In this document: one piece after another, positions 1-64,000 of the stretch | Position numbering within the stretch: position 1 is the stretch's first letter | Layout: every line of letters begins with the position of its first letter | NCBI GenBank assembly: GCA_032164245.1 | Contig: JAVMKO010000001.1 | Coordinates: 77,559,892 to 77,623,891, forward strand | Origin: Sternotherus odoratus | Lineage: Eukaryota > Chordata > Testudines > Kinosternidae | DNA length: 64,000 bases | Reading direction: 5' to 3' | Program-made: the position numbers and the translations under genes | The notes under the pieces: model-generated | The model's database searches: none | What the model was told of the DNA's origin: nothing | Seen by the model: the letters and a program-made list of their open reading frames with translations, nothing else

Positions 1-1845
1 CTGGCCATGTAAAATAGCCTGAAGGCAGCAAGTCCGACTACAGCATCCCCTGATAGAGTCCCTTATTCCCCACAGGATAATACCCCAGCAAAACAAGCTA
101 GGGCTGTGCGATTTGGTCAGCGACTGAAAAAAATATTACAAACAAATCTTGAGGGAGTAAATTTGAGTTCTTGTGCTCAAGACAGCGAGGGGCTAATAGC
201 GCCAGCTGGAGACAGGTGAATGCTGCACAAGCTACTCATGCACAGCTCTGCCAGCAGCTGTCAATCCTGACCTGCAGCATCCCCCACTGCTCCAGTCGTA
301 AGGCCCTGTGCAGTGAGTACCACTTGATACAAAGCCGCCAGGCAATTTGGCTCACGTGCAAACATTTGCTGGGGACTTGGGCGAGATCCATCAAATTAAA
401 TTGTCAGCTCTGGATCTGGACTAGAGCATTAGTTGCAGAGAGCCCAAGACTGGATCACTAACCTTTACCTTACTGACGATCGTTAAAATGTCAGAAACCA
501 GCTTATTTCTAGTCCACTTCCAAGAACACGTCTGGATGGAGTAGCTGCTCATGAAAAAGAGAAGGCTTGTTGCTCTGAGCCAGTAAGGCAGCAGGTCAAT
601 AGTAGTTCACTCACAATAACTCCGATTGGACGATTAAATCTACAGTCAGTTGCTTGGTCCAATGGAAAGAATCCATTTTTGACAGAACACATGATCATCC
701 TCTCTCTTTCTTCTTCCCACTGTTTATGTAGTGGCAGGTCATCGTGCCAAGATGATCTTCTGGGGGGGGGAAGCTTTTCATTTTAACACAGCAAAATACG
801 GGTCATTAAAATACCCACAACCCAAAGCACTAGGTGAATTTAGTGAGACTGAAAGTGCCACACTGGCACCATGGAGTCTGAGGTTTCCTCTTTAGCCCCA
901 AAACAGCTACAGAAAAGGAAGTCACAGCAAGAGCTTCACATCCCAACACCGTGCCTCAAATCCGGAGCAAGTGGGATTCTCTAGCGGGAAGGTGACAAGA
1001 GGAGTTCTGGCTCTATCGCTTATTCAATCCATGGTCTTTTTGTCGAGGTTCCCACTGAGTGGTTGTCCTGTGGGCTCTTGTTTGCCAGGAACTGATCCAA
1101 GACCCAGAAACCACAAGTTCAGCTCATGCAAGCCACCAGCATAAGGAGACTTTTGGGAGGGGGAGTCATGGCAGGGGGGGGAGGGGGAGTTCAAACTGAG
1201 TCTTTACCCCAGATCCTTTGTTGGGAGGCCTTATGGTGACATTAGACTCTGGAGCTCGTTCGGTCTGTCCTTGCAAGCACAGCAGTCCCCCTCTCCTTCA
1301 CCCCCCCGCCCTTCCCCCCAAAAGTCCCCTTTCCCCCTGCAGCCCTGGGAAAGCGGGCTGCCTCCCACTGCATGGGTGGGGGATCACCCCTGTTGGTTCT
1401 CTCTAATCCAAATCAGCCAATGGTCTGTTTAGAGGTTTTCAAATTCTGTTTCTTTAATAAAAACAGCCATCTAGAAAGTAGAGATCTGATTGGTGGATGG
1501 TCAGACTGCTCACCAACCATGTAGGATTTGGTATAAGGGGCGGGGGAGGGACTAGCTGGCTAACTGAACCACAGAAAAGCACCATCACCTTTGGAGCCAC
1601 TGAGTTACACCGCTTCCCCTCCCCCCCAACCCCATTTCTAGGGGGAAGGGAGCCTGTTCAATACCTGATGCATTGTATTTCTCCAGGAACTGAAGGTTCC
1701 CAAGGCCTGTGGGTATCTGGTCTAACCACACACCCTACCATGCTTTTTCTCTGACCAGTATAACTATGCAGCTAGCAAGATAGTCCTTCCCAGTAGAGCT
1801 ATGCCCTGTATCATGCATTGTGGTTCCAGGGGGGGCGAGTATCAC
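1..1845. other. 3' flank of CCDC134, no gene recognised
   Basis: No exon, RNA gene or recognisable protein homology was found on either strand. The short open frames lack codon structure and family similarity. The stretch contains G-rich homopolymer runs (near 763-770 and 1173-1190) and old-looking low-complexity segments. A minus-strand ATTAAA near 1453-1458 could be a distal polyadenylation signal for CCDC134. In human the gene after CCDC134 is SREBF2, but no SREBF2 exon was recognised here. Confidence 0.5.
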
Positions 1846-1851
1846 TTTAAT
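1846..1851 (-). promoter_or_regulatory. candidate polyadenylation signal of CCDC134
   Basis: On the minus strand this hexamer reads ATTAAA, the commonest variant of AATAAA. It lies about 330 nt downstream of the CCDC134 stop codon, giving a plausible short 3' UTR. No canonical AATAAA was noticed on the minus strand between the stop codon and this point. Assignment is by position and motif only. Confidence 0.35.
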
Positions 1852-2179
1852 CCCTCCCTGCAGTCTCGTTGTTAGTATCAGCAAATTCCTACAGCGCATG
1901 CACCCAAGGGATGTTCTCTGCCGGACCGTCCGTGTGCCAATAGCTATTGAGAGCTTTCCCAGAGGGGGTTGTATCCAGGAGCTGCACCCAGTCCCGTCTC
2001 AGGATTCAATCCAGTCCTTGTCCGATACATCACAGAAAAAAGGAAAACAAAAACCATCAAACAAATTAAAGGTGACCCGCCCGGCTTTCTCCTGAGGCTG
2101 CTGAGGGAGTAGGACACTCTGCTTCCAGCCGCGGCATCTCCCGCCAGCAGGGGTCTCAGCGACGTGGCAGGTGCCAGCA

Positions 2180-2305
2180 CTATAACTCCGACTGCGAACG
2201 CGAGATGCGGGGCCCCTTGCGGATCTCCTTCCGCTTCTCTTCTTTCTTCCTCCGTTTCTCCTCCTCTCGCAGGGCCTTCTGGAACGTATCCGCACTGGGG
2301 AAAAA
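2180..2305 (-). CDS. CCDC134: CCDC134 last coding exon
   Basis: This exon encodes 41 residues and the TAG stop (2182-2180). It begins after a CTCTCAG acceptor (AG at 2307-2306). A second AG eleven bases into the exon was considered, but the upstream site keeps FFPSADTF aligned with human FIPSTDPF and keeps phase 0 with the previous exon. It encodes the charged helix [18 protein letters not shown] and the C-terminal QSEL. Confidence 0.93.
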
Positions 2306-5300
2306 CTGAGAGTGCACGGAGGAGCTCAGCGCCACAGGCCACACCGGGGGAGATAGGAAAAGCAATCCCAGTGCCGCAGCGGCCTGGGGAAGCCTGACAG
2401 TATTAATTCATTTAACCTCTTCATCCATAAAGAGGGGAGGATCTCCACTCCCTTCTGCCAGTTGTAGTCTTACTGACCTCAGTGGAGAGAGCAGGTGATC
2501 CAAAGCCCAGGGACAGACTCCTGACGACTCCTCTGGGCTTTAGATCAGATGCTAAGCAAGAGGCAAAATCGGGCCCAATTACTTCTGTGAGGCGGGTTCG
2601 ACTGCCTCCATCTTACCGATGGGGATGTTTAGGAATGGAGAGATTAAGCAACTTGCTCAAGGCAGTCCCAAAAGCTCAGAGTCCTGACTCTCCTAGCCAC
2701 ACTGACTGCGGAAGGAGCCCCCAACTCGGAGGCTGTGGTGGGGCCAAATGTGGCCCCTCAGAGAGAAGGGAGAGAGGTGGGCTTGCCAGGCAGCAGGGAT
2801 GGCTCCTTGCCTCGCTACCACGTGATCGTTCTCTCCCAGCCCCGCGGTGCGCCAATGGCTATGGGGAGCTTTGCCCCAGAGGTTTGTGTTGAGAGACCAG
2901 CACTCTGCAGTCAGTCTGGACACAGCACCAGGCTCCAGGAAGAGCTGTGTCCAGCAGGCCAGACAGGCCAGACGCGGCCCTTTGAGGGCAAAGGGGGAGA
3001 TAAACGGCAGAGTGCATGGACCGGCCTCTCCCACACTGCCGTGCATCTCACACACTGAACAGCTAAAGGAATTCAGCATTGAGATCCCGTAGGGAGGGGA
3101 AAGAGGGAAGGGCGGGGGGAGGGCATGATCAGACTGCTCACCAAATGGTGCCGCCATCATGGACAACACAAATGTCTTGGTGTGAACTTAGAATGCTCCC
3201 CACCTCCCCCCCAGCGTCAACAGCTCCAAACATTTGGCCTTTCCATTCGCAAACCAGCTGCCTTCAGCGCGGGGGATAAAGGTGGAGGAGGAAACATGCA
3301 CAGGGAATGACTTGCGGCTTTGCCATCTTACCTCAGAATGGTCGGTTTTAAAGGGATTCCGGTAATCCGGAGATTTCTCACTAATTCCCAGCTCCTGAGC
3401 CATCTGTGGATCAAAAGAAAGTCAGTGCTGGAGAGCAGCATCTCTCACCCTACCACTCCATGCCCTGCTCCTCCTCCCTCTCCAGCTCTCCCCTTCTCAA
3501 CTCACTTCTCTCCGATCCCTCCACCCCTTCTCTCCTCATCTCTCCAGTCCAATAGCTGCAGTCATTCCCCACGCCCTATGGCCTGTCCCCTGCCTCCTGG
3601 GGGGGCAGCCATGCTGGGAGTCAGGAGGATTAAGTGCAAAGCCTTACCAGTCCGAGCACTTGGGAGTGAGGTCCCTGATCGAAGACACCTGTCTGGTTGC
3701 AGAAGCTGATGCCCCAGCGGACCAGGTTGTTCCAGTTGGAGTTGCGGTCAAAGTAATGATGGACGATTTTGGGGAAGCGCAGCACCACGTCTCCAAAGAA
3801 AGCCGTGTTCTCCACCACGTGGGAATAGGCTGCGGGGGCGGAGTCACAGGGACAGTCAGCAGAGGGTCTTGCTGCACATGCACACGTCCAGCAGAGATCG
3901 CCTTCCGGCCACCAAACCCGCGGTGTGGCCCCTACCTGCGTGGCCGGGCCAGGGGGAAAGCCCTCCCCTCAAGCTGCCAGAAGGACTCCAGGGCAGTCCT
4001 AGTTTAAGTGGTGACATGCAGGATGTGCCCTCAAACACCTGGCTGACTGGAGGCTTCTGTCTACGTCTGCTCCCGTCAGCAGACGTCCCAACGAGTGGGC
4101 CCCCCTGGCTGGGACTGGCTCAACAGGGTGCTAATAAGCAGGGCACAGGACTGTGCGCTTTCCCACCGACAGAGATGAGGGATGGAAGAGCCCCAACGGG
4201 CAAGATCTTCTGCGCCCTCCTCAGACCTGGCCAATGCAGGATTATTTCTCACGCTACCCACCGTAGCGCCGAGTCTAGTTTTAAATATCTCAAGTGACAT
4301 GGCCCCCAGCACTCGTTCTCCTGTAGAACAGACCTAGGTGTTAGGAAGTGGGTTTTTATACTCAGCCCAACTTTTCCCTTGGTCAATTTCTTGCTTTTAA
4401 GTCAGAGTTATAACCCCCCCTGGTTCACCTTCCCTCTCTGCTTGCCGCTTACAGCCTACAGGTACTTTAGAAGATTTGCCTCGCCCCTTCCTCTCCCCTT
4501 TGACATCATTTAGCCAAATTCTTAAAGCCAAGTCAGTCATCCCATGGGGTGAACTCGTCCCTCAGATATCAATCTGTGCACCTCTCTCTGGATGGGAGTT
4601 GTCTGATGGTCTTTGTTTCCCGCATAAGACAACCCTCCAGTCATCACAGATACTGGCCCATAGGCTGGGGACAGGGTAAAATACAACCCTCCCCAGCCTC
4701 CATCCTTGAAGTGATTTTCTCTTCTGAAACCATTACTGGCCAGCAACTGCTTAAAGAGAGGGTAACTGACAGAGGTGCTTGTGTTCCTCTACAACGTAAG
4801 GGCTCTCAATCCTCATGCTTCAGGTCATAAACTAATCATTTGCTGGGGTCAGGAAGAAACTTCTTCCTCCACGTTCTGTATAGCACTGCAGAAGAAGATG
4901 CATTGTGGGAGGTTTTAAACCTCCCTCTGAAGCATTCAGTGTTGAACGCTGTTGAAGACGGGATACCAGACGAGATGGCCAAATCAACCGTTTTGGTCTC
5001 CAGTGTTCTCCCTGTTCAGCACACTGGACAGAACCCCAAGTGCTAACTTTCCATCAGCCATGCAGAAGAAACAGCCAGACTCTGCTCTGCTTCACAGATT
5101 ACTGGCAGAGTCACCTGGCTCCACTCCCATCCCAGGATTTTCTAGAAGCTGGCAACAAGGATGCAGGAAGCAAGACAAGAGCCAAGTGGATGAGAAAGGG
5201 TTCCCAGCGTGGACTGACCAGGGAGGCGGTAATGGTTTCATCAATTTTTAAGGCCAGCCAGAGACCACTAGATCATCTAGTCAGACCTCCTGCACAACAC

Positions 5301-8193
5301 AGGCCATCGAATTTCCCCCGTTACCCCTGCACTGAGCCCACTGGAAATGGCAAATGAGGGAAGAGAGAAGTATGGAGAGCATGGGAAGGGGAAACTGGGA
5401 TTGAGAGAGAGGCAGACCTACCATCCTTTAGCTTCTCATCCTGAGGGAAGGGCCCATCTGCAGGCACATCTGCGGCTATAAGGACTGCCCGGGAGTCCTC
5501 CAGCACCTGAACATTCAGAAAGTGAACTCCATGAATCCATCTGCCTCCCAGATCTCATGTTTCTCCTGCCTGCCCAAGGCATCCTGGCAGCTCCAGCCTC
5601 CTCTCACTCCCCCTCTTCTTTTTTGCTGCTGCGGCAGCTCGGAGGTACAGTCTGCCCCGATGCTTCCCCCCGGTTTTAAACATAGCCCCGCCCTCTCGCA
5701 CCCGTAGTGACCTGGGGTCCAGTTCCCAACCCTACTGCTCACTCATCACCCCCCTTCTCCCTCTCCCCCTGTTGTCACATTCCCATTGTGGGGCTCCGGG
5801 CAGGGATACACCCTCAGGAACATGGGCGAAAGGCAAGTTGTACTGTGAGCCCTCCCTGCTCAGCCACTGGTGGGAGGGTTCCCAAAGGGCACCCAGAGCC
5901 CCAGAGGAGGGGGGGGGGCGGCAGTTAGCGGGTGATGCTCACTTTGAAGAGTCCCTTGAGCATGATGTCGATGATTTTATATTGTTGGTTCACATCGTTG
6001 AGCTCAATCAGGTTCTTCAGCGCGTTCATCTGGTCCTTGCGCTTCACCTCAAACAGCTTCTTATCTGCAGCTCTGTCAAGGATCACGCCCACTGCCCAGA
6101 TGTCACTGCCGGACCGGGCCCTGCCTCCTAACGGCACCGCAGCCTCCAACATCGGGGCCCCTGAGGTTATGTCAACATGGCATCTGGGATCGAGCCTCTC
6201 AGCCTGGGTGCGCACACTTGTGTTGGCGGGGCTCATGTTATTGTGCTCAAAATAGCTGTGCAGAACCTCCCTACACCCCTAGGCTTGAGAGCCCGAGCTG
6301 CAACATCACCGCAGCGTCATTCTTAGCGCTCTAGCACGAGTCCTGCCAGCACACATTTGTGGACCTGGGATGGGAGGCTCACTCCCAAAGGCAGGGTAGA
6401 TATACCCTCAGAAACTCCGCCCCCTCCCGAAGTCTCCCACAGACAGGCCACCTCTCCCTTTCCCAGAGCTGGGCTCGGCCTCACACCCTCCCACAACTCC
6501 AAACTCAATCGTTTCCAGCTGAGATGCACTGATCCATGCAGCACTCCAGAAGAGAGACCACCCAGGCCAGTACAACCAATCATCTGTGGTGGGGTCTGAG
6601 CCTTTCCATTCCAGCAGTTCAGAGATGGGGGGAAAGGAGCAGGCTTTTAACAATCCTGCAACACAGACATCTGCCAACAACCCCCTTGGGGCATTTAATA
6701 AATACTAAGCACTTATATTGAGCTTCACATTTACAACTCACTGACATGACTGGCAGTCTGGGAACAGCCACTCTGAACTCGTCAATTCCCAACCTCCTCT
6801 GCAATACACCAGGGGCTTTGAGCATCCTGCAATGCCAATCTGATTAACCCCTTCCCCAGGGGAGGCTGGCACACACAGAAAGGATCCATGTCAGCTGCTG
6901 ATGCCCAGTAAGAATGGTACCCACAGAAGAGACAGACCAGGCCGAGTGAAACCATCTACAGAGCAGCCTCTCGCCAATAGCAAAGGCATCAGGTAATCAT
7001 GGTGAGACAACCCCATGCATCCTTAGTGTAACTTGGTTAAAGTTTTAAGCTAAAAGTCACTTCAACTAGGCAATTCATTTTCCTGGTTCCTTCAGGGTTC
7101 ACTTAAAGGACAGGACTCCAGATTGTCACACTCCAGTGTGATCACCCCAGGCTAAGGAGACAGAAGTAAAGCCCAGGTCCTCAGCTGTGTATGCTGGCAT
7201 AGCTCCAGGGAAGTCAATGGAGCAGCACCAAGCTACACCAGTGCATGATCTGGCTGATCGGTGCAGTCACTTTACCGGCTGAAGAAGTCATCCATAGTGA
7301 CTGGGTGGTGCATGCTGATTGGCAAGTGAATTGCCCGGCTGATCTCTAAGACCCGGAAAGAACAGGACCTTCTGGCGTCAATCCCAGACCTTTGTGAGAT
7401 TTTGGATTATTTTTGGAGAATTCAGAGGACTAAGACAGGACAAACCCTGACAATTCCTCCACTGAGAGTATCTGGAAGCGGGGAGAGAAAGTGTATTACG
7501 GGTCACTGCGCTTTTCTCCCTGGGAGCAAAGGACAGGTCACCACACAGTGGCTCAAACCCTCGTCTAGAATGCAATCTGTACGTACTCTGCGCCAAGCTG
7601 AGAATCTGCCTCTATGCGAACCAATGATAAAAGAATGAAGCGAAATGAGTCCTATATAAGCGAACTATTGAGCCTAGATAAATCCTCCCTACAGAAGAGC
7701 AAAGACATGGCAGCTCCGCAGTTCTGATGCTATCACATAACCAGAGAAATCAGAAATGAGCCATAAGGTCATCTAGTTCATCACCAATCGTCTGGCTAAC
7801 ACAGGATTGGTCTTTGCGATTCCTTTTCTCAGCCCAACCCTACTGAACTCAGTTAATGGGGTTCCTCCCACTGTTCCCCAGTGTGTTAGATCTCACTGTG
7901 AGGAAGCTCCCAATATTCAGTCCGCATTTTCCTTAGTGGGCTTTTATGGCATTATCCGGAACTCTCACAGGGAGCCCCCCCAAGAACTCCGCTCCCTCTT
8001 CAGCGTTTAATCCTTCTAACACCTGTCGACTGCTTTTGCAGTTCTCTCCTTGCCCGCCCGCCCTCACTCACAGCCTGGAGAGAAGGATACAGATTTCTAA
8101 CCCAGCATCTATGCTCTGTTTCTCTGCGTCTGAAGAGCTGCCCCTGGACAACATCAGCGTGAAGAGAAAGGTGCAGACCCGGAACAGATCCAT
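2180..8193 (-). CDS. CCDC134: CCDC134, coiled-coil domain-containing protein 134 (six coding exons)
   Basis: Coding exons in order: 8193-8091, 6064-5943, 5506-5422, 3829-3648, 3403-3332, 2305-2180. Lengths 103+122+85+182+72+126 give 690 nt, so 229 residues plus stop, equal to human CCDC134; all introns are GT-AG and phases fit. The start (MDLF...) opens a hydrophobic signal peptide of about 17-20 residues. The centre carries the family-typical stretches [35 protein letters not shown] and [12 protein letters not shown]. The C-terminus is strongly basic/acidic ([18 protein letters not shown]), the predicted coiled coil, and ends in QSEL, a KDEL-like ER retrieval signal. From the family: an ER-lumenal/secretory-pathway protein acting with HSP90B1 in LRP6 maturation and bone formation; secreted and nuclear roles are also reported. 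No frameshift or missing exon is seen, so the gene looks functional. Confidence 0.95.
2306..3331 (-). other. CCDC134 intron before the last exon
   Basis: This 1026-bp GT-AG intron contains a MIR-type SINE fragment (2608-2701). Nothing else recognisable was seen. Confidence 0.8.
2608..2701 (-). repeat. MIR/CORE-SINE fragment
   Basis: On the plus strand the stretch resembles the antisense of the conserved MIR body: a 'ccat-tta-c-gatgggga' block, then 'gagattaag-aacttgctcaagg', then 'agagtcctgactc'. It is heavily diverged, as expected for this old amniote SINE family. Confidence 0.55.
3332..3403 (-). CDS. CCDC134: CCDC134 coding exon, [10 protein letters not shown] segment
   Basis: This 72-nt phase-0 exon (24 codons) starts exactly at an ATG after a TTGATCCACAG acceptor and ends CTGAG before GTAAGATGG. 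It encodes [10 protein letters not shown]...NPFKTDHSE, close to the human segment. The ATG is an internal methionine, not the start of translation. Confidence 0.93.
3648..3829 (-). CDS. CCDC134: CCDC134 largest coding exon
   Basis: This 182-nt exon starts in phase 1 after a CCCGCAG acceptor and ends in phase 0 at a GTAAGG donor. It encodes the most conserved part of the protein ([35 protein letters not shown]). It includes the single cysteine of that segment and an N-glycosylation-type NQT sequon. Confidence 0.94.
4205..4420 (-). repeat. ancient CR1/L3-type LINE 3' fragment, antisense
   Basis: The plus strand reads like the reverse complement of old sauropsid CR1/L3 3' regions: 'cctggccaatgcaggatta', then 'ttaaatatctcaagtgacatggc', then 'ttaggaagt', then 'cccaacttttccct'. 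Boundaries are approximate. Confidence 0.45.
4840..5030 (+). repeat. CR1 LINE 3'-end fragment
   Basis: The order 'ggggtcaggaagaaacttcttcc', 'gcattgtgggaggtttt', 'cctccctctgaagca', 'gataccagacgagatgg' matches the 3' untranslated end of CR1 elements in turtles and birds. The element is 5'-truncated, which is normal for CR1. Confidence 0.55.
5245..5340 (-). repeat. CR1 LINE 3'-end fragment, antisense
   Basis: The plus strand carries 'aaggccag', 'gaccactagatcatctagtc', 'agacctcctg' and 'aacacaggccat', which is the reverse complement of the CR1 terminal block also seen in sense orientation at about 13.74-13.84 kb. Confidence 0.65.
5422..5506 (-). CDS. CCDC134: CCDC134 coding exon, VLEDSRAVL segment
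   Basis: This 85-nt exon starts in phase 0 (after TGTTCAG) and ends in phase 1 (GATG|GTAGGT). It encodes [14 protein letters not shown]...[11 protein letters not shown], nearly the human sequence. The split glycine/alanine codon is completed by the CC at the start of the next exon. Confidence 0.93.
5507..5942 (-). other. CCDC134 intron, no internal feature
   Basis: This 436-bp GT-AG intron contains a pyrimidine-rich stretch near 5740-5770 and a G homopolymer run at about 5909-5918. No repeat family was recognised. Confidence 0.75.
5943..6064 (-). CDS. CCDC134: CCDC134 coding exon, FEVKRKDQ segment
   Basis: This 122-nt exon has acceptor GCTGCAG and donor AAA|GTGAGC. Two bases complete a tyrosine codon split with the signal-peptide exon (T|AT), followed by 40 codons encoding [10 protein letters not shown]...[10 protein letters not shown]...LKGLFK. 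The open frame extends upstream into the intron, but that part has no similarity to the family, which places the exon boundary at 6064. Confidence 0.92.
7183..7258. repeat. short ancient palindromic repeat
   Basis: The stretch reads 'ctcagctg...ggcatagctcca...gaagtcaatggag...ctacaccag...gatctgg'. This fits a family whose two halves are inverted around 'ctccattgaagtcaatggag'. A second diverged copy lies near 14920-14985. Family name not known to me. Confidence 0.4.
7738..7990 (-). repeat. ancient CR1/L3-type LINE fragment, antisense
   Basis: The plus strand shows 'aaggtcatctagttcatcacc', 'aacacaggattg', 'gaagctcccaatattcagtc' and 'tttccttagtgg', the antisense of old CR1/L3 3' sequence. It is similar in kind to the copy at about 4205-4420. 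Confidence 0.45.
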
Positions 8194-8203
8194 GTCGGAC
8201 GTC
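8091..8203 (-). CDS. CCDC134: CCDC134 first coding exon (start codon and signal peptide)
   Basis: The exon runs from an acceptor TTCTGATCCAG (AG at 8205-8204) to a GTATCC donor. The first 10 nt are 5' UTR and the ATG is at 8193-8191 with G at +4. The exon encodes [18 protein letters not shown], a short hydrophobic signal peptide as in human (MDLLQF...), then a variable stretch ending GLEI and one base of a tyrosine codon. It is not visible as a long open frame because it is short and was found by matching phase and family. Confidence 0.9.
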
Positions 8204-8399
8204 CTGGATCAGAACAAAACAAGACGACTTCATAAGATATACAAACTGCCCCACACATCCCAGCGCCACATGCCACACAACCCTCCACCATCTGCAGCCA
8301 ATAGCATCCCCAGGACAGATCACAGGGGTTCTTGTTGAAGAGGCGCCTTTCTCAACAGTCTTATGTCCATTTCCCTGTCTTCTCTCCACTGCACAACAG

Positions 8400-8575
8400 G
8401 TACATTAATAGCGGGAGGCAGGGCTGCCACGTTCTCTTATGTTTCATCCAGTAGTCATTGGCAGAAGCAGGATGGTGGCCAAGATCCATCAGGAACCTAA
8501 GATTGTCCAGCACAAGAGTCAGGGATATTGGACTAGATGGGACCAGGCTCTGACCCTGTTAAGCAAATCCGGATA
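8400..8575 (+). repeat. probable CR1 3'-end fragment
   Basis: The stretch ends with 'gggatattggactagatggga' followed by 'ctctgaccctg', the diverged form of the CR1 terminal block (gatactgggctagatgg...tctgaccc). The left boundary is uncertain. Confidence 0.4.
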
Positions 8576-11499
8576 TTCCCACTGAAGTCTGAACTCTGTT
8601 TAACCTACTCTTCAAACCTGTCTTAAGCAACCATGTTCTATGCCTACATAAGCACACTCTCTTAAGAACTTCTTCTGAACTTCCAGCCCAAACAGTTTTA
8701 CGTTTCACTCCCATTCCTGCCTTGGCCTTATCTCCTTGGGGTATTATCTATATTTGGTCCTTATTGTCCTCAACTCTACATAGTTCTCCTTGTGTCCCTT
8801 TGCTTCCCTTATCAAATTTTTACAATTCCTAGCTTCTGATTTATGCAAATTTCCTTTTTCTTCCATTTGTTATCTATTATTTCGTAAATTTTTCATAGCT
8901 GTCTTCACTTCTCTAAACCAGGTCGATTTTTAAAACTAATACGGCCTTCCTCCACAATTGTGGTTTTTTGGGTGTCTAGTAAAGTATTCTTAAACAATTC
9001 CAAATTATCATTCAAATATTTCTGATTAATTTCTTCCTCTCAGCTGATTTGGCTCAAAGTTTTCAACTTTGTGAAATTGGCCACTTTTAACATCGATTTA
9101 GTGAACCAATTTTAAAACCTGTTAGAATTTTGGGGGGTAAATTCCCTAGCCTAGAACAGACACGTGTGTGCACATGTCACTCAGACAGATTTAACCAGGT
9201 TTGTTAGGCTGGAAACACAAAGACTTAAGCCATCAAACTTACGGGACTGGTGTTCTTTAAAAAAAAATCTCTTTACGTGGGACTGTTAAAGGTCAGCAGT
9301 TCAGTGGGAGGTTTCAAGAGCAAGAAGGCAAATGGCAGCATTGCTCACCCTCTTATTAAGGGCAGCGAGCCGCTCCGGTGTTCATCAGCTTCTCTGAGGG
9401 CTGGTCCCGGCTACGAAATGTAGCCGCGTCTCAGTGCGGTTGTTGGCAGGTATGTTAGCCGACCTGGGGCTGAATGCACGTAGACAAGTTCATCCCCGGG
9501 TCGGTGAACGCGGCCGACAGCCTTGTCCAGACACGGTTCCATTTTGCACTGGAGACCTGCCCAAGTGCTCGGACTCCTCTGAGGCTCTCGTGTCATTTTG
9601 TTTCTCTGGGCAGGCGAAATCAGAGTCTCTGCTACCGGATCAGCAGGACTTCAACCTACTCAACCAAATAACCTCCTGCATTGCCAGTGCTGCTCCCCAG
9701 TCCTGGCTGACTTCTCTGAATCAGGAGGATCTGCTCTGGGCTCTTTGTAGCCTCATCTTCCCAGGAGAATTGAACCTGAGCAGGTGGGATCACAGCAGTG
9801 CCAGCTGTAACTGTGCAGTGTCCCCACGAGCCTCCTATTTCACCGGACCAGTGTGATGAGGCTGGACAATTTGGCCTCTGGCTCCCTGCTTCTCTTCCCC
9901 CTTGTTTCTCCCCATAGATAGCGGATGACTCTCCCAGTCCCCATCAACTCCTCTGTTCCCTCTGTCTGCATCTGCCTACATCTCTCCCTGGCCTGTCTGT
10001 TAGTTCAGCACTGATGCCTCTCCACTGCCCCAGAGGGGGCCACTGCACACTCTCTATTTCCCTGTCCTCCCTTCAGCCAGCCAGTGTCTCTTCATACTGT
10101 GCCCCACTTTAAAAGTCTGTGGTTTTGGAGACCCTGGTGAGGAAACAGTCTCCACAGACTTCTGAGCAGCAGGAGGAGGAGGGCCCAGCACAGCCACCGT
10201 GGGCAGCAGAACAAGGCAGTTACAGGCAGGGATTCTTCCCTCCCCTTTGCAGAGAGCTGCTGGCAGCCTGGTCGCTCACTGTACAGCCTGGGCTGAGAGC
10301 TCCCAATGGCCAGACTGACTCCGGCTGCCACAGACTCTTCCTCCCCAAGATCCCTCGGACATCTCAGCAGTGGTCAGTCTGTTCCTTATGGTGGTAGCAT
10401 CACACGGGAGCAGAGAAGGATGTTGGCTAAGGACGCGCACAGAGTCGCACACAAACAGGTGTCTCGATCCCAAAGGACAGCTGATGACCTTTCAGCCCCA
10501 CCGACTGTTCCTTTTCCTCTGATCCAGGCAGCACCATGTCTACCTGATATGGTGGCGCGCTCTTTTCTTGTTCACTGGCTGGATCCCTCAGGCAGAGCGA
10601 GCTCTGTTATGCAGATTCTACAGTGCCTGTCTTTACTTACATACACTAGTGCCTTGGTTCTCAAACTGGGGTCTGTGAGCTGTTCTCAGGGGGGCTGCAG
10701 AGGCCACAGCTGAAGTGTGGAGCCCTGGCACCCCCCATGGGGTTAAAGCCAGGAGCCGTGGGGAGGAAGTCCAGAGCCATGAGCCCAGTGTCCCCCAAGG
10801 GGCTGAAACCAGGAGCTGTAGGTCTTAAACAGAGCCCCAGCGCCCCGCTTGGGGCTAAAATCACAAGCCTTAGTTCCCCCCCCCCGTGGGGCTGAAGCTG
10901 GGATCCCTGGTGCTCCCTGTAAGGCTGATGCCAGAAGATCATGGGCAGAGTTGGGGTGGGGGGAAGTCTCAAGGGGGCATTGCTCCCCCCTTACACTGCA
11001 GTGTGTTATCCAGAGTGGGGCAGTCCCAAGGGCAGCTCTACACCCTGTCTCCCTTCCCCCCACACACCTCCTTGTCTCCCACAGTCCCCCTAGAGGGCCT
11101 AGACCCTGCCCCTGGCCAGCTTGGAGGCTGGAGCTGAGTAGTGAGGGGCAGCTGATGCTTTGGCTGATGCCATGGAGCGGGAAGCTGCGGCATTCCCTGT
11201 CTCCTGCTGCTGCCGGTCACCAGAGTTGTGGCTACTCCTCAGCTCCCAGCCCCCTTTGACTTCTCAGGCAGCTGGTAAGAACACAGCTCCAGCTACTCCT
11301 CTCCTTGCACCCTGAGCTACATGCCTCACTGCACACAGCCCCTAGCTACCCCCCTGCCTGCACACAGCTGCTAGCTACCCCCTGAGGTACCCCCTGCCTG
11401 CACACAGTTCCTAGCTACCCCCTCCTGCACCCTGAACAGTTTTCAAGTTCCCCACACTTTGAATTACAATTGTTGGTTGTGCCTCCCTACCCCCTAAAC

Positions 11500-13128
11500 C
11501 TGCTCAGGCTATTAAGTGAGACCAAATATATATTAGGACCAAAAGAATCTAATAATGCTATTGGTTCATTACTAGATGGAATTGGTAGAATTATCAATAA
11601 CACTGCTAAAAAGGCAGAAGTCTTCAATAAATATTTATGTTCTGTGGGGGGGGGGGGGAAGCAGATGATATGGTCTCATCATGGTGATAACACTATTTCC
11701 TTTCCATTAGTATCTCAGGAGGATGTTAAACAACAGTTACTAAAATTAAACTTTTTTTTATCAACAGGCCTGGATAACTTGCATCCAACAGTTTTAAGAG
11801 AGCTGGCTGAGGACCTCACTGGACTGTTAATGTTGATTTTTCCAATAAGCTTTGGAATACTGGGGAAGTTCCAGAAGACTGGAAGAAAGCCAACATGCCA
11901 ATATTTTTAAAGGGTAAACAGGATGACCCAAGTAATTATAGATCTGTCTTTCTGACATCAATTCAGGCAAGGTAATGGAGCAACTGATTCAGGGCTCAAA
12001 GAATTAATGGAGGTCAATATTATTAATGACAATCAATACAGGTTTATTGAAAATAGATCCTGTCAAACTAACCTGATATCTTTTTTTATGAGATTACAAG
12101 TTTGTTTGATAAAGATTAAAATAGTGTTGATATAATAGACTTGGACTTTTATAAAGTTTTTGACTTGATACCATGTGGCATTTTTAAGAAAAACTAGAAT
12201 AAAAAATTAACATGGCAAACATTCAGTGGATTAAAAGCTGGCTAATCAATGAGTCTCAAAACATAGCTGTAAATGGGGAAACATCATTGAGAAGGTGCAT
12301 TTTTAGTAGGGTTTTGCAGAGATCAGTTCTTGGCTCTATGTTATTTAACTTTTATATATATAATTGACCTGCAAGAAAACATAATATCACTGAAAGTTTG
12401 CAGATAACACAAAAATCAAGGGAGTGGTAAATAATGAAGAGGACAGCTCACTGATACAGAGCAATCCGGATTGCTTGGTAAACTGGCCACAAGCAAACAA
12501 ACATTTTAATGTGGCTAAATGTAAATGTACACATCTAGAAACAAAGAATGCAGACTATGGCAACATGATGGAGGACTCTAGCCTGAGAAGCAGTGACTCT
12601 GAAAAAGATTTGGGGGATCATGGTGGATAAACAACTGAGCATCACTTCCCAGTATGATGCTGTGGCCAAAAGAGTTAATGCGATCCCAAGTTGCATAAAC
12701 AGGGGAATCTCTGTTTGGAGAGAGAGGTTATTTCACCTCTGTATTTGGCACTGGGTGCGACAACTGCTGGAATACTGTGTCCAGTTCTGGTGTCCACAAT
12801 TCAAGAAGAACGTTGATAAATTGGAGAGGGTTCTGAGAAGAGCCACGAGAATTATTAAAGGATTAGAAAACACGTCTTATATACTGACAGACTCACTCAT
12901 AGACAGACTCAATCTATTTAGCTTAAGAACGAGAAGGTTAAGGAATGACTTGATTGCAATCTATACGTATCTACATGGGGGAAAAATATTGAACAGGCTC
13001 TTCTGTCCAACAGAGAAAAGTATAACACAATCCAATGGCTGGAAGCTGAAGTGAGACAAATTCAGGCTTGAAATAAGGTGTACATTTTTAACAGTGAGAA
13101 TAATTATCCATTGTAACAATTTACCAAG
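11500..13128 (+). mobile_element. CR1-clade LINE, decayed reverse-transcriptase region (left part)
   Basis: Fragments of a CR1 ORF2 are readable in shifted frames. At 11640-11910 there is the LNFFLSTGLDNLHPTVLREL segment that precedes the RT core. Near 12135-12165 is a degraded RT motif (DLDFYKVFDLI, family form DFSKAFDTV), and near 12305-12355 LQRSVLGSMLFNFYI (family form GSVLGPLLFNIYI). At 12590-13054 is the C-terminal region with LEYCVQFWCPQFKKN and LERVLRRATRIIKGLE. Stops and frameshifts between these blocks show it is dead. The element is interrupted at 13128 by an LTR-like insertion and resumes at 13673. Confidence 0.85.
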
Positions 13129-13672
13129 ATGTGATGGGGGTGGACTTGGCTGGAGGCCTCAGGGTCTTGCCACACTTGTCCCAGATCCTTGAAGCAGGCT
13201 AGAGTGGCTGCAGGGGAAGCAGCCAATCAGGGCTCAGGAGGGCCCTATAAAAAGGAGCTACAAAACAGCCACTGATACAGTAGTTCCTTGCTCGAGTTGG
13301 AGGAGTATGGATGGCTGAGGGAACTGCAGCACAATGGACAGTCCAGTGCCAGTAGGGACCGGGGAAGCAAGGAAGAGCTCCTGGTCCTGAGCTCAGAAGA
13401 GCCCTAAGCTAAGGGTAAGGCACTGGTGATGGCTCCCCTCCTCCCCCCCCAAAAAAAACCAGGCCACTAGGAAAGGGCCTACAATTGGATATCAGTAAAC
13501 TCCAGAAGGAGGCTGAAGTCTCAGCCAAAATAGACTAAGACGACAAAACCAATGCCTCCAAGGAGGAATCCCTGGGGATGTGGCCTAATGGCAGAACCAG
13601 GATTGGTTTAAAGACCATGAACACAGCCAACCAGAGGGGGTGCTCAGGACAGGTAAGTGCTGACCCATTTCA
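13129..13672 (+). mobile_element. solo-LTR-like insertion inside the CR1 element
   Basis: The insertion is about 544 bp and splits the CR1 3' region, whose sequence continues cleanly on the far side. The flanks carry the direct repeat CAAG (13125-13128 and 13673-13676), consistent with a 4-bp retroviral-type target duplication. The insert begins ATGTGATGG and ends ATTTCA, so the TG...CA ends are offset by one base. It contains a CCAAT box (13223-13227) and a TATAAAAA box (13246-13253) with normal promoter spacing, as in an LTR U3 region. No internal retroviral coding sequence is present. A non-LTR origin is not excluded. Confidence 0.5.
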
Positions 13673-13850
13673 CAAGGGTTGCGATGGATTCTTCACCACT
13701 GGCCATCTTAAATCAAGATCGTATGCGTTTCTAAAAGATCTGCTCCAGGAATTGTTTTGGAGAAATGTTATGGCCTGGCTTATACATGAGGTCAGACTAA
13801 ATGATCACAATGGTCCCTTCCGGCCTTGGAATCTATGGAGCTGTATTGTA
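13673..13850 (+). mobile_element. CR1-clade LINE, 3' end (right part)
   Basis: The stretch resumes the interrupted CR1: 'ggttgcgatggattcttcacc', 'ttctaaaagatctgctccag', 'tatggcctggcttatacat', 'gaggtcagactaaatgatca', ending 'ccggccttggaatctatgg'. This is the canonical CR1 3' terminus. Confidence 0.8.
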
Positions 13851-14904
13851 GACGAGGCTCCAGGTGATCTGGACCATTTGTACTGAGCCACTATCTTCAG
13901 CAGGCTCTGAAAATGGTTTAGGCCACCTGGAGCACAATTCACACTGCAGTTCCAAGGGGCTTTAAAAACCACATTAGCTGACCTGCGTTTCAAGTCGGTT
14001 AGAATTCTGTGGAGACGTTTCCCACCCAGACCAGGTCACTGGTTTACAGGGATTGGGGTGGAAATTTTCAGGTGATGCTCTTCGGTGTTTTCTCTAGGAA
14101 AAAACTCCCCTTGGAAGTTGGAATCCTTGCCTCAGTCTTCACCATCTTAGGGATCAGATGAGAGGGAAAAATTTGAAATACACATTCCCCACTGAAACAA
14201 TCTTTGCTGAAGCAGAGCTGTTGCCACAACCTCAGGCATAGAGAAGGTTGGGAAGCAAAGGCTATGATGTTGCAGATGGAAAGCAGTTGTCACTAATATT
14301 CTCTGCCAGCTCTGTCCAGCTGGTTGGTTCAGCAGAAAATCCATTTGTCTGAACTAGTCACTTGAATCTCCCAATTTAGATTGTGTTTAAAAAGCCATAT
14401 GAATAGCCTGGCTTTGTGAATGGTCACCATTTTCAATTCAGTTGGACAGGAGCAGTAAGCTTTAAATATTCTTATGCAGTAACTGAAAAACGACAGCATC
14501 TGGCTAGTTATGAGAAGAAAATCTGTCATCTACCTACATCTTCCGGGACTCCTGTCACCTTGGTATCTGAGCTCCGCACAACAGTTAGGGATTGAGTCTC
14601 ACAACAACCTGTAAAACACACACATGGCAAAGCAAAAAGAATGGAATCATCAGAAGTCTCTGGCTAGCCCTCTGCTTTAACAATAAATCTCCTTAGCAAA
14701 ACGGATCGATATAGGGGCCTTGTCCAAGCTGAACAAAATGTAAAAAACAAACAGCATCAGTGGTGGAAACTAAACAAGCTATTCCCACTTCTTTACATCT
14801 GAACAGAGTACGATATTATTAGTAATGCAGGTATGGAATATTTAAACAATTACCTCAATGGTCCCTTAAAAATGCAGATTCGATAGATTATATATTCTGG
14901 GGCA

Positions 14905-14985
14905 GATCATTAAAGGGTGTTAATTGGCATCACTCCGATTGAAATCAATGGAGCCACCATTTACGCCAGCTATGGATCCAGCCTC
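14905..14985. repeat. short ancient palindromic repeat, second copy
   Basis: The stretch reads 'ggcatcactccgattgaaatcaatggag...atttacgccagctatggatcc', the same inverted design as the copy at 7183-7258 and with different mutations. Confidence 0.4.
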
Positions 14986-15869
14986 AGCATATTTAATTTT
15001 AGTGGCTTATGTTCACTTGAGGGAAATCAGCAGCATCTTAAAAGGCTCACGTGTGGTACGGCTGAATCATGGGGCACTTTAAGCACTGCAGGAGCCAGTC
15101 TTTATCGCACAGGGTGGTAATGGTGTGGAAATTGGATTAGCTCTCATTTCCCCAGCAGCTTTCTGAAAAACCCAGCCATCTGATTGTCATCCACACATCA
15201 ATTACAGAACAGCAAGCATCACACAAGTAGGACCCAATTCTGTCACAATGCAGACTGTGAAAAAATCTTGAAAGGCATCTCTGTCCTTTTTAAGGACTGC
15301 TTCTCAATGAGTAGAATGGGAGATTAGAGGGGGAATGGACCATGATGTGACAGAAAAAGAGTCTCCCTTTACGGAATGCGCACACTCCCTGTAATTGTTG
15401 TCCAACACATAGAAGATATGTACCATGTGTGGGTGGATGTGAAGGAGAGATCCAACTACAGACAATTTCAGTGTTTGACAGCAACAGAGCCTTTTATAAA
15501 AGTGACATGCTTCCAGCTCTGGAAAAAGGGAAACGAAAATTACCTATCCTAAGCATGTCAAGGATTATCTATTGGGATACATCAAAGAGTAACTGCAGGA
15601 AAGATCAAAGTGATTTACATTCACTGAAGTCTCACAAACAACTCATGTGAATTCCACCTTTCTATGGGACATTCAGCAGAGATCATCTGTTGGAGTCTAG
15701 CAGGCGTATTCTATACCAGAGGCCATAGGTGCCATGCACAGGGGGGTAAAGGAGGACTGGTGGTCTTCGGTCCCTCATGTCTTTCTTTCACTACAGTACT
15801 CCTGAGAGATGCTGAGAAGCAGACTTCAGAGGGAGGCAGATGAGGTCAGAAACAAGCTTCCTCCTTTGT

Positions 15870-16010
15870 GGTATAATAATGCAAAGTCAGAGGCATTATG
15901 GGGAGTTTAAGCCTTCCTCTAAAAAACGTAGATTTGGCTGCTATCAGAGAGACAGGATAATAGATCAACAAGGTCATTGGGCTGATCCAATATCACAATC
16001 CTTTCCCTGG
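15870..16010 (+). repeat. CR1 LINE 3'-end fragment
   Basis: The order 'ggggagtttaagccttcctc', 'ggctgctatcagagagacag', 'gataatagatcaac', 'attgggctgatccaatat' is a diverged CR1 terminal block (family form: ccttcctctg...gacaggatactggactagatgg...ggtctgatccagtat). Confidence 0.55.
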
Positions 16011-16109
16011 TTATAAACAGGACACCACTTTTTGCACACAATATATCAGACTATGATCTACTCAGAACAAAACCATACCAGTTAGACTCCTCAATTAAGT
16101 ATTGCTAGT

Positions 16110-16485
16110 AGTGTGAGCAATGAACTGAAAGACAACCGGGATCTATGCAGTGCTTAATTCATGCCGGGGCTGAGCCCCAGTGCCTCTAGCCTTGGCAGTT
16201 CATAGACCCGGCACCTCTGGGTTTGCCCGGTCAGTTATGAAAATTAAAAAAATGTCTTGACCGCTGGCACCTAATTGTTTGAGCCTGAAACCTCTTTCAT
16301 TACAAAATCAAGCACTAGATCTATGCCTAGCTCTGCCTATGACTCATGGCCTGCATGACCACGGAGGAGGGGATACTCGACTTATCGGTGCTGCAGTTTA
16401 CCCCTCTATGAAATGGGTATAACAACAGAGTTGACTCACACGGTGTTGTGAGGCTGGTCTATGAAGCACTCTGAGACATTTCAAC
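16110..16485 (+). repeat. MIR/CORE-SINE, split by a MITE
   Basis: The left piece (about 16110-16147) and right piece (16318-16485) together read as one MIR copy: 'caatgaactgaaagacaac', 'ctagctctgcctatgactca', 'ctgcagtttacccctctatg', 'aaatgggtataa', 'ggtgttgtgaggct', 'gaagcactctgagac'. The inserted 170 bp is a separate hAT-type element. Confidence 0.6.
16148..16317. mobile_element. hAT-type MITE with 8-bp target duplication
   Basis: This 170-bp element has inverted ends CAGTGCTTAATT... and ...AATCAAGCACTA. It is flanked on both sides by the perfect 8-bp direct repeat GATCTATG (16140-16147 and 16318-16325). An 8-bp duplication and CAGTG-type ends are typical of hAT elements. It has no coding capacity. 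It sits inside a MIR copy, so it is younger than that SINE. Confidence 0.75.
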
Positions 16486-16679
16486 AAAACAAAACAGCTC
16501 CCTGCACACCACACTTCCCCTTGCAATTTCGGGAGCGCTCGGCATGTCCACCGAAAATAGCCGCCGAATAAGGAGTTAATTTACTTGGCGGCTTTTTGGC
16601 GGACATACAAGGGTCCACCACACCGAGAAAGAAACTAAAAAGGGGTCACGGTTCTCCAAAGATTGAGAACCCCTCCACT

Positions 16680-17380
16680 AGGGTGACCAGATCACAGGAC
16701 CAGAATATCGGGACACACTGGGGCCCCGCCCACAGTCCACCCCTGCTCCTCCCAGACTCCACCCCCAGCCTGCCCCAGGTCTTGCCCCCCTTCCCCTGGG
16801 GCACAAGACATTCCCCCTCCTCCCCCCCCCCACAGCTCCTCCGTGGGTTGGGGGCACCAGCCCCGCCCCCCAGCTCCGGGCACTGCACAGCCCCGCCATG
16901 GGTGGGGGGCAGAAGCCCCTCCCCCCCAGTTCCAGGCAGCCCCGCCGCTGGTCGGGGGTGAACCCACTCTCCGAAACCACGGGCTGGGGACCCAGGGCCT
17001 TGGCTCCCATCAGCCTACAGCCCCCCCCCCCCTTTACCTGGCTTTTCTGGTCTGGCTCCTAGGGTCAGCGGGGAGGGGGGGCCCTGCACGCCACATGCTA
17101 TGCCGGCCAGAAGCACTGGCTCCAGCTGCCATTGGCTGAAAGCTGGGGGGGGGGGGGGTGTCTGTGCCCACAGCGCCCATTGGCCATGCTGGAGCCAGTG
17201 CTTGTGGTGGGTGCAGCAGGGACTTGCCGCTCCTGTGCTTAGGAAGGAGCCGCAGGATCCTACTGCCCCCCCTTTCCTGGGAGCAGCCCCGAGCCAAACT
17301 ATCCGGACAAATGGCGTCCCGGCCATACCTGGGTCGGGATGCGGGACAAACCGCTGAATAGCGGGACGTCTGGTCACCCT
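16680..17380. mobile_element. non-autonomous element with 12-bp inverted termini
   Basis: The left end AGGGTGACCAGA (16680-16691) is the exact reverse complement of the right end TCTGGTCACCCT (17369-17380). Subterminal 'cgggaca' and 'gcgggac' motifs repeat near both ends. The interior is C-rich with long homopolymers and no credible coding frame. No clear target duplication was seen. I infer a DNA-transposon-derived (MITE-like) element; superfamily not assigned. Confidence 0.55.
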
Positions 17381-17499
17381 GCCTTGCACGGCCTGGTTTG
17401 GCAGGCGGGGGGAGGGGGGGTAATGCCTTGTAGCCAGCTGAACTTCGGCTACCACCCTTCTCCAGCAAGCCACCCCCTCCTCTCCTTAACCCCTTGTAG

Positions 17500-18130
17500 C
17501 GATGAGACACAAGCCGGGGGGACCCATCCCGGGAGCTTGCGGAGATGCCCGCCCCAGGGGCGGAACAGGCGCCTGCTCCCGACACGGCGTGCGGCGCGTT
17601 AACCGGATTTCTGTCGGGGAAGCGCTGCGGGGCCCCAGGAGAGACCCGCCTCCCAGCCTCCCGTCGCGGGGGCCTCTGCACGCGGCAGCCCCGGCCGGCG
17701 CTGAGCAGCCCGCGCCGACCCGCGGCACGTGCCGGCAGCGCTCAGCCCGCCCTCCCCCGGGACCGCGACCGCCGCGCGCAGGCCGAGCAGCGCCTCCCCC
17801 GGCCTCACCTGCGGGGCCCCGCTCACTGGCCCCGGGCGGTCATGCCGCCGCCGCCGCCGCTCTTCTTCTGCCCGGGAGCGGGCCGGCCGCGCGAAGGACC
17901 ATCCAGCATGCACCGCTCCGCGATGTCACTTCCTGAGCCCCCGCCGGCTCGGTGCGGGGCCCGCGGGCAGCAGCCGGTCGCCGTGACGGGGGCGGGCTTA
18001 GCCCGGTGTCACGGCACCACTGCAATCGCACTGATCCGAGCTGAGCGTGAGATCAGCCTCCTGCGGGACTTCGTCCCGGGGAGCACGCAAGCCGCTCGCT
18101 CTTGTCACCCACGCACAGAGACAGCCGCGG
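17500..18130. promoter_or_regulatory. CpG island, probable CCDC134 promoter
   Basis: The block is very G+C-rich and dense in CpG compared with its surroundings, and contains a (CCG)n run at about 17844-17860. On the minus strand it carries an ETS-type CAGGAAGTG (17935-17927) abutting a TGACATCG half-CRE-like sequence, and GCATGCTGGA (17911-17902), resembling the ZNF143-type promoter core. No TATA box is evident, as usual for housekeeping promoters. It lies upstream of CCDC134 and no other gene was found nearby. Confidence 0.6.
17809..17890 (-). other. CCDC134: candidate non-coding first exon of CCDC134
   Basis: A strong minus-strand donor (CCCGCAG|GTGAGG, GT at 17808-17807) lies inside the CpG island, just downstream of the promoter-like motifs. 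The acceptor at 8205-8204 in front of the start-codon exon needs an upstream partner, and this is the best candidate seen. The 5' end is a guess based on motif positions. Confidence 0.4.
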
Positions 18131-18690
18131 GGGATTTTAAAAAGACCATCCCGATTCTAGGGGCTTTGCCTTGTACCGACTCGGTGCTTACTTTGTAATG
18201 AAACAGGTGCTGGGACTCAAGCAATTTTTTTACTTTCATAGCTAACTGGGCAAACCCAGAGGTGTTGGGGCTCCCACCTGCAAAGCCTAGAGGTGCCAGG
18301 GCTGCCCCCAGTACAAATGAAGCACTGTACAGGACCTTATTACCCTCCCCTCCTGATTTTTCACACTTCTTGTCTGGTCACCCTAGCACACACATACATG
18401 GTAATCTCAAAAACACAGATGCAGGATGCCAGCACAACAAGGGCTGCATTTCAGGGGCAGAGGAGTATTTTCTGTACACTCCATCTGTAAAATCTTTTGG
18501 ATCCTTCAGGCTGAAAGACCCTAGGAAGGTAAGGTGATGAATGAGGATTTTTTTAAAACAAAATGTCTTTGAACCATACAGAACATGGAGCGGAAATAGA
18601 TCAAAAATAAATGAGGAAAATGAAAAGATAACCTTCAAAGTAAAATGTGTAGATTTAAAGTCTGAAATATAGGACTATATAACTATAGTC
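18131..18690. other. intergenic, repeat-derived edge only
   Basis: No gene was recognised. The end motif TCTGGTCACCCT, identical to the right terminus of the 16680-17380 element, recurs at 18373-18384, preceded by 'tttttcacacttcttg'. A further truncated copy of that repeat class probably ends there. Confidence 0.4.
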
Positions 18691-18960
18691 TAGGACTATA
18701 ACAGGGTTTAAAAGAGCTGGATAAATTCATGGAGGCCAAGTCCATAAATGGCTATTAGCCGGGATGGGTAATGAATGGTGTCCCTAGCCTCTGTCTGTCA
18801 GAGGGGGGTGATGGATGGCAGGAGAGAGATCGCTCGATCATACCTGTTAGGTTCACTCACTCCGGGGCACCTGGCATTGGCCACTGTCGGTAGACAGGAT
18901 GCTGGGCTAGATGGACCTTTGGTCTGACCCAGTATGGCCGTTCTTATGTTCTTATGTTCA
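18690..18960 (+). repeat. CR1 LINE 3' end with TTCTTATG tail
   Basis: The stretch is well preserved: 'gataaattcatggaggccaa', 'ggctattagccgggatgg', 'ggtgtccctagcctctgt', 'ggggcacctggcattggcc', 'gacaggatgctgggctagat', 'ggtctgacccagtatggc', ending in the short repeat TTCTTATGTTCTTATGTTC. This is a 5'-truncated CR1 of a younger sauropsid type. Confidence 0.85.
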
Positions 18961-19805
18961 CAGGCAAAAGGCTAGCTCAGGCCCACTTGCATGTGTGCTT
19001 TTGCTCATCCCAGCATCCCCACTGAGATGAATAAGACTGTACACATGGATAAAGTTGTGTCACCTCACCTACATAAATGTTTGCAGGATTAAGTCCTTAA
19101 AGCACGAAGACCTGCAGCTGTATCACCAAGTGTTGAGATCCATCAGTTAAGCAGAGCCAGTACTTTGATGGAAGACCTCAAAGAAACTCCATCCACCATG
19201 GGGCAACTGTCTACCTGTTTCCCACTGTTGGTTGCTACATTGCTCCTACTGTTAGAAACATTGGGAGTCCCACTGTGGATAGGCAGCTGAAGGCACTTTT
19301 ATACTATATTTAGATCTGTTCTGGGTAGGTGGACTTGAATTACAGTTAAATGTCTGCAGCAGTCTAACCAACTTAGCTAGCCAATGAACCAGTGAAGCTA
19401 AACCAATGGTCAGCACTACCAGGTACGTTTTCTAGAAAAAAAACTTGTCTACACAAGGCCTCTGTGTGCGGACAAGCAATTTCAAATACACAGGATGCAG
19501 AAAAGGCCTGGTAAAGAAACACAGTAACACCCAGCAGGAAAAAAAAAGAAAAGAAACAGGAAGTTGTATCTGACATATTGTTCTGAAATCTATGTAATTT
19601 CGCACAATCACTGTTTTAAGAACCACAGTATAGGTATCATATAATGCCACAGTCACACTAATATCTACCCACCTAGAAAAGTTAATACTCTGGATATAAT
19701 ACAAGAAGAAGAGCTAGCTAGGTAGGTGAGAGTTCATGAGAAAAGAGCTAATGGGCCAGCAATATTCAGGACCATAATAGGGGAAAAGTGCTTGTTGGGT
19801 TATTG
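18961..19805. other. intergenic, nothing recognised
   Basis: There is no gene, RNA or named repeat here. The A-rich stretch near 19538-19557 explains the short antisense frames with poly-F/S translations. Confidence 0.5.
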
Positions 19806-19969
19806 GCTGAAGCCCATCCACTTTCCTCTCTTCCTCGCCCCTTAACCAGCTGCCACCACGTTAGGCTGGGCGATCGTCCTCATGCCCTTGGTCAGAGTAT
19901 TTCCCTTTGCGACTGAAGCGTGCCCCGACGTGCAGGTCTTGAGGCTGGGCCCAGTGTCGGGGGCCCATG
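19806..19969 (-). repeat. diverged partial unit of the tRNA-Asp array
   Basis: From 'cccatccactttcctctctt' to 'gtgtcgggggcccatg' the sequence follows the array unit with several substitutions and a 3-bp loss (gactgaagcg against gactccgaagcg). It lacks the tRNA-containing part and stops exactly where the LTR-like element begins. It is more diverged than units inside the array, so it looks like an old, stranded edge unit. Confidence 0.85.
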
Positions 19970-21094
19970 TGTCACGTTACTGGAATTATTTGGGATCATA
20001 TAGATGATTGGTGCAACCAAGGTCCTGTAGTGGCACCAACTATTGTGTAAAGGGGGTTATATAAGGTGTGTACGACCAGTTTATGGTCTGCTAAGTATGA
20101 TTAATCTATCTGTATGTGTGTATCTTTTTTGTAACTAAATTTATGGATATTGGCTATATGGTGCCTGTATATCAAACTTATGCTTGGCTTCTGGGTGAAA
20201 ACTCAGACAAGCTGTTGTTAACTTGGCTGGCCTGGCTGATAGGCCGTTAAAGACCACCAGCTACACAATGACCTTTGTAGATGCCTGTCCACACCCGAGC
20301 TTCTCCAGGGATGTAACCTGCCTGGTCAGGAACTGAATCTTGGAGAGTGGTAATTGGAAGATGTGACTATGAACCTCCATTTTGCAATTGGACTCTGCAT
20401 AAGAAGGAGTAGGGGGTCTTCACCCACAAGAGGAAGTCTATAAAAACTGGGAGAAACTTCCTCCATTTTGTCTTCAATCTGCAACCTTCAGCTAGCACCT
20501 ACCTCTGGATGGGATTTTGCTACACGTGGAAGCTCTGACCAACGGATTGATGACCCATCCCTGGAGGGGATGCATTCCAGAGACTTTTATCTGAACCTGC
20601 AGTTTATTCTACAGCTGCAAGCCTGAACCAAGAGATTTGCCATTACTGCATATAATTGATTTCTTTTAACCATTCCTAACCCTCACCTATATGTTTTTCC
20701 TTATATAATAAACCTTTAGATTTTAGATTCTAAAGGATTGGCAACAGCGTGATTTGTGGGAAGATCTGATTGGTATATTGACCTGGGTCTGGGGCCTGAT
20801 TCTTTGGAATTGGGGAGAACCGTTTTCTTTATTTGGGGGATTGGTTTTCATAACCATTGATCCCCAGGACAGATGGCTGCTGGTGGTGATACTGGGAATC
20901 TGGAGTGTCTAAGGGAATTGCTTGTGTGACTTGTGGTTAGCCAGTGGGGCGACACCAAAGTCTTTTCTGTTTGGCTGGTTTGGTTTCCCTTAGTGTGGAA
21001 AAACCCCAGCTTTGGGCTGTAGATGCCCCTTTGGAAGCAATCTGTCCTGATCTGACACTCACAGTTGGATCCCACAAGGAACAGCTCCGTCACA
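19970..21094 (+). mobile_element. solo-LTR-like element at the array edge
   Basis: This 1125-bp element begins TGTCACG and ends CCGTCACA, with TG...CA termini and a TGTCAC/GTCACA-type inverted end. It has TATAAAAA at 20439-20446 and AATAAA at 20707-20712, the expected U3-R-U5 order for a plus-strand LTR. It has no coding region, so it would be a solo LTR. Both sides are array sequence, but the flanks overlap by about 130 bp of unit sequence rather than showing a short target duplication. Confidence 0.65.
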
Positions 21095-21373
21095 CCTTGA
21101 CCAGCTGCCACCACGTTAGGCTGGGCGATCGTCCTCATGCCCTTAGTATTTCCCTTCGCGACTCCGAAGCGTGCCCCGACGTGCAGGTCTTGAAGCGGGG
21201 CCCGGTATCGGGAGCCCATGTCCAGGCTTTCGCTAGGGCAGGGGTGCCCTTGCGGGCTAATTGTCCCTCTGGAGCTGAAAATCAACACCGCGGCGGGGTG
21301 TGAACGGAGGTCCCCGTAGAAGGAGGAGATGAGGAACGGGCTGGCCGGGCACGCCATTTCCCTCTGCCCCTTC

Positions 21374-21377
21374 AAAA
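21374..21377 (-). terminator. Pol III terminator (TTTT) of tRNA-Asp copy 1
   Basis: Four T residues on the minus strand begin 10 nt after the tRNA 3' end. The same TTTT lies 13 to 10 bases below the lower coordinate of the other tRNA-Asp copies in the window. Confidence 0.8.
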
Positions 21378-21386
21378 GGGAGCGCT

Positions 21387-21458
21387 CTCCCCGTCGGGGA
21401 ATCGAACCCCGGTCTCCCGCGTGACAGGCGGGGATACTTGCCACTATACTAACGAGGA
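21387..21458 (-). tRNA. tRNA-Asp(GTC): tRNA-Asp (GTC), array copy 1
   Basis: This is a 72-nt gene with a full cloverleaf. The acceptor TCCTCGT pairs with ACGGGGA, with discriminator G. The anticodon arm is CCCGC-CTGTCAC-GCGGG with anticodon GTC, and the T arm is CGGGG-TTCGATT-CCCCG. The A box (TAGTATAGTGG) and B box (GGTTCGATTCC) are intact; no intron, CCA not encoded. It decodes GAC/GAU and is transcribed by RNA polymerase III. The D loop reads AGTGGCAA where most vertebrate genes have AGTGGTTA or AGTGGTGA. This sequence is the array consensus (26 of 34 copies). Confidence 0.97.
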
Positions 21459-22116
21459 AAGGGGCAGGGCCATGCACGCTCTGGGTCGCCGGGACACCAC
21501 CTATGGCCAGTTGACCCCACACCGCGGGTCCTAGCAGGCAACGACAAGGCTTGCTCTCTTCTCCTTCCTAAAGGCTTTGGTCGGCTGCAGCAACAGCCCT
21601 GGGAAACGCCCTCTCCCTCCTCACATGCGGTTGCCCAGCTGGCCCCCTTGGCGGGCTACACAGCTCCTCCCACGACACCTGCCTGGAACCTTGCCCTCAC
21701 CGACGGGCTGCTCGGCACCTTCTTCCTCTGACAACCGTTTCTTTCTACCCTTCCCCTTCCACACTTCACATGCTCCTCAAAGTCACAACATCGCAAACTC
21801 ACCCAAGCTCCCTTTGTCTTTAGAAGCCCCTCTTGAGGGCCGGGGCTTCTCAGGACCGCAGATCCGCCCCTTCAACGCGCAGTGGCCGGACGTTCCAAAC
21901 TCAGCCCTTTCCAGGATGGAATGCGCTGCTTTCTGACGTTGGCGCCCAGGAAAATTCCTGTTCCTCATCCCCCTTCCTCTTTTGCTCATGGACTTACCTG
22001 ATGGACGTGCCTTTACCAAGCCGAAGCTAGGCACCAGCTGCTGGCTCTCTTTGCAAATGGACGCAACCAGGCTGAGCCGCTGGGCGTGCGTCAGGAGATG
22101 CGCCACCCAAAAGCAA

Positions 22117-22188
22117 AGAGGTTACTCGGATTCAAAGGCAGCTTGCTGCGGCCACAGTGCAGACTACCGACCACTCTGCGATCACGGC
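22117..22188 (-). pseudogene. tRNA-His (GTG) relic, copy 1
   Basis: This 72-nt stretch follows vertebrate tRNA-His: 5' GCCGTGATCG, an A-box-like AGAGTGG, anticodon region CTGTGGCCGCAGCAA with GTG in the loop, and GAATCCGAGT. It is broken. The T stem (CTGCC against CCGAG) pairs only at its base, the 3' acceptor half (TAACCTC) no longer pairs with GCCGTGA, D-stem pairs are lost, and the anticodon stem has an A-C mismatch. A TTTT run survives a few bases downstream. This copy has G (CTGCC) where most copies have A (CTGAC) in the T stem. It lies 477 nt downstream of a tRNA-Asp gene on the same strand. Confidence 0.8.
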
Positions 22189-22665
22189 CGGCCGCCGGGT
22201 GACACGGCAGCTGAGTGGGAACTGCTCCGTTCTGCGCTCTCGGGGCGCTCACTAGGGCCACCGCTATTTCTCCAGTCTGCCCGTCACTGTCCCAGCTAAA
22301 ATCGTAACAAAAGGAAAAAAGGCAGGAGGCCAGCCTGCTGCCCGTCCGCTTTCCTCTCTTCCTCGCCCCTTGACCAGCTGCCACCACGTTAGGCTGGGCG
22401 ATCGTCCTCATGCCCTTGGCCAGAGTATTTCCCTTCGCGACTCCGAAGCGTGGCCCGACGTGCAGGTCTTGAAGCTGGGCCCGGTGTCGGGAGCCCATGT
22501 CCAGGCTTTCGCTAGGGCAGGGGTGCCCTTGCGGGCTAATTGTCCCTCTGGAGCTGAAAATCAACACCGCGGCGGGGTGTGAACGGAGGTCCCCGTAGAA
22601 GGAGGAGATGAGGAACGGGCTGGCCGGGCACGCCATTTCCCTCTGCCCCTTCAAAAGGGAGCGCT

Positions 22666-22737
22666 CTCCCCGTCGGGGAATCGAACCCCGGTCTCCCGCG
22701 TGACAGGCGGGGATACTTGCCACTATACTAACGAGGA
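22666..22737 (-). tRNA. tRNA-Asp(GTC): tRNA-Asp (GTC), array copy 2
   Basis: Consensus sequence. Its unit belongs to the 1280-bp class but keeps the 'tagcagg' marker of the 1279-bp class. Confidence 0.96.
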
Positions 22738-23396
22738 AAGGGGCAGGGCCGTGCACACTGTGGGTCGCCGGGACACCACCTATGGCCAGTTGACCCCCAC
22801 ACCGCGGGTCCTAGCAGGCAACGACAAGGCTTGCTCTCTTCTCCTTCCTAAAGGCTTTGGTCGGCTGCAGCAACAGCCCTGGGAAACGCCCTCTCCCTCC
22901 TCACATGCGGTTGCCCAGCTGGCCCCCTTGGCGGGCTACACAGCTCCTCCCACGACACCTGCCTGGAACCTTGCCCTCACCGACGGGCTGCTCGGCACCT
23001 TCTTCCTCTGACAACCGTTTCTTTCTACCCTTCCCCTTCCACACTTCACATGCTCCTCAAAGTCACAACATCGCAAACTCACCCAAGCTCCCTTTGTCTT
23101 TAGAAGCCCCTCTTGAGGGCCGGGGCTTCTCAGGACCGCAGATCCGCCCCTTCAACGCGCAGTGACCGGACGTTCCAAACTCAGCCCTTTCCAGGATGGA
23201 ATGCGCTGCTTTCTGACGTTGGCGCCCAGGAAAATTCCTGTTCCTCATCCCCCTTCCTCTTTTGCTCATGGACTTACCTGATGGACGTGCCTTTACCAAG
23301 CCGAAGCTAGGCACCAGCTGCTGGCTCTCTTTGCAAATGGACGCAACCAGGCTGAGCCGCTGGGCGTGCGTCAGGAGATGCGCCACCCAAAAGCAA

Positions 23397-23468
23397 AGAG
23401 GTTACTCGGATTCAAAGTCAGCTTGCTGCGGCCACAGTGCAGACTACCGACCACTCTGCGATCACGGC
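23397..23468 (-). pseudogene. tRNA-His relic, copy 2
   Basis: Common form of the relic (T-stem strand CTGAC), with all structural breaks of copy 1. Confidence 0.8.
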
Positions 23469-23945
23469 CGGCCGCCGGGTGACACGGCAGCTGAGTGGGA
23501 ACTGCTCCGTTCTGCGCTCTCGGGGCGCTCACTAGGGCCACCGCTATTTCTCCAGTCTGCCCGTCACTGTCCCAGCTAAAATCGTAACAAAAGGAAAAAA
23601 GGCAGGAGGCCAGCCTGCTGCCCGTCCGCTTTCCTCTCTTCCTCGCCCCTTGACCAGCTGCCACCACGTTAGGCTGGGCGATCGTCCTCATGCCCTTGGC
23701 CAGAGTATTTCCCTTCGCGACTCCGAAGCGTGCCCCGACGTGCAGGTCTTGAAGCTGGGCCCGGTGTCGGGAGCCCATGTCCAGGCTTTCGCTAGGGCAG
23801 GGGTGCCCTTGCGGGCTAATTGTCCCTCTGGAGCTGAAAATCAACACCGCGGCGGGGTGTGAACGGAGGTCCCCGTAGAAGGAGGAGATGAGGAACGGGC
23901 TGGCCGGGCACGCCATTTCCCTCTGCCCCTTCAAAAGGGAGCGCT

Positions 23946-24017
23946 CTCCCCGTCGGGGAATCGAACCCCGGTCTCCCGCGTGACAGGCGGGGATACTTGC
24001 CACTATACTAACGAGGA
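23946..24017 (-). tRNA. tRNA-Asp(GTC): tRNA-Asp (GTC), array copy 3
   Basis: Consensus sequence; first unit with the 'taggagg' marker. Confidence 0.96.
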
Positions 24018-24676
24018 AAGGGGCAGGGCCGTGCACACTGTGGGTCGCCGGGACACCACCTATGGCCAGTTGACCCCCACACCGCGGGTCCTAGGAGGCA
24101 ACGACAAGGCTTGCTCTCTTCTCCTTCCTAAAGGCTTTGGTCGGCTGCAGCAACAGCCCTGGGAAACGCCCTCTCCCTCCTCACATGCGGTTGCCCAGCT
24201 GGCCCCCTTGGCGGGCTACACAGCTCCTCCCACGACACCTGCCTGGAACCTTGCCCTCACCGACGGGCTGCTCGGCACCTTCTTCCTCTGACAACCGTTT
24301 CTTTCTACCCTTCCCCTTCCACACTTCACATGCTCCTCAAAGTCACAACATCGCAAACTCACCCAAGCTCCCTTTGTCTTTAGAAGCCCCTCTTGAGGGC
24401 CGGGGCTTCTCAGGACCGCAGATCCGCCCCTTCAACGCGCAGTGGCCGGACGTTCCAAACTCAGCCCTTTCCAGGATGGAATGCGCTGCTTTCTGACGTT
24501 GGCGCCCAGGAAAATTCCTGTTCCTCATCCCCCTTCCTCTTTTGCTCATGGACTTACCTGATGGACGTGCCTTTACCAAGCCGAAGCTAGGCACCAGCTG
24601 CTGGCTCTCTTTGCAAATGGACGCAACCAGGCTGAGCCGCTGGGCGTGCGTCAGGAGATGCGCCACCCAAAAGCAA

Positions 24677-24748
24677 AGAGGTTACTCGGATTCAAAGTCA
24701 GCTTGCTGCGGCCACAGTGCAGACTACCGACCACTCTGCGATCACGGC
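24677..24748 (-). pseudogene. tRNA-His relic, copy 3
   Basis: Common form. Confidence 0.78.
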
Positions 24749-25225
24749 CGGCCGCCGGGTGACACAGCAGCTGAGTGGGAACTGCTCCGTTCTGCGCTCT
24801 CGGGGCGCTCACTAGGGCCACCGCTATTTCTCCAGTCTGCCCGTCACTGTCCCAGCCAAAATCGTAACAAAAGGAAAAAAGGCAGGAGGCCAGCCTGCTG
24901 CCCGTCCGCTTTCCTCTCTTCCTCGCCCCTTGACCAGCTGCCACCACGTTAGGCTGGGCGATCGTCCTCATGCCCTTGGCCAGAGTATTTCCCTTCGCGA
25001 CTCCGAAGCGTGCCCCGACGTGCAGGTCTTGAAGCTGGGCCCGGTGTCGGGAGCCCATGTCCAGGCTTTCGCTAGGGCAGGGGTGCCCTTGCGGGCTAAT
25101 TGTCCCTCTGGAGCTGAAAATCAACACCGCGGCGGGGTGTGAACGGAGGTCCCCGTAGAAGGAGGAGATGAGGAACGGGCTGGCCGGGCACGCCATTTCC
25201 CTCTGCCCCTTCAAAAGGGAGCGCT

Positions 25226-25297
25226 CTCCCCGTCGGGGAATCGAACCCCGGTCTCCCGCGTGACAGGCGGGGATACTTGCCACTATACTAACGAGGA
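25226..25297 (-). tRNA. tRNA-Asp(GTC): tRNA-Asp (GTC), array copy 4
   Basis: Consensus sequence. Confidence 0.96.
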
Positions 25298-25956
25298 AAG
25301 GGGCAGGGCCGTGCACACTGTGGGTCGCCGGGACACCACCTATGGCCAGTTGACCCCCACACCGCGGGTCCTAGGAGGCAACGACAAGGCTTGCTCTCTT
25401 CTCCTTCCTAAAGGCTTTGGTCGGCTGCAGCAACAGCCCTGGGAAACGCCCTCTCCCTCCTCACATGCGGTTGCCCAGCTGGCCCCCTTGGCGGGCTACA
25501 CAGCTCCTCCCACGACACCTGCCTGGAACCTTGCCCTCACCGACGGGCTGCTCGGCACCTTCTTCCTCTGACAACCGTTTCTTTCTACCCTTCCCCTTCC
25601 ACACTTCACATGCTCCTCAAAGTCACAACATCGCAAACTCACCCAAGCTCCCTTTGTCTTTAGAAGCCCCTCTTGAGGGCCGGGGCTTCTCAGGACCGCA
25701 GATCCGCCCCTTCAACGCGCAGTGGCCGGACGTTCCAAACTCAGCCCTTTCCAGGATGGAATGCGCTGCTTTCTGACGTTGGCGCCCAGGAAAATTCCTG
25801 TTCCTCATCCCCCTTCCTCTTTTGCTCATGGACTTACCTGATGGACGTGCCTTTACCAAGCCAAAGCTAGGCACCAGCTGCTGGCTCTCTTTGCAAATGG
25901 ACGCAACCAGGCTGAGCCGCTGGGCGTGCGTCAGGAGATGCGCCACCCAAAAGCAA

Positions 25957-26028
25957 AGAGGTTACTCGGATTCAAAGTCAGCTTGCTGCGGCCACAGTGC
26001 AGACTACCGACCACTCTGCGATCACGGC
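25957..26028 (-). pseudogene. tRNA-His relic, copy 4
   Basis: Common form. Confidence 0.78.
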
Positions 26029-26505
26029 CGGCCGCCGGGTGACACGGCAGCTGAGTGGGAACTGCTCCGTTCTGCGCTCTCGGGGCGCTCACTAGGGCCA
26101 CCGCTATTTCTCCAGTCTGCCCGTCACTGTCCCAGCTAAAATCGTAACAAAAGGAAAAAAGGCAGGAGGCCAGCCTGCTGCCCGTCCGCTTTCCTCTCTT
26201 CCTCGCCCCTTGACCAGCTGCCACCACGTTAGGCTGGGCGATCGTCCTCATGCCCTTGGCCAGAGTATTTCCCTTCGCGACTCCGAAGCGTGCCCCGACG
26301 TGCAGGTCTTGAAGCTGGGCCCGGTGTCGGGAGCCCATGTCCAGGCTTTCGCTAGGGCAGGGGTGCCCTTGCGGGCTAATTGTCCCTCTGGAGCTGAAAA
26401 TCAACACCGCGGCGGGGTGTGAACGGAGGTCCCCGTAGAAGGAGGAGATGAGGAACGGGCTGGCCGGGCACGCCATTTCCCTCTGCCCCTTCAAAAGGGA
26501 GCGCT

Positions 26506-26577
26506 CTCCCCGTCGGGGAATCGAACCCCGGTCTCCCGCGTGACAGGCGGGGATACTTGCCACTATACTAACGAGGA
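26506..26577 (-). tRNA. tRNA-Asp(GTC): tRNA-Asp (GTC), array copy 5
   Basis: Consensus sequence. Confidence 0.96.
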
Positions 26578-27236
26578 AAGGGGCAGGGCCGTGCACACTG
26601 TGGGTCGCCGGGACACCACCTATGGCCAGTTGACCCCCACACCGCGGGTCCTAGGAGGCAACGACAAGGCTTGCTCTCTTCTCCTTCCTAAAGGCTTTGG
26701 TCGGCTGCAGCAACAGCCCTGGGAAACGCCCTCTCCCTCCTCACATGCGGTTGCCCAGCTGGCCCCCTTGGCGGGCTACACAGCTCCTCCCACGACACCT
26801 GCCTGGAACCTTGCCCTCACCGACGGGCTGCTCGGCACCTTCTTCCTCTGACAACCGTTTCTTTCTACCCTTCCCCTTCCACACTTCACATGCTCCTCAA
26901 AGTCACAACATCGCAAACTCACCCAAGCTCCCTTTGTCTTTAGAAGCCCCTCTTGAGGGCCGGGGCTTCTCAGGACCGCAGATCCGCCCCTTCAACGCGC
27001 AGTGGCCGGACGTTCCAAACTCAGCCCTTTCCAGGATGGAATGCGCTGCTTTCTGACGTTGGCGCCCAGGAAAATTCCTGTTCCTCATCCCCCTTCCTCT
27101 TTTGCTCATGGACTTACCTGATGGACGTGCCTTTACCAAGCCGAAGCTAGGCACCAGCTGCTGGCTCTCTTTGCAAATGGACGCAACCAGGCTGAGCCGC
27201 TGGGCGTGCGTCAGGAGATGCGCCACCCAAAAGCAA

Positions 27237-27308
27237 AGAGGTTACTCGGATTCAAAGTCAGCTTGCTGCGGCCACAGTGCAGACTACCGACCACTCTGCG
27301 ATCACGGC
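27237..27308 (-). pseudogene. tRNA-His relic, copy 5
   Basis: Common form. Confidence 0.78.
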
Positions 27309-27785
27309 CGGCCGCCGGGTGACACGGCAGCTGAGTGGGAACTGCTCCGTTCTGCGCTCTCGGGGCGCTCACTAGGGCCACCGCTATTTCTCCAGTCTGC
27401 CCGTCACTGTCCCAGCTAAAATCGTAACAAAAGGAAAAAAGGCAGGAGGCCAGCCTGCTGCCCGTCCGCTTTCCTCTCTTCCTCGCCCCTTGACCAGCTG
27501 CCACCACGTTAGGCTGGGCGATCGTCCTCATGCCCTTGGCCAGAGTATTTCCCTTCGCGACTCCGAAGCGTGCCCCGACGTGCAGTTCTTGAAGCTGGGC
27601 CCGGTGTCGGGAGCCCATGTCCAGGCTTTCGCTAGGGCAGGGGTGCCCTTGCGGGCTAATTGTCCCTCTGGAGCTGAAAATCAACACCGCGGCGGGGTGT
27701 GAACGGAGGTCCCCGTAGAAGGAGGAGATGAGGAACGGGCTGGCCGGGCACGCCATTTCCCTCTGCCCCTTCAAAAGGGAGCGCT

Positions 27786-27857
27786 CTCCCCGTCGGGGAA
27801 TCGAACCCCGGTCTCCCGCGTGACAGGCGGGGATACTTGCCACTATACTAACGAGGA
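27786..27857 (-). tRNA. tRNA-Asp(GTC): tRNA-Asp (GTC), array copy 6
   Basis: Consensus sequence. Confidence 0.96.
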
Positions 27858-28516
27858 AAGGGGCAGGGCCGTGCACACTGTGGGTCGCCGGGACACCACC
27901 TATGGCCAGTTGACCCCCACACCGCGGGTCCTAGGAGGCAACGACAAGGCTTGCTCTCTTCTCCTTCCTAAAGGCTTTGGTCGGCTGCAGCAACAGCCCT
28001 GGGAAACGCCCTCTCCCTCCTCACATGCGGTTGCCCAGCTGGCCCCCTTGGCGGGCTACACAGCTCCTCCCACGACACCTGCCTGGAACCTTGCCCTCAC
28101 CGACGGGCTGCTCGGCACCTTCTTCCTCTGACAACCGTTTCTTTCTACCCTTCCCCTTCCACACTTCACATGCTCCTCAAAGTCACAACATCGCAAACTC
28201 ACCCAAGCTCCCTTTGTCTTTAGAAGCCCCTCTTGAGGGCCGGGGCTTCTCAGGACCGCAGATCCGCCCCTTCAACGCGCAGTGGCCGGACGTTCCAAAC
28301 TCAGCCCTTTCCAGGATGGAATGCGCTGCTTTCTGACGTTGGCGCCCAGGAAAATTCCTGTTCCTCATCCCCCTTCCTCTTTTGCTCATGGACTTACCTG
28401 ATGGACGTGCCTTTACCAAGCCAAAGCTAGGCACCAGCTGCTGGCTCTCTTTGCAAATGGACGCAACCAGGCTGAGCCGCTGGGCGTGCGTCAGGAGATG
28501 CGCCACCCAAAAGCAA

Positions 28517-28588
28517 AGAGGTTACTCGGATTCAAAGTCAGCTTGCTGCGGCCACAGTGCAGACTACCGACCACTCTGCGATCACGGC
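28517..28588 (-). pseudogene. tRNA-His relic, copy 6
   Basis: Common form. Confidence 0.78.
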
Positions 28589-29065
28589 CGGCCGCCGGGT
28601 GACACGGCAGCTGAGTGGGAACTGCTCCGTTCTGCGCTCTCGGGGCGCTCACTAGGGCCACCGCTATTTCTCCAGTCTGCCCGTCACTGTCCCAGCCAAA
28701 ATCGTAACAAAAGGAAAAAAGGCAGGAGGCCAGCCTGCTGCCCGTCCGCTTTCCTCTCTTCCTCGCCCCTTGACCAGCTGCCACCACGTTAGGCTGGGCG
28801 ATCGTCCTCATGCCCTTGGCCAGAGTATTTCCCTTCGCGACTCCGAAGCGTGCCCCGACGTGCAGGTCTTGAAGCTGGGCCCGGTGTCGGGAGCCCATGT
28901 CCAGGCTTTCGCTAGGGCAGGGGTGCCCTTGCGGGCTAATTGTCCCTCTGGAGCTGAAAATCAACACCGCGGCGGGGTGTGAACGGAGGTCCCCGTAGAA
29001 GGAGGAGATGAGGAACGGGCTGGCCGGGCACGCCATTTCCCTCTGCCCCTTCAAAAGGGACCGCT

Positions 29066-29137
29066 CTCCCCGTCGGGGAATCGAACCCCAGTCTCCCGCG
29101 TGACAGGCGGGGATACTTGCCACTATACTAACGAGGA
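29066..29137 (-). tRNA. tRNA-Asp(GTC): tRNA-Asp (GTC), array copy 7, C49T
   Basis: One change: C49 to T at the base of the T stem, turning a C-G pair into a T-G wobble with G65. Probably still foldable. Confidence 0.93.
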
Positions 29138-29796
29138 AAGGGGCAGGGCCGTGCACACTGTGGGTCGCCGGGACACCACCTATGGCCAGTTGACCCCCAC
29201 ACCGCGGGTCCTAGGAGGCAACGACAAGGCTTGCTCTCTTCTCCTTCCTAAAGGCTTTGGTCGGCTGCAGCAACAGCCCTGGGAAACGCCCTCTCCCTCC
29301 TCACATGCGGTTGCCCAGCTGGCCCCCTTGGCGGGCTACACAGCTCCTCCCACGACACCTGCCTGGAACCTTGCCCTCACCGACGGGCTGCTCGGCACCT
29401 TCTTCCTCTGACAACCGTTTCTTTCTACCCTTCCCCTTCCACACTTCACATGCTCCTCAAAGTCACAACATCGCAAACTCACCCAAGCTCCCTTTGTCTT
29501 TAGAAGCCCCTCTTGAGGGCCGGGGCTTCTCAGGACCGCAGATCCGCCCCTTCAACGCGCAGTGGCCGGACGTTCCAAACTCAGCCCTTTCCAGGATGGA
29601 ATGCGCTGCTTTCTGACGTTGGCGCCCAGGAAAATTCCTGTTCCTCATCCCCCTTCCTCTTTTGCTCATGGACTTACCTGATGGACGTGCCTTTACCAAG
29701 CCAAAGCTAGGCACCAGCTGCTGGCTCTCTTTGCAAATGGACACAACCAGGCTGAGCCGCTGGGCGTGCGTCAGGAGATGCGCCACCCAAAAGCAA

Positions 29797-29868
29797 AGAG
29801 GTTACTCGGATTCAAAGTCAGCTTGCTGCGGCCACAGTGCAGACTACCGACCACTCTGCGATCACGGC
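29797..29868 (-). pseudogene. tRNA-His relic, copy 7
   Basis: Common form. Confidence 0.78.
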
Positions 29869-30345
29869 CGGCCGCCGGGTGACACGGCAGCTGAGTGGGA
29901 ACTGCTCCGTTCTGCGCTCTCGGGGCGCTCACTAGGGCCACCGCTATTTCTCCAGTCTGCCCGTCACTGTCCCAGCTAAAATCGTAACAAAAGGAAAAAA
30001 GGCAGGAGGCCAGCCTGCTGCCCGTCCGCTTTCCTCTCTTCCTCGCCCCTTGACCAGCTGCCACCACGTTAGGCTGGGCGATCGTCCTCATGCCCTTGGC
30101 CAGAGTATTTCCCTTCGCGACTCCGAAGCGTGCCCCGACGTGCAGGTCTTGAAGCTGGGCCCGGTGTCGGGAGCCCATGTCCAGGCTTTCGCTAGGGCAG
30201 GGGTGCCCTTGCGGGCTAATTGTCCCTCTGGAGCTGAAAATCAACACCGCGGCGGGGTGTGAACGGAGGTCCCCGTAGAAGGAGGAGATGAGGAACGGGC
30301 TGGCCGGGCACGCCATTTCCCTCTGCCCCTTCAAAAGGGAGCGCT

Positions 30346-30417
30346 CTCCCCGTCGGGGAATCGAACCCCGGTCTCCCGCGTGACAGGCGGGGATACTTGC
30401 CACTATACTAACGAGGA
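30346..30417 (-). tRNA. tRNA-Asp(GTC): tRNA-Asp (GTC), array copy 8
   Basis: Consensus sequence. Confidence 0.96.
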
Positions 30418-31076
30418 AAGGGGCAGGGCCGTGCACACTGTGGGTCGCCGGGACACCACCTATGGCCAGTTGACCCCCACACCGCGGGTCCTAGGAGGCA
30501 ACGACAAGGCTTGCTCTCTTCTCCTTCCTAAAGGCTTTGGTCGGCTGCAGCAACAGCCCTGGGAAACGCCCTCTCCCTCCTCACATGCGGTTGCCCAGCT
30601 GGCCCCCTTGGCGGGCTACACAGCTCCTCCCACGACACCTGCCTGGAACCTTGCCCTCACCGACGGGCTGCTCGGCACCTTCTTCCTCTGACAACCGTTT
30701 CTTTCTACCCTTCCCCTTCCACACTTCACATGCTCCTCAAAGTCACAACATCGCAAACTCACCCAAGCTCCCTTTGTCTTTAGAAGCCCCTCTTGAGGGC
30801 CGGGGCTTCTCAGGACCGCAGATCCGCCCCTTCAACGCGCAGTGGCCGGACGTTCCAAACTCAGCCCTTTCCAGGATGGAATGCGCTGCTTTCTGACGTT
30901 GGCGCCCAGGAAAATTCCTGTTCCTCATCCCCCTTCCTCTTTTGCTCATGGACTTACCTGATGGACGTGCCTTTACCAAGCCGAAGCTAGGCACCAGCTG
31001 CTGGCTCTCTTTGCAAATGGACGCAACCAGGCTGAGCCGCTGGGCGTGCGTCAGGAGATGCGCCACCCAAAAGCAA

Positions 31077-31148
31077 AGAGGTTACTCGGATTCAAAGTCA
31101 GCTTGCTGCGGCCACAGTGCAGACTACCGACCACTCTGCGATCACGGC
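31077..31148 (-). pseudogene. tRNA-His relic, copy 8
   Basis: Common form. Confidence 0.78.
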
Positions 31149-31625
31149 CGGCCGCCGGGTGACACGGCAGCTGAGTGGGAACTGCTCCGTTCTGCGCTCT
31201 CGGGGCGCTCACTAGGGCCACCGCTATTTCTCCAGTCTGCCCGTCACTGTCCCAGCTAAAATCGTAACAAAAGGAAAAAAGGCAGGAGGCCAGCCTGCTG
31301 CCCGTCCGCTTTCCTCTCTTCCTCGCCCCTTGACCAGCTGCCACCACGTTAGGCTGGGCGATCGTCCTCATGCCCTTGGCCAGAGTATTTCCCTTCGCGA
31401 CTCCGAAGCGTGCCCCGACGTGCAGGTCTTGAAGCTGGGCCCGGTGTCGGGAGCCCATGTCCAGGCTTTCGCTAGGGCAGGGGTGCCCTTGCGGGCTAAT
31501 TGTCCCTCTGGAGCTGAAAATCAACACCGCGGCGGGGTGTGAACGGAGGTCCCCGTAGAAGGAGGAGATGAGGAACGGGCTGGCCGGGCACGCCATTTCC
31601 CTCTGCCCCTTCAAAAGGGAGCGCT

Positions 31626-31697
31626 CTCCCCGTCGGGGAATCGAACCCCGGTCTCCCGCGTGACAGGCGGGGATACTTGCCACTATACTAACGAGGA
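31626..31697 (-). tRNA. tRNA-Asp(GTC): tRNA-Asp (GTC), array copy 9
   Basis: Consensus sequence. Confidence 0.96.
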
Positions 31698-32356
31698 AAG
31701 GGGCAGGGCCGTGCACACTGTGGGTCGCCGGGACACCACCTATGGCCAGTTGACCCCCACACCGCGGGTCCTAGGAGGCAACGACAAGGCTTGCTCTCTT
31801 CTCCTTCCTAAAGGCTTTGGTCGGCTGCAGCAACAGCCCTGGGAAACGCCCTCTCCCTCCTCACATGCGGTTGCCCAGCTGGCCCCCTTGGCGGGCTACA
31901 CAGCTCCTCCCACGACACCTGCCTGGAACCTTGCCCTCACCGACGGGCTGCTCGGCACCTTCTTCCTCTGACAACCGTTTCTTTCTACCCTTCCCCTTCC
32001 ACACTTCACATGCTCCTCAAAGTCACAACATCGCAAACTCACCCAAGCTCCCTTTGTCTTTAGAAGCCCCTCTTGAGGGCCGGGGCTTCTCAGGACCGCA
32101 GATCCGCCCCTTCAACGCGCAGTGGCCGGACGTTCCAAACTCAGCCCTTTCCAGGATGGAATGCGCTGCTTTCTGACGTTGGCGCCCAGGAAAATTCCTG
32201 TTCCTCATCCCCCTTCCTCTTTTGCTCATGGACTTACCTGATGGACGTGCCTTTACCAAGCCGAAGCTAGGCACCAGCTGCTGGCTCTCTTTGCAAATGG
32301 ACGCAACCAGGCTGAGCCGCTGGGCGTGCGTCAGGAGATGCGCCACCCAAAAGCAA

Positions 32357-32428
32357 AGAGGTTACTCGGATTCAAAGTCAGCTTGCTGCGGCCACAGTGC
32401 AGACTACCGACCACTCTGCGATCACGGC
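32357..32428 (-). pseudogene. tRNA-His relic, copy 9
   Basis: Common form. Confidence 0.78.
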
Positions 32429-32905
32429 CGGCCGCCGGGTGACACGGCAGCTGAGTGGGAACTGCTCCGTTCTGCGCTCTCGGGGCGCTCACTAGGGCCA
32501 CCGCTATTTCTCCAGTCTGCCCGTCACTGTCCCAGCTAAAATCGTAACAAAAGGAAAAAAGGCAGGAGGCCAGCCTGCTGCCCGTCCGCTTTCCTCTCTT
32601 CCTCGCCCCTTGACCAGCTGCCACCACGTTAGGCTGGGCGATCGTCCTCATGCCCTTGGCCAGAGTATTTCCCTTCGCGACTCCGAAGCGTGCCCCGACG
32701 TGCAGGTCTTGAAGCTGGGCCCGGTGTCGGGAGCCCATGTCCAGGCTTTCGCTAGGGCAGGGGTGCCCTTGCGGGCTAATTGTCCCTCTGGAGCTGAAAA
32801 TCAACACCGCGGCGGGGTGTGAACGGAGGTCCCCGTAGAAGGAGGAGATGAGGAACGGGCTGGCCGGGCACGCCATTTCCCTCTGCCCCTTCAAAAGGGA
32901 GCGCT

Positions 32906-32977
32906 CTCCCCGTCGGGGAATCGAACCCCGGTCTCCCGCGTGACAGGCGGGGATACTTGCCACTATACTAACGAGGA
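32906..32977 (-). tRNA. tRNA-Asp(GTC): tRNA-Asp (GTC), array copy 10
   Basis: Consensus sequence. Confidence 0.96.
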
Positions 32978-33636
32978 AAGGGGCAGGGCCGTGCACACTG
33001 TGGGTCGCCGGGACACCACCTATGGCCAGTTGACCCCCACACCGCGGGTCCTAGGAGGCAACGACAAGGCTTGCTCTCTTCTCCTTCCTAAAGGCTTTGG
33101 TCGGCTGCAGCAACAGCCCTGGGAAACGCCCTCTCCCTCCTCACATGCGGTTGCCCAGCTGGCCCCCTTGGCGGGCTACACAGCTCCTCCCACGACACCT
33201 GCCTGGAACCTTGCCCTCACCGACGGGCTGCTCGGCACCTTCTTCCTCTGACAACCGTTTCTTTCTACCCTTCCCCTTCCACACTTCACATGCTCCTCAA
33301 AGTCACAACATCGCAAACTCACCCAAGCTCCCTTTGTCTTTAGAAGCCCCTCTTGAGGGCCGGGGCTTCTCAGGACCGCAGATCCGCCCCTTCAACGCGC
33401 AGTGGCCGGACGTTCCAAACTCAGCCCTTTCCAGGATGGAATGCGCTGCTTTCTGACATTGGCGCCCAGGAAAATTCCTGTTCCTCATCCCCCTTCCTCT
33501 TTTGCTCATGGACTTACCTGATGGACGTGCCTTTACCAAGCCGAAGCTAGGCACCAGCTGCTGGCTCTCTTTGCAAATGGACGCAACCAGGCTGAGCCGC
33601 TGGGCGTGCGTCAGGAGATGCGCCACCCAAAAGCAA

Positions 33637-33708
33637 AGAGGTTACTCGGATTCAAAGTCAGCTTGCTGCGGCCACAGTGCAGACTACCGACCACTCTGCG
33701 ATCACGGC
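33637..33708 (-). pseudogene. tRNA-His relic, copy 10
   Basis: Common form. Confidence 0.78.
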
Positions 33709-34185
33709 CGGCCGCCGGGTGACACGGCAGCTGAGTGGGAACTGCTCCGTTCTGCGCTCTCGGGGCGCTCACTAGGGCCACCGCTATTTCTCCAGTCTGC
33801 CCGTCACTGTCCCAGCTAAAATCGTAACAAAAGGAAAAAAGGCAGGAGGCCAGCCTGCTGCCCGTCCGCTTTCCTCTCTTCCTCGCCCCTTGACCAGCTG
33901 CCACCACGTTAGGCTGGGCGATCGTCCTCATGCCCTTGGCCAGAGTATTTCCCTTCGCGACTCCGAAGCGTGCCCCGACGTGCAGGTCTTGAAGCTGGGC
34001 CCGGTGTCGGGAGCCCATGTCCAGGCTTTCGCTAGGGCAGGGGTGCCCTTGCGGGCTAATTGTCCCTCTGGAGCTGAAAATCAACACCGCGGCGGGGTGT
34101 GAACGGAGGTCCCCGTAGAAGGAGGAGATGAGGAACGGGCTGGCCGGGCACGCCATTTCCCTCTGCCCCTTCAAAAGGGAGCGCT

Positions 34186-34257
34186 CTCCCCGTCGGGGAA
34201 TCGAACCCCGGTCTCCCGCGTGACAGGCGGGGATACTTGCCACTATACTAACGAGGA
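34186..34257 (-). tRNA. tRNA-Asp(GTC): tRNA-Asp (GTC), array copy 11
   Basis: Consensus sequence. Confidence 0.96.
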
Positions 34258-34916
34258 AAGGGGCAGGGCCGTGCACACTGTGGGTCGCCGGGACACCACC
34301 TATGGCCAGTTGACCCCCACACCGCGGGTCCTAGGAGGCAACGACAAGGCTTGCTCTCTTCTCCTTCCTAAAGGCTTTGGTCGGCTGCAGCAACAGCCCT
34401 GGGAAACGCCCTCTCCCTCCTCACATGCGGTTGCCCAGCTGGCCCCCTTGGCGGGCTACACAGCTCCTCCCACGACACCTGCCTGGAACCTTGCCCTCAC
34501 CGACGGGCTGCTCGGCACCTTCTTCCTCTGACAACCGTTTCTTTCTACCCTTCCCCTTCCACACTTCACATGCTCCTCAAAGTCACAACATCGCAAACTC
34601 ACCCAAGCTCCCTTTGTCTTTAGAAGCCCCTCTTGAGGGCCGGGGCTTCTCAGGACCGCAGATCCGCCCCTTCAACGCGCAGTGGCCGGACGTTCCAAAC
34701 TCAGCCCTTTCCAGGATGGAATGCGCTGCTTTCTGACGTTGGCGCCCAGGAAAATTCCTGTTCCTCATCCCCCTTCCTCTTTTGCTCATGGACTTACCTG
34801 ATGGACGTGCCTTTACCAAGCCGAAGCTAGGCACCAGCTGCTGGCTCTCTTTGCAAATGGACGCAACCAGGCTGAGCCGCTGGGCGTGCGTCAGGAGATG
34901 CGCCACCCAAAAGCAA

Positions 34917-34988
34917 AGAGGTTACTCGGATTCAAAGTCAGCTTGCTGCGGCCACAGTGCAGACTACCGACCACTCTGCGATCACGGC
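34917..34988 (-). pseudogene. tRNA-His relic, copy 11
   Basis: Common form. Confidence 0.78.
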
Positions 34989-35465
34989 CGGCCGCCGGGT
35001 GACACGGCAGCTGAGTGGGAACTGCTCCGTTCTGCGCTCTCGGGGCGCTCACTAGGGCCACCGCTATTTCTCCAGTCTGCCCGTCACTGTCCCAGCTAAA
35101 ATCGTAACAAAAGGAAAAAAGGCAGGAGGCCAGCCTGCTGCCCGTCCGCTTTCCTCTCTTCCTCGCCCCTTGACCAGCTGCCACCACGTTAGGCTGGGCG
35201 ATCGTCCTCATGCCCTTGGCCAGAGTATTTCCCTTCGCGACTCCGAAGCGTGCCCCGACGTGCAGGTCTTGAAGCTGGGCCCGGTGTCGGGAGCCCATGT
35301 CCAGGCTTTCGCTAGGGCAGGGGTGCCCTTGCGGGCTAATTGTCCCTCTGGAGCTGAAAATCAACACCGCGGCGGGGTGTGAACGGAGGTCCCCGTAGAA
35401 GGAGGAGATGAGGAACGGGCTGGCCGGGCACGCCATTTCCCTCTGCCCCTTCAAAAGGGAGCGCT

Positions 35466-35537
35466 CTCCCCGTCGGGGAATCGAACCCCGGTCTCCCGCG
35501 TGACAGGCGGGGATACTTGCCACTATACTAACGAGGA
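35466..35537 (-). tRNA. tRNA-Asp(GTC): tRNA-Asp (GTC), array copy 12
   Basis: Consensus sequence. Confidence 0.96.
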
Positions 35538-36196
35538 AAGGGGCAGGGCCGTGCACACTGTGGGTCGCCGGGACACCACCTATGGCCAGTTGACCCCCAC
35601 ACCGCGGGTCCTAGGAGGCAACGACAAGGCTTGCTCTCTTCTCCTTCCTAAAGGCTTTGGTCGGCTGCAGCAACAGCCCTGGGAAACGCCCTCTCCCTCC
35701 TCACATGCGGTTGCCCAGCTGGCCCCCTTGGCGGGCTACACAGCTCCTCCCACGACACCTGCCTGGAACCTTGCCCTCACCGACGGGCTGCTCGGCACCT
35801 TCTTCCTCTGACAACCGTTTCTTTCTACCCTTCCCCTTCCACACTTCACATGCTCCTCAAAGTCACAACATCGCAAACTCACCCAAGCTCCCTTTGTCTT
35901 TAGAAGCCCCTCTTGAGGGCCGGGGCTTCTCAGGACCGCAGATCCGCCCCTTCAACGCGCAGTGGCCGGACGTTCCAAACTCAGCCCTTTCCAGGATGGA
36001 ATGCGCTGCTTTCTGACGTTGGCGCCCAGGAAAATTCCTGTTCCTCATCCCCCTTCCTCTTTTGCTCATGGACTTACCTGATGGACGTGCCTTTACCAAG
36101 CCGAAGCTAGGCACCAGCTGCTGGCTCTCTTTGCAAATGGACGCAACCAGGCTGAGCCGCTGGGCGTGCGTCAGGAGATGCGCCACCCAAAAGCAA

Positions 36197-36268
36197 AGAG
36201 GTTACTCGGATTCAAAGTCAGCTTGCTGCGGCCACAGTGCAGACTACCGACCACTCTGCGATCACGGC
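36197..36268 (-). pseudogene. tRNA-His relic, copy 12
   Basis: Common form. Confidence 0.78.
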
Positions 36269-36745
36269 CGGCCGCCGGGTGACACGGCAGCTGAGTGGGA
36301 ACTGCTCCGTTCTGCGCTCTCGGGGCGCTCACTAGGGCCACCGCTATTTCTCCAGTCTGCCCGTCACTGTCCCAGCTAAAATCGTAACAAAAGGAAAAAA
36401 GGCAGGAGGCCAGCCTGCTGCCCGTCCGCTTTCCTCTCTTCCTCGCCCCTTGACCAGCTGCCACCACGTTAGGCTGGGCGATCGTCCTCATGCCCTTGGC
36501 CAGAGTATTTCCCTTCGCGACTCCGAAGCGTGCCCCGACGTGCAGGTCTTGAAGCTGGGCCCGGTGTCGGGAGCCCATGTCCAGGCTTTCGCTAGGGCAG
36601 GGGTGCCCTTGCGGGCTAATTGTCCCTCTGGAGCTGAAAATCAACACCGCGGCGGGGTGTGAACGGAGGTCCCCGTAGAAGGAGGAGATGAGGAACGGGC
36701 TGGCCGGGCACGCCATTTCCCTCTGCCCCTTCAAAAGGGAGCGCT

Positions 36746-36817
36746 CTCCCCGTCGGGGAATCGAACCCCGGTCTCCCGCGTGACAGGCGGGGATACTTGC
36801 CACTATACTAACGAGGA
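36746..36817 (-). tRNA. tRNA-Asp(GTC): tRNA-Asp (GTC), array copy 13
   Basis: Consensus sequence. Confidence 0.96.
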
Positions 36818-37476
36818 AAGGGGCAGGGCCGTGCACACTGTGGGTCGCCGGGACACCACCTATGGCCAGTTGACCCCCACACCGCGGGTCCTAGGAGGCA
36901 ACGACAAGGCTTGCTCTCTTCTCCTTCCTAAAGGCTTTGGTCGGCTGCAGCAACAGCCCTGGGAAACGCCCTCTCCCTCCTCACATGCGGTTGCCCAGCT
37001 GGCCCCCTTGGCGGGCTACACAGCTCCTCCCACGACACCTGCCTGGAACCTTGCCCTCACCGACGGGCTGCTCGGCACCTTCTTCCTCTGACAACCGTTT
37101 CTTTCTACCCTTCCCCTTCCACACTTCACATGCTCCTCAAAGTCACAACATCGCAAACTCACCCAAGCTCCCTTTGTCTTTAGAAGCCCCTCTTGAGGGC
37201 CGGGGCTTCTCAGGACCGCAGATCCGCCCCTTCAACGCGCAGTGGCCGGACGTTCCAAACTCAGCCCTTTCCAGGATGGAATGCGCTGCTTTCTGACATT
37301 GGCGCCCAGGAAAATTCCTGTTCCTCATCCCCCTTCCTCTTTTGCTCATGGACTTACCTGATGGACGTGCCTTTACCAAGCCGAAGCTAGGCACCAGCTG
37401 CTGGCTCTCTTTGCAAATGGACGCAACCAGGCTGAGCCGCTGGGCGTGCGTCAGGAGATGCGCCACCCAAAAGCAA

Positions 37477-37548
37477 AGAGGTTACTCGGATTCAAAGTCA
37501 GCTTGCTGCGGCCACAGTGCAGACTACCGACCACTCTGCGATCACGGC
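37477..37548 (-). pseudogene. tRNA-His relic, copy 13
   Basis: Common form. Confidence 0.78.
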
Positions 37549-38025
37549 CGGCCGCCGGGTGACACGGCAGCTGAGTGGGAACTGCTCCGTTCTGCGCTCT
37601 CGGGGCGCTCACTAGGGCCACCGCTATTTCTCCAGTCTGCCCGTCACTGTCCCAGCTAAAATCGTAACAAAAGGAAAAAAGGCAGGAGGCCAGCCTGCTG
37701 CCCGTCCGCTTTCCTCTCTTCCTCGCCCCTTGACCAGCTGCCACCACGTTAGGCTGGGCGATCGTCCTCATGCCCTTGGCCAGAGTATTTCCCTTCGCGA
37801 CTCCGAAGCGTGCCCCGACGTGCAGGTCTTGAAGCTGGGCCCGGTGTCGGGAGCCCATGTCCAGGCTTTCGCTAGGGCAGGGGTGCCCTTGCGGGCTAAT
37901 TGTCCCTCTGGAGCTGAAAATCAACACCGCGGCGGGGTGTGAACGGAGGTCCCCGTAGAAGGAGGAGATGAGGAACGGGCTGGCCGGGCACGCCATTTCC
38001 CTCTGCCCCTTCAAAAGGGACCGCT

Positions 38026-38097
38026 CTCCCCGTCGGGGAATCGAACCCCGGTCTCCCGCGTGACAGGCGGGGATACTTGCCACTATACTAACGAGGA
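38026..38097 (-). tRNA. tRNA-Asp(GTC): tRNA-Asp (GTC), array copy 14
   Basis: Consensus sequence; 3' flank carries the 'gggaccgc' variant instead of 'gggagcgc'. Confidence 0.96.
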
Positions 38098-38756
38098 AAG
38101 GGGCAGGGCCGTGCACACTGTGGGTCGCCGGGACACCACCTATGGCCAGTTGACCCCCACACCGCGGGTCCTAGGAGGCAACGACAAGGCTTGCTCTCTT
38201 CTCCTTCCTAAAGGCTTTGGTCGGCTGCAGCAACAGCCCTGGGAAACGCCCTCTCCCTCCTCACATGCGGTTGCCCAGCTGGCCCCCTTGGCGGGCTACA
38301 CAGCTCCTCCCACGACACCTGCCTGGAACCTTGCCCTCACCGACGGGCTGCTCGGCACCTTCTTCCTCTGACAACCGTTTCTTTCTACCCTTCCCCTTCC
38401 ACACTTCACATGCTCCTCAAAGTCACAACATCGCAAACTCACCCAAGCTCCCTTTGTCTTTAGAAGCCCCTCTTGAGGGCCGGGGCTTCTCAGGACCGCA
38501 GATCCGCCCCTTCAACGCGCAGTGGCCGGACGTTCCAAACTCAGCCCTTTCCAGGATGGAATGCGCTGCTTTCTGACGTTGGCGCCCAGGAAAATTCCTG
38601 TTCCTCATCCCCCTTCCTCTTTTGCTCATGGACTTACCTGATGGACGTGCCTTTACCAAGCCGAAGCTAGGCACCAGCTGCTGGCTCTCTTTGCAAATGG
38701 ACGCAACCAGGCTGAGCCGCTGGGCGTGCGTCAGGAGATGCGCCACCCAAAAGCAA

Positions 38757-38828
38757 AGAGGTTACTCGGATTCAAAGTCAGCTTGCTGCGGCCACAGTGC
38801 AGACTACCGACCACTCTGCGATCACGGC
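38757..38828 (-). pseudogene. tRNA-His relic, copy 14
   Basis: Common form. Confidence 0.78.
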
Positions 38829-39305
38829 CGGCCGCCGGGTGACACGGCAGCTGAGTGGGAACTGCTCCGTTCTGCGCTCTCGGGGCGCTCACTAGGGCCA
38901 CCGCTATTTCTCCAGTCTGCCCGTCACTGTCCCAGCTAAAATCGTAACAAAAGGAAAAAAGGCAGGAGGCCAGCCTGCTGCCCGTCCGCTTTCCTCTCTT
39001 CCTCGCCCCTTGACCAGCTGCCACCACGTTAGGCTGGGCGATCGTCCTCATGCCCTTGGCCAGAGTATTTCCCTTCGCGACTCCGAAGCGTGCCCCGACG
39101 TGCAGGTCTTGAAGCTGGGCCCGGTGTCGGGAGCCCATGTCCAGGCTTTCGCTAGGGCAGGGGTGCCCTTGCGGGCTAATTGTCCCTCTGGAGCTGAAAA
39201 TCAACACCGCGGCGGGGTGTGAACGGAGGTCCCCGTAGAAGGAGGAGATGAGGAACGGGCTGGCCGGGCACGCCATTTCCCTCTGCCCCTTCAAAAGGGA
39301 CCGCT

Positions 39306-39377
39306 CTCCCCGTCGGGGAATCGAACCCCGGTCTCCCGCGTGACAGGCGGGGATACTTGCCACTATACTAACGAGGA
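39306..39377 (-). tRNA. tRNA-Asp(GTC): tRNA-Asp (GTC), array copy 15
   Basis: Consensus sequence; 'gggaccgc' 3' flank. Confidence 0.96.
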
Positions 39378-40036
39378 AAGGGGCAGGGCCGTGCACACTG
39401 TGGGTCGCCGGGACACCACCTATGGCCAGTTGACCCCCACACCGCGGGTCCTAGGAGGCAACGACAAGGCTTGCTCTCTTCTCCTTCCTAAAGGCTTTGG
39501 TCGGCTGCAGCAACAGCCCTGGGAAACGCCCTCTCCCTCCTCACATGCGGTTGCCCAGCTGGCCCCCTTGGCGGGCTACACAGCTCCTCCCACGACACCT
39601 GCCTGGAACCTTGCCCTCACCGACGGGCTGCTCGGCACCTTCTTCCTCTGACAACCGTTTCTTTCTACCCTTCCCCTTCCACACTTCACATGCTCCTCAA
39701 AGTCACAACATCGCAAACTCACCCAAGCTCCCTTTGTCTTTAGAAGCCCCTCTTGAGGGCCGGGGCTTCTCAGGACCGCAGATCCGCCCCTTCAACGCGC
39801 AGTGGCCGGACGTTCCAAACTCAGCCCTTTCCAGGATGGAATGCGCTGCTTTCTGACGTTGGCGCCCAGGAAAATTCCTGTTCCTCATCCCCCTTCCTCT
39901 TTTGCTCATGGACTTACCTGATGGACGTGCCTTTACCAAGCCGAAGCTAGGCACCAGCTGCTGGCTCTCTTTGCAAATGGACGCAACCAGGCTGAGCCGC
40001 TGGGCGTGCGTCAGGAGATGCGCCACCCAAAAGCAA

Positions 40037-40108
40037 AGAGGTTACTCGGATTCAAAGTCAGCTTGCTGCGGCCACAGTGCAGACTACCGACCACTCTGCG
40101 ATCACGGC
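40037..40108 (-). pseudogene. tRNA-His relic, copy 15
   Basis: Common form. Confidence 0.78.
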
Positions 40109-40585
40109 CGGCCGCCGGGTGACACGGCAGCTGAGTGGGAACTGCTCCGTTCTGCGCTCTCGGGGCGCTCACTAGGGCCACCGCTATTTCTCCAGTCTGC
40201 CCGTCACTGTCCCAGCTAAAATCGTAACAAAAGGAAAAAAGGCAGGAGGCCAGCCTGCTGCCCGTCCGCTTTCCTCTCTTCCTCGCCCCTTGACCAGCTG
40301 CCACCACGTTAGGCTGGGCGATCGTCCTCATGCCCTTGGCCAGAGTATTTCCCTTCGCGACTCCGAAGCGTGCCCCGACGTGCAGGTCTTGAAGCTGGGC
40401 CCGGTGTCGGGAGCCCATGTCCAGGCTTTCGCTAGGGCAGGGGTGCCCTTGCGGGCTAATTGTCCCTCTGGAGCTGAAAATCAACACCGCGGCGGGGTGT
40501 GAACGGAGGTCCCCGTAGAAGGAGGAGATGAGGAACGGGCTGGCCGGGCACGCCATTTCCCTCTGCCCCTTCAAAAGGGACCGCT

Positions 40586-40657
40586 CTCCCCGTCGGGGAA
40601 TCGAACCCCGGTCTCCCGCGTGACAGGCGGGGATACTTGCCACTATACTAACGAGGA
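40586..40657 (-). tRNA. tRNA-Asp(GTC): tRNA-Asp (GTC), array copy 16
   Basis: Consensus sequence; 'gggaccgc' 3' flank, 'tagcagg' 5' flank. Confidence 0.96.
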
Positions 40658-41316
40658 AAGGGGCAGGGCCGTGCACACTGTGGGTCGCCGGGACACCACC
40701 TATGGCCAGTTGACCCCCACACCGCGGGTCCTAGCAGGCAACGACAAGGCTTGCTCTCTTCTCCTTCCTAAAGGCTTTGGTCGGCTGCAGCAACAGCCCT
40801 GGGAAACGCCCTCTCCCTCCTCACATGCGGTTGCCCAGCTGGCCCCCTTGGCGGGCTACACAGCTCCTCCCACGACACCTGCCTGGAACCTTGCCCTCAC
40901 CGACGGGCTGCTCGGCACCTTCTTCCTCTGACAACCGTTTCTTTCTACCCTTCCCCTTCCACACTTCACATGCTCCTCAAAGTCACAACATCGCAAACTC
41001 ACCCAAGCTCCCTTTGTCTTTAGAAGCCCCTCTTGAGGGCCGGGGCTTCTCAGGACCGCAGATCCGCCCCTTCAACGCGCAGTGGCCGGACGTTCCAAAC
41101 TCAGCCCTTTCCAGGATGGAATGCGCTGCTTTCTGACGTTGGCGCCCAGGAAAATTCCTGTTCCTCATCCCCCTTCCTCTTTTGCTCATGGACTTACCTG
41201 ATGGACGTGCCTTTACCAAGCCGAAGCTAGGCACCAGCTGCTGGCTCTCTTTGCAAATGGACGCAACCAGGCTGAGCCGCTGGGCGTGCGTCAGGAGATG
41301 CGCCACCCAAAAGCAA

Positions 41317-41388
41317 AGAGGTTACTCGGATTCAAAGTCAGCTTGCTGCGGCCACAGTGCAGACTACCGACCACTCTGCGATCACGGC
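41317..41388 (-). pseudogene. tRNA-His relic, copy 16
   Basis: Common form. Confidence 0.78.
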
Positions 41389-41865
41389 CGGCCGCCGGGT
41401 GACACGGCAGCTGAGTGGGAACTGCTCCGTTCTGCGCTCTCGGGGCGCTCACTAGGGCCACCGCTATTTCTCCAGTCTGCCCGTCACTGTCCCAGCTAAA
41501 ATCGTAACAAAAGGAAAAAAGGCAGGAGGCCAGCCTGCTGCCCGTCCGCTTTCCTCTCTTCCTCGCCCCTTGACCAGCTGCCACCACGTTAGGCTGGGCG
41601 ATCGTCCTCATGCCCTTGGCCAGAGTATTTCCCTTCGCGACTCCGAAGCGTGGCCCGACGTGCAGGTCTTGAAGCTGGGCCCGGTGTCGGGAGCCCATGT
41701 CCAGGCTTTCGCTAGGGAAGGGGTGCCCTTGCGGGCTAATTGTCCCTCTGGAGCTGAAAATCAACACCGCGGCGGGGTGTGAACGGAGGTCCCCGTAGAA
41801 GGAGGAGATGAGGAACGGGCTGGCCGGGCACGCCATTTCCCTCTGCCCCTTCAAAAGGGACCGCT

Positions 41866-41937
41866 CTCCCCGTCGGGAAATCGAACCCCGGTCTCCCGCG
41901 TGACAGGCGGGGATACTTGCCACTATACTAACGAGGA
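41866..41937 (-). tRNA. tRNA-Asp(GTC): tRNA-Asp (GTC), array copy 17, C61T
   Basis: One change: C61 to T at the top of the T stem, giving a G53-T61 wobble and altering the B box (TTCGATTTC). Could weaken TFIIIC binding. Confidence 0.9.
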
Positions 41938-42595
41938 AAGGGGCAGGGCCGTGCACACTGTGGGTCGCCGGGACACCACCTATGGCCAGTTGACCCCACA
42001 CCGCGGGTCCTAGCAGGCAACGACAAGGCTTGCTCTCTTCTCCTTCCTAAAGGCTTTGGTCGGCTGCAGCAACAGCCCTGGGAAACGCCCTCTCCCTCCT
42101 CACATGCGGTTGCCCAGCTGGCCCCCTTGGCGGGCTACACAGCTCCTCCCACGACACCTGCCTGGAACCTTGCCCTCACCGACGGGCTGCTCGGCACCTT
42201 CTTCCTCTGACAACCGTTTCTTTCTACCCTTCCCCTTCCACACTTCACATGCTCCTCAAAGTCACAACATCGCAAACTCACCCAAGCTCCCTTTGTCTTT
42301 AGAAGCCCCTCTTGAGGGCCGGGGCTTCTCAGGACCGCAGATCCGCCCCTTCAACGCGCAGTGGCCGGACGTTCCAAACTCAGCCCTTTCCAGGATGGAA
42401 TGCGCTGCTTTCTGACGTTGGCGCCCAGGAAAATTCCTGTTCCTCATCCCCCTTCCTCTTTTGCTCATGGACTTACCTGATGGACGTGCCTTTACCAAGC
42501 TGAAGCTAGGCACCAGCTGCTGGCTCTCTTTGCAAATGGACGCAACCAGGCTGAGCCGCTGGGCGTGCGTCAGGAGATGCGCCACCCAAAAGCAA

Positions 42596-42667
42596 AGAGG
42601 TTACTCGGATTCAAAGTCAGCTTGCTGCGGCCACAGTGCAGACTACCGACCACTCTGCGATCACGGC
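42596..42667 (-). pseudogene. tRNA-His relic, copy 17
   Basis: Common form. Confidence 0.78.
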
Positions 42668-43144
42668 CGGCCGCCGGGTGACACGGCAGCTGAGTGGGAA
42701 CTGCTCCGTTCTGCGCTCTCGGGGCGCTCACTAGGGCCACCGCTATTTCTCCAGTCTGCCCGTCACTGTCCCAGCTAAAATCGTAACAAAAGGAAAAAAG
42801 GCAGGAGGCCAGCCTGCTGCCCGTCCGCTTTCCTCTCTTCCTCGCCCCTTGACCAGCTGCCACCACGTTAGGCTGGGCGATCGTCCTCATGCCCTTGGCC
42901 AGAGTATTTCCCTTCGCGACTCCGAAGCGTGCCCCGACGTGCAGGTCTTGAAGCTGGGCCCGGTGTCGGGAGCCCATGTCCAGGCTTTCGCTAGGGCAGG
43001 GGTGCCCTTGCGGGCTAATTGTCCCTCTGGAGCTGAAAATCAACACCGCGGCGGGGTGTGAACGGAGGTCCCCGTAGAAGGAGGAGATGAGGAACGGGCT
43101 GGCCGGGCACGCCATTTCCCTCTGCCCCTTCAAAAGGGAGCGCT

Positions 43145-43216
43145 CTCCCCGTCGGGGAATCGAACCCCGTTCTCCCGCGTGACAGGCGGGGATACTTGCC
43201 ACTATACTAACGAGGA
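43145..43216 (-). tRNA. tRNA-Asp(GTC): tRNA-Asp (GTC), array copy 18, C48A
   Basis: One change: C48 to A in the variable loop, the position that forms the Levitt pair with G15. Shared with copy 19. Confidence 0.92.
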
Positions 43217-43874
43217 AAGGGGCAGGGCCGTGCACACTGTGGGTCGCCGGGACACCACCTATGGCCAGTTGACCCCACACCGCGGGTCCTAGCAGGCAAC
43301 GACAAGGCTTGCTCTCTTCTCCTTCCTAAAGGCTTTGGTCGGCTGCAGCAACAGCCCTGGGAAACGCCCTCTCCCTCCTCACATGCGGTTGCCCAGCTGG
43401 CCCCCTTGGCGGGCTACACAGCTCCTCCCACGACACCTGCCTGGAACCTTGCCCTCACCGACGGGCTGCTCGGCACCTTCTTCCTCTGACAACCGTTTCT
43501 TTCTACCCTTCCCCTTCCACACTTCACATGCTCCTCAAAGTCACAACATCGCAAACTCACCCAAGCTCCCTTTGTCTTTAGAAGCCCCTCTTGAGGGCCG
43601 GGGCTTCTCAGGACCGCAGATCCGCCCCTTCAACGCGCAGTGGCCGGACGTTCCAAACTCAGCCCTTTCCAGGATGGAATGCGCTGCTTTCTGACGTTGG
43701 CGCCCAGGAAAATTCCTGTTCCTCATCCCCCTTCCTCTTTTGCTCATGGACTTACCTGATGGACGTGCCTTTACCAAGCCGAAGCTAGGCACCAGCTGCT
43801 GGCTCTCTTTGCAAATGGACGCAACCAGGCTGAGCCGCTGGGCGTGCGTCAGGAGATGCGCCACCCAAAAGCAA

Positions 43875-43946
43875 AGAGGTTACTCGGATTCAAAGTCAGC
43901 TTGCTGCGGCCACAGTGCAGACTACCGACCACTCTGCGATCACGGC
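43875..43946 (-). pseudogene. tRNA-His relic, copy 18
   Basis: Common form. Confidence 0.78.
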
Positions 43947-44423
43947 CGGCCGCCGGGTGACACGGCAGCTGAGTGGGAACTGCTCCGTTCTGCGCTCTCG
44001 GGGCGCTCACTAGGGCCACCGCTATTTCTCCAGTCTGCCCGTCACTGTCCCAGCTAAAATCGTAACAAAAGGAAAAAAGGCAGGAGGCCAGCCTGCTGCC
44101 CGTCCGCTTTCCTCTCTTCCTCGCCCCTTGACCAGCTGCCACCACGTTAGGCTGGGCGATCGTCCTCATGCCCTTGGCCAGAGTATTTCCCTTCGCGACT
44201 CCGAAGCGTGCCCCGACGTGCAGGTCTTGAAGCTGGGCCCGGTGTCGGGAGCCCATGTCCAGGCTTTCGCTAGGGCAGGGGTGCCCTTGCGGGCTAATTG
44301 TCCCTCTGGAGCTGAAAATCAACACCGCGGCGGGGTGTGAACGGAGGTCCCCGTAGAAGGAGGAGATGAGGAACGGGCTGGCCGGGCACGCCATTTCCCT
44401 CTGCCCCTTCAAAAGGGAGCGCT

Positions 44424-44495
44424 CTCCCCGTCGGGGAATCGAACCCCGTTCTCCCGCGTGACAGGCGGGGATACTTGCCACTATACTAACGAGGA
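44424..44495 (-). tRNA. tRNA-Asp(GTC): tRNA-Asp (GTC), array copy 19, C48A
   Basis: Same C48A change as copy 18, pointing to recent duplication of this pair of units. Confidence 0.92.
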
Positions 44496-45153
44496 AAGGG
44501 GCAGGGCCGTGCACACTGTGGGTCGCCGGGACACCACCTATGGCCAGTTGACCCCACACCGCGGGTCCTAGCAGGCAACGACAAGGCTTGCTCTCTTCTC
44601 CTTCCTAAAGGCTTTGGTCGGCTGCAGCAACAGCCCTGGGAAACGCCCTCTCCCTCCTCACATGCGGTTGCCCAGCTGGCCCCCTTGGCGGGCTACACAG
44701 CTCCTCCCACGACACCTGCCTGGAACCTTGCCCTCACCGACGGGCTGCTCGGCACCTTCTTCCTCTGACAACCGTTTCTTTCTACCCTTCCCCTTCCACA
44801 CTTCACATGCTCCTCAAAGTCACAACATCGCAAACTCACCCAAGCTCCCTTTGTCTTTAGAAGCCCCTCTTGAGGGCCGGGGCTTCTCAGGACCGCAGAT
44901 CCGCCCCTTCAACGCGCAGTGGCCGGACGTTCCAAACTCAGCCCTTTCCAGGATGGAATGCGCTGCTTTCTGACGTTGGCGCCCAGGAAAATTCCTGTTC
45001 CTCATCCCCCTTCCTCTTTTGCTCATGGACTTACCTGATGGACGTGCCTTTACCAAGCCGAAGCTAGGCACCAGCTGCTGGCTCTCTTTGCAAATGGACG
45101 CAACCAGGCTGAGCCGCTGGGCGTGCGTCAGGAGATGCGCCACCCAAAAGCAA

Positions 45154-45225
45154 AGAGGTTACTCGGATTCAAAGTCAGCTTGCTGCGGCCACAGTGCAGA
45201 CTACCGACCACTCTGCGATCACGGC
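45154..45225 (-). pseudogene. tRNA-His relic, copy 19
   Basis: Common form. Confidence 0.78.
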
Positions 45226-45702
45226 CGGCCGCCGGGTGACACGGCAGCTGAGTGGGAACTGCTCCGTTCTGCGCTCTCGGGGCGCTCACTAGGGCCACCG
45301 CTATTTCTCCAGTCTGCCCGTCACTGTCCCAGCTAAAATCGTAACAAAAGGAAAAAAGGCAGGAGGCCAGCCTGCTGCCCGTCCGCTTTCCTCTCTTCCT
45401 CGCCCCTTGACCAACTGCCACCACGTTAGGCTGGGCGATCGTCCTCATGCCCTTGGCCAGAGTATTTCCCTTCGCGACTCCGAAGCGTGCCCCGACGTGC
45501 AGGTCTTGAAGCTGGGCCCGGTGTCGGGAGCCCATGTCCAGGCTTTCGCTAGGGCAGGGGTGCCCTTGCGGGCTAATTGTCCCTCTGGAGCTGAAAATCA
45601 ACACCGCGGCGGGGTGTGAACGGAGGTCCCCGTAGAAGGAGGAGATGAGGAAGGGGCTGGCCGGGCACGCCATTTCCCTCTGCCCCTTCAAAAGGGAGCG
45701 CT

Positions 45703-45774
45703 CTCCCCGTCGGGGAATCGAACCCCGGTCTCCCGCGTGACAGGCGGGGATACTTGCCACTATACTAACGAGGA
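45703..45774 (-). tRNA. tRNA-Asp(GTC): tRNA-Asp (GTC), array copy 20
   Basis: Consensus sequence. Confidence 0.96.
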
Positions 45775-46433
45775 AAGGGGCAGGGCCGTGAACACTGTGG
45801 GTCGCCGGGACACCACCTATGGCCAGTTGACCCCCACACCGCGGGTCCTAGGAGGCAACGACAAGGCTTGCTCTCTTCTCCTTCCTAAAGGCTTTGGTCG
45901 GCTGCAGCAACAGCCCTGGGAAACGCCCTCTCCCTCCTCACATGCGGTTGCCCAGCTGGCCCCCTTGGCGGGCTACACAGCTCCTCCCACGACACCTGCC
46001 TGGAACCTTGCCCTCACCGACGGGCTGCTCGGCACCTTCTTCCTCTGACAACCGTTTCTTTCTACCCTTCCCCTTCCACACTTCACATGCTCCTCAAAGT
46101 CACAACATCGCAAACTCACCCAAGCTCCCTTTGTCTTTAGAAGCCCCTCTTGAGGGCCGGGGCTTCTCAGGACCGCAGATCCGCCCCTTCAACGCGCAGT
46201 GGCCGGACGTTCCAAACTCAGCCCTTTCCAGGATGGAATGCGCTGCTTTCTGACGTTGGCGCCCAGGAAAATTCCTGTTCCTCATCCCCCTTCCTCTTTT
46301 GCTCATGGACTTACCTGATGGACGTGCCTTTACCAAGCCAAAGCTAGGCACCAGCTGCTGGCTCTCTTTGCAAATGGACGCAACCAGGCTGAGCCGCTGG
46401 GCGTGCGTCAGGAGATGCGCCACCCAAAAGCAA

Positions 46434-46505
46434 AGAGGTTACTCGGATTCAAAGTCAGCTTGCTGCGGCCACAGTGCAGACTACCGACCACTCTGCGATC
46501 ACGGC
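46434..46505 (-). pseudogene. tRNA-His relic, copy 20
   Basis: Common form. Confidence 0.78.
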
Positions 46506-46982
46506 CGGCCGCCGGGTGACACGGCAGCTGAGTGGGAACTGCTCCGTTCTGCGCTCTCGGGGCGCTCACTAGGGCCACCGCTATTTCTCCAGTCTGCCCG
46601 TCACTGTCCCAGCTAAAATCGTAACAAAAGGAAAAAAGGCAGGAGGCCAGCCTGCTGCCCGTCCGCTTTCCTCTCTTCCTCGCCCCTTGACCAGCTGCCA
46701 CCACGTTAGGCTGGGCGATCGTCCTCATGCCCTTGGCCAGAGTATTTCCCTTCGCGACTCCGAAGCGTGCCCCGACGTGCAGGTCTTGAAGCTGGGCCCG
46801 GTGTCGGGAGCCCATGTCCAGGCTTTCGCTAGGGCAGGGGTGCCCTTGCGGGCTAATTGTCCCTCTGGAGCTGAAAATCAACACCGCGGCGGGGTGTGAA
46901 CGGAGGTCCCCGTAGAAGGAGGAGATGAGGAACGGGCTGGCCGGGCACGCCATTTCCCTCTGCCCCTTCAAAAGGGACCGCT

Positions 46983-47054
46983 CTCCCCGTCGGGGAATCG
47001 AACCCCGGTCTCCCGCGTGACAGGCGGGGATACTTGCCACTATACTAACGAGGA
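46983..47054 (-). tRNA. tRNA-Asp(GTC): tRNA-Asp (GTC), array copy 21
   Basis: Consensus sequence; 'gggaccgc' 3' flank. Confidence 0.96.
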
Positions 47055-47713
47055 AAGGGGCAGGGCCGTGCACACTGTGGGTCGCCGGGACACCACCTAT
47101 GGCCAGTTGACCCCCACACCGCGGGTCCTAGGAGGCAACGACAAGGCTTGCTCTCTTCTCCTTCCTAAAGGCTTTGGTCGGCTGCAGCAACAGCCCTGGG
47201 AAACGCCCTCTCCCTCCTCACATGCGGTTGCCCAGCTGGCCCCCTTGGCGGGCTACACAGCTCCTCCCACGACACCTGCCTGGAACCTTGCCCTCACCGA
47301 CGGGCTGCTCGGCACCTTCTTCCTCTGACAACCGTTTCTTTCTACCCTTCCCCTTCCACACTTCACATGCTCCTCAAAGTCACAACATCGCAAACTCACC
47401 CAAGCTCCCTTTGTCTTTAGAAGCCCCTCTTGAGGGCCGGGGCTTCTCAGGACCGCAGATCCGCCCCTTCAACGCGCAGTGGCCGGACGTTCCAAACTCA
47501 GCCCTTTCCAGGATGGAATGCGCTGCTTTCTGACGTTGGCGCCCAGGAAAATTCCTGTTCCTCATCCCCCTTCCTCTTTTGCTCATGGACTTACCTGATG
47601 GACGTGCCTTTACCATGCCGAAGCTAGGCACCAGCTGCTGGCTCTCTTTGCAAATGGACGCAACCAGGCTGAGCCGCTGGGCGTGCGTCAGGAGATGCGC
47701 CACCCAAAAGCAA

Positions 47714-47785
47714 AGAGGTTACTCGGATTCAAAGTCAGCTTGCTGCGGCCACAGTGCAGACTACCGACCACTCTGCGATCACGGC
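47714..47785 (-). pseudogene. tRNA-His relic, copy 21
   Basis: Common form. Confidence 0.78.
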
Positions 47786-48262
47786 CGGCCGCCGGGTGAC
47801 ACGGCAGCTGAGTGGGAACTGCTCCGTTCTGCGCTCTCGGGGCGCTCACTAGGGCCACCGCTATTTCTCCAGTCTGCCCGTCACTGTCCCAGCTAAAATC
47901 GTAACAAAAGGAAAAAAGGCAGGAGGCCAGCCTGCTGCCCGTCCGCTTTCCTCTCTTCCTCGCCCCTTGACCAGCTGCCACCACGTTAGGCTGGGCGATC
48001 GTCCTCATGCCCTTGGCCAGAGTATTTCCCTTCGCGACTCCGAAGCGTGCCCCGACGTGCAGGTCTTGAAGCTGGGCCCGGTGTCGGGAGCCCATGTCCA
48101 GGCTTTCGCTAGGGCAGGGGTGCCCTTGCGGGCTAATTGTCCCTCTGGAGCTGAAAATCAACACCGCGGCGGGGTGTGAACGGAGGTCCCCGTAGAAGGA
48201 GGAGATGAGGAACGGGCTGGCCGGGCACGCCATTTCCCTCTGCCCCTTCAAAAGGGACCGCT

Positions 48263-48334
48263 CTCCCCGTCGGGGAATCGAACCCCGGTCTCCCGCGTGA
48301 CAGGCGGGGATACTTGCCACTATACTAACGAGGA
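48263..48334 (-). tRNA. tRNA-Asp(GTC): tRNA-Asp (GTC), array copy 22
   Basis: Consensus sequence; 'gggaccgc' 3' flank. Confidence 0.96.
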
Positions 48335-48993
48335 AAGGGGCAGGGCCGTGCACACTGTGGGTCGCCGGGACACCACCTATGGCCAGTTGACCCCCACACC
48401 GCGGGTCCTAGGAGGCAACGACAAGGCTTGCTCTCTTCTCCTTCCTAAAGGCTTTGGTCGGCTGCAGCAACAGCCCTGGGAAACGCCCTCTCCCTCCTCA
48501 CATGCGGTTGCCCAGCTGGCCCCCTTGGCGGGCTACACAGCTCCTCCCACGACACCTGCCTGGAACCTTGCCCTCACCGACGGGCTGCTCGGCACCTTCT
48601 TCCTCTGACAACCGTTTCTTTCTACCCTTCCCCTTCCACACTTCACATGCTCCTCAAAGTCACAACATCGCAAACTCACCCAAGCTCCCTTTGTCTTTAG
48701 AAGCCCCTCTTGAGGGCCGGGGCTTCTCAGGACCGCAGATCCGCCCCTTCAACGCGCAGTGGCCGGACGTTCCAAACTCAGCCCTTTCCAGGATGGAATG
48801 CGCTGCTTTCTGACGTTGGCGCCCAGGAAAATTCCTGTTCCTCATCCCCCTTCCTCTTTTGCTCATGGACTTACCTGATGGACGTGCCTTTACCATGCCG
48901 AAGCTAGGCACCAGCTGCTGGCTCTCTTTGCAAATGGACGCAACCAGGCTGAGCCGCTGGGCGTGCGTCAGGAGATGCGCCACCCAAAAGCAA

Positions 48994-49065
48994 AGAGGTT
49001 ACTCGGATTCAAAGTCAGCTTGCTGCGGCCACAGTGCAGACTACCGACCACTCTGCGATCACGGC
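48994..49065 (-). pseudogene. tRNA-His relic, copy 22
   Basis: Common form. Confidence 0.78.
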
Positions 49066-49542
49066 CGGCCGCCGGGTGACACGGCAGCTGAGTGGGAACT
49101 GCTCCGTTCTGCGCTCTCGGGGCGCTCACTAGGGCCACCGCTATTTCTCCAGTCTGCCCGTCACTGTCCCAGCTAAAATCGTAACAAAAGGAAAAAAGGC
49201 AGGAGGCCAGCCTGCTGCCCGTCCGCTTTCCTCTCTTCCTCGCCCCTTGACCAGCTGCCACCACGTTAGGCTGGGCGATCGTCCTCATGCCCTTGGCCAG
49301 AGTATTTCCCTTCGCGACTCCGAAGCGTGCCCCGACGTGCAGGTCTTGAAGCTGGGCCCGGTGTCGGGAGCCCATGTCCAGGCTTTCGCTAGGGCAGGGG
49401 TGCCCTTGCGGGCTAATTGTCCCTCTGGAGCTGAAAATCAACACCGCGGCGGGGTGTGAACGGAGGTCCCCGTAGAAGGAGGAGATGAGGAACGGGCTGG
49501 CCGGGCACGCCATTTCCCTCTGCCCCTTCAAAAGGGAGCGCT

Positions 49543-49614
49543 CTCCCCGTCGGGGAATCGAACCCCGGTCTCCCGCGTGACAGGCAGGGATACTTGCCAC
49601 TATACTAACGAGGA
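49543..49614 (-). tRNA. tRNA-Asp(GTC): tRNA-Asp (GTC), array copy 23, C29T
   Basis: One change: C29 to T in the anticodon stem, giving a T29-G41 wobble. The same change is one of three in copy 30. Confidence 0.92.
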
Positions 49615-50273
49615 AAGGGGCAGGGCCGTGCACACTGTGGGTCGCCGGGACACCACCTATGGCCAGTTGACCCCCACACCGCGGGTCCTAGGAGGCAACG
49701 ACAAGGCTTGCTCTCTTCTCCTTCCTAAAGGCTTTGGTCGGCTGCAGCAACAGCCCTGGGAAACGCCCTCTCCCTCCTCACATGCGGTTGCCCAGCTGGC
49801 CCCCTTGGCGGGCTACACAGCTCCTCCCACGACACCTGCCTGGAACCTTGCCCTCACCGACGGGCTGCTCGGCACCTTCTTCCTCTGACAACCGTTTCTT
49901 TCTACCCTTCCCCTTCCACACTTCACATGCTCCTCAAAGTCACAACATCGCAAACTCACCCAAGCTCCCTTTGTCTTTAGAAGCCCCTCTTGAGGGCCGG
50001 GGCTTCTCAGGACCGCAGATCCGCCCCTTCAACGCGCAGTGGCCGGACGTTCCAAACTCAGCCCTTTCCAGGATGGAATGCGCTGCTTTCTGACGTTGGC
50101 GCCCAGGAAAATTCCTGTTCCTCATCCCCCTTCCTCTTTTGCTCATGGACTTACCTGATGGACGTGCCTTTACCAAGCCGAAGCTAGGCACCAGCTGCTG
50201 GCTCTCTTTGCAAATGGACGCAACCAGGCTGAGCCGCTGGGCGTGCGTCAGGAGATGCGCCACCCAAAAGCAA

Positions 50274-50345
50274 AGAGGTTACTCGGATTCAAAGTCAGCT
50301 TGCTGCGGCCACAGTGCAGACTACCGACCACTCTGCGATCACGGC
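50274..50345 (-). pseudogene. tRNA-His relic, copy 23
   Basis: Common form. Confidence 0.78.
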
Positions 50346-50822
50346 CGGCCGCCGGGTGACACGGCAGCTGAGTGGGAACTGCTCCGTTCTGCGCTCTCGG
50401 GGCGCTCACTAGGGCCACCGCTATTTCTCCAGTCTGCCCGTCACTGTCCCAGCTAAAATCGTAACAAAAGGAAAAAAGGCAGGAGGCCAGCCTGCTGCCC
50501 GTCCGCTTTCCTCTCTTCCTCGCCCCTTGACCAGCTGCCACCACGTTAGGCTGGGCGATCGTCCTCATGCCCTTGGCCAGAGTATTTCCCTTCGCGACTC
50601 CGAAGCGTGCCCCGACGTGCAGGTCTTGAAGCTGGGCCCGGTGTCGGGAGCCCATGTCCAGGCTTTCGCTAGGGCAGGGGTGCCCTTGCGGGCTAATTGT
50701 CCCTCTGGAGCTGAAAATCAACACCGCGGCGGGGTGTGAACGGAGGTCCCCGTAGAAGGAGGAGATGAGGAACGGGCTGGCCGGGCACGCCATTTCCCTC
50801 TGCCCCTTCAAAAGGGACCGCT

Positions 50823-50894
50823 CTCCCCGTCGGGGAATCGAACCCCGGTCTCCCGCGTGACAGGCGGGGATACTTGCCACTATACTAACGAGGA
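50823..50894 (-). tRNA. tRNA-Asp(GTC): tRNA-Asp (GTC), array copy 24
   Basis: Consensus sequence; 'gggaccgc' 3' flank. Confidence 0.96.
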
Positions 50895-51553
50895 AAGGGG
50901 CAGGGCCGTGCACACTGTGGGTCGCCGGGACACCACCTATGGCCAGTTGACCCCCACACCGCGGGTCCTAGGAGGCAACGACAAGGCTTGCTCTCTTCTC
51001 CTTCCTAAAGGCTTTGGTCGGCTGCAGCAACAGCCCTGGGAAACGCCCTCTCCCTCCTCACATGCGGTTGCCCAGCTGGCCCCCTTGGCGGGCTACACAG
51101 CTCCTCCCACGACACCTGCCTGGAACCTTGCCCTCACCGACGGGCTGCTCGGCACCTTCTTCCTCTGACAACCGTTTCTTTCTACCCTTCCCCTTCCACA
51201 CTTCACATGCTCCTCAAAGTCACAACATCGCAAACTCACCCAAGCTCCCTTTGTCTTTAGAAGCCCCTCTTGAGGGCCGGGGCTTCTCAGGACCGCAGAT
51301 CCGCCCCTTCAACGCGCAGTGGCCGGACGTTCCAAACTCAGCCCTTTCCAGGATGGAATGCGCTGCTTTCTGACGTTGGCGCCCAGGAAAATTCCTGTTC
51401 CTCATCCCCCTTCCTCTTTTGCTCATGGACTTACCTGATGGACGTGCCTTTACCAAGCCGAAGCTAGGCACCAGCTGCTGGCTCTCTTTGCAAATGGACG
51501 CAACCAGGCTGAGCCGCTGGGCGTGCGTCAGGAGATGCGCCACCCAAAAGCAA

Positions 51554-51625
51554 AGAGGTTACTCGGATTCAAAGTCAGCTTGCTGCGGCCACAGTGCAGA
51601 CTACCGACCACTCTGCGATCACGGC
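51554..51625 (-). pseudogene. tRNA-His relic, copy 24
   Basis: Common form. Confidence 0.78.
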
Positions 51626-52102
51626 CGGCCGCCGGGTGACACGGCAGCTGAGTGGGAACTGCTCCGTTCTGCGCTCTCGGGGCGCTCACTAGGGCCACCG
51701 CTATTTCTCCAGTCTGCCCGTCACTGTCACAGCTAAAATCGTAACAAAAGGAAAAAAGGCAGGAGGCCAGCCTGCTGCCCGTCCGCTTTCCTCTCTTCCT
51801 CGCCCCTTGACCAGCTGCCACCACGTTAGGCTGGGCGATCGTCCTCATGCCCTTGGCCAGAGTATTTCCCTTCGCGACTCCGAAGCGTGCCCCGACGTGC
51901 AGGTCTTGAAGCTGGGCCCGGTGTCGGGAGCCCATGTCCAGGCTTTCGCTAGGGCAGGGGTGCCCTTGCGGGCTAATTGTCCCTCTGGAGCTGAAAATCA
52001 ACACCGCGGCGGGGTGTGAACGGAGGTCCCCGTAGAAGGAGGAGATGAGGAACGGGCTGGCCGGGCACGCCATTTCCCTCTGCCCCTTCAAAAGGGACCG
52101 CT

Positions 52103-52174
52103 CTCCCCGTCGGGGAATCGAACCCCGGTCTCCCGCGTGACAGGCGGGGATACTTGCCACTATACTAACGAGGA
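52103..52174 (-). tRNA. tRNA-Asp(GTC): tRNA-Asp (GTC), array copy 25
   Basis: Consensus sequence; 'gggaccgc' 3' flank. Confidence 0.96.
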
Positions 52175-52833
52175 AAGGGGCAGGGCCGTGCACACTGTGG
52201 GTCGCCGGGACACCACCTATGGCCAGTTGACCCCCACACCGCGGGTCCTAGGAGGCAACGACAAGGCTTGCTCTCTTCTCCTTCCTAAAGGCTTTGGTCG
52301 GCTGCAGCAACAGCCCTGGGAAACGCCCTCTCCCTCCTCACATGCGGTTGCCCAGCTGGCCCCCTTGGCGGGCTACACAGCTCCTCCCACGACACCTGCC
52401 TGGAACCTTGCCCTCACCGACGGGCTGCTCGGCACCTTCTTCCTCTGACAACCGTTTCTTTCTACCCTTCCCCTTCCACACTTCACATGCTCCTCAAAGT
52501 CACAACATCGCAAACTCACCCAAGCTCCCTTTGTCTTTAGAAGCCCCTCTTGAGGGCCGGGGCTTCTCAGGACCGCAGATCCGCCCCTTCAACGCGCAGT
52601 GGCCGGACGTTCCAAACTCAGCCCTTTCCAGGATGGAATGCGCTGCTTTCTGACGTTGGCGCCCAGGAAAATTCCTGTTCCTCATCCCCCTTCCTCTTTT
52701 GCTCATGGACTTACCTGATGGACGTGCCTTTACCAAGCCGAAGCTAGGCACCAGCTGCTGGCTCTCTTTGCAAATGGACGCAACCAGGCTGAGCCGCTGG
52801 GCGTGCGTCAGGAGATGCGCCACCCAAAAGCAA

Positions 52834-52905
52834 AAAGGTTACTCGGATTCAAAGTCAGCTTGCTGCGGCCACAGTGCAGACTACCGACCACTCTGCGATC
52901 ACGGC
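52834..52905 (-). pseudogene. tRNA-His relic, copy 25
   Basis: One further change at its 3' end (plus strand caaaaagg instead of caaagagg), shared with copy 30. Confidence 0.78.
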
Positions 52906-53382
52906 CGGCCGCCGGGTGACACGGCAGCTGAGTGGGAACTGCTCCGTTCTGCGCTCTCGGGGCGCTCACTAGGGCCACCGCTATTTCTCCAGTCTGCCCG
53001 TCACTGTCCCAGCTAAAATCGTAACAAAAGGAAAAAAGGCAGGAGGCCAGCCTGCTGCCCGTCCGCTTTCCTCTCTTCCTCGCCCCTTGACCAGCTGCCA
53101 CCACGTTAGGCTGGGCGATCGTCCTCATGCCCTTGGCCAGAGTATTTCCCTTCGCGACTCCGAAGCGTGGCCCGACGTGCAGGTCTTGAAGCTGGGCCCG
53201 GTGTCGGGAGCCCATGTCCAGGCTTTCGCTAGGGCAGGGGTGCCCTTGCGGGCTAATTGTCCCTCTGGAGCTGAAAATCAACACCGCGGCGGGGTGTGAA
53301 CGGAGGTCCCCGTAGAAGGAGGAGATGAGGAACGGGCTGGCCGGGCACGCCATTTCCCTCTGCCCCTTCAAAAGGGAGCGCT

Positions 53383-53454
53383 CTCCCCGTCGGGGAATCG
53401 AACCCCGGTCTCCCGCGTGACAGGCGGGGATACTTGCCACTATACTAACGAGGA
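53383..53454 (-). tRNA. tRNA-Asp(GTC): tRNA-Asp (GTC), array copy 26
   Basis: Consensus sequence. Confidence 0.96.
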
Positions 53455-54113
53455 AAGGGGCAGGGCCGTGCACACTGTGGGTCGCCGGGACACCACCTAT
53501 GGCCAGTTGACCCCCACACCGCGGGTCCTAGGAGGCAACGACAAGGCTTGCTCTCTTCTCCTTCCTAAAGGCTTTGGTCGGCTGCAGCAACAGCCCTGGG
53601 AAATGCCCTCTCCCTCCTCACATGCGGTTGCCCAGCTGGCCCCCTTGGCGGGCTACACAGCTCCTCCCACGACACCTGCCTGGAACCTTGCCCTCACCGA
53701 CGGGCTGCTCGGCACCTTCTTCCTCTGACAACCGTTTCTTTCTACCCTTCCCCTTCCACACTTCACATGCTCCTCAAAGTCACAACATCGCAAACTCACC
53801 CAAGCTCCCTTTGTCTTTAGAAGCCCCTCTTGAGGGCCGGGGCTTCTCAGGACCGCAGATCCGCCCCTTCAACGCGCAGTGGCCGGACGTTCCAAACTCA
53901 GCCCTTTCCAGGATGGAATGCGCTGCTTTCTGACATTGGCGCCCAGGAAAATTCCTGTTCCTCATCCCCCTTCCTCTTTTGCTCATGGACTTACCTGATG
54001 GACGTGCCTTTACCAAGCCGAAGCTAGGCACCAGCTGCTGGCTCTCTTTGCAAATGGACGCAACCAGGCTGAGCCGCTGGGCGTGCGTCAGGAGATGCGC
54101 CACCCAAAAGCAA

Positions 54114-54185
54114 AGAGGTTACTCGGATTCAAAGTCAGCTTGCTGCGGCCACAGTGCAGACTACCGACCACTCTGTGATCACGGC
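54114..54185 (-). pseudogene. tRNA-His relic, copy 26
   Basis: One further change near the D stem (plus strand ctctgtgatc instead of ctctgcgatc). Confidence 0.78.
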
Positions 54186-54662
54186 CGGCCGCCGGGTGAC
54201 ACGGCAGCTGAGTGGGAACTGCTCCGTTCTGCGCTCTCGGGGCGCTCACTAGGGCCACCGCTATTTCTCCAGTCTGCCCGTCACTGTCCCAGCTAAAATC
54301 GTAACAAAAGGAAAAAAGGCAGGAGGCCAGCCTGCTGCCCGTCCGCTTTCCTCTCTTCCTCGCCCCTTGACCAGCTGCCACCACGTTAGGCTGGGCGATC
54401 GTCCTCATGCCCTTGGCCAGAGTATTTCCCTTCGCGACTCCGAAGCGTGCCCCGACGTGCAGGTCTTGAAGCTGGGCCCGGTGTCGGGAGCCCATGTCCA
54501 GGCTTTCGCTAGGGCAGGGGTGCCCTTGCGGGCTAATTGTCCCTCTGGAGCTGAAAATCAACACCGCGGCGGGGTGTGAACGGAGGTCCCCGTAGAAGGA
54601 GGAGATGAGGAACGGGCTGGCCGGGCACGCCATTTCCCTCTGCCCCTTCAAAAGGGACCGCT

Positions 54663-54734
54663 CTCCCCGTCGGGGAATCGAACCCCGGTCTCCCGCGTGA
54701 CAGGCGGGGATACTTGCCACTATACTAACGAGGA
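54663..54734 (-). tRNA. tRNA-Asp(GTC): tRNA-Asp (GTC), array copy 27
   Basis: Consensus sequence; 'gggaccgc' 3' flank. Confidence 0.96.
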
Positions 54735-55393
54735 AAGGGGCAGGGCCGTGCACACTGTGGGTCGCCGGGACACCACCTATGGCCAGTTGACCCCCACACC
54801 GCGGGTCCTAGGAGGCAACGACAAGGCTTGCTCTCTTCTCCTTCCTAAAGGCTTTGGTCGGCTGCAGCAACAGCCCTGGGAAACGCCCTCTCCCTCCTCA
54901 CATGCGGTTGCCCAGCTGGCCCCCTTGGCGGGCTACACAGCTCCTCCCACGACACCTGCCTGGAACCTTGCCCTCACCGACGGGCTGCTCGGCACCTTCT
55001 TCCTCTGACAACCGTTTCTTTCTACCCTTCCCCTTCCACACTTCACATGCTCCTCAAAGTCACAACATCGCAAACTCACCCAAGCTCCCTTTGTCTTTAG
55101 AAGCCCCTCTTGAGGGCCGGGGCTTCTCAGGACCGCAGATCCGCCCCTTCAACGCGCAGTGGCCGGACGTTCCAAACTCAGCCCTTTCCAGGATGGAATG
55201 CGCTGCTTTCTGACGTTGGCGCCCAGGAAAATTCCTGTTCCTCATCCCCCTTCCTCTTTTGCTCATGGACTTACCTGATGGACGTGCCTTTACCAAGCCG
55301 AAGCTAGGCACCAGCTGCTGGCTCTCTTTGCAAATGGACGCAACCAGGCTGAGCCGCTGGGCGTGCGTCAGGAGATGCGCCACCCAAAAGCAA

Positions 55394-55465
55394 AGAGGTT
55401 ACTCGGATTCAAAGTCAGCTTGCTGCGGCCACAGTGCAGACTACCGACCACTCTGCGATCACGGC
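55394..55465 (-). pseudogene. tRNA-His relic, copy 27
   Basis: Common form. Confidence 0.78.
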
Positions 55466-55942
55466 CGGCCGCCGGGTGACACGGCAGCTGAGTGGGAACT
55501 GCTCCGTTCTGCGCTCTCGGGGCGCTCACTAGGGCCACCGCTATTTCTCCAGTCTGCCCGTCACTGTCCCAGCTAAAATCGTAACAAAAGGAAAAAAGGC
55601 AGGAGGCCAGCCTGCTGCCCGTCCGCTTTCCTCTCTTCCTCGCCCCTTGACCAGCTGCCACCACGTTAGGCTGGGCGATCGTCCTCATGCCCTTGGCCAG
55701 AGTATTTCCCTTCGCGACTCCGAAGCGTGCCCCGACGTGCAGGTCTTGAAGCTGGGCCCGGTGTCGGGAGCCCATGTCCAGGCTTTCACTAGGGCAGGGG
55801 TGCCCTTGCGGGCTAATTGTCCCTCTGGAGCTGAAAATCAACACCGCGGCGGGGTGTGAACGGAGGTCCCCGTAGAAGGAGGAGATGAGGAACGGGCTGG
55901 CCGGGCACGCCATTTCCCTCTGCCCCTTCAAAAGGGAGCGCT

Positions 55943-56014
55943 CTCCCCGTCGGGGAATCGAACCCCGGTCTCCCGCGTGACAGGCGGGGATATTTGCCAC
56001 TATACTAACGAGGA
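55943..56014 (-). tRNA. tRNA-Asp(GTC): tRNA-Asp (GTC), array copy 28, G22A
   Basis: One change: G22 to A in the D stem, which converts a T13-G22 wobble into a T-A pair, so it is structurally neutral or stabilising. Confidence 0.93.
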
Positions 56015-56672
56015 AAGGGGCAGGGCCGTGCACACTGTGGGTCACCGGGACACCACCTATGGCCAGTTGACCCCACACCGCGGGTCCTAGCAGGCAACGA
56101 CAAGGCTTGCTCTCTTCTCCTTCCTAAAGGCTTTGGTCGGCTGCAGCAACAGCCCTGGGAAACGCCCTCTCCCTCCTCACATGCGGTTGCCCAGCTGGCT
56201 CCCTTGGCGGGCTACACAGCTCCTCCCACGACACCTGCCTGGAACCTTGCCCTCACCGACGGGCTGCTCGGCACCTTCTTCCTCTGACAACCGTTTCTTT
56301 CTACCCTTCCCCTTCCACACTTCACATACTCCTCAAAGTCACAACATCGCAAACTCACCCAAGCTCCCTTTGTCTTTAGAAGCCCCTCTTGAGGGCCGGG
56401 GCTTCTCAGGACCGCAGATCCGCCCCTTCAACGCGCAGTGGCCGGACGTTCCAAACTCAGCCCTTTCCAGGATGGAATGCGCTGCTTTCTGACGTTGGCG
56501 CCCAGGAAAATTCCTGTTCCTCATCCCCCTTCCTCTTTTGCTCATGGACTTACCTGATGGACGTGCCTTTACCAAGCCGAAGCTAGGCACCAGCTGCTGG
56601 CTCTCTTTGCAAATGGACGCAATCAGGCTGAGCCGCTGGGCGTGCGTCAGGAGATGCGCCACCCAAAAGCAA

Positions 56673-56744
56673 AGAGGTTACTCGGATTCAAAGTCAGCTT
56701 GCTGCGGCCACAGTGCAGACTACCGACCACTCTGCGATCACGGC
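56673..56744 (-). pseudogene. tRNA-His relic, copy 28
   Basis: Common form. Confidence 0.78.
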
Positions 56745-57221
56745 CGGCCGCCGGGTGACACGGCAGCTGAGTGGGAACTGCTCTGTTCTGCGCTCTCGGG
56801 GCGCTCACTAGGGCCACCGCTATTTCTCCAGTCTGCCCGTCACTGTCCCAGCTAAAATCGTAACAAAAGGAAAAAAGGCAGGAGGCCAGCCTGCTGCCCG
56901 TCCGCTTTCCTCTCTTCCTCGCCCCTTGACCAGCTGCCACCACGTTAGGCTGGGCGATCGTCCTCATGCCCTTGGCCAGAGTATTTCCCTTCGCGACTCC
57001 GAAGCGTGGCCCGACGTGCAGGTCTTGAAGCTGGGCCCGGTGTCGGGAGCCCATGTCCAGGCTTTCGCTAGGGCAGGGGTGCCCTTGCGGGCTAATTGTC
57101 CCTCTGGAGCTGAAAATCAACACCGCGGCGGGGTGTGAACGGAGGTCCCCGTAGAAGGAGGAGATGAGGAACGGGCTGGCCGGGCACGCCATTTCCCTCT
57201 GCCCCTTCAAAAGGGAGCGCT

Positions 57222-57293
57222 CTCCCCGTCAGGGAATCGAACCCCGGTCTCCCGCGTGACAGGCGGGGATACTTGCCACTATACTAACGAGGA
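57222..57293 (-). tRNA. tRNA-Asp(GTC): tRNA-Asp (GTC), array copy 29, C64T
   Basis: One change: C64 to T in the T stem, giving a G50-T64 wobble. Confidence 0.92.
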
Positions 57294-57951
57294 AAGGGGC
57301 AGGGCCGTGCACACTGTGGGTCGCCGGGACACCACCTATGGCCAGTTGACCCCACACCGCGGGTCCTAGCAGGCAACGACAAGGCTTGCTCTCTTCTCCT
57401 TCCTAAAGGCTTTGGTCGGCTGCAGCAACAGCCCTGGGAAACGCCCTCTCCCTCCTCACATGCGGTTGCCCAGCTGGCACCCTTGGCGGGCTACACAGCT
57501 CCTCCCACGACACCTGCCTGGAACCTTGCCCTCACCGACGGGCTGCTCGGCACCTTCTTCCTCTGACAATCGTTTCTTTCTACCCTTCCCCTTCCACACT
57601 TCACATGCTCCTCAAAGTCACAACATCGCAAACTCACCCAAGCTCCCTTTGTCTTTAGAAGCCCCTCTTGAGGGCCGGGGCTTCTCAGGACCGCAGATCC
57701 GCCCCTTCAACGCGCAGTGGCCGGACGTTCCAAACTCAGCCCTTTCCAGGATGGAATGCGCTGCTTTCTGACGTTGGCGCCCAGGAAAATTCCTGTTCCT
57801 CATCCCCCTTCCTCTTTTGCTCATGGACTTACCTGATGGACGTGCCTTTACTAAGCCGAAGCTAGGCACCAGCTGCTGGCTCTCTTTGCAAATGGACGCA
57901 ACCAGGCTGAGCCGCTGGGCGTGCGTCAGGAGATGCGCCACCCAAAAGCAA

Positions 57952-58023
57952 AGAGGTTACTCGGATTCAAAGTCAGCTTGCTGCGGCCACAGTGCAGACT
58001 ACCGACCACTCTGCGATCACGGC
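57952..58023 (-). pseudogene. tRNA-His relic, copy 29
   Basis: Common form. Confidence 0.78.
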
Positions 58024-58500
58024 CGGCCGCCGGGTGACACGGCAGCTGAGTGGGAACTGCTCCGTTCTGCGCTCTCGGGGCGCTCACTAGGGCCACCGCT
58101 ATTTCTCCAGTCTGCCCGTCACTGTCACAGCTAAAATCGTAACAAAAGGAAAAAAGGCAGGAGGCCAGCCTGCTGCCCGTCCGCTTTCCTCTCTTCCTCG
58201 CCCCTTGACCAGCTGCCACCACGTTAGGCTGGGCGATGGTCCTCATGCCCTTGGCCAGAGTATTTCCCTTCGCGACTCCGAAGCGTGCCCCGACGTGCAG
58301 GTCTTGAAGCTGGGCCCGGTGTCGGGAGCCCATGTCCAGGCTTTCGCTAGGGCAGGGGTGCCCTTGCGGGCTAATTGTCCCTCTGGAGCTGAAAATCAAC
58401 ACCGCGGCGGGGTGTGAACGGAGGTCCCCGTAGAAGGAGGAGATGAGGAACGGGCTGGCCGGGCACGCCATTTCCCTCTGCCCCTTCAAAAGGGAGCGCT

Positions 58501-58572
58501 CTCCCCGTCGGGGAATCGAACCCCGGTCTCCCACGTGACAGGCAGGGATACTTGCCACTATACTAACAAGGA
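58501..58572 (-). tRNA. tRNA-Asp(GTC): tRNA-Asp (GTC), array copy 30, three changes
   Basis: The most diverged copy: C5T (acceptor), C29T and C40T (anticodon stem), each turning a G-C pair into a G-T wobble. All three are C-to-T, and C5 and C40 lie in CpG-like contexts. The anticodon GTC is kept. With two adjacent wobbles in the anticodon stem this copy may be weak or dying. Confidence 0.82.
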
Positions 58573-59230
58573 AAGGGGCAGGGCCGTGCACACTGTGGAT
58601 CGCCGGGACACCACCTATGGCCAGTTGACCCCACACCGCGGGTCCTAGCAGGCAACGACAAGGCTTGCTCTCTTCTCCTTCCTAAAGGCTTTGGTCGGCT
58701 GCAGCAACAGCCCTGGGAAACGCCCTCTCCCTCCTCACATGCGGTTGCCCAGCTGGCACCCTTGGCGGGCTACACAGCTCCTCCCACGACACCTGCCTGG
58801 AACCTTGCCCTCACCGACGGGCTGCTCGGCACCTTCTTCCTCTGACAATCGTTTCTTTCTACCCTTCCCCTTCCACACTTCACATGCTCCTCAAAGTCAC
58901 AACATCGCAAACTCACCCAAGCTCCCTTTGTCTTTAGAAGCCCCTCTTGAGGGCCGGGGCTTCTCAGGACCGCAGATCCGCCCCTTCAACGCGCAGTGGC
59001 CGGACGTTCCAAACTCAGCCCTTTCCAGGATGGAATGCGCTGCTTTCTGACGTTGGCGCCCAGGAAAATTCCTGTTCCTCATCCCCCTTCCTCTTTTGCT
59101 CATGGACTTACCTGATGGACGTGCCTTTACCAAGCCGAAGCTAGGCACCAGCTGCTGGCTCTCTTTGCAAATGGACGCAACCAGGCTGAGCCGCTGGGCG
59201 TGCGTCAGGAGATGCGCCACCCAAAAGCAA

Positions 59231-59302
59231 AAAGGTTACTCGGATTCAAAGTCAGCTTGCTGCGGCCACAGTGCAGACTACCGACCACTCTGCGATCACG
59301 GC
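59231..59302 (-). pseudogene. tRNA-His relic, copy 30
   Basis: Carries the 3'-end change of copy 25. Confidence 0.78.
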
Positions 59303-59770
59303 CGGCCGCCGGGTGACACGGCAGCTGAGTGGGAACTGCTCCGTTCTGCGCTCTCGGGGCACTCACTAGGGCCACCGCTATTTCTCCAGTCTGCCCGTCA
59401 CTGTCCCAGCTAAAATCGTAACAAAAGGAAAAAAGGCAGGAGGCCAGCCTGCTGCCCGTCCGCTTTCCTCTCTTCCTCGCCCCTTGACCAGCTGCCACCA
59501 CGTTAGGCTGGGCGATCGTCCTCATGCCCTTGGCCAAAGTATTTCCCTTCGCGACTCCGAAGACGTGCAGGTCTTGAAGCTGGGCCCGGTGTCGGGAGCC
59601 CATGTCCAGGCTTTCACTAGGGCAGGGGTGCCCTTGCGGGCTAATTGTCCCTCTGGAGCTGAAAATCAACACCGCGGCGGGGTGTGAACGGAGGTCCCCG
59701 TAGAAGGAGGAGATGAGGAACGGGCTGGCCGGGCACGCCATTTCCCTCTGCCCCTTCAAAAGGGAGCGCT

Positions 59771-59842
59771 CTCCCCGTCGGGGAATCGAACCCCGGTCTC
59801 CCGCGTGACAGGCGGGGATACTTGCCACTATACTAACGAGGA
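59771..59842 (-). tRNA. tRNA-Asp(GTC): tRNA-Asp (GTC), array copy 31
   Basis: Consensus sequence, although its unit has lost 9 bp about 205 bp downstream of the tRNA. Confidence 0.96.
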
Positions 59843-60501
59843 AAGGGGCAGGGCCGTGCACACTGTGGGTCGCCGGGACACCACCTATGGCCAGTTGACC
59901 CCCACACCGCGGGTCCTAGGAGGCAATGACAAGGCTTGCTCTCTTCTCCTTCCTAAAGGCTTTGGTCGGCTGCAGCAACAGCCCTGGGAAACGCCCTCTC
60001 CCTCCTCACATGCGGTTGCCCAGCTGGCCCCCTTGGCGGGCTACACAGCTCCTCCCACGACACCTGCCTGGAACCTTGCCCTCACCGACGGGCTGCTCGG
60101 CACCTTCTTCCTCTGACAACCGTTTCTTTCTACCCTTCCCCTTCCACACTTCACATGCTCCTCAAAGTCACAACATCGCAAACTCACCCAAGCTCCCTTT
60201 GTCTTTAGAAGCCCCTCTTGAGGGCCGGGGCTTCTCAGGACCGCAGATCCGCCCCTTCAACGCGCAGTGGCCGGACGTTCCAAACTCAGCCCTTTCCAGG
60301 ATGGAATGCGCTGCTTTCTGACGTTGGCGCCCAGGAAAATTCCTGTTCCTCATCCCCCTTCCTCTTTTGCTCATGGACTTACCTGATGGACGTGCCTTTA
60401 CCAAGCCGAAGCTAGGCACCAGCTGCTGGCTCTCTTTGCAAATGGACGCAACCAGGCTGAGCCGCTGGGCGTGCGTCAGGAGATGCGCCACCCAAAAGCA
60501 A

Positions 60502-60573
60502 AGAGGTTACTCGGATTCAAAGGCAGCTTGCTGCGGCCACAGTGCAGACTACCGACCACTCTGCGATCACGGC
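60502..60573 (-). pseudogene. tRNA-His relic, copy 31
   Basis: Has the CTGCC T-stem strand, otherwise seen only in copy 1 at the array edge. Confidence 0.78.
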
Positions 60574-61050
60574 CGGCCGCCGGGTGACACGGCAGCTGAG
60601 TGGGAACTGCTCCGTTCTGCGCTCTCGGGGCGCTCACTAGGGCCACCGCTATTTCTCCAGTCTGCCCGTCACTGTCACAGCTAAAATCGTAACAAAAGGA
60701 AAAAAGGCAGGAGGCCAGCCTGCTGCCGGTCCGCTTTCCTCTCTTCCTCGCCCCTTGACCAGCTGCCACCACGTTAGGCTGGGCGATCGTCCTCATGCCC
60801 TTGGTCAGAGTATTTCCCTTCGCGACTCCGAAGCGTGCCCCGACGTGCAGGTCTTGAAGCTGGGCCCGGTGTCGGGAGCCCATGTCCAGGCTTTCGCTAG
60901 GGCAGGGGTGCCCTTGCGGGCTAATTGTCCCTCTGGAGCTGAAAATCAACACCGCGGCGGGGTGTGAACGGAGGTCCCCGTAGAAGGAGGAGATGAGGAA
61001 CGGGCTGGCCGGGCACGCCATTTCCCTCTGCCCCTTCAAAAGGGAGCGCT

Positions 61051-61122
61051 CTCCCCGTCGGGGAATCGAACCCCGGTCTCCCGCGTGACAGGCGGGGATA
61101 CTTGCCACTATACTAACGAGGA
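61051..61122 (-). tRNA. tRNA-Asp(GTC): tRNA-Asp (GTC), array copy 32
   Basis: Consensus sequence. Confidence 0.96.
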
Positions 61123-61764
61123 AAGGGGCAGGGCCGTGCACAGTGTGGGTCGCCGGGACACCACCTATGGCCAGTTGACCCCACACCGCGGGTCCTAGCA
61201 GGCAACGACAAGGCTTGCTCTCTTCTCCTTCCTAAAGGCTTTGGTCGGCTGCAGCAACAGCCCTGGGAAACGCCCTCTCCCTCCTCACATGCGGTTGCCC
61301 AGCTGGCCCCCTTGGCGGGCTACACAGCTCCTCCCACGACACCTGCCTGGAACCTTGCCCTCACCGACGGGCTGCTCGGCACCTTCTTCCTCTGACAACC
61401 GTTTCTTTCTACCCTTCCCCTTCCACACTTCACATGCTCCTCAAAGTCACAACATCGCAAACTCACCCAAGCTCCCTTTGTCTTTAGAAGCCCCTCTTGA
61501 GGGCCGCAGATCCGCCCCTTCAACGCGCAGTGGCCGGACGTTCCAAACTCAGCCCTTTCCAGGATGGAATGCGCTGCTTTCTGACGTTGGCGCCCAGGAA
61601 AATTCCTGTTCCTCATCCCCCTTCCTCTTTTGCTCATGGACTTACCTGATGGACGTGCCTTTACCAAGCCGAAGCTAGGCACCAGCTGCTGGCTCTCTTT
61701 GCAAATGGACGCAACCAGGCTGAGCCGCTGGGCGTGCGTCAGGAGATGCGCCACCCAAAAGCAA

Positions 61765-61836
61765 AGAGGTTACTCGGATTCAAAGTCAGCTTGCTGCGGC
61801 CACAGTGCAGACTACCGACCACTCTGCGATCACGGC
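61765..61836 (-). pseudogene. tRNA-His relic, copy 32
   Basis: Common form, in the shortened unit. Confidence 0.78.
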
Positions 61837-62299
61837 CGGCCGCCGGGTGATACGGCAGCTGAGTGGGAACTGCTCCGTTCTGCGCTCTCGGGGCGCTCAC
61901 TAGGGCCACCGCTATTTCTCCAGTCTGCCCGTCACTGTCACAGCTAAAATCGTAACAAAAGGAAAAAAGGCAGGAGGCCAGCCTGCTGCCCGTCCGCTTT
62001 CCTCTCTTCCTCGCCCCTTGACCAGCTGCCACCACGTTAGGCTGGGCGATCGTCCTCATGCCCTTGGCCAGAGTATTTCCCTTCGCGACTCCGAAGCGTG
62101 GCCCGACGTGCAGGTCTTGAAGCTGGGCCCATGTCCAGGCTTTCGCTAGGGCAGGGGTGCCCTTGCGGGCTAATTGTCCCTCTGGAGCTGAAAATCAACA
62201 CCGCGGCGGGGTGTGAACGGAGGTCCCCGTAGAAGGAGGAGATGAGGAACGGGCTGGCCGGGCACGCCATTTCCCTCTGCCCCTTCAAAAGGGAGCGCT

Positions 62300-62371
62300 C
62301 TCCCCGTCGGGGAATCGAACCCCGGTCTCCCGCGTGACAGGCGGGGATACTTGCCACTATACTAACGAGGA
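62300..62371 (-). tRNA. tRNA-Asp(GTC): tRNA-Asp (GTC), array copy 33
   Basis: Consensus sequence, in the shortened 1249-bp interval. Confidence 0.96.
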
Positions 62372-63029
62372 AAGGGGCAGGGCTGTGCACACTGTGGGTC
62401 GCCGGGACACCAACTATGGCCAATTGACCCCACACCGCGGGTCCTAGCAGGCAACGACAAGGCTTGCTCTCTTCTCCTTCCTAAAGGCTTTGGTCGGCTG
62501 CAGCAACAGCCCTGGGAAACGCCCTCTCCCTCCTCACATGCGGTTGCCCAGCTGGCCCCCTTGGCGGGCTACACAGCTCCTCCCACGACACCTGCCTGGA
62601 ACCTTGCCCTCACCGACGGGCTGCTCGGCACCTTCTTCCTCTGACAACCGTTTCTTTCTACCCTTCCCCTTCCACACTTCACATACTCCTCAAAGTCACA
62701 ACATCGCAAACTCACCCAAGCTCCCTTTGTCTTTAGAAGCCCCTCTTGAGGGCCGGGGCTTCTCAGGACCGCAGATCCGCCCCTTCAACGCGCAGTGGCC
62801 GGACGTTCCAAACTCAGCCCTTTCCAGGATGGAATGCGCTGCTTTCTGACGTTGGCGCCCAGGAAAATTCCTGTTCCTCATCCCCCTTCCTCTTTTGCTC
62901 ATGGACTTACCTGATGGACGTGCCTTTACCAAGCCGAAGCTAGGCACCAGCTGCTGGCTCTCTTTGCAAATGGACGCAACCAGGCTGAGCCGCTGGGCGT
63001 GCGTCAGGAGATGCGCCACCCAAAAGCAA

Positions 63030-63101
63030 AGAGGTTACTCGGATTCAAAGTCAGCTTGCTGCGGCCACAGTGCAGACTACCGACCACTCTGCGATCACGG
63101 C
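63030..63101 (-). pseudogene. tRNA-His relic, copy 33
   Basis: Common form; the last copy in the window. Confidence 0.78.
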
Positions 63102-63578
63102 CGGCCGCCGGGTGACACGGCAGCTGAGTGGGAACTGCTCCGTTCTGCGCTCTCGGGGCGCTCACTAGGGCCACCGCTATTTCTCCAGTCTGCCCGTCAC
63201 TGTCACAGCTAAAATCGTAACAAAAGGAAAAAAGGCAGGAGGCCAGCCTGCTGCCCGTCCGCTTTCCTCTCTTCCTCGCCCCTTGACCAGCTGCCACCAC
63301 GTTAGGCTGGGCGATCGTCCTCATGCCCTTGGCCAGAGTATTTCCCTTCGCGACTCCGAAGCGTGCCCCGACGTGCAGGTCTTGAAGCTGGGCCCGGTGT
63401 CGGGAGCCCATGTCCAGGCTTTCGCTAGGGCAGGGGTGCCCTTGCGGGCTAATTGTCCCTCTGGAGCTGAAAATCAACACCGCGGCGGGGTGTGAACGGA
63501 GGTCCCCGTAGAAGGAGGAGATGAAGAACGGGCTGGCCGGGCACGCCATTTCCCTCTGCCCCTTCAAAAGGGACCGCT

Positions 63579-63650
63579 CTCCCCGTCGGGGAATCGAACC
63601 CCGGTCTCCCGCGTGACAGGCGGGGATACTTGCCACTATACTAACGAGGA
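63579..63650 (-). tRNA. tRNA-Asp(GTC): tRNA-Asp (GTC), array copy 34
   Basis: Consensus sequence; last copy before the window ends, with unit sequence continuing to 64000. Confidence 0.96.
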
Positions 63651-64000
63651 AAGGGGCAGGGCCGTGCACACTGTGGGTCGCCGGGACACCACCTATGGCC
63701 AGTTGACCCCACACCGCGGGTCCTAGCAGGCAACGACAAGGCTTGCTCTCTTCTCCTTCCTAAAGGCTTTGGTCGGCTGCAGCAACAGCCCTGGGAAACG
63801 CCCTCTCCCTCCTCACATGCGGTTGCCCAGCTGGCCCCCTTGGCGGGCTACACAGCTCCTCCCACGACACCTGCCTGGAACCTTGCCCTCACCGACGGGC
63901 TGCTCGGCACCTTCTTCCTCTGACAACCGTTTCTTTCTACCCTTCCCCTTCCACACTTCACATGCTCCTCAAAGTCACAACATCGCAAACTCACCCAAGC

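Follow-up and report, generated by a model that had tools for sequence, protein, structure and literature searches.

Is the long tandem array of tRNA-Asp genes at one locus of the turtle Sternotherus odoratus a working source of tRNA, a stage-specific one or a silent satellite made uniform by recombination? We give a probability of roughly 0.6 to the reading that it is a tDNA macrosatellite whose uniformity is maintained by unequal exchange, in which the tRNA-Asp gene would be live, under selection and probably transcribed and the accompanying tRNA-His gene dead. The window, the whole stretch of 64,000 nucleotides that was analysed, contains the greater features below.

Positions 21095 to 64000, minus strand: tandem array of tRNA-Asp(GTC) genes with a unit of ~1280 bp; of the 43 genes in the assembled array, 34 lie in the window.
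Positions 19812 to 19970, no strand given: diverged fragment of the array unit (159 bp, 93.8%), outside the start of the array given above.
Positions ~19971 to 21094, plus strand: LTR-like repeat between the unit fragment and the array, its LTR nature judged from the sequence ends and not from a library.
Positions 3630 to 6278, minus strand: neighbouring protein gene, in two stretches, with Pfam PF15002 (ERK-JNK_inhib; gene name CCDC134).

The original prediction of 34 tRNA-Asp(GTC) genes agrees with ARAGORN and Rfam RF00005, each of which counts 34 in the window; ARAGORN types every one as tRNA-Asp(GTC) on the minus strand, from the first at 21386-21459 to the last at 63578-63651. The claim that 26 of the 34 are identical is reproduced over 72 nt, and the remaining eight, with one to three substitutions, all outside the anticodon, bear out the statement that no anticodon had been lost. 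Described beforehand as large and homogeneous, with head-to-tail units of ~1.28 kb, the array indeed has 33 complete units of 1249–1280 bp in the window, with a mean pairwise identity of 99.4%, and, as had been noted, it runs off the window edge, going on in the assembly and stopping at C1:77635696 (C1 is the contig bearing the window and the array; C3 and C6 are other contigs of the same genome). In the assembly sequence the whole C1 array comprises 43 tRNA-Asp genes in 54,711 bp, and its 42 complete units have a mean identity of 99.50%. The unit is GC-rich and CpG-island-like, with a GC content of 0.608 and a CpG o/e of 0.70, compared with a CpG o/e of 0.30 at positions 1–16000 of the window. 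At the gathering level, Rfam finds tRNA alone among RNA genes in the window, and its weak matches in one unit lie far below that level; a 239-aa frame spanning the unit was dismissed as coding, having no Pfam match.

Both genes of the unit can be followed in one example each.

Positions 30346 to 30417, minus strand: tRNA-Asp gene with the majority sequence (found in 33/43 genes of the whole C1 array), with A box, B box, anticodon loop CTGTCAC and terminal G.
Positions 30333 to 30345, minus strand: 3' trailer of this gene, with a T4 Pol III terminator.
Positions 31077 to 31148, minus strand: tRNA-His pseudogene at unit positions 732–803.

The C1 tRNA-Asp bears the sequence marks of a functional cytosolic gene, namely a cloverleaf, the GTC anticodon, A and B boxes and a T4 terminator. 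Across the array, the A box is unaltered and the anticodon loop kept in 43/43 genes, the B box is unaltered in 42/43 and T4 is present in 43/43 trailers; Rfam scores range from 47.2 to 58.1 bits for 34/34 window genes. The tRNA-His, judged by its sequence, is a dead copy fixed in the C1 unit: its region is identical in 35 of the 42 units, with 28 exact copies in the window, the site forms no cloverleaf, and in the one unit searched Rfam gave no tRNA match there. The pseudogene was absent from the first account of the unit. That account had spoken of a single isoacceptor, which holds for the live genes, all of them tRNA-Asp, and fails for the unit, which also carries tRNA-His remains and whose C3 counterparts carry both genes. 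The C1 array is single-isoacceptor because its tRNA-His died; there is one live tRNA gene per unit on C1 and two on C3.

The C3 contig has two blocks of 2.02-kb units in opposite orientation, each with tRNA-Asp and tRNA-His, and the C1 unit is homologous to theirs. Between C1 and C3, mismatches number 2/72 in tRNA-Asp, 15/71 in tRNA-His and 102/532 in the spacer; tRNA-Asp differs from the spacer (p=1.7e-4; p=9e-5 to 3e-4 once spacer that aligns poorly is excluded), whereas tRNA-His does not (p=0.75). With tRNA-Asp nearly unchanged while tRNA-His and the spacer are ~20% changed, tRNA-Asp was therefore most likely kept working, and the pattern of divergence points to selection on it, although gene conversion confined to tRNA-Asp could imitate selection. 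A 31-bp block is exact in both the C1 and the C3 units and has 33 exact copies in the window; we set it aside as evidence, since by our own estimate ~0.15 such runs are expected at 81% identity. Nor did we retain a palindromic origin of the two C3 blocks, whose examined borders have unit sequence in common, with no clear flank beyond it.

The proposal that gene identity within the array reflects function found no support. Gene and spacer are homogenised together, so uniformity within the array does not point to selection: the gene has 8 variable sites and 5.2 expected (p=0.13), expected counts here being matched for base and CpG class over the 42 C1 units. In an earlier count of 33 units the gene had clearly exceeded the spacer in variability; this difference weakened with 42 units and matching, and the excess in the 5' flank stayed. 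Upstream of the C1 tRNA-Asp there are 14 variable sites where 5.8 are expected (p=0.0005), and upstream of the C3 tRNA-Asp 8/41 compared with 66/1671 (p=2.5e-4; 12 of 15 extracted units); such a 5' excess is described for transcription-associated mutagenesis at tRNA genes (PMC8113476). Within C3 itself, tRNA-Asp has 4/72 variable sites, which is no excess (p=0.53), and tRNA-His (8/72, p=0.0096) and the Asp–His spacer (18/162, p=2.3e-4) have too many. CpG transitions on C1 affect 29/164 sites and transitions at other C/G sites 20/616, a 5.4-fold excess, which suggests that the C1 array is, at least in part, methylated in the germline; inside the tRNA-Asp gene the corresponding figures are 5/16 and 2/29. 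On C3 the CpG/non-CpG ratio is lower in the tDNA part than in the LTR-like part; we do not read this as a sign of hypomethylation, because the rates per CpG are alike.

These observations bear on the alternatives in different ways. An array that unequal exchange had expanded and homogenised, with no selection for its tRNA and with most or all copies methylated and untranscribed, would accord with a gene that varies as much as its spacer and with the excess of CpG transitions, and it has a precedent in zebrafish, whose tRNA clusters show almost complete methylation in early embryos and whose tRNA levels are not predicted by copy number (PMC11574265). We consider it rather unlikely, however, given the retention of tRNA-Asp relative to spacer and tRNA-His between C1 and C3, the intact promoter and terminator and the high CpG o/e. 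That the assembler inflated the number of units is hardly credible: 8 identical unit pairs occur among the 42 units, but 37 of the 42 have sequences of their own, so that one unit was not simply multiplied, the units are more diverged at the right end, and there is no N in the window or across the whole C1 array, whose non-array flanks lie on one 306-Mb contig.

Two further proposals concern use rather than origin. A supply restricted to oocytes or early embryos, the soma being served by dispersed genes, would fit the difference between the D loop of the array, GGCAAGT, and the GGTAAGT of three dispersed genes, and for the zebrafish chromosome 4 tRNA genes a maternal role has been put forward, though not demonstrated (PMC11075544); on present evidence we regard such a division as improbable. 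We judge it very improbable that the array acts mainly as a boundary or barrier in the chromatin next to the PF15002 gene and that its tRNA output comes second. The human and mouse tRNA VNTRs are reported to have barrier activity and to bind CTCF (PMC4041453), but the structural or insulator role raised in the original prediction found no positive evidence, and the unit lacks a match to two CTCF core consensuses; judged by eye, one 11/13 match falls in a block common to the C1 and C3 units.

Under the preferred reading, that of a macrosatellite with a selected tRNA-Asp gene, the ancestral unit bore tRNA-Asp and tRNA-His, as shown by homology with the C3 blocks, which still have both. On C1 the tRNA-His decayed, and the dead copy would have spread across the units together with the live tRNA-Asp through unequal crossing over, gene conversion or both, processes that we infer because whole units are homogeneous and scattered units have variants in common. 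The tRNA-Asp most likely remained a working gene during the divergence of C1 and C3; each copy, with its type-2 Pol III promoter and T4 terminator, is probably transcribed singly in at least part of the array, and the output would add to the tRNA-Asp pool. We count against this reading the CpG transition excess, present also in the gene itself, and a gene that within the array is not more conserved than its spacer; the methylated zebrafish clusters weigh against it as well.

Tandem arrays of tDNA are already known, the human 1q23.3 tRNA VNTR and the zebrafish clusters among them. The Xenopus tDNA tandem repeat, with a 3.18-kb unit of several different tRNA genes, likewise places vertebrate tDNA in head-to-tail units; that unit is not known to include Asp or His. 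The human VNTR and its mouse counterpart (PMC4041453) resemble the C1 array in their head-to-tail kilobase-scale units with tRNA genes including tRNA-Asp, in a unit identity of about 98%, in GC-rich, CpG-rich units, in flanking LTR elements and in their 9–43 units per allele (43 genes on C1, in one assembly). The human unit measures 7.3 kb, holds five genes for four kinds of tRNA and binds CTCF, whereas the C1 unit, at 1.28 kb, has one live tRNA-Asp, a dead tRNA-His and no match to the two CTCF core consensuses, and has sister Asp+His arrays. Zebrafish chromosome 4 similarly gathers very many tRNA genes at one place, and CpG methylation is suspected here too; there, however, a single heterochromatic chromosome holds 5227 tRNA genes (PMC11574265, PMC11075544), and here it is a matter of one defined array with a single live gene. 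Entamoeba, too, has tRNA genes in homogenised tandem units, but nearly all its tRNA genes lie in arrays whose spacers contain short tandem repeats (PMC2652664), where we looked at the Asp and His families alone. In the openly licensed PMC literature, within its accessible text, we found no nuclear tDNA array from a turtle or other reptile.

Should the arrays be in use, they would amount to a natural experiment in tRNA supply, in which one ancestral unit is present with two live genes on C3 and with one live and one dead on C1. In a genome search, the two tRNA-His patterns matched nothing outside the C3 blocks among genes with fewer than two differences from them, so the supply of tRNA-His may depend on these blocks; were tRNA-His confined there, at least those arrays would not be silent. 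More tentatively, and with the odds somewhat against it, practically all tRNA-His and nearly all tRNA-Asp could reside in three macrosatellite blocks derived from a single Asp+His unit, the two C3 blocks lying in opposite orientation on one chromosome and C1 having since become dedicated to Asp by uniform loss of tRNA-His; in that case two tRNAs would be supplied by arrays that can gain or lose copies through recombination.

The D loop is mostly GGCGCGT on C3, and these differences separate C1, C3 and dispersed sources in tRNA sequencing, so the question of a working, stage-specific or silent array is directly testable. One dispersed copy on C6 (L032:4666) shares GGCAAGT with C1 and differs at other sites; its homology spans 80–90 bp only, and by eye it has no evident tail or target duplication of a pre-tRNA retrocopy. 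The LTR-like repeat at the left border of the C1 array has relatives at loci L013 and L014 (83%) and within each sampled C3 unit, and an element of the same family lies several kb to the right of the array.

We read the C1 array as part of a tDNA macrosatellite that comprises three such blocks, all derived from a common unit carrying tRNA-Asp and tRNA-His. The window corresponds to C1:77559892-77623891, contig C1 (JAVMKO010000001.1) being 306.6 Mb long and the assembly totalling 1.76 Gb on 218 contigs. There, ARAGORN and Rfam recover the 34 tRNA-Asp(GTC) genes of the original prediction, all on the minus strand, and direct comparison agrees that 26 of them are identical and that every one keeps its anticodon, the other eight having 1–3 substitutions elsewhere. 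The array does exceed the window edge, with nine further genes, and ends on the right in a truncated unit at C1:77635696. In this single assembly it spans 54.7 kb with no N and holds 43 tRNA-Asp genes (33 identical); the 42 complete units comprise 37 distinct sequences at 99.50% mean pairwise ungapped identity, with 0–4 substitutions from the majority unit in units 2–27 and 3–11 in units 28–42. The borders contain the following:

Left of the array, minus strand: stretches matching Pfam PF15002 (2 of 7 scanned frames), which we take to be CCDC134
Window 19812-19970: diverged unit fragment (93.8%), between the PF15002 gene and the array
Window ~19971-21094: LTR-like repeat, between the PF15002 gene and the array; recurs at 83% right of the array in extracted stretches L013 and L014
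L012:7142-9655, minus strand, ~3.5 kb beyond the right end of the array: retrotransposon frames, presumably DIRS-like, in which a reverse transcriptase domain occurs alongside a phage-integrase-like N-terminal domain

A search for tRNA-Asp variants pointed to the sister blocks on contig C3, whose units are mostly 2022 bp long, with tRNA-Asp and tRNA-His on one strand; all 78 matches of a further pattern search fall on C3. The two blocks are oppositely oriented and ~147 kb apart. Only four tRNA-Asp matches lie outside arrays, leaving 122 of the 126 detected (43 + 37 + 42) in arrays, a count that more divergent genes would escape.

C3:97318897-97390206, plus strand: block with 36 pattern matches
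C3:97537230-97621665, minus strand: block with 42 pattern matches
C1:71041410: dispersed tRNA-Asp, GGTAAGT
C15:18404425: dispersed tRNA-Asp, GGTAAGT
C15:18408046: dispersed tRNA-Asp, GGTAAGT
C6:20694677 (L032:4659-4748): lone tRNA-Asp with the array's D loop, GGCAAGT, and three further changes
L034:3889-3961 and 8513-8585: tRNA-Ala(TGC) genes adjoining the two C15 tRNA-Asp genes

Homology of the C6 gene to the array unit ends ~10 bp outside the gene on both sides, and its sequence would possibly represent a copy of a pre-tRNA. The plus block may be longer than listed, because unit sequence nearly, or even fully, reaches the limit of the extracted stretch; an additional tRNA-Asp with four differences lies at its right end (L039:4173). 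Searches with two tRNA-His patterns (29 and 32 bases, at most one mismatch) found 63 and 64 sites, every one inside the C3 blocks, although copies beyond one mismatch would escape them and the assembly may be incomplete. The sampled C3 stretches list 20 tRNA pairs, one twice; among these 19 pairs the majority form accounts for 12 tRNA-Asp and 7 tRNA-His genes, and the tRNA-His B box is intact in 15. Each sampled 2.0-kb unit (L033, L035, L038–L041) has an LTR-like element, which in the one unit measured stops 42 bp before tRNA-Asp. In the same stretches, most tRNA-Asp genes have the D loop GGCGCGT, with C at position 21, usually A in tRNAs; the C3 majority gene scores 52.2 bits in Rfam and the C1 gene 56.9.

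The C1 and C3 units are alignable over several stretches, among them a C1 counterpart of tRNA-His. This remnant was not called by ARAGORN in the window, nor did Rfam, run on a single unit, match it to tRNA at E values of up to 5. Folding gave it no cloverleaf and left one C3 tRNA-His its acceptor and T stems, a test in which the live tRNA-Asp itself shows three tRNA stems in the centroid and not in the lowest-energy fold. The pseudogene is identical in 35 of 42 C1 units, with 4 of 72 sites variable. Most likely, the ancestral unit carried both genes. The idea of a single-isoacceptor array thus holds in part: tRNA-Asp is the only live gene in the array on C1, but its unit also contains a tRNA-His pseudogene, and C3 units carry both genes.

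Homogeneity within the C1 array is uninformative as to whether the genes function. Variable sites number 8/72 in the gene, 14/100 in the 100 bp upstream, 2/40 in the last 40 bp and 48/1068 elsewhere; once base and CpG class are matched, the expected numbers are 5.2 for the gene (p=0.13), 5.8 for the upstream flank (p=0.0005) and 6.8 for the 100 bp downstream, where 8 sites vary (p=0.37). The comparison of one majority C1 unit with one C3 unit, on the other hand, sets apart the two co-amplified genes: mismatches affect 2/72 sites in tRNA-Asp, 15/71 aligned sites in tRNA-His and 102/532 other aligned positions (Asp versus spacer p=1.7e-4, or 9e-5 to 3e-4 once fragmentary spacer alignment is excluded; His versus spacer p=0.75). 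Conversion limited to tRNA-Asp could imitate this signal of selection.

Several features count as signs of use. The C1 genes retain the A box (43/43), B box (42/43) and anticodon loop (43/43), all 43 trailers contain T4, and CpG observed/expected is 0.70 in the array versus 0.30 in window 1-16000. Surplus variation upstream of tRNA-Asp counts likewise, both on C1 and on C3 (8/41 sites versus 66/1671, p=2.5e-4, from 12 of the 15 units extracted, after the three of odd length were dropped); PMC8113476 describes how transcription raises mutation in tRNA gene flanks. On the side of silence, CpG transitions in the C1 array affect 29/164 sites versus 20/616 other C/G sites, a 5.4-fold excess, and inside the gene 5/16 versus 2/29, which makes it likely that at least part of the array is methylated in the germline. 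Zebrafish tRNA clusters are nearly fully methylated in early embryos, and their tRNA level is not predicted by copy number (PMC11574265).

The closest described case (PMC4041453) is the human tRNA VNTR at 1q23.3, a GC-rich, LTR-flanked and CTCF-bound array of 9–43 units of 7.3 kb with five tRNA genes each; its authors note that, Entamoeba apart, homogeneous tandem repeats of tRNA genes are uncommon. The present array differs in its small unit, in having His as the partner gene and in the loss of tRNA-His on C1. Clusters of fifty or more tRNA genes are described from Nematostella and teleosts in PMC2888827, a survey that a 1.28-kb unit would escape because it clustered genes within 1000 nt.

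Neither of two CTCF core consensuses matched the C1 unit. Downstream of the tRNA-His pseudogene, a 31-bp stretch (window 22029-22059, plus 32 more exact copies) matches exactly between C1 and C3 units, with 11 of 13 bases fitting a CTCF core by eye, and this may be chance. A 9-bp perfect inverted repeat surrounds the tRNA-Asp gene (window 30346-30417), its arms, CTGCCCCTT upstream and AAGGGGCAG just past the terminator, occupying unit positions 73-81 and 1258-1266.
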